A stretch of 64,000 nt of DNA from Cymbomonas tetramitiformis (taxonomy: Eukaryota; Chlorophyta; Pyramimonadophyceae; Pyramimonadales; Pyramimonadaceae): NCBI GenBank assembly GCA_001247695.2, contig LGRX02035459.1, positions 62,001 to 126,000 on the forward strand, given 5' to 3'. Of the stretch, positions 1-64,000 are shown piece by piece (positions within the stretch are counted from its first letter, which is position 1; the number at the start of each line of letters is the position of its first letter). Position numbers and translations under genes: made by a program. Under the pieces are notes generated by a model. It did not search any database. It was not told where the DNA came from and saw only the letters and a program-made list of their open reading frames with translations.

Positions 1-1269
1 TGGTGGTTGATACCATCCTGATGACGTTTTCCTGGGATTATTTAATGGGTGTCCCTATTTAACAACGTACACATACAGGTTGTAACAGATCGTATACGTG
101 CGGCGCGGTAAGGATCATACATGTATATGTATATGCGTACATATATTTTGTATACTTCTTACCCGACTGATGCCGTCCTGAAGATTTCCAGGCCTAATTA
201 GTAGGTGACCATGTTTTGCGTGTTATGTTCCCGTGTGCGCGGTGTGACGGGGTGTATATAGAGTATAACATGGTTGATGAATACGTGTACTTGCTGCCGC
301 GCCTTCAGGACGATGGCAGCGCGTAAAATATGAGCCCAATGTGTAAACATCGAGGCTATATGTTGTGTGAGAACACATGGCAATGCATCGTATTGCTTCT
401 GGTGTCTGGTTATTGCTGCTTGACATATAGAAATGTGCATTGGTCGTCCAATACTGAGCACAGTAAAGTGCACAAACTGACTTGTTTTGACAAACCAACA
501 TAGAGATGGCAACATAGACAGGAAAGAGAACGATAACGAATGAAAACACGACTGCTGTGCAGATGCATACGCATGCAAAATAACATCGTTATTTGTCGTT
601 AAGTGATAGTGCAATACTTCATACCGGTGGCAAATCTTGCTCCCATGTCACGTAGGCTAACGCGGGTTTGGTAATCGCCGTCACAGCACCCGGTGCAGCT
701 TCTTTCTGTGATGCCGTTGAAGGTATTTCTACAGGCTCAAAGGTTGTAGACACCAAATTTTTGTGCTTGTGTCCCCGAGATAGTTCACATGAGAAGCAGC
801 TAGATGAGTCGGGTATAACAGATGCAGTTTTACTCAGCTGCGGATGATATGCTGCACGCACAAGTCAAAAGTTGGACGCAATCATCAAGAACGTGTTTAG
901 AATCTACATGCATGCATGGATAATCCTGGGTCCACACAGTACATCACGAACAACATTGTTTCGACCGCCAGTAAAATGTGTATCATTTTGATTTACTTCA
1001 GGGTAAATTAGGGTCCTTTTGCGAATCGTACCGACGGGTGCAGTGATGAACCATAATGCATATGTCGTGCTGTGCATGCGCGCGCTAGAAACTAGGCAGC
1101 AGCAGCACTGTGTACAATGACAAAACATAACACATCTATTATAACATGGCATATCCCCTTAAATCCGCCCCGAACAGATACTGGATCATAACAATCCGAA
1201 AGTTCTTCATGGCAAACGATAATACATGTACATGTGTGGTGTTTTATTAGTAGAAGTGCTTAGATATAG

Positions 1270-1299
1270 TGCGTGAGCGTGAGCGTGAGCGTGAGCGTG
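1270..1299. repeat. Microsatellite (GTGAGC)n
   Basis: About five consecutive copies of the hexamer GTGAGC, followed by looser GCGTG-rich sequence to about 1330. Confidence 0.85.
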
Positions 1300-1857
1300 G
1301 CGCGTGATGTGCGTGCGTGATGTCGTGTGGGTGGGGATGCGAACGCAGGTGCGGGTACATTCACAATCTACGGCGAGACGAGGGATCCGCGCACGACATT
1401 ACTAATTCGAACATTATTTGGCTCAAGCGACGCAGTGCAACCTAAACGCCCGCGCCCAGGTCACGCGCGAAAAAAGATGCATGAACACGCAGTATCATGT
1501 ATAATTCAATCGATGCTAACCTGAACAGCCCTTGCTACGACAAGTCCGCAATTTGCTACGACTTTTGTTATTCGTGGTATCAAGTCATGGAGGCCAAACC
1601 CGCGAGACAAACTAGATATTAGCTCATGCGCGTCAACCCGGCTCAGAAAGCAATGACGTGATGCAAACGACGAAGTCACCGCCGCCGTCATCAGGGCGGC
1701 CACATCAGTACTTTTTGTATTTATTGTTGATATTGCTGCGTAGTACGAGCACACTCTGTCATCACACATGCAGGCATGACAAGCAAGCAGGTACATATAT
1801 TATGTCCACGCACCCTATCTTTCATCCACACACACATATATGTACACACATGCACTC

Positions 1858-1888
1858 GTCTGCGTGTGCGTGCGTGTGCGTGCGTGCG
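1858..1888. repeat. Microsatellite (TGCG/TGTG)n
   Basis: Alternating purine-pyrimidine tract of TGCG and TGTG units, preceded at about 1828-1850 by a CA/TA-rich alternating tract. Such tracts can adopt Z-DNA, but nothing here indicates a function. Confidence 0.8.
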
Positions 1889-3696
1889 ATCAGAGTGCAG
1901 CAGTGCGTACCGAATGAGCCTATTTTGACGCGGAACTCAAATGTGTGCAGAGAACCTCCCTTGAAAAAGTCGCGCAATGCGCCCGTGATTGTTTTCGCAA
2001 TATCTGGCATAGTGGTAGTGGCCGCCGACAACTCGTTATGCCTTGCTTCCGCCATGGTCCGTTGTAAGCTAATATGTATGCACGTAATAACGACAAATTT
2101 CAGAAATTACACTGCCGTAGTAGATAGCCAATCGAATCATTCATCCTGGCGAATGCACGATTATTATCTGCACGACCCTGCGCTGGACTAAATGTCGATA
2201 GAAATACAAGTGCAGTTCGTAGACAAAGTTGTTGTTGTTTTGAACGTTGAAATGCGATGTGTTTCAAAACTTTCAAGTGTTGGTCGTCGCCGTGAGCTGA
2301 TGACACATTATATACCTTTATTATCTATAATTACCAATAACAACATATACCTTTGTCCACTGAAAAATGAGCATTGTTCATATTCACCAGTTCAAATAAA
2401 CGCGATCGCCAGACGCATTTAAGACCCGTCCGAATTTCGAGCTGACGGCGGTACGACGGCTCTTAATTTGTAAAGGGTGCGTGGCCTATTGTTATTGGTG
2501 ATTATAGAAATGCATTCTTCCTGGGTACGTGGACTATGACATTGAAAGCCTTTTAAACGTACTCGATTATTCGCGTGCTCTTGACACTATTATTCAGAAC
2601 CAGGATATATTTGAGTACGGTGTCCACAGACGCGCAGAGTCAGCAGAAGGTAGATCGCAGACGTCTAAGTAGACAACGAGCCACTTATTCTAATGCCGTA
2701 CTTATAAGGTAGAGCTACGTGGCAAAATGATCTTACTTACTCGGCCGACCGATATCAATAGGGAACTCTCCGCTAGGCCTCTGGTCACTCCTCGCGCGAG
2801 ATTTATAATCGCATTTGTTATTTCACATTGTCAATTCGCGTCTCGTCTGTGTAGTACAGTGCATTCAAGGATCAAACATAAAAAGGGTTTGGAACAGATT
2901 GCGAGGGAGCAACGAAGCACTGAAGCAGGAGCTGAACTCAAGAATTGTGAATTCCGCGCGTCGGACAGCGCGGCCGGACAGCCAGGTGCAGCGGGCTCTC
3001 CTCCAGAAATTTCTAAGTCAAATGCTAGGCAGCTCAAAGACTTGGACCCTATCCAAGACTAGAGCTACTACATCTCCACCAGATTCCTTCGCGAAGGCTG
3101 ATGAGATAGGGGCATAGAGCTGAGTATGGTGTCAGCAAACCACGGCAAAAAGGGTGTCACGCGATGCGGGAACACCTTTATTTTTCATGGCCCGCAGCAG
3201 CGACACGAAGGATATTTTGGTACTCGCGGAGGTGGGCCAACACTTCTGCAGCTACCGACAGCTGCTCCGGGCGCTTCAGCTGCGCCTGCTGCGGTTGCAA
3301 AAAAGAATTCAGACGTTAGTTACTCCCCACCTTATGCATATCACATATTATACATGCATGAATGAATGGATGAATGCATACAATTACCAAGTGAAGATAC
3401 AAATCGGTCCTCGTAATATTAACATATCAAATAATATATTAAATATAAATTCTTATCCTTTTAAGGAATAACACCGCACCCCCCTCCCCGATAAGTGAAA
3501 TTACTGAACGGGGCCCGGAATCTTTTAAAGTTAAAATAAAGTTTCTCCTTTTTAACAAACAATGCACCGACGCCTCCCCGAAAAAGAAAAAAATGCAAAT
3601 GCGGCGAAATTTACAAGTAGAAATATACGTTCTTGCAAAGTTCTTACCGAAATTGCCGAAATGTCGAAATAAAAGTTCTTGCCGAAACCGAAACAT

Positions 3697-3902
3697 TGAA
3701 AATACAGAATCCTTGATATTTAGAGGTGAAAATACAAGTTCTTCGTATGTCTAAGTAAATATATAACAGGGACTTCCCCCGACATCCATGACAACACAAC
3801 CGAAACTGAAACAGTGAAAATACAGAATCCGTGATATTCATTGGCGAAAATACAAGTTCTTCCCATGCCTAAGTGAATATATAACAGGGACTTCCCCCGA
3901 CA
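3697..3902. repeat. Direct repeat pair of about 85 bp
   Basis: The segment beginning GAAAATACAGAATCC at about 3697 recurs at about 3817 with few changes. Both copies end in the same run, ATATAACAGGGACTTCCCCC. The second copy abuts the GC-rich retroelement fragment that starts at about 3903, so this pair may mark the edge of an old insertion. Confidence 0.7.
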
Positions 3903-3951
3903 GGGCAGCGGGGGTGCACAGCAGCACAGGCAGTGGGGCGCGGGAGAACTC

Positions 3952-4509
3952 ATGCTCGTCATCGCCCCCGGCACCTCCAACGAAATGGTGCTGGCCGACG
4001 TCACCGGCATCAGCCCCTCGTCGCCAGTAAGCTTTGACATCCTGCTGTCAGTGGACATACTACATGCCATGTCGGCAGGAGTGCTGCCAGCCACCCCCGG
4101 GCGTGGAGCAGCTCTGGCCTACCACCCCCGCAACCAGCAGGGCGACTTCGAGCACAAGGCCTACCTGCCCCTCAAGGTAGTCAAACACCACGGCTCCACG
4201 CAGCCCCCCGCGACACAATTCGGCGGCGGGGCAGCATGGACGGCACACCTCGACGACATGGCGGAGACCCACGACAGCGCCAGCGCGCGCAAGCAACCCA
4301 CCGTTCACCGTGCCGCCTACCCTCTCCGGCCGACTCTGGTGTTCCTCCTCGTGTGCATCCTCGCAGCCTCCTGCATCAACCCGGCCCAAGCCCACGACTG
4401 GGAGGGCGGCCGCAATGGCACCTCCCAAGCCAACACCGCCACGCTCCTGATGGCCGCCATCGGCGTCTGCATCGCAGTCGCGGCCAGCGCGTGGGCCGTC
4501 ATCAAATGA
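3952..4509 (+). CDS. Retropepsin-like fragment with C-terminal membrane segments
   Basis: This 185-residue ORF is far more GC-rich than the sequence to its left. Around residues 25-40 it reads FDILLSVDILHAMSAG, which resembles the C-terminal part of retroviral-type aspartic proteases of Ty3/gypsy elements (D-[IVL]-L-L-G-x-D-x-L). The catalytic DTG part would lie upstream and is absent, and the frame stays open leftward of the ATG to the repeat edge near 3903, so the 5' end is probably cut off. Two hydrophobic stretches near residues 125-145 and 160-183 could be membrane segments. It points towards element A, head to head, and is unrelated to it. I read it as a remnant of another retroelement; a host membrane protein is the alternative. 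Confidence 0.4.
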   Translation: MLVIAPGTSNEMVLADVTGISPSSPVSFDILLSVDILHAMSAGVLPATPGRGAALAYHPRNQQGDFEHKAYLPLKVVKHHGSTQPPATQFGGGAAWTAHLDDMAETHDSASARKQPTVHRAAYPLRPTLVFLLVCILAASCINPAQAHDWEGGRNGTSQANTATLLMAAIGVCIAVAASAWAVIK

Positions 4510-4510
4510 C

Positions 4511-7500
4511 TCAGGCATACGCATGGCGGCCCATTTCGCGCCGTCGTTGGCCTACCACTGTCGCTGGACACCCTCGCGCCGTGGCACAAATAGGTCCATG
4601 TTCCAAATGCCCAATCACATGCAAGCGTCCTGTCTGACTCAATCGTCTGAAGTACGCAGCCCTGCTCTCGGTCATGTCTGTCAAGTAATAAGATGGAACA
4701 TGGACACACGCCACCACCCGACTGGCCATTACTGCCAACGGAAACGCGATATCCAGCGCTGCGAACCAAGGTGAAGTCACCACTGCGTCACAAACGCCAT
4801 ACTTTTCCTTCCATATGCGATAGTTACCTGGCTGAAGTGCGTCATGCGCCTCAGACCAACCCAACTGAGAGTTCCAGTCATTGTTCATGAATCTCAACTG
4901 CGGCCATTGCTCCACCATTACCTCACTGATGACCCCAGTGCCTGCCCATGGGTCCCACACGCCATCGACGGACTTCCAGTCCACCTCTGTCGCCAAACGC
5001 CTCACCTCAGAGGGCACTGTGATGACCAGTTCAAGCCCCCACTGCAGCGCGCTAGCTTCTCTCACCTGAGCCTTAGTCATGTGTCTCAGCTCTCCTCGTC
5101 TTTCAACTTCTTCTTCAGCCAACGCAGGCACAAGAGGTGCATCCCTCAGATGCCTTGCCATGGCCTTCTGTTCCCGATATTTCTTGCTCAGCACCGTGCG
5201 ATGCCCCTCATTCCAGTGCCCTGGCATGAAGATCTGCACAGCCTCAGAGAGCTTGTCCTGCCTTCCCCAGTCAATCTGATCTGGCATGCCCATGAATATG
5301 TCCTCCTCTTTCAACAGCATCTCCCTTGATGAGATGGCATGCCAAGGCTGAAACTTGTCTCCCTTCACCACCCGACGGGGACCCACGTCTGCTGGCAACA
5401 AACGCATCTCCGCAGACAGCTTCTCATTCAATTGCTGCTCCTTCATGCCCAGTCTGTCCTCTAGGGCACCAGAGCTCTCATCTTTCTGGGTCTGCACCTC
5501 AGCGTTGGCGGCTTGCATCCCCGTGCCTGAGCACCTGGGACATAGCCACTCGCCTTCTGGTACTCCATCCAGTGCTGGGGTCAGACACCACAAGTGGTAC
5601 CCCCTGTTGCATGCGTCGCACAACAACATCTCTGCTTCCCCATCAGTCTTCCTGCAAACTTCACATGCTAGGTGCTTACTGGGAACGGCTGCACTGCAGT
5701 CATACTGGTCCTTCACCTGTAGGTGACATGGCGCGATGCTCTGCACGGTGCTCTTCTCTCTTAACTTGGTGGCGTCCTCAAGTACCACCACACCATCTCG
5801 CTGTATCTTGACCAGCTTCAGAATGGCAGATTTGGTCGCGACTTCCATGCCGCTGCGAGGCTTCTGCCTGATGTAGACGAAATCGCCCACCTTAAACTGG
5901 TGTGGACTAGGCTCATAGCCCCCACCTCTTCTCCCTTCATAATGTAATGTATCACGATGCTGTGCGACCTCCAGGCTGCAACCAGCGTGTACCATCAGTC
6001 GCCTCACCACCTGTGCTCTCTGGTGGAGGTCCTTGACTCTGGCATCCTTCTCATCTTCGACCTCAGCACCAAAATCTATGCTGGGCGCCTGTTTCAAATC
6101 AGGCGGCACTACTGCCTCTTGGGCAAACAACATGGTGAACGGCGCCACCCCCGTGGACTCCTGGCGTGCTGCATTATAGCTCAGCACTAGTGGCCAGAGC
6201 TGCTCATCCCACTCATAATCGAGACCCTTCTCCAAGGCAAGCTTCTTAAAGCAGAACTTCATAGTAGTGCGTACCACTCGCTCGGTCAGCCCATTGCCTT
6301 CTGGTGAGTCTGGCGAGGTGACTCGCCGGTCGATCAGGCAGTCTCTGCACAGCTGCTTGAACTCACCTTCAAACTCCTTACCTCCATCCACCAAGCATTC
6401 TGCTGGTGCACCAAACACAGCCAGGACATGACTGCGAAATGCAGCTGCGATGGTGCTCGCCTCCTTGTCGGGAATGGGCACGCAGACTATGAACCTGGTG
6501 TAGTGCTCGGTCATGATGAGCACTCGGTTGTTGCCAGACTTGGTCTCTCTCCTCGAAGGCCATGCCAAATCCAGCGACCAGCGATACATGAACGACACGA
6601 TCTCAAGGGGGGATAAACATGCCTCCTCTCTCGCATAATGAGTCTTCACACGCTGACAGGTCTCACACTGAGTGACCACAGCCTCCACGTCTTTCTTCAA
6701 ATCGGCCCACCAATGGCGCTGCCACAAAAGATGCTGCGTCCGTCCTATGCCCCAATGTCCAGTTCTGGAGTGGTATTCCTTGACCAACGCGAGACGGTCA
6801 GCAGGCTTAGGTATTCTCACCTCCTTGCCCGACATAGTGACCATGTAGATCTCGTCCGTGGCCTCGTCCCATCGATGTCGTGCTGCTCGCCTCCTTACTC
6901 GACGAACTTCCTCTTCGGGCAACCTCACTCTACCATTGGACTTCAACCATCTGAGGCACCATGCATCATCGTGTACATCTCGATGCTTGTCACGATGTAC
7001 CTGCTGCTCGGCCACGCTGGCCATCAGATCCTCGAATCTGGTGGTGCATGCCAACCTGGGGAGTCTCATCTCTGAATCTTTGGCAGGCGGACTCCAGGCA
7101 GGCACATCCACGCGCGCTGCTGGGGTTGCGCCCTCCTTCACGAAGTGGTTCTCATGCCTCTGACGATACTGCGCCATGGTGTAGAGCTGCCACTCTTTCT
7201 TCTTCTTCTTCTTGGTTCCAGCCTTCTGTCGCTGGGCTCCAATTCCTTCTGCATCTTTCTGCCCTTGCGAGCACATTACCCGCAGCTTCTCCTCCCAGTC
7301 ACGATGGGTCATAGTCTTCGCCACCTGCTGGGTATATGCATTCGAATTCTCAACCCATTCCGCCAGCAAAGCTTGCCTCTGCTGAAGGTCCGACCTCTCG
7401 TGGTCTGCCCAGTTGTTGTCTACAGCGATGGGCTGTCCTGGGGAATTCTCTGCCTCTGGGGATTCCTCGCTGTGAGGGAGCCCCTTCCTGCTCGCTTCTG

Positions 7501-7768
7501 CGACCGCCATCAACAGCTCCATTGCCCTGCGATCCATGGCCAGGCCCAGAATGCTTGCCAATTCTACGTCGTTCAGGCCATCGGCCATGCGTAGCTCACT
7601 TGCGCTGTAGCCCATGGCTAGCGCCTTCTCGTCGAGGTTCACTTCTCGAGATTCTTCCTCGGCGTCTTCATCGTCCTGGTTGCGCACCACGGTGCCCATT
7701 CTCGCTCCCCTGAACGCTGCCTCGTCCTTGGTCACTGTCGTGTCACCTAGAGGTTGAAGCTCGTCCAA
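4511..7768 (-). CDS. Pol-like protein: integrase, PHD finger and SAM-methyltransferase-like domain (RT lost)
   Basis: The 1,085-residue ORF starts with the N-terminal Pol segment (DELQPLGDTTVTKDEAA) and jumps straight into the region that follows the methyltransferase in element B. In order: the HHCC zinc domain (HSRTGH, then CETC), a DDE integrase core (SLDLAW, LVDGGKEF, GLTER), a PHD finger near residues 702-750 (Cys4-His-Cys3, beginning CEVC), and a C-terminal domain with DPWAGTG at about 939 and TSPWF at about 998. The last is like motifs I and IV of SAM-dependent DNA methyltransferases. RT, RNase H and C5-MTase are missing through an in-frame deletion. The last 25 or so residues differ from B because similarity ends near 4590. 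The start is uncertain: the frame opens upstream of 7768, inside the membrane ORF. Confidence 0.8.
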   Translation of the reverse strand: MDELQPLGDTTVTKDEAAFRGARMGTVVRNQDDEDAEEESREVNLDEKALAMGYSASELRMADGLNDVELASILGLAMDRRAMELLMAVAEASRKGLPHSEESPEAENSPGQPIAVDNNWADHERSDLQQRQALLAEWVENSNAYTQQVAKTMTHRDWEEKLRVMCSQGQKDAEGIGAQRQKAGTKKKKKKEWQLYTMAQYRQRHENHFVKEGATPAARVDVPAWSPPAKDSEMRLPRLACTTRFEDLMASVAEQQVHRDKHRDVHDDAWCLRWLKSNGRVRLPEEEVRRVRRRAARHRWDEATDEIYMVTMSGKEVRIPKPADRLALVKEYHSRTGHWGIGRTQHLLWQRHWWADLKKDVEAVVTQCETCQRVKTHYAREEACLSPLEIVSFMYRWSLDLAWPSRRETKSGNNRVLIMTEHYTRFIVCVPIPDKEASTIAAAFRSHVLAVFGAPAECLVDGGKEFEGEFKQLCRDCLIDRRVTSPDSPEGNGLTERVVRTTMKFCFKKLALEKGLDYEWDEQLWPLVLSYNAARQESTGVAPFTMLFAQEAVVPPDLKQAPSIDFGAEVEDEKDARVKDLHQRAQVVRRLMVHAGCSLEVAQHRDTLHYEGRRGGGYEPSPHQFKVGDFVYIRQKPRSGMEVATKSAILKLVKIQRDGVVVLEDATKLREKSTVQSIAPCHLQVKDQYDCSAAVPSKHLACEVCRKTDGEAEMLLCDACNRGYHLWCLTPALDGVPEGEWLCPRCSGTGMQAANAEVQTQKDESSGALEDRLGMKEQQLNEKLSAEMRLLPADVGPRRVVKGDKFQPWHAISSREMLLKEEDIFMGMPDQIDWGRQDKLSEAVQIFMPGHWNEGHRTVLSKKYREQKAMARHLRDAPLVPALAEEEVERRGELRHMTKAQVREASALQWGLELVITVPSEVRRLATEVDWKSVDGVWDPWAGTGVISEVMVEQWPQLRFMNNDWNSQLGWSEAHDALQPGNYRIWKEKYGVCDAVVTSPWFAALDIAFPLAVMASRVVACVHVPSYYLTDMTESRAAYFRRLSQTGRLHVIGHLEHGPICATARGCPATVVGQRRREMGRHAYA

Positions 7769-8862
7769 CGCACGGTGTACGGCAAGACCTCATCCTGCTC
7801 CGCGACGTTGGCCACCCAGCCCGGCTCACATTGCCTTGAGGACTGCTGAGCCTCCCAAGAAGTGCAAGGGGACGAACCCCAGGCGCTGCGTGTGGGTGAC
7901 GTGACATCACACGCAGGCACACACTCGGTCATCTTGCCAGCGACCCACAAGATTCCGCACAAAAGCAGAAAAAATCGCAAAATTCGATTGAAATGCACTG
8001 CGGCTACCGGCGAGTTCGAAGCGAAGAAGCACGCCATTACTCTCCACCCCCCGTGCGCCAAGCGAGTACTCCCACCAGCGGCGGTGGAGACCACGACTGC
8101 GAGGACAAGCGCCATGTAGGCGGCTTGCGCGATACGATGAAGTCGGAGATTGCGCCGAAGCTGCGTCCAGCGCGCGGCGAAGCGAGGCTTGTCCAACCTG
8201 GCCGGCAAAGCGGGCAGGCACACGCGGCCCAACAAGAAGATCTGGGACCAACGCAGGGACGGAATAGTCCATCCACGGCCACGTCGAATGTGACCTGCGT
8301 CCAGCGGGTCGTGCACGACACAGGAGGCGTGGTACGCCACGTCCTCAGCGTAAATGCTGGTACAAACCCAAAGCCAGGCGAGGACCACGAGGAGGAGGGC
8401 AGCCGCACACTGCGACCAGCATGCCAAGGAAATGACCACCCCCCGAAGGGGCACCACCATCCAACCTTCTGCACGAACACGGTGCACGCCAGCATAGATG
8501 CCCGTGGCGCGCACGATAAGCAACCCAACGTACCATACGCAGGCGAGAGCCCATAAGACCCAAATGTCGTAATATGCACGACGGGGATAACGTCGAACAG
8601 ACGACCACCATACTGGCAGCTGGCTCAAAAACGAGGCCACGCAGCGCCTCCACCAAACTCGAAAAGGGCACCATGATAAGTGCCACGCCATCGCCTCCCA
8701 CATCGCCCACACGGCGGCCATGGGAACGGGACCGCGTCCCAGCCACCACCAAACCACTGCACTGCCTGCAAACGAGATACACGCCCGCAGGACACCTGGC
8801 CTAAAGTAGACCGCCTGTGCAGGCAGCCCATGGCCACAGCGTTGGTCGCTCACCAGGGCCAC
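7747..8862 (-). CDS. Trp-rich multi-pass membrane protein between Gag-Pro and Pol
   Basis: 371 residues, with about six hydrophobic segments (near residues 25-45, 48-70, 100-128, 135-170, 245-265 and 290-310) and many Trp residues. It is strongly conserved with B (60694-59676), for example ARRYPRRAYY-type and GIYAGVHRV blocks, so it is a real coding region of the family. In A it begins at GTG inside the Gag-Pro end and overlaps it by 13 bp in the -1 frame. At its 3' end it shares the frame of Pol as seen in B. A carries 2 extra bases near 7770 that throw it out of frame, so in the ancestor it was probably the N-terminal part of Pol. I recognise no known family. An envelope-like role is possible, but its position upstream of RT is unlike known gypsy env genes. 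Confidence 0.7.
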   Translation of the reverse strand: MALVSDQRCGHGLPAQAVYFRPGVLRACISFAGSAVVWWWLGRGPVPMAAVWAMWEAMAWHLSWCPFRVWWRRCVASFLSQLPVWWSSVRRYPRRAYYDIWVLWALACVWYVGLLIVRATGIYAGVHRVRAEGWMVVPLRGVVISLACWSQCAAALLLVVLAWLWVCTSIYAEDVAYHASCVVHDPLDAGHIRRGRGWTIPSLRWSQIFLLGRVCLPALPARLDKPRFAARWTQLRRNLRLHRIAQAAYMALVLAVVVSTAAGGSTRLAHGGWRVMACFFASNSPVAAVHFNRILRFFLLLCGILWVAGKMTECVPACDVTSPTRSAWGSSPCTSWEAQQSSRQCEPGWVANVAEQDEVLPYTVRWTSFNL

Positions 8863-11800
8863 CCGCCCGCTGTGCCCGGGGAGCCCTGCTGAAAATGCGT
8901 TTGTCTCTGCGCCTCACGCTGTTCGTCCGTATGGCGTTCGAACGCCTGCGTCACCTCGCTGCATATCGAAACAGCTGGAGAAGGAGGACACTGCGAGGTA
9001 AGACCGGCCGGCATCCTAGACGCCCTTGGCGCCTGGACGACATGGGTGGCAGTCCCATGACGACCGACAGAAGGGGCAGACGAGCGCGCAGCACCGCCCG
9101 CGCCCAGTTGATGCTCATACGTTCGGCTGGAAGGCTGGCCCTGACGACGTGCAGGGGGATCGCGAACCTCGTGCACATTCCTCCGCCAGACCGTATCCAT
9201 GTGCTCGGGTCTCTCAGCAACGAGAGCCCGATGGGCGAGCGGCGGCGGCGGCGGCGGGAGACGAAGCGCCTCCAAGGCCCCCAGGGCGGGGAGCAACCAC
9301 GGCGCGGCCGTTTCCCTGGTCCCCCACTGCAAGCCTGTGAACTTCCGGTCGTCCTGCTCGAAATACTCATTCGTGAACTCAGCGTGCCAAGGAAGACACC
9401 GCTCGTCCTCCAGGAAGATGTAGTACACGGGTGTGGCATTTGGGTGCGCCATGCAGCGCAGCACGTGTGCCGCCCCAATCTCCACGTAGCGACACAGCGA
9501 GCACGCGACGTTCCTCGCATGACCCCCTGGCAACCTGTGCCCTGAGTCACGGTGCGACAGATCAGCCCAGGCTGAAATCATGGCCTCCAGGAGGCTGGAA
9601 GACGTAGTCTGTCCCCCAAGAGGGAGACGCCAGCCATTGTTCCCGCACGCGATGATCTTGTTATGCTTCTTCTCAACTTTGCTGGTGATGCCCGGATGTC
9701 TCCGCAGCCTGAGACCCCGCTCCTTGTTGCACACGCCAAGCTGGTACATGACGCGCTGGCTTCTGCACCGGTCATAGAACGTTATGCCAAACCGTATCAT
9801 AAAGACAGTGAGGTTGCGGCGATCCTTCAAGGCGCTAACTTCTGCCACGGACAGAAATCTGCACACTGAACTGGCGGATGTGGTGGCCATTCGTGCGGCA
9901 TCCCAATCTGACCCTGCTGGAGATAGAGGCGCCCTCACAGAGGACCGAGGCAGGCGACCTGCCCGTGGTGGACTCGGAGGCGTAGGAGGCGGGCCCCCCG
10001 GGGAAAGTGATCGGGAATCACGTGGGACACGCATTGAGTTCGCCCACGAGCCAATATTGGTCAAGGCGGGCGATGCAGGGGGCGACACCAAGTCCTCGGG
10101 CCCATGGCTGTCGGATGAAGGCGACGGTGTACGGCAGTACGCGATGTGCGCCAAGCGCGGTGGCGAGTGGTCACTGGACCTGGCTCGAGATGGCCCTGCG
10201 ACAGCTCGGGATGGTCGTGCAATGTGCGACGAGCGAGGTGGCGAGTGGCTGCTGGACCTGGCTCGGGATGGCCCTGCGACAGCTCGGGATGGTCCTGCAC
10301 CTGCGGCAGAAGCAGGTGGCTGCGCAGGGGCTCGCTTCGTGAGCCTCATGTTGACCATGTTGTTGGGCGGTGGCGGCCTACGCTCCGCATCTGCCTCGAG
10401 TGCATCATGGCCCTGCTGCCTGGTGTTGGCCGCCTTGAGCATTTTCCTCATTTCCCCCAGGCGCACGTACTCCTGAGCAGCGGCATTCTCGGAGAATACC
10501 CTGCCAGTTCCCCCAAGACCATCCCCCACCGGGTAGTACTTGGTGCTCGAACCCAGGGTGTCGAGCTCCAGAGGTGGCGCTTCGCTGCCACGTAAGTTGT
10601 ACTGTCGGAGGATGCCAATCGAGAGGGACTCCATGTCCACCGGGCAAAGGTATCTGAGCAGCTGGTACGTCCAGACACCAGTGCTCTCGTACCAATGAGG
10701 GAGCTGAAGCTCGTTCAGCAACTCCTCACTGTTGTACACGAGTGCATGATCCAGCGTGCAGCGCATCAGCTCGAGGTACTGCGTGGCTGCGCTCGGTTGC
10801 ACACAGAGGACGCGCTCCTTCAGATCCCACATGAGGGTGCCAGCGACCTCACCACTGGGGTACTGGAACAACTCCTGGAGTGTGTGCTGCAGTCGCTGGA
10901 TTGGGTTGAGGCTATCGAACGCTCTGCCTTCCTCCCTGGGCTTGACGACGCCCTGCTTGTTGGCAGGGGACGGCACGTGTGTCATGTAGCTCCCCTTGAG
11001 CACCCAGAGGTCCTTCTCCTCATCGTGATCCAACTTATAGTCCACATACAGCCGGTTGGGGGGCATCAGTTGGTCCACCGTCACCCACTTCTGCTCGAGA
11101 CAACGGACGAACTCCACGCAGACGTGTTCCTGGGAAGGTTTGGCTGGCATGTCCTCGGGGAGGTCTTGAAGGATGCGGCAGAGACGTGCAACATGGTGCC
11201 GGTCCAGATACAGTCTCTGATCCGCCCAGTTGTGGTCAAGACGAACGTCCAGAGACGGACGACCCCCAGCCACCTGGCCATCAGTGACCCACTTCGTGCG
11301 TCCACCCACCCAGGGGTTCGGTTCTGCGTAAAGTTGTGTAAGCATGCGTTCCGACACTGCCCGTGCACTGGGCGTCAGTAACGCCAGGTGGCTCCTTCGA
11401 CCTCCTTCAAGAGAACATGTGTGACTGCGACACCTCTCCTCGATCTCCGCGCGTGTGGCGACTCGTGGTCTAGGGCGCGCAGCAGGTGGCCCTGACGAAG
11501 GCGCTGGAGACCTCACTGGTGAATCATAGCCGTCATGGATGTGCTCAGACTGAATCCCAGAGGCAGCAAACCTCTCCTCCCTCGTGCTCAAGGGTGGGTG
11601 CCCTAGCCATTCGCACTCCGTCCCCTGCCCAAAGATCTCTGATTGCAAACACACCACTGGGTCCACCCTCCTGGGCTGGTGAGGACGCCTGGGTGATGTC
11701 ATGTCGACCAACGGAAGAACCACCTGAGCATCCATGCCCAAAATCGTCGGCGCATGCGACACGGCCATGCAACTTCCAAGCTTGATGTCGATCATCAGGG

Positions 11801-13823
11801 AATTCTTCAGTGGCCCTGTGCCTATCAGCAGGTCCCACGAGTTCTCGGGCTCGAAGGTCACGAAGGCGTACAGCCGGTGAAGCGTCATGTGTGGCGTGCC
11901 CGCAGCCAGTATGACATCCACGTAGCAGTAATGCGTGAACTTCGTGGGGCTGTTGTCACACCTGGTGACCTTGGCGCCAGTGCTGGCCTCATAAACCGTG
12001 AGACCCAGCCGCCTTACGACAGCGATGGAGATGATGTTGCAGTTGGCGCCGGTGTCCATGAGGATTGCCCGGTATAGCATAAGCTCACCACCAGATGACA
12101 CCAACGCCAACCCCTCATACAGGGTGGCATTCCTCAACTTGCAGATGGGCTGCACCTGAGCCATCAGTAGCACCTGCTCGTCGGTCAGGTGCTGCTTCAT
12201 CTTTGCCCTCAGTGCGTCGTAGGCGAAGGTCTTGATGGTGCCAGCTCGTACATGTCCATGGTCACTGAAGTCAACCACCCCCAGGTCGTCCACGCAGGCA
12301 GCGGCTGCACATCGAGCGGCGGCACTGTCGACCACACCGTTGGGCATCTCGTCCAATGGCACCTCCTCGATCGCGCGGTGTCCTGCACCATCTGCCTCTC
12401 TTCTTACCCCTTGCGTCGCTGTGGCGTGCGTGTCCTCCAGCTCATGCTCATTGACCTCGGTGGGTTGCTCGGTTGCATCATTCAGACCCTTGCCCATAAG
12501 CTCCTCCAGCGCCAAAAGGTTCTCGATGTCCTTCGGGAGGTCGATGGCGTTCTGGGATATCAGGATGGCAGCAATCTGCGAGCAGGCGCGCACGGAGCTG
12601 CGAAGATTGGATGCCAACAGGTGGAACTTCCTGCTGAGTACGTTGGGAGGAACGGCTCTGGGCACCTGAGCGGCCCTGTCGAACTCCTCCGGCGTCTTGA
12701 CCTGGAAGCTCTGCATCTTCTGGGTGCTGCCCAGGGCGACAGCGGCGCTGGCCTGGAGACTCGGTGCGTGACCGATGCCACTACCATGACCATCTTCCAG
12801 CCCATCCTCAGCAGGGCAGTCCTGCTCATCCTCCTCGTATTCAGCCTGTTGGTTGAAGTGAGAGTCGTACTCAGTCTCCGCCTCACTGACCTCTGACCGG
12901 GCCTGTGCATCGGCGTCCTTGTCACCCTTCGTAGGTGACCCTGTCTGGAGACCTGTCAGTTCTGCAGCGAGTTTCTCTTTAACCTCGGCACTGGCCGCCA
13001 CTTGCTGCTGCTGCTGCTGCTGCTGCTGCGGCTGCTTCTGCTTGGACTCAGGGAGCTTGAGCCACTCCTTGGTGGTGATCCCCATCTTGTGGTTATCGAA
13101 GCGGTGCGCGATGTTGTAGGCACGCATCTGGGCATTCTTGACCTCGTCCGGCCACTTGGAGTTCTGCCTGTCCTTGTGGAAGTTTGGCGGCACCCGGGCC
13201 TCACGGCACCCCGTGTAGCAGCGCTCTGGAGAGTGGGGCAGGCGCGTGAAGCACCAATCACACTGGAACTTCTTCGAAGCATCAGGTGGTGGCACCTTGC
13301 TGTAAGCAGGCTTCTGACGCTCGGCATTGTTCGCTTCCCTCGCAGGCTTCTTGGCGTCGTCGCCACCATGCTGTGCTTGATCCTTCTTCTTGGGGTCCCT
13401 GCGTCTGTCCCCAGTCTTGGAGGCAGAACCCGAGCGCCTCATGGCTGACACTAGTGCAGCCAGGTCAAGCCCCATCTGCCTGGCCTCGTAGCAGGAGTAC
13501 ACGCAGTTGAGCCTACGAACCAGCTCCTGCTGCAGTGTGAGAGCCCAAGCCTCCGCATCGTTCTTCAGCTTGTCCTGCACCTCCACGATCACCTCCAGGT
13601 CCTCCCATGTGACCTTGTTGGGGGCAGGATGGCTGACACGCAGCTGCTCGGACACGCGATCTCGGTATTCTTTGATGCGCAGGCCCTTGATGCATTCCTC
13701 GATGTCCTGCCTGACGACGGAGTCCTCCACCCTCTTGCCGGTGTTGAGTGCTGCCTCCCTGCGACGACAGCTCTTCACGTAGGCGAGGCCGTCCTGCTCG
13801 TTGGTCTGCGGCTTGGCGATCAA
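8850..13823 (-). CDS. Gag-Pro polyprotein with aspartic protease and conserved C-terminal domain
   Basis: 1,657 residues. Near residue 188 lies a Cys/His cluster (CDWCFTRLPHSPERCYTGC) that may be a divergent nucleocapsid knuckle. A poly-Gln tract is at about 265-277. At about 590 the retropepsin active site MDTGANCNIIS is clear, with WDLLIGTGPL downstream as the second half of the protease. From about residue 1200 a Pro/Ser-rich linker leads to a domain of about 200 residues conserved with B (RRNLTVFM, ERGLRLR, GWRLPLGGQTTS). I cannot assign it. There is no ATG at 13823; the frame continues upstream through KEDL to a UAG at 13836 and then into the Gag ORF, so this is probably the downstream part of one Gag-Pro reading frame. 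Confidence 0.8.
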   Translation of the reverse strand: MIAKPQTNEQDGLAYVKSCRRREAALNTGKRVEDSVVRQDIEECIKGLRIKEYRDRVSEQLRVSHPAPNKVTWEDLEVIVEVQDKLKNDAEAWALTLQQELVRRLNCVYSCYEARQMGLDLAALVSAMRRSGSASKTGDRRRDPKKKDQAQHGGDDAKKPAREANNAERQKPAYSKVPPPDASKKFQCDWCFTRLPHSPERCYTGCREARVPPNFHKDRQNSKWPDEVKNAQMRAYNIAHRFDNHKMGITTKEWLKLPESKQKQPQQQQQQQQQVAASAEVKEKLAAELTGLQTGSPTKGDKDADAQARSEVSEAETEYDSHFNQQAEYEEDEQDCPAEDGLEDGHGSGIGHAPSLQASAAVALGSTQKMQSFQVKTPEEFDRAAQVPRAVPPNVLSRKFHLLASNLRSSVRACSQIAAILISQNAIDLPKDIENLLALEELMGKGLNDATEQPTEVNEHELEDTHATATQGVRREADGAGHRAIEEVPLDEMPNGVVDSAAARCAAAACVDDLGVVDFSDHGHVRAGTIKTFAYDALRAKMKQHLTDEQVLLMAQVQPICKLRNATLYEGLALVSSGGELMLYRAILMDTGANCNIISIAVVRRLGLTVYEASTGAKVTRCDNSPTKFTHYCYVDVILAAGTPHMTLHRLYAFVTFEPENSWDLLIGTGPLKNSLMIDIKLGSCMAVSHAPTILGMDAQVVLPLVDMTSPRRPHQPRRVDPVVCLQSEIFGQGTECEWLGHPPLSTREERFAASGIQSEHIHDGYDSPVRSPAPSSGPPAARPRPRVATRAEIEERCRSHTCSLEGGRRSHLALLTPSARAVSERMLTQLYAEPNPWVGGRTKWVTDGQVAGGRPSLDVRLDHNWADQRLYLDRHHVARLCRILQDLPEDMPAKPSQEHVCVEFVRCLEQKWVTVDQLMPPNRLYVDYKLDHDEEKDLWVLKGSYMTHVPSPANKQGVVKPREEGRAFDSLNPIQRLQHTLQELFQYPSGEVAGTLMWDLKERVLCVQPSAATQYLELMRCTLDHALVYNSEELLNELQLPHWYESTGVWTYQLLRYLCPVDMESLSIGILRQYNLRGSEAPPLELDTLGSSTKYYPVGDGLGGTGRVFSENAAAQEYVRLGEMRKMLKAANTRQQGHDALEADAERRPPPPNNMVNMRLTKRAPAQPPASAAGAGPSRAVAGPSRARSSSHSPPRSSHIARPSRAVAGPSRARSSDHSPPRLAHIAYCRTPSPSSDSHGPEDLVSPPASPALTNIGSWANSMRVPRDSRSLSPGGPPPTPPSPPRAGRLPRSSVRAPLSPAGSDWDAARMATTSASSVCRFLSVAEVSALKDRRNLTVFMIRFGITFYDRCRSQRVMYQLGVCNKERGLRLRRHPGITSKVEKKHNKIIACGNNGWRLPLGGQTTSSSLLEAMISAWADLSHRDSGHRLPGGHARNVACSLCRYVEIGAAHVLRCMAHPNATPVYYIFLEDERCLPWHAEFTNEYFEQDDRKFTGLQWGTRETAAPWLLPALGALEALRLPPPPPPLAHRALVAERPEHMDTVWRRNVHEVRDPPARRQGQPSSRTYEHQLGAGGAARSSAPSVGRHGTATHVVQAPRASRMPAGLTSQCPPSPAVSICSEVTQAFERHTDEQREAQRQTHFQQGSPGTAGGWPW

Positions 13824-13835
13824 GAGATCCTCCTT

Positions 13836-14618
13836 CTATTTGGTGCCCTTCATCAAGAATTTAGCTTCAAGCTCTGCAATGAAAGCCCTCAAGGCCCAAA
13901 AGTAGTGAGAATCTTCAGTGCCATCTGGCCCCGTGAGACCCTTAGTGGAGGTTCCCTCGCCTGCCCACTCATCAGACTCCTCGCCATCAGCATCACCTTC
14001 CTCGAACACCTTACAAACTGCCCAGGTCGATCCTGGCGCCAGCTCATGAAAAGGAGGCTGCGCACAGCGCACTGATCCCTGGTAGGCGTCTCTCATGGTG
14101 AGATCCTTAAGGACATGACAAGCGTGTGAGGCCATGACGCCATCCTTCAGGTAGGCAGCGCACCACCAGTCATAAGCGACTGAGGTGGAATGATCGTCCC
14201 CTGCTAGAAACGAGGGTAGGCTGTCCCACAACGATCTGAGGTCTGGTCTGGAGTCAGCGAAAGCCTTCTTCTGCTGCTGACTGAGCGCGTGGAAAGATGC
14301 TGACTTCATGTGCCTACGCTTCTTGGCCTCAAAAGCCCGCTGCACTTTCGCTACCATGTCAACGAAACGCCTAATGAAGAGCGCTCTATCCTCATTCTTG
14401 CCACCAGTGTACTGGAGTTTGACATCCTCCTTGTCAAGTGCATGGCTATCCCTGTCATAGTAATCCATCTCGTCTACGTCGTCAAGCGCAAAGAGGAACT
14501 GATTCGCAGGCGCTGAGGCTGCTACTGCTGCTGCAAGTGCTGTCGCTGCGAGCGCTGTTGCTGCTGGTGATGGCGGTGCGGAGGGAGTGGTTTCTGAGCC
14601 CGACCCCTCTGCGCTCAT
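13836..14618 (-). CDS. Gag N-terminal ORF ending at an in-frame UAG
   Basis: 260 residues starting at ATG 14618, with an Ala/Pro/Ser-rich head, then a helical domain (residues about 45-180: DEMDYYDRDSHALDKEDVK, later WDSLPSFLAGDDHS) and an acidic stretch near 215. Length and position fit a capsid-type Gag. It ends with KGTK-UAG, and the same frame continues without another stop into the Gag-Pro ORF. That means either programmed readthrough or a single nonsense mutation. Element B lacks this region, so the UAG cannot be checked inside the window. No homologous family is recognised by eye. Confidence 0.65.
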   Translation of the reverse strand: MSAEGSGSETTPSAPPSPAATALAATALAAAVAASAPANQFLFALDDVDEMDYYDRDSHALDKEDVKLQYTGGKNEDRALFIRRFVDMVAKVQRAFEAKKRRHMKSASFHALSQQQKKAFADSRPDLRSLWDSLPSFLAGDDHSTSVAYDWWCAAYLKDGVMASHACHVLKDLTMRDAYQGSVRCAQPPFHELAPGSTWAVCKVFEEGDADGEESDEWAGEGTSTKGLTGPDGTEDSHYFWALRAFIAELEAKFLMKGTK

Positions 14619-14639
14619 ATATTCCGTGTCAAGGTCCTG

Positions 14640-16389
14640 ACTGACCCGCTCTCGCGCCAGTCGCCGTGCCTCACGTTCTCTGGACTGGGCAGAGGCAGCG
14701 CTTGGCTCTGCCTCACCCTCCGTGGTAAAGTACTGTGTTACTGCTCAGCTAATGGGACCAAGGAAGAGTCCCCTCTCTCAGCGCAAAGCTCGTTCACCAG
14801 TAGACTGGAGGCTTGATTCAGACTGGCTTAGGCCAGTGCACTGAGTGCTCCTGGATTCACCTGACTGAACAAGCGGAAGAACAAAACGCGTGCGGCCAGC
14901 GAACGCCTAAAGGTCCAGTACTGTGCTTCAGCGCTCTGAATCCGCAGCAGATGCAGAATATTTGTGCGAGTAGGACTTAAAGCTGGGCCAGTGTGCTGAA
15001 CACTTCTGGATTAGCTGGGCCAGAGTTCATCAGGAGCACAGTGAATGAAAATGAGGGCAACTTCACGGCACCAAGAATAGTACTGATACGCAGCGGTGTG
15101 AGCTAGGCCAGTGTGCTGAGCACTCCTGGATTCACAACACCACTGCTAATCAAGGGCACCATGGCTGGCCTGGAAGCTCACTCCCCAGTCCAGTAAGCAC
15201 GTACAAGGTCGCTGGCAGAGTTGGGAGCTAAGCCAGTGTGCTGAGCACCCCTGGATTCGCAGCACCACTGCTGATTCAGAAGGTGACCGGTGATATGAGG
15301 GCCTCACCGGCTGACCAATATCGTAGAAAAGATAGAAGAATTCTCCCACACATTATGATAAAGCACTAGAAGGTCACTCCAGTAGTAAGCAGCACTCCAA
15401 GCTGGTCAAGTAATTAACTCTGAATCCACCAGATAACTGTATCACACCAGTGAATATTGCTTAAAAAGACCACTCAGTTGTCGCCTTCAGGGCTGATGTT
15501 GCTGTCAGTCCTCTGGCAAGCTTTTCCCTACTTCAGGCTTAGGCCAGTACACCAGGGGTGTCCCTGGATTAACCGTCAGACAAGGTGGAGCTGTCCAAGA
15601 AACCGTAAGTTGCAGTTCCAAACATAGAGCAGTGACTCACTGCTGATCCGCTTCTTTGCTGGTAAGTAAAAGCAGATGCCGCCGCTAATTAGCTCCTAGG
15701 CCAAGCACCCCTGCCTTTCAGCTAGGCCAGTACACCAGGGGTGTCCCTGGATTCACCTCAGACAAGGTGGCCAGCTGGAGAACCCACTGGAAGGTAGGTC
15801 ATCAAGGTGCACATTAACTGCTGATCCACTCTTAGCCGGTAAGTCCAGGCAGATGCCGCTGCTGATTAGCTTCCAGGTGACACACACTTACTTTTCAGTT
15901 AAGCCAGTGCACCATGGGTGCCCCTGGATTCACTTCAAACAAGGTGGCCAGCTCAAGGAACCACTGAGAGGTGCTCATCCAGGTGTACATTCACTGCTGA
16001 TTGACTCTGTCGCCGCCGCCGCCCAAGCTCATGCCATGCTGATTAGCTCAAAACTGAAGAACACTTGTCAGCAGTTAGGCCAGTGCACCAGGAGTGCCCC
16101 TGGATTCACTGTAGAACAAGGTGCTGAGCATATCACCAGATAGAAGGAGGCCGCTCATGACTAGTGAATTCAAAGCTGATCCGTTGCCGCCGTAGCTGAT
16201 AGCTCTTTCAGTGCAAGTACCACCAAGTTCAGGGAAGAAGAAGGGTCCGCCAGTGCACCGTGGGTGCCCCTGGAGTCGCCTGACTTCCGAATCCGCTCTT
16301 GCAAACTGCTGCTGACTTCTCGCCAAAGGGCCTTTACTTCTGGATTAACACTGAAATAAAAAGCCGCTCCGCGCAGGACATTATTGTTT
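14640..16389 (-). other. Long untranslated leader of element A
   Basis: About 1.75 kb between the terminal repeat X and the Gag start. It contains the nine hairpin repeats listed separately and no long ORF. The first 150 bp (16230-16389) are conserved in B (62030-62184). I see no convincing tRNA primer binding site immediately after the repeat end at 16390. Confidence 0.6.
14831..16278 (-). repeat. Nine diverged leader repeats, each with a conserved imperfect hairpin
   Basis: Copies begin at about 14831, 14985, 15106, 15231, 15541, 15725, 15901, 16078 and 16248. On the plus strand the core reads GGCCAGTGCACC, a 2-4 nt spacer, then GGTGCCCCTGGATTC. The two arms are near-complementary, so the RNA can fold into a short GC-rich hairpin. 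Spacing is irregular (about 120-310 bp). Between cores a second conserved block (CTGCTGATyCGCTC..., GCAGATGCCGCTGCTGATTAGC) recurs in the 15600-16200 part. The unit has diverged into two subtypes: GTGCTGAGCAC in the first four copies and CACCAGGGGTG in the last five. Confidence 0.75.
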
Positions 16390-16914
16390 TGAAAAAGTAT
16401 GAAAACAGCAGCAAAATATATCCGTCAAAATTGATATTATAACCACAAAATACGAATTATTGTGTACAAAAGCTGTGAGCAGAACTGTCTTAGCACTCTA
16501 GCACTGGCACGCGAACAGCCACCTAGTACTTGCGAAGGCAAAACAATAATGAGTCCACTAGCCTGACCTCCGGTCAGAGCCTACTTATATCTCAATGCTC
16601 TGTCACATTTCCCAAAACTGTAACGGGTTCTAGCCCTTAAATCTTCATCTGGCCAATGGAAAGTCATTATTCCATGCCAGCTCTAACAATGTTACCGTTC
16701 ACCGCATTCTGACTGACACGTCAGCGGCAAAGGAGTCACTGCCATCTTCATCTTATCATTCCCTGGTCATTTGATGGTGACCATATCTTCTCTGACAAGT
16801 CTGCATCTCACAGATGGTCATCTTCGCAAAGCCTGTCATGCTGTCACCACTGTCATGCGTGTCACCAGCTGAACAAACCCGGCGCGGTACCATGAGAAGC
16901 CGGCGTTTGTTACA
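16390..16914 (-). repeat. Terminal repeat part X of element A
   Basis: 525 bp nearly identical to 51977-52502, 52724-53248 and 62185-62710. On the plus strand it starts TGAAAAAGTATG and ends GCGTTTGTTACA. The right end coincides exactly with the right end of B at 62710, although the flanking DNA differs (ACCTTC here, GGTGAC there), so this is a true element boundary. The Y part (219 bp) found next to X in the array at 51758-53469 is absent here. Confidence 0.85.
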
Positions 16915-16923
16915 ACCTTCTTG

Positions 16924-19590
16924 CTACGTCACAGAACATGCGCTCCGCTTCCATCTTGCCCACGTGGCCAGGTAAGTGCTCCTCCACGTGTGCACGGATA
17001 GCGGTAACGGCTGGCACACTACTGTAATGGACCTCCAATCCATTTTGGCTAGGCGGTCATGCACACTCGTGGGGGAAGATGCACGCTTGGAGGCGTCCTC
17101 CTCGAACGTCACGCCTTTGTGGCCCCGTACGTCAACAGTCGTGGCTGACGGGGGCACCATCAGAGCCTCGTGTTCAGCTTCTTGAGCATCACTTGTGACG
17201 GTCGCATAGCTCGCGGGGGTATTAGGTGGTTGTTCTGGCCGTGAGTGCGCTCGTCCGTCAGCGGCTTCAAGTGCGGCCTGCACCACTATCTTGCTCTCCG
17301 CCACTTGTTGCTCCAGCAGTCGTTGATCTCGAGCTGCTTGGTCAAGTTGCTGGCGTTGCTCTTCCGCGGCGCGCTGCATTTCTCGAAGTTGTTGGTGATG
17401 ACGTGCAGCTTCCTCCGCCTGCGATGCTACAGCTTGCTCATGCTGATGTGAGACAACGTCCGCGGCATGCTGCATGCGCGCTATCTGCTCCTCAGCCGAT
17501 TCGAGAGCGGCCCGTCGCGCTTCATGGCACACCTTGGTGCGGAGCTCCTGCTGCATCCGGGTTGCTTCCTCCACGGCATTGTGCATGTCCATGCGCAACG
17601 CTGTGAGCTGCGCTTGGTGCGCAGTGGCCGCATCTAACGCGACTCGTTCGGACTCCTCTTGCAGCTCTCGTAGTTGCCGCTCGTGTCGCGTGACTTGAGC
17701 TTGGCGCCGCCGTTGGCGTCCACCCTTTTGCCGAGAGCTCCTAGATGAAGAGGTGTGCGAGGCGTCAGAGGAGAGCGCTTCAGTAGAAGATGTTTGACAC
17801 GATGAAAGTGTGGACTTCTCCTCACTGGACGTAGAGGTGGAGTCGTACATCAGTTTACCTTCGTCACTGCGACGTCGAGCCTTGGCGAGCTTGCGCTTGG
17901 CCAACTTCTGCCGCTTCCGCTCCTGCTTCGCCACCTCCTTCTTGTGGGCTAACTCCGTCAAAGCCTGGACACGTACAGCACGTTCTCGTTGTGTGGGTCG
18001 TGGGGCGGATGAAGCTTTTGATCGAGGTGGTTGTGGGGCGGAGTCAGCGGAATGAACGTCTTCCTCATCGATCGTGGAGTCATCTTCAGACGACAAGACG
18101 CCATAGGGGTTGCGGCTAGTTACAGATTGTACGCCATGCTGTTGAACACTTGCTCCCAAAGTGGTTGTACGCCTTAGAGTCTTTATCACCTCCTCGACGC
18201 TCACTCCCAACCGCACCAGCCTTGCAGGCCGGTTGGCTGGGATGGTCGTGACGAGTGGTCGTGCAGAGTGGAGGTGATGATAATGGTGGCTTGCTGAGGT
18301 AACATGCGACAGAAGGAGTCCACGAGATGGGATCACGCGTTGCTCTCCACTCTTCGTTCTCAGCTGCACCTCCCATGTGATTGCAGCAATGGAGTCTTCT
18401 TGGCCACACAGGCGGCGAAGATGTCTACGCAAGGTCGCCCATTGCTTCGGGGTCACGTCAGGCGTGTCCGTCAGAGCTGACCACTCGTGGAGGACTTCGC
18501 GCTTCACATGTTGTTCACGCTGGACCGCAAAGGTGGTGCACTTGGAAGCGAAGTCCACGGTAGCCTTCCACGCTTTCATACACTTCCTCACGTAGAACTC
18601 GGACCGGGCGATGTTGCACACCGTGATTTCGAGGGTGATCTCTTTTACACGACGTTGTTCTTCTCGCCATGCACTCAAGAGCCGGGACGCCAATCGTGAA
18701 CTTGCGTGTCCAGCAAAATCTTGCTTTTTGCGTTGGACCTGATTCTTGCGGTGAGCTCGCTCGTGCCATGCTGTAAGGGAAACACGCATGCGTGCGAGAC
18801 GGGCACGTAGGCGCCATGTCGTAAGCGCAGATGAAACACGCCCGCTGAGCACTCGTGCTGTCCAAGTACTCCACCAATTACGCAATGCACATACCGCTAG
18901 AATATCCACTGCTACCGCTTGGCGTGCCAGCCTGACGCTCCACTCGTTCACGCTTGACAAACCGCGCTCGCCACTTGGAGGTGCACTTTCACGCCTAGGC
19001 GTAAATATGTCGCTCTCATGGGTTAGGTCTCCAACGTGATGCTCTGGTGCCAAAGGCAAATGGTCAAATACAGCTTCGCTATGAGGAGATGATCTCAAAT
19101 TATGAGCGGTGGCTATAGCGACCGTGTTGAGCTCCTCGAGAGCTGGTTGGCTACGTTGTAGACCCGAGGCACCTGCACTCCCTGCACGCTGCTGGGGTGT
19201 AGAGTAGCACTCAAACGTACGTACAATGGAAGATACCAGCCCAGGAGAGTCACGCGAGCCGTCGGGGAAATTCGTGGGCGTGGCAGGCAGCGATGCTTGG
19301 GTGCGACTTTCCTCTTGAGGTAGAGGCGCGCTCGCCAAAAGCGCGTATTCGCCCTCCAGAGAACGTTGTACTGCTCCCCCCCCCCTGCTGCCCCGCCGCG
19401 CCCCGGCTGGCGCCTCCCATTCCGGGACAAAGTACGGGGTGGGCTCCAAAGCCCCAAGCTCCCCCAATCCCCGGTGCTCAAACACCCGGGCCGAGCTGGA
19501 GAGCCCGGAGGGCCCAGAAGCAGCACCCGCCACCCCCGAGCGCCGCTGAGGCGGAATATACAGCGAAGAAGCCCGCCGTGAAGAGGACAT
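16924..19590 (-). CDS. 888-residue W-repeat and coiled-coil protein (ORF of element C or a host gene)
   Basis: Starts at ATG 19590 (MSSSRRASSLYIPPQRRSG) and ends at a UAG at 16924, ten bases from the edge of element A. Residues about 1-200 are Pro/Ser/Gly-rich. Residues about 235-370 contain a run of Trp-centred helical segments (NWWSTW, LTTWRLRARL, LTAWHERA, LSAWREE, MKAWKA, LHEWSAL) reminiscent of Sfi1-type centrin-binding repeats. Residues about 555-800 are a highly charged, Gln/Glu/Arg-rich coiled coil. The C-terminus has another W motif. The primer binding site and LTR edge upstream (20826-20838) suggest it is the Gag-like first ORF of an LTR element, with a 1.2-kb leader. A host cytoskeletal protein is the alternative. 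No catalytic motif is present. Confidence 0.55.
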   Translation of the reverse strand: MSSSRRASSLYIPPQRRSGVAGAASGPSGLSSSARVFEHRGLGELGALEPTPYFVPEWEAPAGARRGSRGGGAVQRSLEGEYALLASAPLPQEESRTQASLPATPTNFPDGSRDSPGLVSSIVRTFECYSTPQQRAGSAGASGLQRSQPALEELNTVAIATAHNLRSSPHSEAVFDHLPLAPEHHVGDLTHESDIFTPRRESAPPSGERGLSSVNEWSVRLARQAVAVDILAVCALRNWWSTWTARVLSGRVSSALTTWRLRARLARMRVSLTAWHERAHRKNQVQRKKQDFAGHASSRLASRLLSAWREEQRRVKEITLEITVCNIARSEFYVRKCMKAWKATVDFASKCTTFAVQREQHVKREVLHEWSALTDTPDVTPKQWATLRRHLRRLCGQEDSIAAITWEVQLRTKSGEQRVIPSRGLLLSHVTSASHHYHHLHSARPLVTTIPANRPARLVRLGVSVEEVIKTLRRTTTLGASVQQHGVQSVTSRNPYGVLSSEDDSTIDEEDVHSADSAPQPPRSKASSAPRPTQRERAVRVQALTELAHKKEVAKQERKRQKLAKRKLAKARRRSDEGKLMYDSTSTSSEEKSTLSSCQTSSTEALSSDASHTSSSRSSRQKGGRQRRRQAQVTRHERQLRELQEESERVALDAATAHQAQLTALRMDMHNAVEEATRMQQELRTKVCHEARRAALESAEEQIARMQHAADVVSHQHEQAVASQAEEAARHHQQLREMQRAAEEQRQQLDQAARDQRLLEQQVAESKIVVQAALEAADGRAHSRPEQPPNTPASYATVTSDAQEAEHEALMVPPSATTVDVRGHKGVTFEEDASKRASSPTSVHDRLAKMDWRSITVVCQPLPLSVHTWRSTYLATWARWKRSACSVT

Positions 19591-20825
19591 TGAAAAAGTT
19601 GCTTAAGCTGGTGGAGAAACGCAGCAATCTGATTCCGAAAAATCTGCCAGCGCTTCCGCCGTACAGGCGTATAGTGTTAAGAGCGAAGACGCAGAAGCCC
19701 AACAGCAAATAAGCGCTGTTACCAAATCCCAATTGAAGTTTCCCAGCGAACTCGAAAACAAATTGAGCAAAATTGGGCAACGATCGGCCCACGGAAGTCA
19801 AAGTAACGCTGCTGCGCGATACCACTCAGGGTCAGCCACTGTTAAGAACGCTAGCAGAGCTCAAGGGCAAAGAAAGCAAGTCGCATCTGCCCATTCAGAG
19901 AACATTTTCGAATTCCACAGCATAAATTCGTGTAATTCCACTCAGTCGCAAAGACACTCGACGAAGAACACGCACGCCAGCGGAAAAGCGCTAATTCGAA
20001 GTCGCATCACGCCAATCTCGAGCCAAAGAGGAACGCTGCGCACACATTCCAATTGCAGAGTGGAGAGTAGACGAAGATCTCGCGGAAAACACTGACCAAT
20101 TGGCACAATTCCCGAGAAGAATTAACGGCGCAAAACCGTTAGCGAGCAAGAAAAACGACGAGTCGTCGACCAGCGCGTCAGAGTGCGAACACAGGGCCAG
20201 CAGCCAGAAGCACAATTTCGACCATTCCCAAACTCGAATTTAAGCAGCACTTGCAAAAATTGCCATAATTTGTAAAGGTAATTTGCGAGTCCCAGGCGCA
20301 GAGCGAACGCCAGACGAAAGATAGCTCTGGGCTACTTTATTTGTGGCACACCGTGCCACACTTGGACCTCTCCCATGGCGAGCTGAAATTTACCATCACA
20401 GATCACCGCGCGAAGAAGGTATACGCTGCATCTGACAATTTTAAGAATCTTTGTTGCTGAGGAACAAACGCCATTGCGAACATTCGAGTGAAGAACTGCG
20501 TGCGCACTAGGCACTCACAACAGCCAAGACTGTAAAGCACGCGCAGCTGCACGAAGAAACCATTACGAAGCAACTCGCGAAGAAAGATTACGTTCTCACA
20601 AGTAATTCGAAGAACAATTCTCGACAGCGCCACAAGTCATCTCGCCGAAGGAAGTCGCAAACGACGTTTTGGCCAGTGTTGACCCCGGGGTTATGTAACA
20701 CGCCAGCAACACGAGAGCTCAAATTCCATTCGAAAAACCGAGGCACATGTAAATTCGCCGGAAAACTTACAATTCCAAAGCAGAAAAATATTGCGGAAGC
20801 GGTGGCGGTGGTGGTGCGTAGCACA
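19591..20825 (-). other. Leader of element C, no gene seen
   Basis: About 1.2 kb between the primer binding site at 20826 and the ORF start at 19590. Stop codons are frequent in all frames on the minus strand apart from short shadows. GAA/CGAATT-rich words recur, but I see no clear repeat. Confidence 0.4.
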
Positions 20826-20834
20826 CTGATACCA
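20826..20834 (-). promoter_or_regulatory. Primer binding site, initiator-Met tRNA type
   Basis: The minus strand reads TGGTATCAG, the first nine bases of the usual initiator tRNA-Met primer binding site, then diverges. It lies three bases from a TGT...ACA-type edge at 20838, the normal geometry of an LTR followed by its PBS. This is the main reason to treat the 888-residue ORF as retroelement-borne. Confidence 0.55.
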
Positions 20835-20837
20835 TTT

Positions 20838-21290
20838 TGTAGGAGGCAGTACTAAACCTTCTACTTGACAGTGACTGTGAAACTACTGATGGATCATATA
20901 TAGTGCAAGGTTCTATATTATGCACTATATAAGACTAATCAAGCTATGTCGATTCTTAGGAACTATGTCCAGACTCATTGCATATATTTGCAGTAAGAAT
21001 TAGGTATTATATTGACTTTTTGCCATGCGGCTGTTTTTACTCTAGAAATCTCAACTGTTTCTTTGGCCTTGGCCATTACTTATTCACTCAGCTCTCTGAG
21101 GTAATCCTAGTCAGCATGGCCAAGTCTCATCAACCTATCATATGCTTGTACTACATTATCATGCAGTATGATGTGCCAGTATTCTACATGTCACATTATT
21201 ACACAGTACAGTGGTACTGTGTACTCCCATATAAGGGGGGTCTCTTCCTCAACAGGGGTCTCGGGCGCTAATGCTGTAAGGCGCGTATGA
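20838..21290 (-). repeat. Probable LTR of element C (outer end uncertain)
   Basis: Begins on the plus strand with TGTAGG next to the primer binding site. The region contains a short inverted pair around TATATAGTGCAAG...TGCACTATATA (20896-20932) and TATA-like stretches. No second copy lies in the window, so the outer end is not fixed; GTATGACA-type words near 21285-21345 may lie close to it. Confidence 0.35.
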
Positions 21291-21398
21291 CACTTCTGGC
21301 ATGTATGACATTACTGAGTCATCCGCGCATGACACCGTGTGTTGTCCTAGCACACGGAAGGCCACGTCAGTATTTATACTCAGCATGGCCACTGCACG

Positions 21399-21412
21399 CC
21401 CTACAAATTTAG
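21399..21412 (+). repeat. TE1 left terminal inverted repeat
   Basis: CCCTACAAATTTAG, preceded by the target duplication ACG at 21396-21398. Identical to the complement of 33530-33543. Confidence 0.93.
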
Positions 21413-21423
21413 GAATCGTAGGT

Positions 21424-21560
21424 AGGGCCATGTTTACCTTGTATCTACCTTGTGTCTGGATGGCCAAAAACCACGACCAGACATGGCCATGTTTAGTCAG
21501 TTTTTCCGCGGCGCAACACCACCCAAGTAGGGCCATGTTTGGTCGTGGTTTTTGGCCTTA
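21424..21560. repeat. TE1 left subterminal inverted repeat
   Basis: GGCCAAAAACCACGACCA near 21462 is matched by its complement near 21540, flanking a CATGGCCATG core at 21482. Together with AGTAGGGCCATG words, this is the innermost part of the left end. Confidence 0.7.
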
Positions 21561-21589
21561 CTTACCCCTTACTTACCTTGTACCTACCC

Positions 21590-21975
21590 AATGTCTAACG
21601 CACCATACGTACGCCCGTGAATGCATGAATCACTTAGACATTGGGTAGATACAAGGTAAGTATGGCAATGTCTATACATAAATAAGGGTAAGTAGGGCCC
21701 TACCTATCATGTATCTATACTCAAGTACTGGGTAAGTATGGCCATGTCTATACATAAACAAGGGTAAGTAGGGCCCTACCTATCATGTATCTGTACTCAA
21801 GTACAGGGTAAGTATGGCCATGTCTATACATAAACAAGGGTAAGTAGGGCCCTACCTATCATGTATCCATGCTCAAGTACAGGGTAAGTATGACCATGTT
21901 TATACATAAACAAGGGTAAGTAGGATCCTACCTATCATGTATCCATGCTCAAGTACAGGGTAAGTATGGCAATGT
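21590..21975. repeat. TE1 left subterminal array, 76-bp unit
   Basis: About five copies with a strict 76-bp period (TGTCTATACATAAA at 21669, 21745, 21821, 21897). Each unit holds two GGCC-centred palindromes: GTAGGGCCCTAC and CATGGCCATG or a one-base variant. Each also holds GTAAGT twice, a consensus 5' splice donor. The same unit recurs at about 26505-26650 and 32455-32720. Confidence 0.9.
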
Positions 21976-22022
21976 TTGAATGATTTTTCAATTAAAAATA
22001 TTTACTGAAAGTGTACATTTTT

Positions 22023-24206
22023 CTATTTTTTGCTCCTCTTGCTCCCTTTCCCTGCAGGACTGTCTACTTTTCTCTTATTTTTGCCTTTTGCAGAAGGAGA
22101 AGGAGGCTCTTCCTCCTCGTCCTCCTCCTCCTCCTCATCCTCCTTCTCGGGCGCATGTGCCGTCTCGGGCGCCGTTTCGTCCTCATCCTCCTCGGCATCC
22201 TCCTCATCCTCCGCGGAGGTTCCCGCCGGTTTAGGCACTTTCAGCCCGTCGGGTTTCCCGGAGTGGTAGTACAACAACTCCTTTCCGTCGTCGTACCTTT
22301 GTGTTGCGTGCTCCCATGGCACGCAACACAAGAGGCTCCCCGTAGCGAACCTCCCCTTGAGGAAGTCATCGAGGTGCCTCTTGAGCTCTGCCTTCTCAGG
22401 CACTTTTTCCTCCACCTGTCCGAACAGGTAGAGTAGTGCTTTTTTGACCCGGTTCTGGTGGACCGGGTCGTACAGAGTCCAATGGAACTCCGTGATCTGC
22501 AAGCACACGCGTAAGTTAGTTCGAAGTGTAAACATGGCCGAATATGGCCATGTTTAAGCGGTTTCGTAGGAAAACATTGCAGGTAGGGCCATGTTCGGGT
22601 CTTACCTTGATGCACAGCTGGTCGCTGGGGAGCCCCCCCGCCACCTGGTGCCCAAAGTGCCATGCCGGCTTCTTGGGCACCGTCTCCACCACCACCCCGC
22701 AGAGCAGGGGGGTGTGGACCTGCGGGGTGAGGTCGTCCTTGTACCAAGAGGTGGGAACATCGGGTGTCCCCGCCTCCCACCTCTTCTCCTCATCCTCCAC
22801 CTCGTGGTCCTTGCTAGCCATGAGCAAGGCGTGGTCGCCGACCTTGAGGCGGCCGTGCTCAAGCACCTCCTGTTCGGCCGCCCGCTTTCGGGCTTCGGCC
22901 ACCTTGAGCCCTTGGCGCTTGGGCGCCATGGGCTCCTTGCCCTTGCCCGCCATGGCCTCCTTGCCCTTGGGCTCGGCCTTCTCCTTGCCCTTGGGCTCGG
23001 CCTTCCCCTTGCCCCTGGCCTCCTCCTCCTCCTCCTCCTCCTTGGCGTCGAAAAGATCCCGCAGGATTGCCTTCCGATCCTCTGCTGCCACGACCAACAC
23101 TAAGTTAGTTTCAAAGTACTGGCAAGTTATATCTATGCAAACATGGCCATGTTTGCACAGGTAGTGTGTGAACATGGCCTTACTTGCATAGTACTTCTGT
23201 ACTAAACGGTGCGAACAGGGCCTTACTTGCACATAAGAAACGAAAAACTTATCACAAAACTTATTTCAAGCAAAGAACGCACCTTCCGTTGGGACGTCGC
23301 CGTTCAGGGTCAAACCCGCAGCCTCCACCCCGGCCTTGATCTCGGCCGTTGTGGGTTGGGCTTTCTTTTGGGAAAACACCTCCACGTTGGCGGTGGTGTA
23401 TGCATGCCCGGGTATGTTGCATACCCAGACATGCACCTCCCCCGCCTTGAGGCGCCACCTCCCCCACTTGTGGCGGCGCCTCAAATTTTGCATCAAGGTG
23501 GACAACTTCATATGCTGGTTGTCCCCCCTTGAGCCCAACGTGGCGGTGAGGGGCATTAGTTCCGCCATTCGACGGCGGAACCTATCCCTAGCCAGGGTCT
23601 GTTTATCCAGACCCTGGAAGGGATTTACATGCCCCTTCACCACCATATCGTCTGTGAAATCAAACACAAACACCCCACACGTTAGCATCTGAACTTCCTG
23701 CGACAGGACAACATAAAACACAAGCAGGACACTACCCAAACATTGCCCTATTTACGCAGTGTACACCCCCTACCTACAACTGGAAGGTGGGCGAACAGGG
23801 CTGTGTTCGTGCAATGTTCTAACACCCTAGCAAGTGTTTTTCAAGCAGGATTTCGGCTGGGTTACTCACGGAAGACGTCTCTCCTGTGTTTCGCCGCCTC
23901 CTTCCCCTCCTTTTCTTGCGCTTTCTGAAGATTTTTAACTGAATCCCCTGTGGACTTCACCTTGGCCATCGCAAGGGCGAAGCGGTCAAGCCCACTCCCC
24001 TTCTTGCTTTCGGCCCCCGGATCCGGATCCTCCTCCTCCTTCTCCTCCTCCTCGTCCGTGTCCTCGGAGCCACCGCTCTCGGAGTCGGACGCATTTAAAA
24101 GCGCATACTTGCGCTTGTATTGCCGGTACTTTTCCTTGTCCGCGAGCTTGCCCATTTTCACGCGGGCATGTTTAAATTGGTCGTACGATAACATACCGCT
24201 CGGCAT
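22023..24206 (-). CDS. TE1 second protein (TnpA-like candidate), four exons
   Basis: Exons 24206-23870, 23651-23283, 23081-22606 and 22496-22023 join in phase (1, 1, 0) at GT-AG sites to give about 551 residues. The ATG reads MPSGMLSYDQFKHARVKMG. Exon 1 has an acidic Ser/Asp/Glu tract. Exon 2 is more globular (GRWRLKAGEVHVWVCNIPGH). Exon 3 has Lys/Gly/Glu repeats of the KGKEP type and then VGDHALLMASKDHEV. Exon 4 ends in long Glu/Asp runs and a Lys-rich tail resembling a nuclear signal. In plant CACTA elements the second protein binds subterminal repeats; this gene's position fits that role, but I see no named DNA-binding domain. Each of its three introns contains GGCC-centred motifs. Confidence 0.75.
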
Positions 24207-25206
24207 TTTTCAAATCACTTACGTTTCTAGGGAGGGAGGTGGTGCTTCGCAGGCAGCAGTAACGGTAGCCTTAAAACGGTATCGCTCGCTTTAATAAACC
24301 GTTTTGACTTCCTGCAAGGTAAAGCACCACCTCCCTCCCTATCCGTTACAGTACGCCGCCTGCGTTTCCGTGGATCGATGAGAAGGGGAAGGGAAGCGGG
24401 ATTCGCGGTCACTCGAGGTCAACGCATTTCGTATTCGCATCGGACGCCCCAATTTGAAATTACTTTGGCACTTTCGATCGCCAGGCGTTGGATTCGTCGA
24501 TCAGTCGGATTCGAATCGCGCCGCGCGCATGACCATGCCCCAGGGCAACGCAAGTTTCCGTCGTCTTCCTGTTTTGTTTTTTGTTCTCGCAAGTTGAAGT
24601 TCCACATAATAAAGGCCTTTTTTCCAAAGGCCTTTACAACCTTTCAACAAACCGTTTTCACCATTGTAGTCTGCGCCCAAGCCCCTTCTTTTGAGCTCAA
24701 CTTTGTTTTTCACCAAAATGACCGATTTTTTTGGCACGCCCGCCTGCACCCTAAGGTATGGTCTAGACATGGCCATGTTTGGATCGTTTCCCCATTGGGT
24801 TTTGCATTTGGGGCATTGATTTGGGCTATGTGCGCCGCGGAAGATGTCTACCTTGTGTTCGCGTGAATGCTGTTCGAACCGGGCCATACCAGGGCAATTC
24901 TACTCAGGTACAAGGTAAACATCTTCCGCGGCGCAACACAAGGTGTTTTACCTTGTTTTACTGCCAACATTGCCCAAAAATGGCCAAGTTTGCCACGTGT
25001 TTTTGGACATTGATCAAACATGGTCCGTTTTATGTACGTCTTGGCCCAATGTTGGCAGTAAAACAAGGTAAAACATGTGCTACCAAGGCCGTGTTTCACC
25101 ATCTCGGCTGTTGAAACTGCTTAGATAGGGCCATGTTTACACCATACTTATGATGGTACAGCAGGTTACGTACGTGGGCAAAAGCGGTTTGCAGGCACAA
25201 TAGGCG
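24207..25206. promoter_or_regulatory. TE1 divergent intergenic region with three nested inverted repeats
   Basis: Between the two divergent genes. Arms: AGGGAGGGAGGTGGTGCTT at 24228 with its complement near 24324-24343; CGCGGAAGATG...ACCTTGT near 24836 with its complement near 24922; CCTTGTTTTACTGCCAACATTG at about 24950 with its complement at about 25049. CATGGCCATG also occurs at 24768, and AGGGCCATG at 25128. It probably acts as a bidirectional promoter and transposase-binding centre (inference). Confidence 0.6.
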
Positions 25207-25520
25207 ATGACATCCCGCGCACAGAGATTGGCGCAAGGTGGGATTCCGGAGGAGAGACGGAGGGTCAATCCCGCGAAAAGAGCCACTGTTGCATATCGCT
25301 TGCCAAATTCTCCGGGTGAGGGCGATGGGTTGACGACGCCGCCGCGTGCGGACGATGCCTCCAAGAGGCAACGTGTCCTCGAATGGGATGCCAATCCCAC
25401 GAATGGGTTTATAGATTTAGTTGAGGAACTCTTTTGGGATGGAATCATTCTGACGGAAGAATACGACAATCATCCGGCACGCGCCACCTTCACTGACATT
25501 GAACGCGACGGCATGACCGG
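25207..25520 (+). CDS. Possible first exon of the TE1 transposase gene
   Basis: ATG 25207 opens a 105-residue frame (MTSRAQRLAQGG..., later GFIDLVEELFWDGI), compositionally protein-like and followed by GTAGGG at 25521, a possible donor. I could not find an acceptor that joins it in phase with the acidic exon downstream, because the tandem repeat intervenes. It may be an exon, a separate small ORF or a remnant. Confidence 0.35.
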
Positions 25521-26150
25521 GTAGGGCCCTACCTGCCTTGCTCTCGGGACGAACCCGGGGCGAGCATTGCCCTACCTGCAATGGGAAGGGGCCAAGTATG
25601 GCCGTGTTTTGACGTGTTCGCTGTAGGTCGAACCGAAAAGCACGGAAATTCCTGCCACATGCGACCTTGTGCGCCGGAGGCCCTGGCCAAATTTTTGCTT
25701 TCCCTACCTCGCCTGTGTGATGTTAAACTTTCATTGTGGTTCGTCGACTAAGGGGTGCTGCGGCACGATTACGGTACGGGTAGGGCCCTACCTGCCTTGC
25801 TCTCGGGACGAACCCGGGGCGAGCATTGCCCTACCTGCAATGGGAAGGGGTCAGGTATGGCCATGTTTGGCCGTGTTCGCTGTAGGTCGGACCGAAAAGC
25901 ACGGAAATTCCTGCTACATGCGACCTTGTGCGCCGGAGGCCCTGGCCAAATTTTTGCTTTCCCTACCTCGCCTGTGTGATGTTAAACTTTCATTGTGGTT
26001 CGTCGACTAAGGGGTGCTGCGGCACGATTACGGTACGGGTAGGGCCCTACCTGCCTTGCTCTCGGGACGAACCCGGGGCGAGCATTGCCCTACCTGCAAT
26101 GGGAAGGGGTCAGGTATGGCCATGTTTGGCCGTGTTCGCTGTAGGTCGGA
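25521..26150. repeat. TE1 internal tandem repeat, 259-bp period
   Basis: About 2.4 near-identical copies starting at about 25523, 25782 and 26041 (GTAGGGCCCTACCTGCC...). Each carries GTAGGGCCCTAC and ATGGCCATG palindromes. The near-identity of the copies implies recent amplification. It probably lies in an intron or 5' region of the transposase gene. Confidence 0.88.
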
Positions 26151-26173
26151 CCCCCATGCCGAAGACATTGCAG

Positions 26174-26466
26174 CCACAGCTATTACTTCGCCCCCATGTA
26201 CCCATACACCCAACTCCGAAGCCAACTCCGACCGCCGCGACATGGACTCAGACGACTCCATGCTGCCAGGTCAGCGTTCAAACAAGGACTCGGACGACTC
26301 CTCGTTGCCAGGCTTGCTTTCAAGCACTGACTCCGACAACTCCTCCTTGCCAAGCCAGCGCTCAGACACGGACTCGGACGACTCATCGTTGCCAGACCTG
26401 CATTCAGGCAGTGACTCGGACGATTTCTCGTTGGCAAGCCAACTTTCGGATCCAAGGTGGCATTCC
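26174..26466 (+). CDS. Possible acidic exon with DSDDSSLP repeats
   Basis: An open segment between a CAG at 26171-26173 and possible donors at 26457 or 26467 encodes about five imperfect repeats of D-S-D-D/N-S-S-L-P followed by G/S-x-x-S. Acidic Ser repeats of this kind are common in the N-terminal parts of CACTA transposases. The donor at 26457 is in phase with an acceptor at 26710, so it may join the main transposase gene. The exon start is not proven. Confidence 0.45.
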
Positions 26467-26504
26467 GTAAGCTTGATTGCGTGCTGCATTATGCAAGGAC
26501 ATGT

Positions 26505-26650
26505 TTATACATAAACAAGGGTAAGTAGGGCCTTATCTACCATGTGTCTATACTCAAGTACTGATCAAGCATGGCCATGTGTATACATTAACAAGGGTAA
26601 ATAGGGCCCTACCTATCATGTATCTATGCTCAAGTCCTGATCAGACATGT
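26505..26650. repeat. Internal copies of the TE1 76-bp subterminal unit
   Basis: Two copies (TATACATAAACAAGGGTAAGTAGGGCC at about 26507 and a variant at about 26582) sit inside the element, between the acidic exon and the main transposase exons, the same unit as at both termini. Confidence 0.85.
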
Positions 26651-26738
26651 CCATTGCTGAAACGATGTGGGCATGGCCCTACTCACACATTTCTGATTCT
26701 TTTGCAACAGGCAACGCAATGTCACCATCCATTCCTTC

Positions 26739-29700
26739 ATGCCCCATTCAGGCGAAGAGAAGAAAACGGTGTGCACGCCGCAAGAGTTTTTCGACATGGT
26801 GGCAAATGCGAAGGGCCACCGTTCGAGAATATGGGAGTGCATCGCCGATACACTCTACCTAGAGGACCATCCGGCGAACATCGAGTATGCCGGCCACCGT
26901 TGGGCATTGGAACCTCCCGTCCACCGAAATCTTGCCATGATCAAAGACGCGATTTTGAAAGTGGTGAGGGACGACGACATTTGTATGGCTCCGCCGGACG
27001 AGTTGAATTTGACCAAGTCCGAGCAACCCACTTTGGATGACCACGACTCCATCAAGAGCAAGGATGTCACGAGTTCCGACGACGCCAGCCCCGATGCCGA
27101 TGCCCCCCCCTCCCCACACCCGATGATGCTCTTGGCCTCCGATGCCGACTCTCCGATCTCCGAGGCCGTGGCCCAAGACGATTCCCGTGCCGATGCCACC
27201 ACCTCCGCACACCCGATGATGCTCTTGGCCTCCGATGCCGACTCTCCGATCTCCGAGGCCGTGGCCCAAGACGATTCCCGTGCCCATGACGCAGACACCG
27301 AACCCATCGTCCGCGAGGTAGCCGACGAGGCCATAATGTGTACTCCGCTAAACCCGGCGTTCCCACACCCTATAGCCAGGTATGGTTTCAAACCCGGTGT
27401 AAACATGGCGCTGTTTGTATAGGTTCTTTGGAATACACAAGGTAAGCATGGCCATGTTCGTACGCGGTTTCGTGCAGACGCCGCCGCGGAGGTGTGGAGA
27501 ACGGTCCACGCGCAAGGGACGCGCAAAAGAAGCCATGTGGTTGCAATCGTTGCGTGGAGAACAACATCACCAAGGAAGTGTCAACGAGAACCATCTACAC
27601 ACACAAAAGGCTTTACGGTTGGCATGTACCTCCACAACCGGATCCGGATGCCGTGCTTCCTCTTAGGCCGCCTACCCCACATGATTCTACCGAACCTACT
27701 TTGGAGACGGATGAAGAGATGGATGAATTCGGAGAGAAGGATTGGGGAGGGGGGTCTATAGGAGATGCCGATGGTCGCGGCATATCCCCGATCCCTCCAA
27801 GTTCCCCCTTCCCGTCTGAGCCAGCAGGTGAGAACCTAATGAACATGGCCATACCTGCCTTGTATAGCTTCAGGTAATTGGTGAACATGGCCATGTTTGC
27901 CTAATACCTGCCCAACGTGCTCGTTGCAGTCGCCTCCCCAACTCGGCAAGAACGTGACGACACCGCCTGTTTTCACGTGAGCGTGACCTCCACACGCACG
28001 AACGAGGAGCTCCTCAAAATCGAGTATGAGTGGGAGAAGATGATGTATTTCCTCAACCACATCGAAGGCATTGACTTCGACGAGTACGAAGGGTGGATGA
28101 AACCCGGCAATTTCGACGATATGTATCCGGAGGATGACGTGCACATCTCTCTTCATTGCGGCAACCAGTCATGGGATGTGGCATTTCCTATCGTGGAGTG
28201 CCTTGTGGGAGTGCGATCGCACCCAATGTTCATCCCCCATCGAGATGATGGCATGAGTGGTACCGCACACGAGGCGAATGGCGAGGAGATGGATGTAATC
28301 AACGAGATACTAAAGAGCTTGGAGGAGATGGTAAAGGTGCGACCAGAAAATAACACAACAACCGCGGTGTCGCTTGCTGCTGCTGCACTTTGAGTTAATG
28401 TGGTTTCAGGTGAGGTTTAAGGTGAGGATATGCACTGGCTAATAAGGTACTGGACAGACATGGCCATGTCTTGCCATTTCTAAATGTAAACAAGGCGAAC
28501 ATTGCCATGTTTGCACAGTTACGTGGCAATGTCCGTCCCATTTCTAATTGTGGTGTCAGTTTCGCAGGATGCTTCTGGTAAGGAAAACCATGCCTTCATG
28601 CTCATGCTCGATCTCTTGGAATGGAACTTGGAGCATGGCCTTAGTCAAGGATCCTTTAACGACTTGTTGGAGATACTTCGTCTAAATTTGCCGAAGATGT
28701 TCCCGGAGGGCACTCTACCGAAGAACTACCAAGAGGCCATAGGACATCTATCCATGTATGGCTTGCCTTCTAAGTCGGTGGACATCTGTGTAAATGGATG
28801 TTGCAGATTCGATGGAGAGCACGCAATGTGCCGGACATGCTCGACGTGTGGCGCCGATAGATGGGCCCCGGAGATGCTCGAGAAGCCGTTGGCGAGCCGG
28901 AGAGGAAAGTCCACGTTTCATTATTGGAACCTCCCGGATCTTCTCAAAAGGAATTTTGCGCACCCGGAGCTTTGCGTGGACATGCAAGCGCACGCCCGCC
29001 ATATTCCATGCGACTTGACCAAGGAGGCGATGGGAACTATGTGGGGTAAGTGAAATTTTCCAGTTCCCAATTGTGAAAGGAATGCCCTTTGAAAGCCTAC
29101 TGAACATGGCCATATTTGGGCCCTATCCCTCTGGAAACCTACTGAACATGGCCGTATCCGGGCCCTGTCCTTCTAGAAACCTACTGAACATGGCCATACT
29201 TACCTGTTTATCGCAGACAGTCCAGCATGGAGGCAACGGCGGGAAAGGTACCCCAAGTTCTTCAGCGATCCCCGCAACGTGGTGATCTTAGGATGTGCGG
29301 ATGGCGCCACGGTGTGGAAGGACCTGCGCGGAGTTTTCCCGGTGACGTTTCAATACCTCAATATGCACCCCACCATCCGCGGCAAGTTCGTGAACATGGA
29401 GGTGTTTGGGATATGTAGCGGCTCGAAGCCAAAAAGCACGCAACCTATCTACGAGCTATTTGTGGACCAGCTGCTCGAGTTATGGGATGGCGTGCCGTGC
29501 TACGACATCGTGAAAAAAGAAACCTTCAACTTGAGGTGCATGTTGTTTAAGATGTTGTTTGACATCAAAGGTTTGATGGATGGCGCTTGTCGCAAGGATG
29601 TGGGGGCGTACATGGCTTGCATTGCATGCAACCTGCAAGGTTGGCGATCTAGCATCTTCAAGGGGATGCGGTATACCTTCCGCACGGAAGCCGAGCCTGG

Positions 29701-32395
29701 TAAACAACCTTCTCTGGTATTCCCTTGATGTACTGCACGCAAGCGACAGTTATTGGTTAAGGATGGCCATGCTTTGCTAGTGTTTTTATAGACATGGCCA
29801 TACCCACGTGTAGACATGACCGAATATGGCCATGTTCGGACAGGTTCGATGATGGGTAGGGCAATGTTCACCCTGTTGCATCGCAGGTCCCGCAGAGTTT
29901 CAAAAGAGAACGGATGCCGAGATACGGCACCACGCGGCGAAGCACCAAACGCTTAAGGAAAGCGGACACTTCAGGATGAAGGATCTCGAGACGATGATGA
30001 AAGCTACCGGTATAAAATTTCCTTCGGAATTCTCACGCTTGCCGTATTGGGATGAGGCCAAGGACTACCTCATCGACTTGATGCACTTGATCAAGAATCT
30101 TGGAGAGCACGTCCTTGACGCCGTGATGGGAACTGACTTTGACAAGAAAACGCGAACGTGGGCGAAATCTCAAGGCATTAAACCCACATGGTGGGCAACT
30201 GGTATTTTCCCCTTTCCATAGGCCTGACCCGACGTGAACCCATCCAGCGAAACCTATGTAAACATGGCTGTGTCCAGCCGTTTTGGCTTATGAACATGCT
30301 TGAACATGGCCATACCTAGGCAGTTCTGTCCGGTTTGTTCAAAAGTTTAGCATCCATACGTGAATTATGGTCGGGTCCGACACTTGAGCAGATGCGAATG
30401 GCAACTACACCAAAAGGACATCCCCTTGGCAGATTGTCGACGTGCGCACCGCTACGGGAAGGTGCTTGAAGAGAGCCGAGGAATTCGCGAGAGAGGAAGT
30501 TGGCTTTCCACGGGAATGGGGAGCGGGTCAATGGAAATTGTTGAAACTGTCTTCAGACGGAAACGCAAAGAAGCTAAAAGCCCACGAATATTTGGTGATG
30601 TTCAGAAATGGACTTTTCGCGATCCTCGCGGCATGGCCAAGGGACGATGACTCACCCAATGCACTCGCACGTTTGGTGGGGCAACTTTCAACGATAGTCC
30701 GGGAAATCACGGCCCACGAGATCGATCTGGAGGTGCGGTTCTCTGGTACCTTGCTCTCATGTTCCCTGTCGCGTCACCAAGAATTTACATTTTGTGTGAA
30801 GGCTGAATGCACATGGCGATGCCCACCTAGTTTACAGAGTGAACATGGCCATACTTGACCATTATCCCTTAGGAACATGGTTAGGCATGACCGTACTTGT
30901 CCATGATCTTCTAGGAACATGGTTGGACATGGCCCTACCTATCTATTGTTGATGGTGAACATGGGGATTCAGGAGCTGCCGACACTTGACAAGTACATTA
31001 GAGAGTGGCTCGTCACCATGGAGAGCTCGCGACATGGGACGAGCCCTCACTGGTGGGTCCTCAACACACATCTATTGTGTCACGTGGTAGACCAACTTCG
31101 AGACCTCGGGCCGGTTCGCGAGTATTGGATGTTCGTATTCGAGTCCTTAAATGGCAAAATCGGGAGGTGGGTGAAGAACAATGCCTTCCCGGTGCAGAGC
31201 ATCATGAACGGAATCGGGCGGCAGAAGACCATTCAGTATGTACGAGGGTTACTTATGGCACTTCGCAACGAAGTTCCACGGCCACTTGTCGTCCCCGCTC
31301 TTGTACGGGACCGCGTTGTTGTGGCCGATAAAGGGAAGAAGCACACATTGACCGAAGGCGAGCGAGCGTGCATCGATGTTTGGATGCGCACCAATGTGGG
31401 GCATTACCGACGGTTGCAAGACCTGCTTGATGCATATCATGAGGACTTACGAACAAGGTAAGGCCTCATCTAATCAATGCCTGAATGAAACACTAAGTAA
31501 ACATGGCCATGTTCGTGCATGATTTCCATCCACGTTTCCACAAACTAATCACTCAGGTGATTCGCAGGGTCAAGAGAGGCGGTCGTGGCTTGAAGAAAGG
31601 ACTGCAAAGGAGGATGACATGCCGTCTAGCCGCCGACGAAGATCCGACTCCTTGGCTCGGACGACCATTCACTCCCGACGAAATCGAGTTGTTGCGTGGT
31701 TGCCCCACAAAGTGCCGCAGGTTTAACAAGGTACAAGTGGGTAACATGCGAAACCGCATCGCTGCTGTGGACAAGAAGTTCAAAACTGTCCAGTGTTATT
31801 TCCGCTCTTTTTTCATCGAACGCGTGCGTGGAACAAGTGAAGAGGAAGAGACTGATAGGTGCGTGCCTTTCTGCTTATGATTAATGAGTAAACATGGCCA
31901 CGTTCTAGCCCTACCTAGGAATGTATTGTGTAAACAGGGCCATGTCCACCTAGTTTCTTTAGATACCCTGGGTAAACATGGCCATGTTCAGACGATTCCT
32001 GTAGTTTTTGCAAACCAATTCCTCAATTATACATGCGTGCCAGGCTCGCCCGTCTTGAAGACGTCTATGCCATCAAGCTTGGTGGAGTCGAGTACATATT
32101 TGTCAAGGCGGCTTGGCTGCAGAAGCCGACAAAAGCAAAGATCGCCATGTATAACCGGATGAACTCCATAGTTGGCCCGGACAGCGTCACTGGCTGTTTC
32201 TTTTGCGATGACCCCGAGAACCCTGACACCGTCTTCGATACCAGAGAGCCATTCATGCTCGCAGATCAGATCGCGTCGCAAGTAGTAATTGTGAAGCATC
32301 CTTGCATGCAAACTGCGGTGGTTCTTGACCCTCGAGCAGATTTCTTCGAGCAGAATGTCCAGGATGAAAATCCTAGCGAGGACGAGCTTGCTTAG
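26739..32395 (+). CDS. TNP2-type CACTA transposase, at least ten exons
   Basis: Exons (approximate first start) 26739-27379, 27478-27827, 27930-28330, 28568-29045, 29217-29699, 29887-30201, 30392-30732, 30973-31457, 31568-31858 and 32044-32395 join in phase at every junction (phases 2,1,0,1,1,1,0,2,2) using GT-AG sites. Exon 2 has a CGCNRC knuckle-like motif. The TNP2 core (Transposase_21-like) spans 28568-30201: CRTCSTCGADRW, DPRNVVILGCADGATVWKD, LFVDQLLELWDGVPCYD and LIDLMHLIKNLGEHVLD. Exons at 30392-31457 match DUF4218 (WWVLNTHLLCHVVDQL, FESLNGKIGRWVKNN). The last exon resembles DUF4216 (EPFMLADQIASQVVIVKHP). It acts as the element's transposase. No stop or frameshift was seen. Translation may start further upstream. 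Confidence 0.88.
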
Positions 32396-32454
32396 TACTT
32401 AGGCCTGCAGTACGACATGGCATTTGTGTAGTGTAAATAGATAGCATCAGTTTG

Positions 32455-32720
32455 TGTATATACATAAACAAGGGTAAGTATGGCCCTACCTATCATGTAT
32501 CTATACCCAAGTACAGGGTAAGTATGGCCATGTTTATACATAAACAAGGGTAAGTAGGGCCCTACCTATCATGTATCTATACTCAAGCACTAGTCAGGTA
32601 AGGCCATGTTTATACATAAACAAGGGTATGTAGGGCCCTACCTATCATGTATCTATACTCAAGTACAAGGTAAATATGGCCATGTCTATACATAAACAAG
32701 GGTAAGTAGGGCCTTAATTT
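32455..32720. repeat. TE1 right subterminal array, 76-bp unit
   Basis: About three and a half copies in the same plus-strand orientation as the left array, starting just after the transposase stop, with the same GTAGGGCCCTAC and ATGGCCATG palindromes. Confidence 0.9.
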
Positions 32721-32726
32721 AGTAAG

Positions 32727-33300
32727 GACTATTTTACTCATTTAGTAAGGACTAAATAAGCGTAATAGCCCCAAAAAAACAGATTCCAAAAATATTTTTT
32801 TCCAATGTTTTCAAGTACAGCCCAGGTACAGCCCAGGTACAGGGTAGGTATTGCCCCCTACTTACCCCTTACCTACCCAATGCCCATACTGACCTAACTT
32901 TGAGGTGCTGTAACAGGAAGCGTAAAATGTTTTTTCAGTTAAATCTTTGGAGACTGTCCATAGTAAGGACTAAATAAGCGTAATAGCCCCCAAAAAACAG
33001 ATTCCAAAAATATTTTTTTCCAATGTTTTCAAGTACAAGTACAGCCCAGGTACAGCCCAGGTACAGGGTAGGTATTGCCCCCTACTTACCCCTTACCTAC
33101 CCAATGCCCATACTGACCTAACTTTGAGGTGCTGTAACAGGAAGTGTAAAATGTTTTTTCAGTTAAATCTTTGGAGACTGTCCATAGTAAGGACTAAATA
33201 AGCGTAATAGCCCAAAAAAACAGATTCCAAAAATATTTTTTTCCAATGTTTTCAAGTACAGCCCAGGTACAGCCCCAAGTACAGGGCAGGTACCGAGTAG
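32727..33300. repeat. TE1 right array, about 222-bp unit
   Basis: About two and a half copies (TAGTAAGGACTAAATAAGCG at about 32742, 32962 and 33187) containing A-runs, GTACAGCCCAGGTACAG words and ACTTACCCCTTACC. This unit is not present at the left end, so the two ends are asymmetric. Confidence 0.85.
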
Positions 33301-33529
33301 CACAACTTTGAGGCCTCAAAAAGTGAGGTTACCAAAGCCATTCCACCCAAAACTTCGCTCCATATGTCTTACATCGACCCAAACCATCGACATCAACAAT
33401 AAAAAACAAACTATCGGAAACTTCATTTCACCCGATTTTGGCTGGTTTTGCCATTTTACTGCCGACATTGCCCAAGTAGGGCCCTACTTGGCTCGAAACA
33501 CAAGGTAAACACAAGGTAAACACAAGGTT

Positions 33530-33543
33530 CTAAATTTGTAGGG
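33530..33543 (-). repeat. TE1 right terminal inverted repeat
   Basis: CTAAATTTGTAGGG, the complement of the left end. A perfect palindrome CAAGTAGGGCCCTACTTG lies about 55 bp inside it (33473-33490). The target duplication ACG follows at 33544-33546. Confidence 0.93.
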
Positions 33544-34775
33544 ACGGCCCACCACCCCGTCCATTCTCACAATCGATTACCTCCCCAACAGTGCTCGTCA
33601 CGCAGCAGCAATTATATTAACCCCCAGGCACGACAGTACAACCCATCACGACAACAGTACCTCAGCACGTTTACCGCAGCCGCTGCCCGCAGCCTATCAG
33701 CCGCGATTTAGCCCTTAACCCCACATTCAGTTATTCAGCCACACGACAGCCACGTCATCGCGTATTCTGACAGCAACCCAAACCCGATGTCTGTTCGTCC
33801 ATAATGCATTTTCCCAGAGAGCTCCCACTTTCTCAGAAACCTTCAACCCAGAACGAACAGGATGACACCCCCACCGGATGTCACACGAAGTCCGCCGGAT
33901 AAGCGAAGCCCATCTGTGGTCACGCGCTAATCAGGCGGCATCACAGGCAACACATCATCCCAGCCGCGCCACGTGGACGAGGCCCCCGGCTCTCTGCACC
34001 AGATCGCAGATGGCACCCACGACAGCAAGTAGAACGACGCGAAACACCGCGAAACGCTCCCGAGCGCGGGAACGCTCGCCGACCCGCGACTGACGCATCA
34101 CCTGTGACGTCGAGCCACAACAAGTAACTCTGTTTGAAATCTGACATCTCAAAAGTCACCAACGGGATGTAGCATCCAGCAACGATTCAAACGCAGAAGC
34201 CAGGCCACCGATTGGAGAAGACGAAACATCGCGAACCGAAAGGTCGCCAAAAACCTCAAGGCGGCTGTAGGAAATTAGCCTCTTAACAGGAAAGTAGAGA
34301 CTTTTCAGTCAGTCTGCTGAGAACTATCTGAACCTTTCAAAATCATATTGGTCGTGCGTAAGTTTGTAATATTGGATATTTCCCGTTGCCGAATTCACAG
34401 CAACCTTGCGAATCTAAACGCACCAAGCACCGTCTTGAATCAGTCAGGGACAGCCCTCTCGGCACAAGTTTCACACGAACGCATATCGCAGCTTTCGCGG
34501 ATACGAATTCACGTTCGCGCCCGCTCCGCTATAACGTATATAAGTAAATTCATACCCGCGCAGTTGTGGGTCAATTCGCACTCTTAAAGGCCAAAGCTCT
34601 ACGCAGTCAAGGTGAGTTCGAGACGCCGGGCGTTATGTGACTTTTTAGCATGACTTCTCGCAAGAAACGGGCAGACGTGCGGGACCACGCTGAGCCTCCC
34701 AACGAGAAGCCTGGAGTACGGTTGAATTCACCCCGCAGCAAAGTACAGGCGCGCAAAATTGTATCGCGAATTCAT

Positions 34776-34804
34776 GTGTATGTGTGTGTGTGTGTGTGTG
34801 TGTG
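34776..34804. repeat. Microsatellite (GT)n
   Basis: About 14 GT dinucleotides. Confidence 0.9.
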
Positions 34805-36239
34805 CTCGTGCTGCAGCTACGCTTTACCGCCGTGCGCTAAACGCCACAACTGTCCTTTTCTCGCCTTTTCCACGCGAAGGCGTCGTCTTCTCTGCCCACG
34901 ACTACTTTTCTTTTCCGAACTCCGGTGGGAATTCTCAGGTGAGACGCAGCACTTCGCTCTCCCGTGAATTCCCACCCCTAGATAGAGTGTTGCGGAGAAG
35001 CACGGTAACGCCGGGGCAGCCAGTCCCGTTGCCCGGTACTCGTAAGAACACGTCCGAGACGATGGAATTCAGCGTGTTCTTCCAAGCTCGTTTTTGCCAC
35101 GCCAACCTTCCAGCGCAACACTTTTGGTGAATCCTTCGAAGCCGACAAAACGGCCGTTTCTTCTTCGCGGGCTTTTTGCTGCTTTTGGTGTGCATCCACA
35201 CGCTCGCCAGCCCATATCACCGGCGAGTGAATTCACACCACTCGACCTCTGCCTGTACAACATGAATCCGCGAAGTCCTTTCGACCGTTCACCTCTGCCG
35301 ACACCGCTTGTGCTGACCCTGAGGACGTCTTCCCGTCTGCGTGCTTTCTCTCCTGGGCATTCCCAACCGGGTTGGCTAGCACAACCCGAGTGCTGAATTC
35401 AACCTTTTTAGCCAGCACTGGCAAGCTGTGAATTTGGCCTCTAGTGCCTGCTGACCGTCGTCTTTTTTAGCATCCACACGCCTACCGTTCCACACGAGCT
35501 TTGCAGCGAAGCCCCGCCTTTCAGCCTGCCCTGAAGAACTGAGAATTTACAAGCCTATGTCACCCCCAATTGCTTTCCCCTAGGTAGCCTCCACTGACCA
35601 GGCACCTTTTTGCCAGTTTGCCGGTCTTGCCCCATGGGGATGCACAGTCAACCGTGCCAGCTTTTGAAGTTATCTCAAGCTGAGACTTTTTCAGTGAGTC
35701 AGCCAAGTAAGCTGAACCTTCCACATTCCATATAACTAAAATATTTCCCTTTCAACAACCCCCGCAGCCCAGCATCGCTGCCCCGCACACCCGCGCCCCA
35801 AACATCCCATCCACTTCTCACCCGCGTACCCGCAGCGCACTACCCGTCACGACACAGCGCGCGGTTCATAATCGCGACATATACTGTGCCGGCGCTTTTG
35901 CTGCGACAACTTTTTCAACATTTACGCCTTCGCGAGACTGAAGACCCGCTTTAGATCCCAAGTGACGCCTGCTGCATATCGGCACCCTGGTAGCGGAGGC
36001 AAACGACAAAAGGATAAATGAACCAGGAAACCTAAGAACTGGAACTTAGATAGGTACCTTGGCAGAGCAATCCCAGGGGGTAGATCACTCCTAAGGGGGG
36101 GCTGATGCCCGGAGGCACAGCGTAAGCCGGTATACTTGAGCCGATGCATGTGTGTCATCAAGAGTAATCGGGGATTGACGAGGTGACAGTGAAGTCGGGC
36201 TCGAGATTACGGTGAGAATGAGTACCAGATGTCTGGGAG

Positions 36240-36283
36240 ATGACAGTATGACAGTATGACGATATGACAGTATGACATTACAG
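36240..36283. repeat. Short tandem repeat (ATGACAGT)n
   Basis: Four to five imperfect octamers of the TATGACAG type, the last degenerate. Confidence 0.75.
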
Positions 36284-38107
36284 GAGTATGGCATCATGGT
36301 ATGACCGTCATCGGGTTATTCACGAGGCATCCGAATCTAAGGTGTTACATTGTATAAGATCGGGATATGATCGGGTCAGAATTGGTTGGTGCATCGTGAC
36401 ATGATGTCGGGTAGCCCAGTCGGTATGACCAGGTTGCCGAGCTACGGAGTTAAATGGAGCACTTGAGAAGTGAACGGCCTTCAGAACTCAGATCGTAACG
36501 AACTTTAACACCTAATTAATCTGGCCCTGCCCCAGTGATATAATAAAAAAAGAATATTGTATGTACCTTTACATGTTCACACAAAAATAACTTCTGAGTA
36601 TATTTTTCTAGTGCCCCGGCACAGTTCTTCACAATTGGCACGTATCTCTTGCCCATTGAAAGTGATTGTGGTTGACAGGAAGATGCCGATTCCGGTTCCC
36701 TTGACAATGCCGATGCCGATGGAAACTTGCCGGACCCGGAAGCCGTTCAAGAAGAGCTCGACGAATGACTCGACCATGTCGACCCGGAACTTGCTAGAAA
36801 GGTGACGGAAGAAATCGAAGGAAAATTAAAGTCGTTGGAGAACTTGGCTGATATGGAGGTAACGTTCGCTGTTTGAATATTTTGCTCAGAATTGAAAATT
36901 GTATATAGTGTGATGTCTTTTGTACCCGGAACACGCCCGGAAGTTACGAGGGACGTCTTTCGTGCGTCTTCCTGACGCCTTCCGTTTTATCCTTCGATGA
37001 CAGACCGCAGCGACGAGCTCCGAGGATACCCTACTCGACTTATTGGAGTGGAATCTGGATGGCAATATGACTCAAGAATCCTTTGGGCAACTGCTGCACA
37101 TTTTGAAAACTAATCACCCGGACGTATTTTCTAATTTGCCCGATTCCTCTAAACAAAGCATTGCTCGGTTTAAGGTCATGGATATCCCACTCCTAGTGGT
37201 GGACCTTTGCCCGCATGGGTGCGTGATGTTCGAAAAACAATTCGCGGACTTTGACCACTGTCCAAGGTGCGGGGCATGCCGTTGGGAGGGAGGTAAGGAT
37301 CGGTGCGGTGCGGGGAATGCCGAGGGTGCGGACGACACCCGGAATGCCGAAGCCACCCCGAGTGCAAAGCGGGGGAAGGCGAAGTGCCAATTCTATCATT
37401 GGCATTCCAAGGATTTACTTCAAGCAATTTACAGCCATCCCGGCGTTGCTGGGCTCATGCGTTCGCACGCCACGCGGGAAAAGTCTGAGGAAGGCATTCT
37501 GGAAGACATTCCCGGTGAGTAACACATTGATAGAGCATATCCTGCATTGCCCCGAAGACGTACAGAAGGTGCACATAATGCCTTCCGTACATCTTCCGTA
37601 TGACTTCCTGATTCCTACTACTTGAATGAATTTAAGTTGTATTTATGTATCTTGCAGATGGATCTGAGTGGAAGGCGAAGCAAGCTACATATCCCGACTT
37701 CTTCAAGGACCCTCGCAACGTCATCCACATGCTTTGCGCCGACGGGGCCACCGTTTGGAAGGACAAGTCGGGGGTTTTCCCTATCTACTTTCAAGTGTTG
37801 AACTTGCCACCGGAAATCCGCAAGAAGTTTGTGAACCTTGAGTTGTGGGGAATGATGGCGGGGAAGCCGAAGAACACCACCAGGTAGCCCCTTATTTGTG
37901 TCGCACGGGGTATTTTATTTGTCGTGTCGCAAAAGATCCGTTTATATTAACGACGCTTCGCAGCTTTTTCAGAAATATGCTGTTTTTCATTTCGTTTCCC
38001 TTAAAGGAGCGAAACAGGTTTCCTGGAAAAAAGTGACATCAACAGGCCACACCGCAGGAGCTGTCCCTCAAAAATTATGCCGTTGGAAATTTTTCGAAAA
38101 TTTTCTG

Positions 38108-38455
38108 CCCATGTCAGCAGTCCTACCCCGGATTGTGTCGAGCGCTCGCGCTTTACCGGCCAATCATGATACGATAGCATCTCAGCAGTCCTACCCCGGA
38201 TTCTCTCGACCGATCGTTCGTAACCGACAGCGAGAGACACGTTTAACAATTCAAAATTATACCACGAAGATATGCGGAATTTCCAATTATGAATTTGTCG
38301 CAACACTTCTCTAACAGGTCTACCGATCTCAGGAGTCCTACCCAGGATTCTCTCGATCGATCGTTAGTAACCGACAACGCGAGACACGGGTAACAATTCC
38401 ATATTTTACCCCGAAGATATGCGGAATTTCCAATTATATATTATTTACGCATCTC
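38108..38455. repeat. Direct repeats inside the Mutator-like element
   Basis: A block beginning CAGCAGTCCTACCCCGGATT and continuing to GATATGCGGAATTTCCAATTAT occurs at about 38180-38290 and again, slightly changed, at about 38328-38440; its first 30 bp also occur at about 38115. Confidence 0.8.
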
Positions 38456-38739
38456 GCAATTCAAGATCATCTCACCACTCCTACAAGTATCGGGAGACAC
38501 GCGGCGCGGCGCCGACACAAATGGATATGATATGATATGATATTCTGGCAAACGCCTCATTCTTCCTCAAGGTCTCATCCTGCGCCTACCTGCAGTCTCA
38601 GCGGCTTGTATTTTTGTTTGACTAATGTTTTTTTACGCGCTACTGTTCTTTGTCGATATTTCATATTGACCATGTTTTCGTGTGCATGCGTGGAACCCGG
38701 CGGGGGGGGCTTCCTGCGATGTTCCTACATGAGCCGCAT

Positions 38740-39310
38740 CCCGCCAGCAGCCGATTCTAGTTTCCTGCGATATAGGGATATTTGGAGACCGTCGGGCGTC
38801 TTTACATTCCGCCTGACGGTTTGGGCTCAATTCCCAGAATTCTTCTTTCCTGAGCAGTGATTTACTTTTGCAGGTTGCCGTGTATGCTGTGCCTTTTTTG
38901 AAGCCGCCAGCAATGCTGCTGGCGGCATCCGTGTTTCCCACATGCCCTTCTAAATTTATGGGATGCTCGGAGACCGGCGGGTTTCTTTACAGCCCGGCGG
39001 TTTGGGTTCGATTCCCAACATCTTTACTGACCAGCGTTTCGTATTTTTGCAGGTTGCCGTGCTGACGCTGTCCTTCTTCTGAAGCCGCCAGCAACGTTGC
39101 TGGCGGCGTTGACTTCCGTTGCCCTGCATTGTTTACGCAGGTTGATTTCTTGTAGTAATTTCAGACCTCCTGTTGAACTGGTCCTAGTCTGCTGTCAAAA
39201 TTAAGATATCTGGTGAGTAACCTTCCACCCGAGGACGAAGTACCGGCTGTCGGTATATCGGGTTTGATTCCCAATGTGCTGACAGATTCCGTGTTCGTGT
39301 GTTGCAGGCG
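38740..39310 (+). repeat. Repeated units with T-arm-like segment and GC hairpin
   Basis: Two full units and one partial unit. Each has a TGGG-loop-CCCA arm resembling a tRNA T-arm (38821-38836, 39001-39019, about 39260-39274; the second contains GGTTCGATTCC, a perfect pol III B-box). The two full units then carry a GGTTGCCGTG block and a strong hairpin GCCGCCAGCA...TGCTGGCGGC (38903-38926 and 39084-39107). No full tRNA fold was found. They may be tRNA-derived SINE remnants. Confidence 0.45.
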
Positions 39311-42300
39311 GGGAACGGCATAGATTTCGATATTTTTACCTGTTGCTAACTTTGTAGGCCAGTTTCACCTGTTGCCTTGGACTGGTGAACCCTTTAAGTA
39401 GAAGCCTAGTCTAGAACGAATGTGTAAAACAATATTAACTGTGTCATATTTTAAGTTGTGATTTGTGAATGCCGTGAATGTTTCTTGAATATGCTTGCTT
39501 GCTATACCTGTTTGCCTGTGCTAGCATGCATATATTTGTATAGCATCATCCAACTAACGATTTAATAGAGTGCGTTGTATATCATTCGCGTGGTGCTATT
39601 TATTTAATAAGTGTGTATTTCAAGTCATTATCGCGGTACTATTCGTTTGTGTTCCCCATGGCTTATTTTCATTTTCGGAAATTTTCTGTGAATTTTCACG
39701 ACAGAAATGAGCGTGGTCCTCATGATTGTCGCACCTGCGACAGACATGAGCCCCCAGATCGTTTCTGTCGCACGGTATAATTCCAGTTTGTCTTGCGACA
39801 CGACAAATAAAATACCCGGTGCGACAAATTTGAAGTGCTACCACACCACCATCCTCTACGAGAAGTTGTTAGACGAGCTTTTGGAACTTTGGGAAGTTGG
39901 GTTTCCATGTTGGGACTCCTTCACGGACGACGTGTTCCAATGCCGGGCGATGCTTCTTGCCGCCGTGTTTGACTATATAGGGCTCGTCGATGCGATGAAC
40001 ATTATGGGCGTGGGCAGCTTCTGTGCGTGTGCAAAATGTTTGATCCGGGGGAAGGGGAAATGCCCGCATCTAAATACGATGTTGTACAAGTTTTGCGAGC
40101 AAGATCCGCCAGGTCCGTTTTCCCCAAAGACATGCCGAATGTATTCACAACATCTTCCGGGTGTCATCTGAGCGTCTTCCTGTTATTGTACGCAGGGCCC
40201 GCCGTACCAAAGACCGACGAGTTCATTCGACGCGCGGGCCAACGACACGTCTTGCTTAGCACGTGTAAGAATGCGGCCAATCTTCAGGAAGTGTTGGAGG
40301 AGGAAATCGGCGAAACCGGTGTGAAGTTCCCATCAGCACTAGCTCGTTTGCCGTATTTCGATCTTTCCAAGAATGTCATCCTTGACGGCATGCATCAACT
40401 CCGAAACCTTGGGCTATATGTCCATGAGGCACTCGAGGGCATGGGGTTCGACTTTACGCCGGGTGTAAGAGAGCACGCTCGCGCGAACGATATGCATCCC
40501 ACGTGGTGGAAAACGACAAGGGACGACAAAGGTGATGCAGTCAAAACCCGACCACTAGCTAGGAAGGTGCCTGGAAGATGCCCCAAGTATCCTCTACGTG
40601 TCTTCGGGATGTCTTCCTGTTACCACTAACTTTCGCGCCCGGGAAAATGACAGGCGTGGAACGATATTCAATGGCAATTTGTCCGTTTCAAATCCCATCG
40701 CGGGCAAAAGGGTCGAAATCTTTGAGGTCGCTAGAGACCGCCTTGAAGTTCATGACGGAGCCCTCGTTGGGAAGGTCATGGGGGCAAGGCCATAAGAAGA
40801 TGTTGCGTCCGAACGGCACGAACACCGGACCGAAGACGCTCAAGTGTCACGAGGCGTTGAAAATGCTACAAGCGGGCATCATCATGAGCGTGCTAGCGTC
40901 TTGGGATAGAGACGAGGGCTACTTGAAAAACATGCTTGAAGACTTGATCGGGCAGTTGACGGTCATAACGAGAGAGCTCACTTCGGAGCTTGTAGACTGT
41001 AAGGTACGGAAGACACATGGAAGACATCCCGAATACGTTCCGAGTACATTCCACACGTCTTCCTTAATTACCTTTTATTTGGTGATTTTGCAGGATATTC
41101 CTAAGCTTCAAAATCTGGTGGATGAGTTCTTCAAGTCACTCGAGCGCGATGGCTCACCTGACTGGCTGGTCATCAACACGCATTTGCTTTCCCACTTCCC
41201 CGACCAACTCCTCATATATGGCACAATACGGGGGACATGGATGTACGTGTTCGAATCATTCAACGGGAAGATTCGAAGGTGGGTGAAGAACAATGCATAT
41301 CCGGTTCAGAGTGTTATGCAAGGCTTCGGGCGGTACCGGATGGTACATGTGGTGCGAGGGTTAATCTTGGAACTTCGTCGCCGGCGGGAGGCAACCACCA
41401 ATCCCACCCGTCCACCCGTGCTCCCGTTCTTGGCCACCGCACCGTTGAGGGCGCCGAACACCGTGATTTTGGGAACACAAGGCAAGCGCCATGTACTCTC
41501 CCGCGCTGAAACGAAAGTGCTGGAGTTGTGGATGCATGGCAACGTGCCCCAATACCGCAAGTTGAAGGACTATTTCGACGACTACGTCGCCTACTGCAAG
41601 AGGTAAGTAAGAAATGAAACCCATAAGGTGCCTGGAAGACGTTTCATATATCTTCTAGGCATCTTCCACACGTCTTCGGTAAATATATGTCCTGACACTG
41701 TGCACGTATACATTCGCAGGGAAAACCATATGGTTCGGAGACGTATTGGCGCACGAGCCGGAGCGTCTCGCCTGATGGATGTGCCGCTGCATATGCACGG
41801 TAGCGACCCCAAGGTCTGGCTGGGGAGACCATTCACGGAGAATGAAGCGGCACTCGTCGAAGGGCCTCCTCAAGTGTGTCAATCTTTCGGCTCGGTCGTG
41901 GTTCGGGGAGTATGCTATCGCACGGCAGCTCAGGACAAGACGAAGAAAACTTGTCAACGTTACTTCCGAGCCTTTTTCTCTGGAGAAAACATCAAAGGCG
42001 AGGAAATCGAGACTGACCGGTGCGTCCGTGCATTACGTTTTGGTGAATGTGCGCAGAATATGTACCGAATGTCTTCTGTGTGTCTTCTCGACATCTTCGG
42101 GGATTCTTACTATAGAGTATAATTGTGGCTCCACCTCGCAGGTACGCCATGGTAGATAGTATCTACAAGGTCGACTTGGCCGCGAAAGAGTACATTCTTG
42201 TGAAGGGAAAGTGGTTCCCTGAATTCAACCAAGCGACGACAAAACGGTTTGCCAAGCTAAACTCGAAGTACGGGCCGGACAATACCGCAAAGGTGGTGTA

Positions 42301-42639
42301 CACATACGACCCGGATGATCCCGAGACACCTTGGGACACTACTGATCCATTCATCCTGGCGGCTCAAATTGAGCACCAAGTTGTAATCAAGAAACATCCT
42401 GTGATGAAGACGGCGGTGGTATTTGATTTAAAGGCTGACTTTTTCGAGTGCATCGACGATGATGGTTCACGACCGAAAGGTGCAAGACGCAAGAGGCGAT
42501 CATGATAATACGCCGGGCATCGTACTTAGTGGTCTGTATGTTGAATAGATGCAATCGTACATGTATGTGTAGATAGACCTATCAATTAACTTAGCCGTAT
42601 ATTATGTATCATAGCAACAGAGCATGATGACAACCCTGA

Positions 42640-43060
42640 AGCTGTTAGGAAGATACCTGGAATGTCTTCCGCATGTCTTCCGTGCGCCTTCTGAATGTCT
42701 TCTGTGATTACGCGATGAGTGTACGTGTGGTATGAAGTAGCTATGTGGCCAAATTGCATAATCATCACATATGTGTCGATAACACATGTCAGAATGTATT
42801 CTGGTCAAGAAGACATTCAGAACACCTTCCGTGTACCTTCCGAGAAGACTGTCCTTTGTATGTCTTCCGGGAAGATTTCTTCCGAAATCCGGAAGGCATT
42901 CCGCATATCTTCGGTACGTCTTCCCCGAAGAGTGTCTTCTGGTTTCCAGAAGACGTTTCCACCCCGAAGACGTCTTCTGGAAACCAGAAGACATCATGTC
43001 TACGAAGACGTCTAGAAGACGTTCAGAAGACGTCTTCTAGACGTCTTCTGATTTTCCCAG
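42640..43060. repeat. TE2 right subterminal region: dense GAAGAC/GTCTTC motifs
   Basis: Over 20 copies of GAAGAC, GTCTTC or one-base variants in both orientations, tightening towards the end into overlapping palindromes such as AGAAGACGTCTTCT at about 43025. Serves as the presumptive transposase or accessory-protein binding region (inference from CACTA biology). Confidence 0.85.
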
Positions 43061-43069
43061 AATGTAGGG

Positions 43070-45865
43070 AGTGGTATAATAAGGCCACTCGGACGTGGTT
43101 AGTTTATCAATAGATACTGCCTCTATGGGATGCAAAGAAAGCAAGATATGTAATAATGAGGACATCTGGAAAATCCCGACCGACGGCGCGATGGGTCAAC
43201 GTTGGGGACAATTGAATCAACACCGAGATTGAATATTCAGATAAGGACGAGTTACAGCTACAGTGACCAACCATAGTGTTGATCGCCGACCGTTGGCGCG
43301 TTGAGCCAGCGGTGGGCAACGGGGTGGTGGACGATGTCGAACGCAATAATATACACGTTGAACGACGGGTCGTTGTGCGATATCGGGTACAACTCATACG
43401 ATGCGACCCAAAACCGAAGTCCGAGGAGGGATGAGGGGGGGCGATGTCCTCCCCCAAGGAGAAAAGGGTGAGCGGTCATCGTGCATCTCTTCTTTGCTTG
43501 CAACATTCTCAACCGTATTCTGACATCTCCGATCTCTGGCTCTGGTTCTGGCTCTGACTCTAAGGAAACCGCTCCAACGCAAAGGGTGAAAATGAGATTC
43601 CAAAATGACAAAACTAGCAACGCGCTATTTCAGTTTGTTTTTGTATGCGGCATACTTAAGATTGGATTTGCGCCGGTGTAGCAATCTTTGTTCTACACCC
43701 TTGCCTCCAAATCGCCCCTTTTGTGAAGTTGGGGAACTGTTTTGTGGACATCCACGCACCCCGTCACTGAATCGTTTATAACTTTGTGAATATTTGTCCA
43801 AACATCGATTTCTGTACAGATTTGGTAAGCCCTGCTAAAGGGCTTTTCAGATCTATCCGCCTGAGCTTCTGAACACAATATATCGCGATTTTGGGCGACA
43901 TACACTGATACCAAACTTATTTTGGCAAAGTTGCGCACTGTCGAAAATCGAACAAAGAAACCGCTCGAAATATAGGGTTGAGAGGGTGGATCCACGCGAG
44001 CTTATATTTTTGCAGGACCGCCATCGTAAAATTGGTCAGTGGTGCACGGGAGGAGGTCCGCATCGCTTGGAACCACGAAGAAAAAAATCAGCGGACACGT
44101 TTATTTGCGCGCGGACCCACCGGGAACGTTTTTCTTTGCTCTGGCTCGCGCTCGCGCTCTCGCTCGCGCTCTCGCTCGCGCTGCTGGTGATGTGGCCCAG
44201 GCACCCCGAGATGCTCCTTAGTGGCACGGGTGGCCACACTGTCAGGCTGGTACTGTGGCTCAGCTTTCTTTGTCAACACGGGAACCGTCAAAAATGGATC
44301 TCTGGTGGCAGTTTGTTTGTTTCAAGTTTAGTGCTTGAATCTTCTTATCTGGTTTGATATCGCGTGCTAACTTAGAAAGTGTTTATCGGAGTAATACATT
44401 AGGATGGCCAGCTTGCAGTACGGCTGGGCCAAACCTGATGTCGTTGCTTGAATCCTAACTATTTTCTGCTAGTCACCACCCTATGTATAGAGGCGATGTT
44501 GAAATCTGCTCAAGCAGCTCTACTGACCAGTGGTGCCGATTACCGTATGACCTCTGACAGGCTTCTTAGGCTATGGCAGTGTGTGACTGCCTGGCTAGGA
44601 CCGACAGTTCCGATCGATCGTAGTCTGTACGATTACAGTCCTAGATTTCATGTTATTGGACTTCCGTTTCAGGATTCGTTGTAATGATCAATGTTGATAT
44701 ATTTCTTCGAGACCATCACTGCGGTTCTGACTAGATTACTTAACCCGTTTCGGGGTGTGTCACTAATCGCCCTTTGCCCACTTCATAAGCAAACTAGAGA
44801 AAAGCGGGAAGCACATGTTACATGATGCCCCATATATACTATTTGCATCGCATCCATAGGAGCTGACCTGCTAAAAATGTCAAGCCCCTGGTGGCAAGGC
44901 GCATACACTGTTTGCCTAGACGGACCACGGCGCTCCGATGCTCCTAGGGCCCTGCCCTTACCATTTACATAAATGTTTATCTCTAGGCTATAGGCCCACC
45001 AATCTTAGGGTCCAAAATGGGCCCAGGTTAATGGGATGCGCTGTAGGGCACGGATCGCAGGTTCACTAGGGGGTGTTCCCTTTCCTTTTTTTGCGCATTG
45101 ATCATGAAGCGGACAGGAATAATGCACACCGAGTTGCATGAGGCACAACACTATTAACCTTATCTTGACCTTCTCCGTAGAGGAGGAATCTAGCTTGCAG
45201 GAACATGACGGGCATCTTATGATGATACAATGCAATGCAGCATGCGGAAGCTAGCCCAAACATCAACCTGATGGAGAACAAAGTAAAAATAAGAGCACGG
45301 TAAGCCAACGACATTGCGCTAAACAACATTTGAAAGCACCCCACACGCATAGGATATGAAACATCCAAATATTTCAAATTATGCGGATATAAGATGTCGT
45401 TTTCTAAATTTCGAAGCATCTTCACTCTGACTTAAGCTTACGGCTTTAGCTTGAACTCAATCTCCCATATCAAGAGAAGATATTCTGCAGTCCCAATAGA
45501 AACCTACTTGGAGCACAAGACAAGTTTAGCCTGAACTGTCACAAACTGCTCTCAATTCAACTTTAATATGGAGAAGCAGCCGATCCTCTTGAAATCCAAA
45601 ACAATAACCCACTCGCCAAAATTAGGGTGCTTTGTATCACTAATGCCTGCGGGCAAACACCAACATACATTGAGAGGGCAGTGAAGATAGCCCAGAGCCC
45701 AAACACCACAATCACATGGAGCATATCACAACAAGAGCTCAATGTCCGATCACTCGTGTCATGCATCGTGTAGAAGATCGTGATTCAAAGTTCAAACATG
45801 CAAGCAAGGTGAAGAATTGGCCCACACCCTTTACCCATATGTTCTCTCACATACCGAACAGGATG
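43070..45865. other. No recognisable gene
   Basis: About 2.8 kb without a recognisable ORF, RNA gene or element end. It contains a CTCTGG/CTCTGA-type stretch (about 43535-43562) and the microsatellite at 44147. Open frames of 60-120 codons overlap on both strands and look random. Confidence 0.45.
44147..44185. repeat. Microsatellite (GCTCGC/GCTCTC)n
   Basis: Six to seven hexamer units of the GCTCGC and GCTCTC types. Confidence 0.85.
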
Positions 45866-46591
45866 AGGTGCGCCAATCAAGCCAGCCCACCACCATCCCA
45901 GTGGACAAGAAAAGCAGTGAACAGCACACTGAACGGCAGGAGGTCCGCCGACAAGAGCCAATCAACCATAATCCCATTGAATGTGAGAAGCATTCAGGAA
46001 CACGGAAGGGCCGTGACAAGATACCACCGACGCGCGCGCACACTGAGCGGTATGAGGCCCACTGACAACAGCCAGCCCACCATCATCTGAGTGGATGTAA
46101 GAAGCATTCAAGGACAGGGCGGGGCCGCGCCAAGATACCACCGACACACACACCTAAACCAATGCAAAGCAGCGTGAATGGATGTATGTATGTACCAATC
46201 ACTGCCGAACACGCGAGACTGCGCAGCTGTGCGCAACTCAAGAACGCGCGCACACTGAACGGCATGAGATCGGCCAACAAAAGCCAGCCCATCATCATCC
46301 CAGTGGATGTGAAAAGCAAATCAAGAGCAGGGCGGGGCCGTGACAAGATACCACAAACGCATACATATTCCCAACCCAAATGCAAAGCAGCATGGAAAGA
46401 TGATACGATGTGACCGATCGTCGCCGAACAATTGTTGGTCTCTGGGTTACGGAGTAAGCGGACCCTGCTGGCATGCCCCCCAGTGGCTCCCGGTCGATGG
46501 ATGGGACCTGTTGGTCCATGGTTATGTCATGAATGCAGTCACACCACACAGCATGGACACCCCATGTCAAAAAAAGGAAACATGCGGGCAC

Positions 46592-47326
46592 CTAAGTGCT
46601 CCCCACAAAATTCAAGGGAAAACACAGAAGGTGTACATCACCACCTTCTGCCTCTCCTCGCAGCACGACAGAGGAATCTACCGAGCTCTCCAAGAGGCAG
46701 TGCCCGCCAGAATGGCACCACAGGGATAACCGCCTCCCAAAACCCACTTCCACCCGGCGGCCGTCCCCGTTCACAGCGATCCGCCAGTACTTCATATCAA
46801 GGTCAAAGAACACAAGTCCCCCGGCATGTGTAATAACCATGAGCACTGTACACGGAGAGGGAGCTAGCGTCAGACGAATCCAAGACACTCCCAAAAAGCG
46901 AGCCGTAGACGAATCCCCGACGCACTCAAAGAGGCAGTACCCGTCAGAAGGGTACCACAGGGACAGCCACATCCCATCATCCAAATCATTCCAGTGGCCG
47001 TCCCCGTTCACAACGAGATGCCAGTACCCCATAAAGTGGGTGTCGATCACCAGTCCCCCGGCAGGTGAAAAAGCCCCAAGGCACTGGACATAAATAGAGC
47101 CAGCCGCAGACGAATCCCCGACGCCCTCAAAGAGGCAGTACCCGCCAGAAGGGTACCACAGGGACAGCCACATCCCATCATCCAAATCATTCCAGTGGCC
47201 GTCCCCGTTCACAGCGATCCGCCAGTACCCCATAAAGTGGCTGTCAACCACCAGTCCCCGGCAGGTGAAAAAGCCCCAAGGCACTGGACATAAATAGAGC
47301 CAGCCGCAGACGAATCCCCGACACAC
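46592..47326 (-). CDS. W/GDG-rich repeat-module protein, array copy 1
   Basis: 244-codon open frame with three internal repeats, each with a YWRIAVNGDG-type strand, HWNDLDDGMWLSLWYPSGG and YCLFE.VGDSS. The Trp/Gly/Asp/Tyr-rich, Cys-containing pattern looks like a beta-rich extracellular or carbohydrate-binding fold, but I cannot assign it to a family. The first residues (MCRGFVCG) are probably not a true start: the frame may be an exon or set of exons of a longer minus-strand gene. The plus-strand frames across it are low-complexity Ser/Pro/Lys shadows. Confidence 0.4.
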   Translation of the reverse strand: MCRGFVCGWLYLCPVPWGFFTCRGLVVDSHFMGYWRIAVNGDGHWNDLDDGMWLSLWYPSGGYCLFEGVGDSSAAGSIYVQCLGAFSPAGGLVIDTHFMGYWHLVVNGDGHWNDLDDGMWLSLWYPSDGYCLFECVGDSSTARFLGVSWIRLTLAPSPCTVLMVITHAGGLVFFDLDMKYWRIAVNGDGRRVEVGFGRRLSLWCHSGGHCLLESSVDSSVVLRGEAEGGDVHLLCFPLNFVGST

Positions 47327-47664
47327 TGAACGGCATGAGATCGGCCAACAAAAGCCAGCCCACCATCATCCCAGTGGATGTGAAAAGCAAATCAAGAGCA
47401 GGGCGGGGCCGTGACAAGATACCACAAACGCATACATATTCTCAACCCAGATGCAAAGCAGCATGGAAAGATGATACGAAGTGACCGATCGTCGCCCAAC
47501 AATAGTTGGTCCCAGGGTTACGGAGTAAGCGGACCCTGCTGGCATGCCCCCCAGTGGCTCCCGGTCGATGGATGGGACCTGTTGGTCCATGGTTATGTCA
47601 TGAATGCAGTCACACCACACAGCATGGACACCCCATGTCAAAAAAAAAGGAAACATGTGGGCAC

Positions 47665-48399
47665 CTAAGTGCTCCCCACAAAAATCAAGGGAAAACACAG
47701 AAGGTGTACTTCACCACCTTCTGCATCTCCTCGCAGCACGACAGACAAATCTACCGAGCTCTCCAAGAGGCAGTGCCCGCCAGAATGGCACCACAGGGAT
47801 AACCGCCTCCCAAAACCCACTTCCGCCCGGCGGCCGTCCCCGTTCACAGCGATCCGCCAGTACTTCATATCAAGGTCAAAGAACACAAGTCCCCCGGCAT
47901 GCGTAATAACCATGAGCACTGTACACGGAGAGGGAGCTAGCGTCAGACGAATCCAAGACACTCCCAAAAAGCGAGCCGTAGACGAATCCCCGACGCACTC
48001 AAAGAGGCAGTACCCGTCAGAAGGGTACCACAGGGACAGCCACATCCCATCATCCAAATCATTCCAGTGGCCGTCCCCCTTCACAACGAGATGCCAGTAC
48101 CCCATAAAGTGGGTGTCGATCACCAGTCCCCCGGCAGGTGAAAAAGCCCCAAGGCACTGGACATAAATAGAGCCAGCCGCAGACGAATCCCCGACGCGCT
48201 CAAAGAGGCAGTACCCGCCAGAAGGGTACCACAGGGACAGCCACATCCCATCATCCAAATCATTCCAGTGGCCGTCCCCGTTCACAGCGATCCGCCAGTA
48301 CCCCATAAAGTGGCTGTCAACCACCAGTCCCCGGCAGGTGAAAAAGCCCCAAGGCACTGGACATAAATAGAGCCAGCCGCAGACGAATCCCCGACACAC
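47665..48399 (-). CDS. W/GDG-rich repeat-module protein, array copy 2
   Basis: The second copy of the 244-codon frame, 1,073 bp from the first and differing by a handful of residues (for example EGVGD to ERVGD, VNGDG to VKGDG in the middle module). The frame is preserved over the whole copy, consistent with coding function or simply recent duplication. Confidence 0.4.
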   Translation of the reverse strand: MCRGFVCGWLYLCPVPWGFFTCRGLVVDSHFMGYWRIAVNGDGHWNDLDDGMWLSLWYPSGGYCLFERVGDSSAAGSIYVQCLGAFSPAGGLVIDTHFMGYWHLVVKGDGHWNDLDDGMWLSLWYPSDGYCLFECVGDSSTARFLGVSWIRLTLAPSPCTVLMVITHAGGLVFFDLDMKYWRIAVNGDGRRAEVGFGRRLSLWCHSGGHCLLESSVDLSVVLRGDAEGGEVHLLCFPLIFVGST

Positions 48400-48735
48400 T
48401 GAACGGCATGAGATCGGCCAACAAAAGCCAGCCCACCATCATCCCAGTGGATGTGAAAAGCAAATCAAGAGCAGGGCGGGGCCGTGACAAGATACCACAA
48501 ACGCATACATATTCTCAACCCAGATGCAAAGCAGCATGGAAAGATGATACGAAGTGACCGATCGTCGCCCAACAATAGTTGGTCCCAGGGTTACGGAGTA
48601 AGCGGACCCTGCTGGCATGCCCCCCAGTGGCTCCCGGTCGATGGATGGGACCTGTTGGTCCATGGTTATGTCATGAATGCAGTCACACCACACAGCATGG
48701 ACACCCCATGTCAAAAAAAGGAAACATGCGGGCAC

Positions 48736-48981
48736 CTAAGTGCTCCCCACAAAATTCAAGGGAAAACACAGAAGGTGTACATCACCACCTTCTGCCTCTC
48801 CTCGCAGCACGACAGACGAATCTACCGAGCTCTCCAAGAGGCAGTGCCCGCCAGAATGGCACCACAGGGATAACCGCCTCCCAAAACCCACTTCCACCCG
48901 GCGGCCGTCCCCGTTCACAGCGATCCGCCAGTACTTCATATCAAGGTCAAAGAACACAAGTCCCCCGACACACACACACAC
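48736..48981 (-). CDS. W/GDG-rich module, truncated array copy 3
   Basis: Only the last module (MKYWRIAVNGDGRR onwards) is present; it is cut at about 48965 where ACACAC repeats begin. Probably non-functional on its own, or the 3' exon of the original single-copy gene before amplification. Confidence 0.35.
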   Translation of the reverse strand: MCVCVGGLVFFDLDMKYWRIAVNGDGRRVEVGFGRRLSLWCHSGGHCLLESSVDSSVVLRGEAEGGDVHLLCFPLNFVGST

Positions 48982-48989
48982 CTTGATCC

Positions 48990-51757
48990 CCAGCTATATA
49001 GTGCAAGCCTTGTGGAGGTCGGCTCTAGGCTATTTGGTGCCAAAAGAATCGGTCCAAGGATACGCCACACACACACACAAGAGAAAAGTAAAGAGACATG
49101 ATACCGCACACAAAATTGCTATGCGAAAAGTCTTTACAAGTTTCGAGGCCAAAATGACTTACCACACCAGTCCACGACCCGTCGTCCTTATTATGTCCTG
49201 AAGCCAAAGACGCGGCGAGGTAGTCAGAGTGTAAAGGCCTTGAGGTCACGAGCAGAGGCAATACAAGACGTGTGCGGCATATGTACAAATAATGTACAAA
49301 GCATGGGCGAGGATACCATAGGTTAGACAAAGACTTGGCGATTTGCTGCACACCTGGGGGATCCACTAAGAGCCATACAGCTGTGATGAGAGAAGAAAAT
49401 GATACGACGTAAGACAAGAAAAGCCAAGAGCGAACCCTGATACAAGCGCCAATACATTATCCATCCCTAAGTTAAAATACGATTTGTTCTCATAAAGTAC
49501 AAACGGCTAGTCACACACTATGCAATACAAGCGTTAACTAGCGTCAGAAGGCTTGCTTTGAATAACTCACAGCCCTTTGTTCACCAAAACACTCATCGTT
49601 TACTGCCACGTCACAAGCGTGACTCCGCAACCAACCTGCAATCTGCACCGTCGTTAAAAGGATCGTACTCTTGAAGACTGTCCCTGCATAGTGTTAAAGC
49701 GCAACGAACGCCCCTCACACCTCAAAAGAGAAACAGATTATTTGGTCGCAAAGCTCAAGTGTCCATCAGCAAAAGAACCACAAGAGTTAGCTTGGAAAAG
49801 AAGTACCAGCCGTAGACGTTTGACACCCAAAACTAATTAAGCACCACACAACACACCTCCTGCTAGGCGAGTGTACAGTAGGGTATACTATTCCGAAGGG
49901 ATCTCAAAAGCTAGTAAGCGCAGGATCTCTGCAGCGAGGACCGCCTTATCGTTATTGGTATTCCAATACGAGTGTTCACTATTGACCGAATAGTCAAGTT
50001 TACCCTTCGCAGAGAAGCACGCGAGCTCCGAGTGAAGTCGCCTTCCGAGGTGGACACAAAATTGTGACAACAGAATTTCGTTGAAACGCTCCGTCCAAGT
50101 ACTGGATAGGGAAAGCAGGCTCATCAACAGGCTCGGTACACGCTCGAGCTCGGGTGGCAGCTTTCAAAAGGAAGACGAGTCCGCGCCCTGAGGAACTCTG
50201 ACGAGTTTTGGAAGAACAAAGCGTCACGGTTACCTTCGAGTGCAGTTCATCATGAAATGTGCAAGCGTTGCTATTATTCCGGGTACCCAGTCTGATCCAG
50301 GGACCTATCAGTGGATGAACAGAGGCAAATTATTCCGTGAACCCTAAAAAGAACGCAGTGGATGCGTGGATCTCGACGAACACTTGAAAGAGCTGTTTCA
50401 CCTTTGCGTTGGAAGTTACAATGGCATCAACCCATACCCACCACCCAGCACCTGTTCCACACATACTTGAGGTGAATCGCAGAAGTCGCATACTAACGAG
50501 GAAGTCTGTGGATTCGGTGTCTGCCATACACGGGAATGCTGCAAAGTTAACACGATAGCTCCACAAGGCTCACCGAAAACTGCTCCAGAAAGACCAGTGC
50601 CATATCTCGCCAATTTATCTTCCCAATACTCCATTTCCCTTTGCAAAAGTACCGCAATGTTATAGTCGATTCAGGAATCTTGTGGTTTTCTTGGTTGGAA
50701 TATTTTATTCTTCAATGATCCCTCGCCTGACCTTCATGTTTTCGGACCAACGCAAGGCAAATTGAAACTTGCACCATAAAAGCAGTAGAGTAATCGGCAG
50801 CAGGAGCAAATCTCCAATTGCAACGGAGGAAGATGACGAAATGTCGATCTGACGATCACCAGACGAAAACGCCTCGGCGAACAGTGTCATCGCCAGTGCC
50901 AGTGTGCCACCCGAACGCCATCGCCATTCCATGATGAACAATCCTAATGCCTTATGTGTATGTCAGATGTCTTATCCTACAAGTCACAGATTCTAAGATT
51001 CTACTTGACCTCTGCTCCTTATGATTTGGAACCTGGCCAAATTACCTTACTTACTTACTTACTTACTTACTTAATCAGCAGCAGCAAAGCGCGAATCCCA
51101 ACGGGCGACACACACGAACTTCCGATCTCACGATCGCCAGACGCTAACGATGACAGTGCCACTGCAGTCGCGTACATTTACCGCGACGCCACCCACGCGT
51201 TATGGCATGGCATGTTGGGATGCAAAAAGCGAAGCACTGTCGCGCACATGATCCTACGGTCAGATGGCCTAGCGGAGATCTCTTTTTGAGATCGATCCGC
51301 CTAGTACCTACTAATCCGGCGAGGGACCGGCCGAGTCTCTGAGCCGCGGCCGAAGCGATCGAGGATCGATTAGAAAGAAAAGAAAAAACCACGCCCGTTG
51401 GGCGTAGGATGGATCGATTATTCGAGGTAGGTTACATTTTAGAAGCTCGAAGACTCCGGACCTTTATGCCAAAGGTTTAACACCTTAAGGGCGATATTTC
51501 TACACAAATACGGAACAACATAGTGGAAATGATACCCGCCAATGGAATTGGATTAGGGACGTTACATACACAAATGTAGGGCAATGTAACGATGTAACCA
51601 TAAACCTGATAATGGCAGATATAAAGTCCGGCAGTAATATATATCTAACTAGAGAGAGAAACCCTGAGTTAAGGGTTACGATATCATAACGGTAAAGAGT
51701 CCCTTGATCAAAAGAGAGATAACATAAATACCTAACGGGTGTTTCCCGTCTACTGGT
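48990..51757. other. No firm gene; one signal-peptide-like ORF
   Basis: About 2.8 kb. The minus-strand ORF 50941-50705 contains MEWRWRSGGTLALAMTLFAEA, which looks like a secretion signal, and lies upstream of the W/GDG array on the same strand. It could be a first exon of that gene, but I could not build a spliced model. A (TTAC)n microsatellite lies at 51047-51073. Nothing else is recognised. Confidence 0.35.
51047..51073. repeat. Microsatellite (TTAC)n
   Basis: Six to seven TTAC tetramers. Confidence 0.9.
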
Positions 51758-53469
51758 TGTCGCAAACGCGTGCATATGGTGGTACGAATATCCTCGGAAT
51801 CGGGCAATCTCAACACTCGCAGATGATCATAAGTTTGTCATTAACATTCACTGGTGCCGGTAACTGAACAAGCAATTCTGAACGCAGCACGAGACCATAA
51901 GGCTACAAAATTTTTGAAATCCTGATATCCTGAGATCGAACGCTAAGCTCTTTCATGCAAGCCCAGATTTCCAACATGAAAAAGTATGAAAACAGCAGTA
52001 AAACATATTCATCAAAATTGTATAATAACCGCAAAATACGAATTATTGTGTACCAAAGCTGTGAGCAGAACTGTCTTAGCAATCTAGCACTGGCACGCGA
52101 ACAGCCACCTAGCACTTGCGAAGGCAAAACAATAATGAGTCCACTGGTCTGACCTTCGGTCAGAGGTCACTTATCTCTCAATGCTCTGTCACATTTCCCA
52201 AAACTGTAACGGGTTCTAGCCCTCAAATCTTCATCTGGCCAATGGAAACTCATTATTCCATGCCAGCTTTAACACTGTTACCGCTTAACATATTCTGACT
52301 AACACGTCAGCGTGGCAAAGGAGTCACTGCCGTCGTCATCGTATCATTCCTTGGTAACCTGATACTGCAAATATCTTCCCTAGCAGGTCTGCCTCTCTCA
52401 GGAGGTCATCTTGGCGAAGCCTGTCATACTGTCACCTCTGTCACGCGTGTCATCAGCTGGACAAACCCGGCACGATACCATGAGAAGCCGGCGTTTGTTA
52501 CAGCTGTCGCAAACGCGTGCATATGGTGGTACGAATATCCTCGGAATCGGGCAATCTCAACACTCGCGGATGATCATAAGTTTGTCATTAACATTCACTG
52601 GTGCCGGTAACTGAACAAGCAATTCTGAACGCAGCACGAGACCATAAGGCTACAAAATTTTTGAAATTCTGATATCCTGAGATCGAACGCTAAGCTCTTT
52701 CATGCAAGCCCAGATTTCCAACATGAAAAAGTATGAAAACAGCAGTAAAACATATTCATCAAAATTGTATAATAACCGCAAAATACGAATTATTGTGTAC
52801 AAAAGCTGTGAGCAGAACTGTCTTAGCAATCTAGCACTGGCACGCGAACAGCCACCTAGCACTTGCGAAGGCAAAACAATAATGAGTCCACTGGTCTGAC
52901 CTTCGGTCAGAGGTCACTTATCTCTCAATGCTCTGTCACATTTCCCAAAAACTGTAACGGGTTCTAGCCCTCAAATCTTCATCTGGCCAATGGAAACTCA
53001 TTATTCCATGCCAGCTTTAACACTGTTACCGCTTAACATATTCTGACTGACACGTCAGTGGCAAAGGAGTCACTGCCGTCGTCATCGTATCATTCCTTGG
53101 TAACCTGATACTGCAAATATCTTCCCTAGCAGGTCTGCCTCTCTCAGGAGGTCATCTTGGCGAAGCCTGTCATACTGTCACCTCTGTCACGCGTGTCATC
53201 AGCTGGACAAACCCGGCACGATACCATGAGAAGCCGGCGTTTGTTACAGCTGTCGCAAACGCGTGCATATGGTGGTACGAATATCCTCGGAATCGGGCAA
53301 TCTCAACACTCGCAGATGATCATAAGTTTGTCATTAACATTCACTGGTGCCGGTAACTGAACAAGCAATTCTGAACGCAGCACGAGACCATAAGGCTACA
53401 AAATTTTTGAAATCCTGATATCCTGAGATCGAACGCTAAGCTCTTTCATGCAAGCCCAGATTTCCAACA
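51758..53469 (-). repeat. Tandem terminal-repeat array Y-X-gc-Y-X-gc-Y (plus-strand order)
   Basis: Y parts: 51758-51976, 52505-52723 and 53251-53469, each exactly 219 bp (plus strand TGTCGCAAACG...TTCCAACA). X parts: 51977-52502 and 52724-53248, each 525-526 bp. X and the next Y are separated by GC. Reading Y+X gives TG...CA ends with a 12-bp inverted repeat TGTnnCAAACGC. Reading X-gc-Y on the minus strand gives a unit that starts next to a purine tract. Both readings have TG...CA ends, so sequence alone leaves the functional LTR unit ambiguous. Confidence 0.88.
52491..52516. repeat. 26-bp palindrome at the X/Y junction
   Basis: Arms GCGTTTGTTACAG and CTGTCGCAAACGC are complementary at 11 of 13 positions around a CAGCTG centre. 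A second copy is at 53237-53262. The outer ends of A (16914), B (62710) and the array (51758) each correspond to one half of this palindrome. Confidence 0.9.
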
Positions 53470-53478
53470 TCCCCCATC
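53470..53478 (-). promoter_or_regulatory. Polypurine tract candidate
   Basis: The minus strand reads GATGGGGGA directly before TGTTGGAAATC, the start of Y. A purine tract next to TG is the usual plus-strand primer arrangement of LTR elements and argues for Y being the start of the 3' LTR. Confidence 0.55.
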
Positions 53479-53506
53479 TGTAGCTGCTGCGCGCAGTAGC
53501 ACAGAC

Positions 53507-54211
53507 TCAAATATGGGCTTGTTCAGCATACTGGGTCGTATCACCATCTGCCATGAACTTGCCCAAGCTGAAAGTGAACATACCAATGCCTTCACCTTCT
53601 CCACCCTGTAACATCCTTGCTCTGACCAGCGGGTTCTTGAATACCAAGACCCACATACACCTGCGGCCAATAGGTCCATGTTCCAGATGCCCAATCACAT
53701 GCAAGCGTCCCGTCTGACTCAATCGTCTGAAGTACGCAGCCCTGCTCTCGGTCATGTCTGTCAAGTAATAAGATGGAACGTGGACACATGCCACCACACG
53801 ACTGGCCATCACTGCCAATGGAAATGCAATGTCCAGCGCTGCAAACCAAGGTGAAGTCACCACCGCGTCACAAACACCATATTTCTCCTTCCATAAGCGA
53901 TAATTACCTGGCTGGAGTGCGTCACGCGCCTCAGACCAACCCAACTGAGGATTCCAGTCATTATTCATAAACCTCAACTGCGGCCACTGCTCCACCATCA
54001 CCTCACTGATGACCCCAGTACCTGCCCATGGGTCCCAGACGCCATCGATGGACTTCCAGTCCACCTCTGTCGCCAATCGCCTCACCTCGGAGGGCACTGT
54101 GATGATCAACTCAAGCCCCCACTGCAGCGCGCTAGCTTGTCGCACCTGGGCTTTGGTCATATGTCTCATTTCTCCTCGTCTTTCCACTTCTTCCTCGGCC
54201 AAGGCAGGCAC
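53507..54211 (-). CDS. C-terminal SAM-methyltransferase-like domain of B Pol, separated by a frameshift
   Basis: Continues the Pol protein after a one-base frameshift at the T7 run 54260-54266 (six bases with one C, TTTCTT, in A). It matches A closely: VWDPWAGTGV (codons near 54034) and DAVVTSPWFAALD (53843-53857), like motif I and motif IV of DNA methyltransferases, then HVPSYYLTDMTESRAAYFRRL. It extends about 45 residues beyond the part shared with A (RMLQGGEGEGIGMF...), so B shows the native C-terminus. A homopolymer sequencing error cannot be excluded as the cause of the break. Confidence 0.75.
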   Translation of the reverse strand: MPALAEEEVERRGEMRHMTKAQVRQASALQWGLELIITVPSEVRRLATEVDWKSIDGVWDPWAGTGVISEVMVEQWPQLRFMNNDWNPQLGWSEARDALQPGNYRLWKEKYGVCDAVVTSPWFAALDIAFPLAVMASRVVACVHVPSYYLTDMTESRAAYFRRLSQTGRLHVIGHLEHGPIGRRCMWVLVFKNPLVRARMLQGGEGEGIGMFTFSLGKFMADGDTTQYAEQAHI

Positions 54212-54233
54212 AAGAGGTGCATCCCTCAGCTGC

Positions 54234-57200
54234 CTAGCCCTTGCCTTCTGTTCCCGATATTTTTTTGCTCAGCACCGTGCGATGCCCCTCATTCCAATGC
54301 CCTGGCATGAGGATCTGCACGGCCTTGGACAGCTTGTCCTGCCTGCCCCAATCAATCTGATATGGCATGCCAAAGAACACGTCCTCCCCTTCCAATGGCA
54401 TCTCCCTTGATGAGATTGCATGCCATGGCTGAGATTTGTCCCCCTTCACCATACGGCGAGGACCCACGTCTGCTGGCAGCAGGCGCATCTCCGAGGACAG
54501 CTTCTCGTTAAGCTGCTGCTCCTTTATGCCCAGTCTGTCCTCCAGGACTCCAGAGCTCTCATCTTCCTGGGTCTGCACCTCGGCGTTGGCAGCTTGCATT
54601 CCCGTGCCTGAGCACCTAGGACATAGCCACTCGCCTTCTGGTACTCCATCCAGTGCTGGGTTAAGACACCACAAGTGGTAACCCCTGTTGCATGCGTCGC
54701 ACAGCAACATCTCTGCCTCCCCATCAGTCTTCCTGCACACTTCACATGCTAGGTGCTTGCTGGGAACGGCTGCACTGCAATCATACTGGTCCTTCACCTG
54801 TAGGTGACATGGCGCGATGCTCTGCACAGTGCTCTTCTCTCTTAACTTGGTGGCGTCCTCAAGCACCACCACACCATCCCGCTGTATTTTGACCAACTTC
54901 AGAATGGCGGACTTGGTCGCGACTTCCATGCCGCTGCGAGGCTTCTGCCTAATGTAGACAAAGTCACCCACCTTAAACTGGTGTGGTTTAGGCTCAATCC
55001 CACCACCCCTTCTTCCTTCGTAATGTAGAGTGTCACGATGTTGTGCCACCTCCAGACTGCAACCAGCGTGTACCATCAGTCGCTTCACTACCTCTGCCCT
55101 TAGCAGGAGGTCCTTGACCCGTGCGTCCTTGTCATCCTCGATCTCGGGACTGAAGTCTATACTGGGCGCTCGCTTCAAGTCCGGTGGCACCACTGCCTCT
55201 TGGGCAAATAGCAAAGTGAACGGTGCCACTCCTGTGGACTCTTGACGCGCCGCATTATAGCTCAGCACGAGTGACCAAAGCTGCTCGTCCCACTCATAGT
55301 CGAGGCCCTTCTCCAAGGCAATCTTCTTGAAGCAGAACTTCATCGTACGCACCACCCGCTCAGTAAGACCATTGCCCTCCGGTGAGTCTGGCGATGTGAC
55401 TCGGCGGTCTATCAGACAGTCTCTGCATAACTGCTTGAACTCGCCCTCGAACTCCTTGCCTCCGTCCACCAGGCACTCTGCTGGCGCCCCGAATACCGCC
55501 AGAACATGACTGCGAAATGCCGCCGCAATGGTCCTTGCCTCCTTGTCGGGAATGGGCACGCAGACTATGAACCTGGTGTAGTGCTCGGTCATGATGAGCA
55601 CTCTGTTGTTGCCCGCCTTGGTCTGTCTCCTTGAAGGCCACGCTAGGTCCAGCGACCACCGATACATGAATGACACGATCTCAAGGGGCGACAAGCACGC
55701 CTCTTCCCTTGCATAATGAGTCTTCACACGCTGACAGGTTTCACATTGGGTCACCACGGCCTCAACGTCCTTCTTCAGGTCGGCCCACCAATGACGCTGC
55801 CACAGAAGATGCTGCGTGCGTCTTATGCCCCAATGGCCCGTTCTGGAATGATATTCTTTGACCAACGCAAGACGGTCAGCAGGCTTGGGTATCCTCACTT
55901 CCTTGCCTGACAGCGTGATCATGTAGATCTCGTCCGTAGCTTCATCCCATCGATGTCGTGCTGCGCGCCTCCTCACACGATGGACTTCGTCTTCTGGTAA
56001 CTTCACGCTGCCATTGGACCTCAACCATCTGAGGCACCATGCGTCATCATGCACATCTCGATGCTTTTCGCGGTCAGCCTGCTGCTCGGCCACGCTGGCC
56101 ATCAAGTCCGCGAGCCTGGTAGTGCACGCCAATCTGGGTAGTCTCATTTCTACATCATTGGCAGGCGGACTCCAGGCAGGCACGTTAACGCGCGCTGCTG
56201 GAGTTGCGCCCTCCTTCACGAAGTGGCTCTCGTGCCTCCGGCGATACTGCTCGATGTTGTGGAGCTGCCACTCCTTCTTCTTTTTCTTGGTTCCAGCCTT
56301 CTGTCGCTGAGCCCCAATTCCTTCTGCACCTTTCTGCCCTTGCGAGCACGTTGTCTGCAGCTTCTCCTCCCAGTCACGGTGACTCATGGTCTTAGCCACC
56401 TGCTGAGTATATGCGTTCGAATTCTCAACCCATTCCGCCAGCAAAGCTTGCCTCTGCTGAAGGTCCGACCTCGCGTGGTCTGCCCAGTTGTTGTCTACAG
56501 CGATAGGCTGTCCTGGGGAATTCTCCGCCTCCAAGGACTCCTCGCTGTGAGGAAGCCCCTTCCTGCTTGCTTCTGCGACCGCCATCAACAGTTCCATAGC
56601 CCTGCGATCCATGGCCAGGCCCAGAATGCTCGCCAGTTCTACGTCGTTCAGGCCATCGGCCATGCGTAGTTCGCTTGCGCTGTAGCCCATGGCTAGCGCC
56701 TTCTCGTCGAGGTTCACCTCTCGGGACTCCTCCTCGATGTCTTCATCATTCTGATTGCGCACCACAGTGCCCATCCTTGCTTTCCTGAATGCTCTTGACC
56801 CTTGCGTCGCCATGATGGTAGGAAGAGCCCTCAACGGTTCTCCCACCACATTTACCACGTAGTGAGGCGCACGGTCTGTTCTTATCACTGGCCTGGGCTG
56901 CCAGCCTTTGGACAGGATCGACGACACAACTCGTCCTTCTGGTCTCGCCACCTTGCTCATCACGGAGCGGAACTGGTGGCTCTGGAACAAGTTGCTCCAA
57001 TACGCTCGCAATCGATGTGCGTAAGCGCCTGCTTGTGCTGCATCAAAGGACACTGGTCGGCCAATGACGCTGGCGATGTACGGGAACACCTCGTCCCTGA
57101 TCTTGGTCCCGGGCCTGTGCGACAATGGGGATACGTTCTCCAGGATGTATCCTGGGGGCTTCTGCTGCTGTAGCTGCTGCAGCGTGGATAGAAGCCGAAC

Positions 57201-59618
57201 CACTTCGTAAAATAATTTGCTATGCCTGCCATCCAGGCCTGTAAGCGTCCCAGCAGGGGAAAGGTCCTGGCATGGGAACCCACACACCATGACCCACTGA
57301 CGTCCTCGAAGAGCTCCTGCCCGTATGAAGTCAGCGCTCGTCGTGTCGCGCAGATCTTGGGGTAGAGCCCCAAATTCCACCGCACTGGGCAAAATGAGGT
57401 CAGGGTATCGTCGTAGCAGCGCCATGCACCTGGCTCTGGCCACTGCCTGACTGCTTGGCGATATGTCTTGATATAAGTATCGATCCACCTTCATGCCACT
57501 GCGGACCAGCATCTCCAGACCAGCACAAAGGCCTCCACATGGCTCGTAGCATACTACACCTTCCTCCCGAGCTTGCGAGAAGAACTGCTTGTTCAACACC
57601 CTGGTGTCCACCTTCTCAGGCTTCAGGATACGTTCGCCTTCGAAGTACTCGTTGCTGTACACCGCGGGACTCCCTTCACCATGCGTGCCTCGCGTGGGTC
57701 GTGTCAGGCTCAGCGCTTTCCACGCTGCCCTCGCCAACCTTCCAGAGTCGATCACCAATTCGGGAAGATCAGTGTCGAACATCACCGCTTGGTTGCACTC
57801 CAACTCTTCCTGGTGATGCAAATCGAACAAACGATGCACTGGCCCCGTGCCCAGCTGCTCCACGGCAGCCCTCTTGCAGTAGTTGGCAACTTGGACCTCT
57901 GGCGTGACCTCGTCCCCTGGGGAAACCTCCCCAGCCAACATGAAGCACAAGTGATCACGGAAATCCTTCCTGCGCACTTCCCCCACGCCTGCGTGAAGCG
58001 CAGTCACCTTTTCTCTCTCGTGCCTTGCCCCAGTCTCGTCTGTCGTGGTTGGTAACGGGTAGCGAGACGGCACGTCAGCGTTGCTGTTCTTGGCTCCTGG
58101 GCGATACTGCACCGTGAAGTCGAACTCCTGCAAGCTGATTGCCCAACGTAGGTGCTGACCCTGAAGATCAGCCTTCTCCATCAAAGTGGTGAGCGGTGAG
58201 TGGTCAGTCACCAGCGTGAAGTGTACGCCATGCAGGTACTGTCTCAACGTGCGCACTGCCCACACCACTGCAAGCATCTCGCCCTTGAAGCTGGCGTACT
58301 GCCTCTCTGTCTTACTCAAGGATCGACTGATCGCCATGCAAATGTACTCCTTGCCATCGTCATCCTTCTGGCCCAGCACTGCGCCAATGCCGTAGGTGCT
58401 CCAATCAGTGTACAATATGAGGGGTCTGTCGTAGTCGATAGGCCTCAGACATCTCCCAGAGCAGAGCGCGTCCTTCAGCTCCTGGAGTGCACGGTCTTGA
58501 TCCTTCCCCCAAGCTCCCTTGATATCAGTAATCTCTTTCTTGAGCAAGTCGTTGAGAGGGCGGGCCATCTCTGAGTAATTTGGCCCTCCTGGCTCACCCA
58601 CTAAGCCCTTGTAGTAGTTCATCATGCCCAGGATGGAGCGAAGCCCCGTCTTGTCCTGCGGCCTCGGAAGCTCCTGGATGGCCTTGCATTTCGCCTCCTG
58701 CGCGCCAATGGAATTATGCCCAATGCGGTAACCCAGAAAGTCCACCGTGGCTGCGCCGAAAGTGCTCTTGCCTGCGTGCAATCTTATGCCTGCGTCCCCC
58801 AAGGTACGCAACACGTCCTCAACGTCCTTCAGATGCTGCTCAGGCGTGGAGTCTGTGTAGACCACTACGTCATCTACGTACGCCACAGTGCAGTGCTGCA
58901 AATGGCGCAACTCGTAATCCATGATTCTCACAAACGCAGATGTTGCTCCAGCTGCCCCAAACGGCATCGAGGTGTACTGGTAGAGCTGATTCTTCCACCA
59001 GAACGCCGTCTTGCTTCTGTCCTCCTCCGTGGCCATGGGAATCTGGTGGAAGGCTTTGGTGGCATCCAGCGTGGTCTTGAACTTGGCCTTTGCGACCTTC
59101 TGGTAGAGCTCCTCTGGTCGATGTGGAAGCGTGTTGTCCTTGAGGGAGTGCCGATTGACACCCCTGAGATCCACGCAGAATCTCGTCTGGGTCCAAAGGC
59201 CGGTCTCATGATCCTTCTTGCCAGCCACGACGACGTTGCTCGCATGCCTGCAATGCTTGGCTGCGGGCTCTATGAAGCCATACTCCAGGAGTTCCTTGCA
59301 GTGGATATCGATGATTTCCTGCTCGCCCGGGCTGTACTTCCTGGGCCTCTGGTAGGCGGCCTTGGATTCGTCTATGAAAGGAATAGAGAACGTGTTGTGC
59401 TCCGCCTTGCCCTTGTAGCCTGTAAGATCGTGAGGACTGTTGGCAAACGTGGCCTTGCACCTGCGAAGAACATTTCGCATTTCCTCCCAGTGCTCCTCCT
59501 TGAAGTCAGGATGTCCTCCAAACGTGGCATTGAGCTCAGTGTCGAGCCACGCTGCCTCGTCCTTGGTCACTGTCGTATCACCTAGAGGTTGAAGCTCGTC
59601 CAGCACGGTGTACGGCAA
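54234..59618 (-). CDS. Pol polyprotein: RT, RNase H, C5-cytosine methyltransferase, integrase, PHD finger
   Basis: 1,794 residues. RT: FCVDLRGVN at about 150, TLDATKAFHQI at about 185, and YVDD at 247-250. RNase H: LYTDWSTYG (Asp 405) to about 520. C5-cytosine methyltransferase: motif I CYEPCGGLCAGLE at 690, catalytic VCGFPCQDLSPAG (Cys 783), ENV at 827, and RLRAYWSN near 865. Integrase: HHCC domain 1258-1294 and catalytic Asp 1324, Asp 1385 and Glu 1420. PHD finger: 1625-1670 (Cys4-His-Cys3). Motifs IX-X of the methyltransferase are not obvious. There is no ATG at 59618 (TTG); the frame is open upstream to a TAG at 59676 that separates it from the membrane ORF, so the native protein is probably longer at the N-terminus. 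Confidence 0.93.
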   Translation of the reverse strand: MPYTVLDELQPLGDTTVTKDEAAWLDTELNATFGGHPDFKEEHWEEMRNVLRRCKATFANSPHDLTGYKGKAEHNTFSIPFIDESKAAYQRPRKYSPGEQEIIDIHCKELLEYGFIEPAAKHCRHASNVVVAGKKDHETGLWTQTRFCVDLRGVNRHSLKDNTLPHRPEELYQKVAKAKFKTTLDATKAFHQIPMATEEDRSKTAFWWKNQLYQYTSMPFGAAGATSAFVRIMDYELRHLQHCTVAYVDDVVVYTDSTPEQHLKDVEDVLRTLGDAGIRLHAGKSTFGAATVDFLGYRIGHNSIGAQEAKCKAIQELPRPQDKTGLRSILGMMNYYKGLVGEPGGPNYSEMARPLNDLLKKEITDIKGAWGKDQDRALQELKDALCSGRCLRPIDYDRPLILYTDWSTYGIGAVLGQKDDDGKEYICMAISRSLSKTERQYASFKGEMLAVVWAVRTLRQYLHGVHFTLVTDHSPLTTLMEKADLQGQHLRWAISLQEFDFTVQYRPGAKNSNADVPSRYPLPTTTDETGARHEREKVTALHAGVGEVRRKDFRDHLCFMLAGEVSPGDEVTPEVQVANYCKRAAVEQLGTGPVHRLFDLHHQEELECNQAVMFDTDLPELVIDSGRLARAAWKALSLTRPTRGTHGEGSPAVYSNEYFEGERILKPEKVDTRVLNKQFFSQAREEGVVCYEPCGGLCAGLEMLVRSGMKVDRYLYQDISPSSQAVARARCMALLRRYPDLILPSAVEFGALPQDLRDTTSADFIRAGALRGRQWVMVCGFPCQDLSPAGTLTGLDGRHSKLFYEVVRLLSTLQQLQQQKPPGYILENVSPLSHRPGTKIRDEVFPYIASVIGRPVSFDAAQAGAYAHRLRAYWSNLFQSHQFRSVMSKVARPEGRVVSSILSKGWQPRPVIRTDRAPHYVVNVVGEPLRALPTIMATQGSRAFRKARMGTVVRNQNDEDIEEESREVNLDEKALAMGYSASELRMADGLNDVELASILGLAMDRRAMELLMAVAEASRKGLPHSEESLEAENSPGQPIAVDNNWADHARSDLQQRQALLAEWVENSNAYTQQVAKTMSHRDWEEKLQTTCSQGQKGAEGIGAQRQKAGTKKKKKEWQLHNIEQYRRRHESHFVKEGATPAARVNVPAWSPPANDVEMRLPRLACTTRLADLMASVAEQQADREKHRDVHDDAWCLRWLRSNGSVKLPEDEVHRVRRRAARHRWDEATDEIYMITLSGKEVRIPKPADRLALVKEYHSRTGHWGIRRTQHLLWQRHWWADLKKDVEAVVTQCETCQRVKTHYAREEACLSPLEIVSFMYRWSLDLAWPSRRQTKAGNNRVLIMTEHYTRFIVCVPIPDKEARTIAAAFRSHVLAVFGAPAECLVDGGKEFEGEFKQLCRDCLIDRRVTSPDSPEGNGLTERVVRTMKFCFKKIALEKGLDYEWDEQLWSLVLSYNAARQESTGVAPFTLLFAQEAVVPPDLKRAPSIDFSPEIEDDKDARVKDLLLRAEVVKRLMVHAGCSLEVAQHRDTLHYEGRRGGGIEPKPHQFKVGDFVYIRQKPRSGMEVATKSAILKLVKIQRDGVVVLEDATKLREKSTVQSIAPCHLQVKDQYDCSAAVPSKHLACEVCRKTDGEAEMLLCDACNRGYHLWCLNPALDGVPEGEWLCPRCSGTGMQAANAEVQTQEDESSGVLEDRLGIKEQQLNEKLSSEMRLLPADVGPRRMVKGDKSQPWHAISSREMPLEGEDVFFGMPYQIDWGRQDKLSKAVQILMPGHWNEGHRTVLSKKISGTEGKG

Positions 59619-59675
59619 GACCTCATCCTGCTCCGCGATGTTGGCTTCCCAGCCCGGCTCCCATTGCCTCGAGGA

Positions 59676-60694
59676 CTACTGGGCCTCCCATGAAGTGCAG
59701 GGGGATGCACCCCAAGCACTGCGCGTGGGCGACATGGCATCGCACATGGGCACGCTCTCAGCCAGCTTGCCAGCGACCCACAAAATTCCGCACAAAAGCA
59801 GAAAAAATCGTAAAATTCTGTTGAAACGCACTGCGGCTGCTGGCGAGTTCGAAGCGAAGAAGCACGCCAATACTCTCCACCCCCCGTGCGCCAAGCGAGT
59901 ACTCCCACCAGCGGCGGTGAAGACCACGACCGCAAGGACCAGCGCCACGTAGGCGGCCTGCGCGACGCAATGAAGTCGAAGATTGCGCCGAAGCTGCGCC
60001 CAGCGCGCCGCAAAGCGAGGTTTGTCCAACCTGGCCGGCAAAGCGGGCAGGCGCACGCGGCCCAACAAGAAAACTTGAGACCAACGTAGGGACGGAACAG
60101 CCCATCCACGGCCACGTCGAATGTGATGCGTGTCCAAAGGGTCGCTTGGGACATGAGGGGCATGGCACGCCACATCCTCCGCGAAGACGCTGGCACAAAC
60201 CCAAAGCCAAGCAAGGACTGCGATCAGGAGGGCGGCTGCACACTGCGACCAGCACGTCAAGGAAATGACCACGGCCCGTAGGGGCACGACCATCCATCCT
60301 TCGGCATGAAGCCATGAACACGGTGCACGCCAGCATAGATGCCCGTGGTGCGCACGACAAGCAACCCAACGTACCAAATGCAGGCGAGGGCCCATAAGAC
60401 CCAAACGTTATAGTACGCACGACGGGGATAACGTCGAGCAGCCGACCACCACATCGGCAGCCAGCTCAAAAGTGAGGCCACACAGCGCCCCCACCAAATG
60501 CGAAAAGGGCACCATGCCAAGTGCCACGATATTGCTTCCCACATCGCCCAGACGGCGACCATGGGCACGGTACCTCGTACCAACCACCACCAAATCACTG
60601 CACTGCCTGCAAGCGAGATACACGCTCGCAGGACCTCCGGCCGCAAGTGGACTGCCCGTGCAGGCAGCCCACGGCCACAGCGTCGGTTGTGCAT
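59676..60694 (-). pseudogene. Trp-rich membrane ORF of B, broken by an 8-base insertion
   Basis: Homologous over its whole length to A 7747-8862. It starts at ATG 60694 in a TGATG overlap with the Gag-Pro stop. An 8-base insertion (duplicated GCATGAA-like word) at about 60303-60318 shifts the frame; the second part reads on from about 60300 to a TAG at 59676-59678. Without the insertion, start, body and Pol share one frame, and the TAG (CAG in A) is the only stop between membrane domain and Pol. Confidence 0.7.
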
Positions 60695-62121
60695 CAGGGC
60701 TGCCCGCCCGCTGTGCCCGGGGAGCCCTGTTGAAAATGCGCTTGCCGTCGCTGCGCCTCACGCTGCTCGTCTGTGTAGTGCTGAAACGCTTGCGTAGCCT
60801 CACTCCAATTCGAGCCAGCTGGAGAAGGAGGACGCTGTGAGGCGTGGCTGGCCGGCATCCTGGACGTTCTCGGCGCGTGGACGACATGGGTAGCAGCCCC
60901 ATGGCGGTCAACGGAAGGAGCAGGCGAACGCGCAGCACCACCTACGGTCGGCTGATGCTCGAACGTCCCGGGGGAAGGCGGCCATTGACGACGCGCAGGG
61001 GGGTCGCGAACCTCGTCCACATTCCTTGCCCAGCTCGTATCCACGTGCTCCGGCCTCACGGCCACACGAGCCTCACGGCTGGGCGGCTGTGGCGGGAGAA
61101 GGCGCGCCTCCAAGACGCGCAGGGCCGTCTGCAACCATGGCGCGGCCGATTCTGCGTAACCCCACTGCATGCATGTGAACTTCCGGTCGTCCTGCACAAG
61201 GTAATCGTTCGTGAACTCCGTACGCCAAGACAGACACCGCTGATCATCCATGAAGATGTAATGCACCGGCGTGGCGTTTGGATGCGCCATGCAGCGCAGC
61301 ACGTGCGCCGACCCAAGCTCCACGTACTTGCACAGCGAGAACTCGATGTTCCTCGCATAACCTACGCCGCGCGTGTGTCCTGAGCCACGATGCGACAGAT
61401 CAGCATAGGCTGACATGATGGCCTCCAGCAGGTTGGCAGACGTCGTCTGTCCCCCAAGAGGGAGGCGCCAGCCCCGCTGCCCGCAAGTGATGGTCTTGTT
61501 GTGCTTCTTGGCGACTGCGCTGGTGATGCCCGGATAGTCCCGCAGCCTGAGACCTCGCTCCTGGTTGCACACGCCAAGCTCATACACGATCCGCTGGTCC
61601 CGGCAGCGGTTCGCATGTGCCACGGCAAACTTCACCATGAAGACGGTGAGGTTGCGGCGTTCCCTCAAGTTGCTCACCTCCGCCACGGTCAGAAACCTGC
61701 CCACCGAACTGACGGATGAGGTGGCCATCTGCACGGCATCCCAATCCGACCCTGCCGGAGATGGAGGCGCCCTTGTAGGGGACTGAGACAGCTGACGCGC
61801 CCGTGGCGGGCTCGGAGGCGTAGACGGCGCGCCTCCCGAGGAACGTGGTCGGGCATCACGCGGGACACGGATCGAGTCGGCCCACGAGCCAGCGTTGCTC
61901 ACAGCAGGCGATGCAGGGGGTGATTCCCCTTGAGAAGGACGAGCGGCAGCGGCGCAAACGAGTTGAGATGACAACGCACGAGAATCGTCCACGGGCTCAC
62001 CGTCGCTGGATGCCGGCGATGGCGTAGGGAAGAAGAAGGGTCCGCCAGTGCACCGTGGGTGCCCCTGGAGTCGCCGGACTTCCGAATCCGCTCTTGCAAA
62101 CTGCTGCTGACTTCTCGCCAA
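60694..62121 (-). CDS. C-terminal Gag-Pro region of B fused to a leader-derived start
   Basis: 475 residues. The first 32 or so (MARSQQQFARADSEVRRLQGH and on) are encoded by leader sequence, including one hairpin repeat, that is untranslated in A (16326-16230). A deletion joins it to the Ser/Pro-rich linker and the conserved domain of A's Gag-Pro (NLTVFMVKF, ERGLRLRDYPGITS, GWRLPLGGQTTS). Gag and protease are absent. The stop overlaps the next ATG as TGATG. Its conservation with A over about 400 residues supports a real function of this C-terminal domain; the fusion start may be fortuitous. Confidence 0.7.
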   Translation of the reverse strand: MARSQQQFARADSEVRRLQGHPRCTGGPFFFPTPSPASSDGEPVDDSRALSSQLVCAAAARPSQGESPPASPAVSNAGSWADSIRVPRDARPRSSGGAPSTPPSPPRARQLSQSPTRAPPSPAGSDWDAVQMATSSVSSVGRFLTVAEVSNLRERRNLTVFMVKFAVAHANRCRDQRIVYELGVCNQERGLRLRDYPGITSAVAKKHNKTITCGQRGWRLPLGGQTTSANLLEAIMSAYADLSHRGSGHTRGVGYARNIEFSLCKYVELGSAHVLRCMAHPNATPVHYIFMDDQRCLSWRTEFTNDYLVQDDRKFTCMQWGYAESAAPWLQTALRVLEARLLPPQPPSREARVAVRPEHVDTSWARNVDEVRDPPARRQWPPSPGTFEHQPTVGGAARSPAPSVDRHGAATHVVHAPRTSRMPASHASQRPPSPAGSNWSEATQAFQHYTDEQREAQRRQAHFQQGSPGTAGGQP

Positions 62122-62184
62122 AGGGCCTTTACTTCTGGATTAACACTGAAATAAAAAGCCGCTCCGCGCAGGACATCATTGTTT

Positions 62185-62710
62185 TGAAAAAGTATGAAAA
62201 CAGCAGTAAAATATATCCGTCAAAATTGATATTATAATCACAAAATACGAATTATTGTGTACAAAAGCTGTGAGCAGAACTGTCTTAGCACTCTAGCACT
62301 GGCACGCGAACAGCCACCTAGTACTTGCGAAGGCAAAACAATAATGAGTCCACTAGTCTGACCTTCGGTCAGAGGTCACTTATCTCTCAATGCTCTGTCA
62401 CATTTCCCAAAAACTGTAACGGGTTCTAGCCCTCAAATCTTCATCTGGCCAATGGAAACTCATTATTCCATGCCAGCTTTAACACTGTTACCGCTTAACA
62501 TATTCTGACTGACACGTCAGTGGCAAAGGAGTCACTGCCGTCGTCATCGTATCATTCCTTGGTAACCTGATACTGCAAATATCTTCCCTAGCAGGTCTGC
62601 CTCTCTCAGGAGGTCATCTTGGCGAAGCCTGTCATACTGTCACCTCTGTCACGCGTGTCATCAGCTGGACAAACCCGGCAAGATACCATGAGAAGCCGGC
62701 GTTTGTTACA
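62185..62710 (-). repeat. Terminal repeat part X of element B
   Basis: 526 bp, same boundaries as 16390-16914. The inner edge is followed (minus strand) by AAACAATGATGTCC, shared with A. The outer edge TGTAACAAACGCC abuts unrelated flank GGTGACGG. Confidence 0.88.
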
Positions 62711-63218
62711 GGTGACGGTCACCCAGCCTACTATAGGAAGTGACATGTGACAGTTTCGGGTGTCACAGTCAAGGGAACATATCAAACTTTTATGTTGTAC
62801 GGCCAACTCTCAAAATTTCCATCGGCCAAGTTTCGGCCATTCCGGCCAAAATCAAAAATTGCCCGCCGCAGGCGCAAAATCTTAATTTTAAGTATGACAT
62901 TATCATGGAAATCTCAAAATTTCGGGGAAATTTTCAAAATTTTACATAATTCGTCTCGGGCAACAAGCATAAGCACCCTCGGCCAAACCTCGGCCACAGC
63001 CCTCATCGTACGGCCACAGACCGGCCATAGGGGGTTGATATGTTCCCTGGTCACAGTGTCAAATCCAGCACACCACCTAGGGTGGTGACCGGAGCTAGTA
63101 GTGAAACGAAGCAACAAACTCCCTACTCAACTTCAGGAGGAAACTGTAGCACAGCTGGTGTCAGGGATATGACCGATGACATATGTGTCATACGTGTCAT
63201 ACCTGTCATACATGTCAT
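62711..63218. other. No recognisable gene
   Basis: AT-rich words alternate with CGGCCA-type words (for example TTTCGGCCATTCCGGCCAAAA at about 62830). No ORF or element end is recognised. Confidence 0.4.
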
Positions 63219-63276
63219 ACCATATCATACCATGTCATGTCATGTCATGTCATGTCATGTCATGTCATGTCATATA
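63219..63276. repeat. Pentanucleotide satellite (ATGTC)n
   Basis: About nine CATGT/ATGTC pentamers, preceded by looser GTCATAC repeats from about 63185. It directly follows the break in the LINE frame. Confidence 0.9.
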
Positions 63277-64000
63277 TTATAATGACATACAGTCGTCGAT
63301 TATTGTCAGTACGGTCGACTATGACATGTACAATCAGGTACCCCTCCAGGTGCTTCGCTGGGACCACATGGTGGTTGTGAGCGTGGCCGTAGGGGCTGCT
63401 AAGGAGTATGGCTACTCCTCCTTTCACTGGCTGCTCTGCAGCACTGCCTGCTTCTTTCGCTTCTGTTTTGGTGCCTATTGCAGTGTACTGCAGGTCTCTG
63501 AATTTCCTCATCACACTGTCGTGTGCATGCTTTACTTCCGTGAGCACCACCACTTGAAGACCCAGTTGGTTCTGGTGTCTTTTCCTGACTGCCTCTGCTA
63601 GGTCGAGGCAGGCGTCACTTTGTCCCGCTATGTTCCATGTGAGCATGTGTAGGCGGTCTTCCCCTATCTCCCCCTTTTTTGGTTCCGTGAGGGGGGGCTG
63701 GTGTTTTCGGGAGTCTTTGCTTGTTTCCGGTGCCTCCTGTTGCACGTCTTCGAATTTCTCCCATTGTGCAGTGGGTTCATCGCTTGTCTCTTCCCCCCCC
63801 TCGTCCGAGTGGGTTTCCATCGTTCCCTGCTCTCCGAGCGTGTGCTCATTGTCCCTTGCCTGGTTCATGGGGGTCAGTCTATGGAGCCATTTCCATAGTC
63901 CCTGTTGCTTTGTGTGTACTCTGTGCCCCCCCTCCTGGGTTCGTGGCGGTTGTGCCTCGGCTTGCGGGTTTGGGTTTGGGTCATCAGTGGGTTCCCTGGC
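63260..64000 (-). CDS. LINE ORF2 fragment: N-terminal AP-type endonuclease domain, truncated
   Basis: The minus-strand frame is open from the window edge (64000) through ATG 63868 to a stop in the satellite. HMLTWNIAGQSDACLDLAEA matches the first strand of exonuclease-endonuclease-phosphatase domains, LGLQVVVLTEVKHAHD the catalytic Glu segment, and GGVAILLSS the next strand. It breaks after LYVIIIY, where LINE proteins continue YAP; the following residues come from the satellite. Reverse transcriptase would lie downstream and is missing. The N-terminal part is Glu/Thr/Lys-rich. Probably the 5' part of a LINE that lost its 3' end by rearrangement at about 63277. Confidence 0.75.
   Translation of the reverse strand, partial: AREPTDDPNPNPQAEAQPPRTQEGGHRVHTKQQGLWKWLHRLTPMNQARDNEHTLGEQGTMETHSDEGGEETSDEPTAQWEKFEDVQQEAPETSKDSRKHQPPLTEPKKGEIGEDRLHMLTWNIAGQSDACLDLAEAVRKRHQNQLGLQVVVLTEVKHAHDSVMRKFRDLQYTAIGTKTEAKEAGSAAEQPVKGGVAILLSSPYGHAHNHHVVPAKHLEGYLIVHVIVDRTDNNRRLYVIIIYDMT

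What the first reader, a model, noticed from the sequence alone, without database searches (positions are those of the whole stretch)
21399..43069. Introns of two CACTA families carry each family's own terminal-repeat motif
In TE1 all 12 introns I could place with phase-consistent GT-AG junctions (three in the minus-strand gene, nine in the transposase) contain GGCC-centred motifs such as CATGGCCATG, the same words that form the subterminal arrays. In TE2 all seven introns contain GAAGAC/GTCTTC, as does its right subterminal region, and none that I saw contains the TE1 motif. Yet the introns are homologous: the aligned exons have the same phases (1,1,1,0,2,2). So the intronic motif appears to have changed in step with the terminal motif while intron positions stayed. 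This suggests selection for motif-binding sites throughout the element (coating, silencing escape, splicing control) or conversion from terminal arrays into introns. CACTA subterminal binding sites are known; their co-evolution with introns is, to my knowledge, not described.
Basis: partly seen in the sequence, partly recalled or inferred. Interest (0 to 1): 0.9.

Follow-up and report, generated by a model that had tools for sequence, protein, structure and literature searches.

The report
Transposon introns as protein docking arrays
Two related jumping genes of a green alga carry in nearly every intron an ordered array of the same short DNA word that marks their own ends, and the word differs between them, which suggests that the introns serve as landing sites for a protein that recognises its own element.

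Summary
TE1 (21399-33545) and TE2 (up to 43068) are CACTA-type (Transposase_21) elements, very probably of Cymbomonas tetramitiformis. TE1 introns hold 45 ATGGCC/GGCCAT (shuffle mean 1.9) in 15 of 16 introns; all 7 TE2 introns hold GAAGAC/GTCTTC (12; shuffle mean 0.45). Exons are at background; neither motif occurs in the other's introns. One TE1 intron (23652-23869) has no exact GGCC, so 'all' fails by one. Seven introns are homologous (phases 0,1,1,1,0,2,2).
New here: all 7 TE2 introns carry one ~54-bp composite, five sites on an 11-bp lattice, same orientation; TE1 intronic sites lie near multiples of 10.5 bp; half-sites share RYRT before different cores (GGCC, CTTC). Long copies of the ends explain one intron only. 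RNA folding is not consistent.
Best reading: helically phased docking arrays for a DNA-binding protein, probably element-encoded, that also binds the ends, likely for anti-silencing. Arabidopsis VANDAL/VANC is a close published precedent with motif arrays in introns, upstream regions and ends, so the principle is known; CACTA, alga and one phased composite per intron are the new variant. Two families, one copy each; function untested.

The parts
21399..33545 (.). TE1, CACTA-type element: 14-bp TIR CCCTACAAATTTAG, 3-bp target duplication ACG
   Evidence: (ends printed)
21650..21975 (.). TE1 left subterminal array, 76-bp tandem repeats with GGCC palindromes
32455..32713 (.). TE1 right subterminal array, 76-bp repeats
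22023..24206 (-). TE1 second gene, 552 aa, acidic and lysine-rich, no Pfam match; candidate binding protein
22497..22605 (-). TE1 second-gene intron M3 with sites
23085..23282 (-). TE1 second-gene intron M2 with sites
23652..23869 (-). TE1 second-gene intron M1, no exact GGCC (the exception)
25521..26144 (+). tentative 5' introns I1, I1b, I1c (25521-25626, 25780-25885, 26039-26144) in a 259-bp tandem repeat
26146..32395 (+). TE1 transposase coding region, Transposase_21 (DUF4218 below cut-off)
26457..26710 (+). TE1 intron I2, holds copies of the subterminal array (139 bp, 88%)
27380..27477 (+). TE1 intron I3
27828..27929 (+). TE1 intron I4, two palindromes 42 bp apart
28337..28567 (+). TE1 intron I5 (homologue of TE2 i1); alternative donor 28331
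29046..29216 (+). TE1 intron I6 (homologue of i2), 42-bp tandem repeat with sites
29700..29886 (+). TE1 intron I7 (homologue of i3)
30202..30388 (+). TE1 intron I8 (homologue of i4)
30733..30972 (+). TE1 intron I9 (homologue of i5), 42-bp repeat
31458..31567 (+). TE1 intron I10 (homologue of i6); donor GTAAGGCC overlaps a half-site
31859..32043 (+). TE1 intron I11 (homologue of i7), three palindromes 42 bp apart
36679..42505 (+). TE2 transposase gene remnant, interrupted by an insert at about 37888-39835; in-frame stop in the first piece 36679-36858
36924..36988 (+). TE2 composite in intron i1 (36859-37003)
37549..37613 (+). TE2 composite in intron i2 (37515-37657)
40121..40185 (+). TE2 composite in intron i3 (40113-40195)
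40558..40622 (+). TE2 composite in intron i4 (40532-40653)
41004..41068 (+). TE2 composite in intron i5 (41004-41093)
41619..41683 (+). TE2 composite in intron i6 (41603-41719)
42040..42104 (+). TE2 composite in intron i7 (42020-42141)
42644..42708 (+). TE2 composite downstream of the stop codon
42781..43068 (.). TE2 right subterminal array of GAAGAC/GTCTTC; right end ...GTAGGG

Best explanation
Each element marks its ends and its introns with docking arrays for one sequence-specific DNA-binding protein, probably encoded by the element itself (in TE1 most likely the 552-aa second gene). Sites are half-sites RYRT followed by a family-specific core, GGCC in TE1 (palindromic pairs) and CTTC(C) in TE2 (tandem lattice). 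Intronic arrays are set to the helical repeat, so bound subunits line up on one face and can assemble cooperatively. The ends are bound for transposition; the introns are short stretches, mostly 0.4-0.7 kb apart along the genes, where sites can accumulate without harming the protein. Binding there most likely keeps the element's genes open, that is, counters silencing in the manner of Arabidopsis VANC. When the protein's core specificity changed, ends and introns had to change with it. Shown: sites, enrichment, phasing, family specificity, homologous intron positions. Inferred: a protein binds them, the element encodes it, the outcome is anti-silencing.
For: Family-specific enrichment in ends and introns but not exons. 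TE2: the composite is found in each left-out intron at the predicted place, scores 38.9-47.3 against a highest shuffle score of 6.7 (300 shuffles each) and a highest TE2-exon score of 0.2 over 9 exon pieces; an unsupervised search finds the same alignment, 42.7 bits against 21.1 +/- 0.7 in 20 shuffles. Same-strand distances between near-GTCTTC words (one mismatch allowed): 11 (14 pairs) and 22 (7 pairs). TE1: 15 site spacings from 7 introns (I1, I2, I6, I9 left out for tandem or end-like copies) are 10,31,31,32,41,41,42,42,42,43,43,51,63,74,84; mean cosine 0.91 at 10.5 bp, null 0.21 +/- 0.17, p <= 0.001; all unique introns 0.76, p <= 0.001; the 11 consecutive spacings alone 0.92. RYR before the core: 60 of 68 TE1 intron half-sites (TE1 exons 5 of 62, flanks 67 of 416), 24 of 25 TE2 intron sites (TE2 exons 9 of 50, flanks 64 of 486). 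TE2 sites kept, spacers not. Precedents: TNPA of Spm reactivates a methylated promoter (as stated in PMC1636069, passages); VANC21 signal in introns, intergenic and terminal regions (PMC5735166, passages).
Against: No binding, expression or methylation data. The second protein has no Pfam or convincing PDB match and its two partial models were poor, so no DNA-binding domain was shown. No homologue of it was found outside TE1 in the window. TE1 end spacings do not follow 10.5 bp (mean cosine 0.05 left, 0.39 right); their repeated 32/44/76 unit fits about 10.9 bp better (0.96 right), but that is tandem copies of one unit. All 7 TE2 composites have the same orientation relative to transcription, which DNA binding does not require. 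5 of 11 introns folded as RNA have z of -2 or lower. One TE1 intron lacks exact sites. Exon pieces also exceeded their own mononucleotide shuffles in the unsupervised search, though far less (25.1 against highest 22.8). The shared RYRT pattern was noticed after the fact. Some deposited gene models of TE1 relatives splice differently. Two families, one copy each.
Confidence: 0.55

Rival explanations
1. RNA-level role: the intronic motifs act in the transcript, as splicing enhancers or as hairpins that bring splice sites together.
For: TE2 composites all have the same sense orientation and an inverted layout that can pair; 5 of 11 introns folded have z of -2 or lower, down to -3.2.
Against: In the 11 introns folded (7 of 7 TE2, 4 of 16 TE1) z goes up to +0.45 and structures differ; helical spacing and the presence of the same words in the ends point to double-stranded DNA. 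No covariation count was made.
Confidence: 0.12
2. Neutral spread: the words are copies of the terminal arrays, or local tandem duplications, carried into introns by conversion or slippage, without selection.
For: Intron I2 contains up to 139 bp of the subterminal array at 88% identity; I6, I9 and I1 show 42-bp and 259-bp tandem repeats.
Against: Other TE1 introns match the ends over 17-26 bp or not at all at E <= 1e-4; in TE2 cores are 91% and spacers 42% identical among introns; phasing survives removal of the duplicated introns.
Confidence: 0.13
3. The sites are bound by host proteins (silencing, transcription or replication factors), and the two families exploit, or are marked by, different host factors.
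For: No second gene of TE2 was found in the window; a host factor would explain use in introns and ends alike.
Against: Half-site densities in the outer flanks (42.3 kb, apparently mostly other transposons) are low, 0.54 per kb each; sharing with the ends of the same element, and the CACTA and VANDAL precedents, favour an element-encoded protein. Host genes could not be examined.
Confidence: 0.12
4. Introner-like origin: the ancestral element gained its introns as insertions of a segment that carried the binding composite, always in sense orientation.
For: One composite per TE2 intron, all in one orientation; in intron i3 the composite is 65% of the intron; the TE1 end repeat carries GGTAAGT.
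Against: Intron positions are shared by elements about 40% identical in protein, so the introns predate at least one of the two motifs; target duplications or terminal repeats at the introns were not tested.
Confidence: 0.07

Closest known systems
VANDAL elements and VANC anti-silencing proteins, Arabidopsis (Mutator superfamily)
   Same: Family-specific short motifs in arrays in introns, upstream and terminal non-coding regions; related families carry different motifs; a second element-encoded gene (PMC5735166, passages, section 9). The TE1 second protein also has lysine-rich peptide repeats that vary in number between copies.
   Different: CACTA-type transposase, not Mutator; no Pfam match in the second protein (VANC has DUF1985 and DUF287 by the paper); intronic sites set on the helical repeat with one composite in every TE2 intron; green alga; no methylation data.
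En/Spm and other plant CACTA elements with TNPA-type subterminal binding
   Same: Transposase_21, subterminal repeat arrays that diverge between related families, a second putative DNA-binding product (soybean Tgmt*, PMC2613891, passages; Spm TNPA, PMC1636069, passages).
   Different: The second gene is separate and on the opposite strand; motif arrays also fill the introns; TIR begins CCCTAC rather than CACTA.
Introners (intron-generating transposons; known to me partly from recall, PMC9860276 one passage)
   Same: A link between DNA transposons and introns; repeated sequence shared by many introns.
   Different: Here introns lie within the transposon's own genes, at positions conserved between diverged families, and share binding sites rather than whole sequence.

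Membership tests
CACTA (En/Spm) superfamily | Transposase_21 (tnp2) domain | tested here: met
   PF02992 above cut-off in TE1 (3.8e-14) and TE2 (2.9e-07)
CACTA (En/Spm) superfamily | TIR beginning CACTA | tested here: not met
   TE1 and the TE2 right end begin CCCTAC; a CCC core is reported for animal relatives (PMC1636069, passages). Described as CACTA-type only
CACTA (En/Spm) superfamily | 3-bp target site duplication | tested here: met
   TE1: ACG on both sides; TE2 not testable, left end not found
CACTA (En/Spm) superfamily | subterminal repeat arrays | tested here: met
   TE1 both ends, TE2 right end
VANDAL/VANC | Mutator-type transposase | tested here: not met
   only Transposase_21 and a sub-threshold DUF4218 found in the transposase parts scanned
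VANDAL/VANC | VANC protein domains (DUF1985, DUF287) | tested here: not met
   no Pfam family at E <= 0.05 in the TE1 second protein
VANDAL/VANC | family-specific motif in introns and ends | tested here: met
VANDAL/VANC | binding by the element's own protein and loss of methylation | not testable with these tools
   needs EMSA/DAP-seq and methylation data
Introners | target duplications or TIRs at intron borders | not tested
   no count made

The most novel reading that the evidence does not exclude
The introns of these elements are kept as docking stations: each holds a helically phased array for the element's own binding protein, and a change of the protein's core specificity (between RYRT-GGCC and RYRT-CTTC) was followed by replacement of the core in the ends and in every shared intron, so that the presence, length and orientation of the introns are under selection for DNA binding rather than for splicing.
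Probability: 0.3. Interest if true: 0.85.

Novelty: new variant of a known kind. Interest (0 to 1): 0.63.

Why it matters
It suggests that sequence-specific marking of a transposon's own introns, documented in the papers seen here for Arabidopsis VANDALs, arose also in a distant transposon superfamily and lineage. The shared RYRT pattern with different cores, and seven homologous introns that differ in step with the ends, make the question of how a binding protein and many scattered targets change specificity directly testable in an alga whose assembly is reported to hold about 52,000 annotated DNA-transposon pieces (PMC10675990, passages).

Tried and rejected
Searches for other copies as DNA gave nothing: viral contigs with TE1 exon 10, the alignment A1, TE1 exon 7 and one end-repeat pattern; genome contigs twice. 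By their descriptions these hold viral and prokaryote sequence.

Structure of the second protein: two partial models, mean pLDDT 39 and 42, too poor for a fold search; none was run. Pfam and PDB sequence searches gave nothing convincing (best PDB row E = 0.87).

Read-through tails of metagenomic fragments: in 5 of 6 TE1-like tails looked at (P0001, P0002, P0003, P0027, P0028; P0034 stops too soon) a His-Gly-Pro compatible with CATGGCCC is kept, but codons are unknown and P0001, P0003 and P0027 are close to TE1 (95, 96 and 98%), so this counts little. The tail of P0019 was tried by eye for the TE2 lattice and did not fit. Tails of other fragments were not read at DNA level.

RNA hairpin hypothesis: folds inconsistent; no covariation count was made. 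Conversion from the ends: long copies in I2 only.
Full report
What is there. The window holds two CACTA-type transposons. TE1 spans 21399-33545, with 14-bp inverted ends (CCCTACAAATTTAG) and a 3-bp ACG duplication. It has a transposase on the plus strand, open from 26146 to the stop at 32395 through ten GT-AG introns, and a second gene on the minus strand, 552 aa with three introns. TE2 ends at 43068; its left end was not found. Its transposase gene is broken: an insert of about 1.95 kb with 34-bp inverted repeats sits at about 37888-39835, and the first coding piece has an in-frame stop. Both transposases match Transposase_21, and DUF4218 below the curated cut-off, and are about 40% identical. 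The host is very probably Cymbomonas tetramitiformis: CYMTET_13918 is 95.7% identical to TE2 over 346 aa, and CYMTET_26073 85% identical to the TE1 second protein over 165 aa.

Are the introns right? No transcript data were available. The TE1 frame stays open through ten introns, and seven introns have the same position and phase in TE2 (0,1,1,1,0,2,2; read). Deposited Cymbomonas gene models of other copies agree in part. P0015 makes the same joins at i5 and i6, and P0016 at i5. Against this, P0015 does not make the i7 join; P0008 runs from TE1 exon 10 to exon 12; and the five models P0029-P0032 and P0035 leave out most of the second exon of the TE1 second gene (read by eye). The three most 5' TE1 introns are tentative, because none of four ATGs tried gave an open frame through them.

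The count. ATGGCC/GGCCAT: 45 in 2608 bp of TE1 introns, 6 in 6144 bp of TE1 exons; mean of 1000 dinucleotide shuffles 1.9, highest 8. It is in 15 of 16 introns, or 12 of 13 without the tentative three; intron 23652-23869 has none. Palindromic sites count twice in this; GGCC counted once is 40 against 31. GAAGAC/GTCTTC: 12 in 822 bp of TE2 introns, 4 in 3056 bp of TE2 exons; shuffle mean 0.45, highest 4; 7 of 7 introns. Neither word occurs in the other family's introns. Words taken from the ends alone give the same picture. The half-site RYRTGGCC has 17.3 per kb in TE1 introns, 0.33 in TE1 exons and 0.54 in the outer flanks; RYRTCTTC has 21.9 per kb in TE2 introns, 1.3 in TE2 exons and 0.54 in the flanks. 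The stretch 24207-25520 between the two TE1 genes has 3.0 RYRTGGCC per kb, so the introns are richer than this internal stretch, which may include a first exon.

The order in TE2. Same-strand distances between near-GTCTTC words in the introns are 11 (14 pairs) and 22 (7 pairs); the match rate at a lag of 11 bp is 0.395 against 0.252 (highest 0.314) in 1000 mononucleotide shuffles, and the right end behaves alike (0.407). Every intron carries one composite: two GAA-type sites at offsets 0 and 11, then three inverted TTC-type sites at 26, 37 and 48. A matrix built from six introns finds the seventh at the expected place each time, scoring 38.9-47.3, while shuffles of the same intron reach at most 6.7 and TE2 exons at most 0.2. 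I had set the registers by eye; an unsupervised search recovers the same alignment (42.7 bits against 21.1 +/- 0.7 in 20 mononucleotide shuffles). The control there, pieces of 7 of the 9 TE2 exons, gave 25.1 bits against a highest shuffle of 22.8, so exons also exceed that simple null, but far less. An eighth copy lies at 42644-42708, after the stop codon; the 30 best separated places in the whole window all lie within TE2. All seven intronic copies run in the sense direction; because the composite is nearly symmetrical, weaker reverse hits appear beside them. Core trinucleotides are 91% identical between introns, whole sites 73%, spacers 42%.

The order in TE1. The sites are GGCC palindromes. 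Leaving out the introns that hold tandem or end-like copies (I1 and its copies, I2, I6, I9), 7 of the other 10 introns give 15 pair distances: 10, 31, 31, 32, 41, 41, 42, 42, 42, 43, 43, 51, 63, 74 and 84, near multiples of 10.5 (mean cosine 0.91; random placement 0.21 +/- 0.17, p <= 0.001; all unique introns 0.76, p <= 0.001). The 11 consecutive spacings alone give 0.92. The TE1 ends do not follow 10.5 bp (0.05 left, 0.39 right); their repeated 32/44/76 unit fits about 10.9 bp (0.96 right), but consists of tandem copies of one unit.

A shared pattern. In TE1 introns 60 of 68 GGCC half-sites are preceded by purine-pyrimidine-purine at positions -4 to -2, with T next to the core in 43 of 68; in TE1 exons 5 of 62, in the flanks 67 of 416, in the ends 17 of 20 and 15 of 20. 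In TE2 introns 24 of 25 CTTC are preceded in the same way; in TE2 exons 9 of 50, in the flanks 64 of 486, in the right end 23 of 28; CTTC in TE1 introns 1 of 10 (I1b and I1c left out). So the two words look like RYRT-GGCC and RYRT-CTTC. I found this after looking at the data, and short degenerate patterns agree by chance fairly easily, so it is a lead, not proof, that related proteins read both.

Origin of the intronic sites. One intron, 26457-26710, contains up to 139 bp of the subterminal array at 88% identity. Of the others, I1b, I1c, I3, I6, I7 and I10 match the ends over 17-26 bp at E <= 1e-4, and the rest not at all. Copying from the ends therefore happens but does not explain the rest. 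Local duplication has also acted (42-bp repeats in I6 and I9, a 259-bp repeat at I1).

Mechanism. Spacing on the DNA helix, sites in both orientations, and identity with the end motifs speak for a protein on double-stranded DNA. RNA folding of 11 introns (7 of 7 TE2, 4 of 16 TE1) gives z from -3.2 to +0.45, with 5 of 11 at -2 or lower, and structures that differ, so a common RNA structure is not supported but an RNA role is not excluded; the single orientation of the TE2 composites is unexplained. The best candidate for the binder in TE1 is the second gene, whose product carries lysine-rich repeats that vary between copies; no DNA-binding domain could be shown. Intron midpoints are 0.4-0.7 kb apart in 17 of 21 cases (insert length subtracted for TE2), so bound arrays would cover the transcribed body at intervals. 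Anti-silencing is inferred by analogy.

What is known. For Arabidopsis VANDAL elements, VANC21 binds a nine-base motif; stronger signals lie in non-coding regions such as introns, intergenic and terminal regions, the arrays evolve by tandem repeats in introns and upstream regions, and VANC6 has other motifs (PMC5735166: passages, section 9; PMC10398659: passages). Spm TNPA reactivates a methylated promoter and represses an unmethylated one (as stated in PMC1636069, passages). Soybean CACTA families differ in subterminal motif, and the authors think binding proteins differ likewise (PMC2613891, passages). I found no paper on family-specific or helically phased sites in CACTA introns; the searches were made, in an open-licence library only, judged from listings apart from the papers named here and PMC12730594 (passages). 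The introner literature was searched once and one paper checked for passages. The Cymbomonas assembly paper (PMC10675990, passages) does not mention CACTA by name.

Limits. Two families and one copy each; the only independent change of motif is the TE1/TE2 contrast; the whole-genome test could not be run; no wet data.

Noticed in passing
about 37888-39835: An insert of about 1.95 kb with 34-bp inverted repeats (97% identical) interrupts a TE2 exon; it has internal direct repeats of 112 and about 160 bp.
   Followed up: partly
54237-59675 and 4514-7789, minus strand: Two retrotransposon polyprotein stretches with integrase and a PHD finger; the first also has reverse transcriptase and a partial match to C-5 cytosine DNA methylase (2.2e-09) between RNase H and integrase.
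   Followed up: no
25518-26152: A 259-bp unit (intron plus putative exon) repeated 2.5 times, so an intron with its sites seems to have been duplicated together with neighbouring sequence.
   Followed up: partly
21650-21975 and 32455-32713: The TE1 76-bp end repeat contains GGTAAGT, a splice-donor-like word, next to the half-site; in introns I1 and I10 the donor itself overlaps a half-site.
   Followed up: no
46596-49201: Three similar units about 1.07 kb apart, with near-identical open frames of 165, 165 and 153 residues.
   Followed up: no
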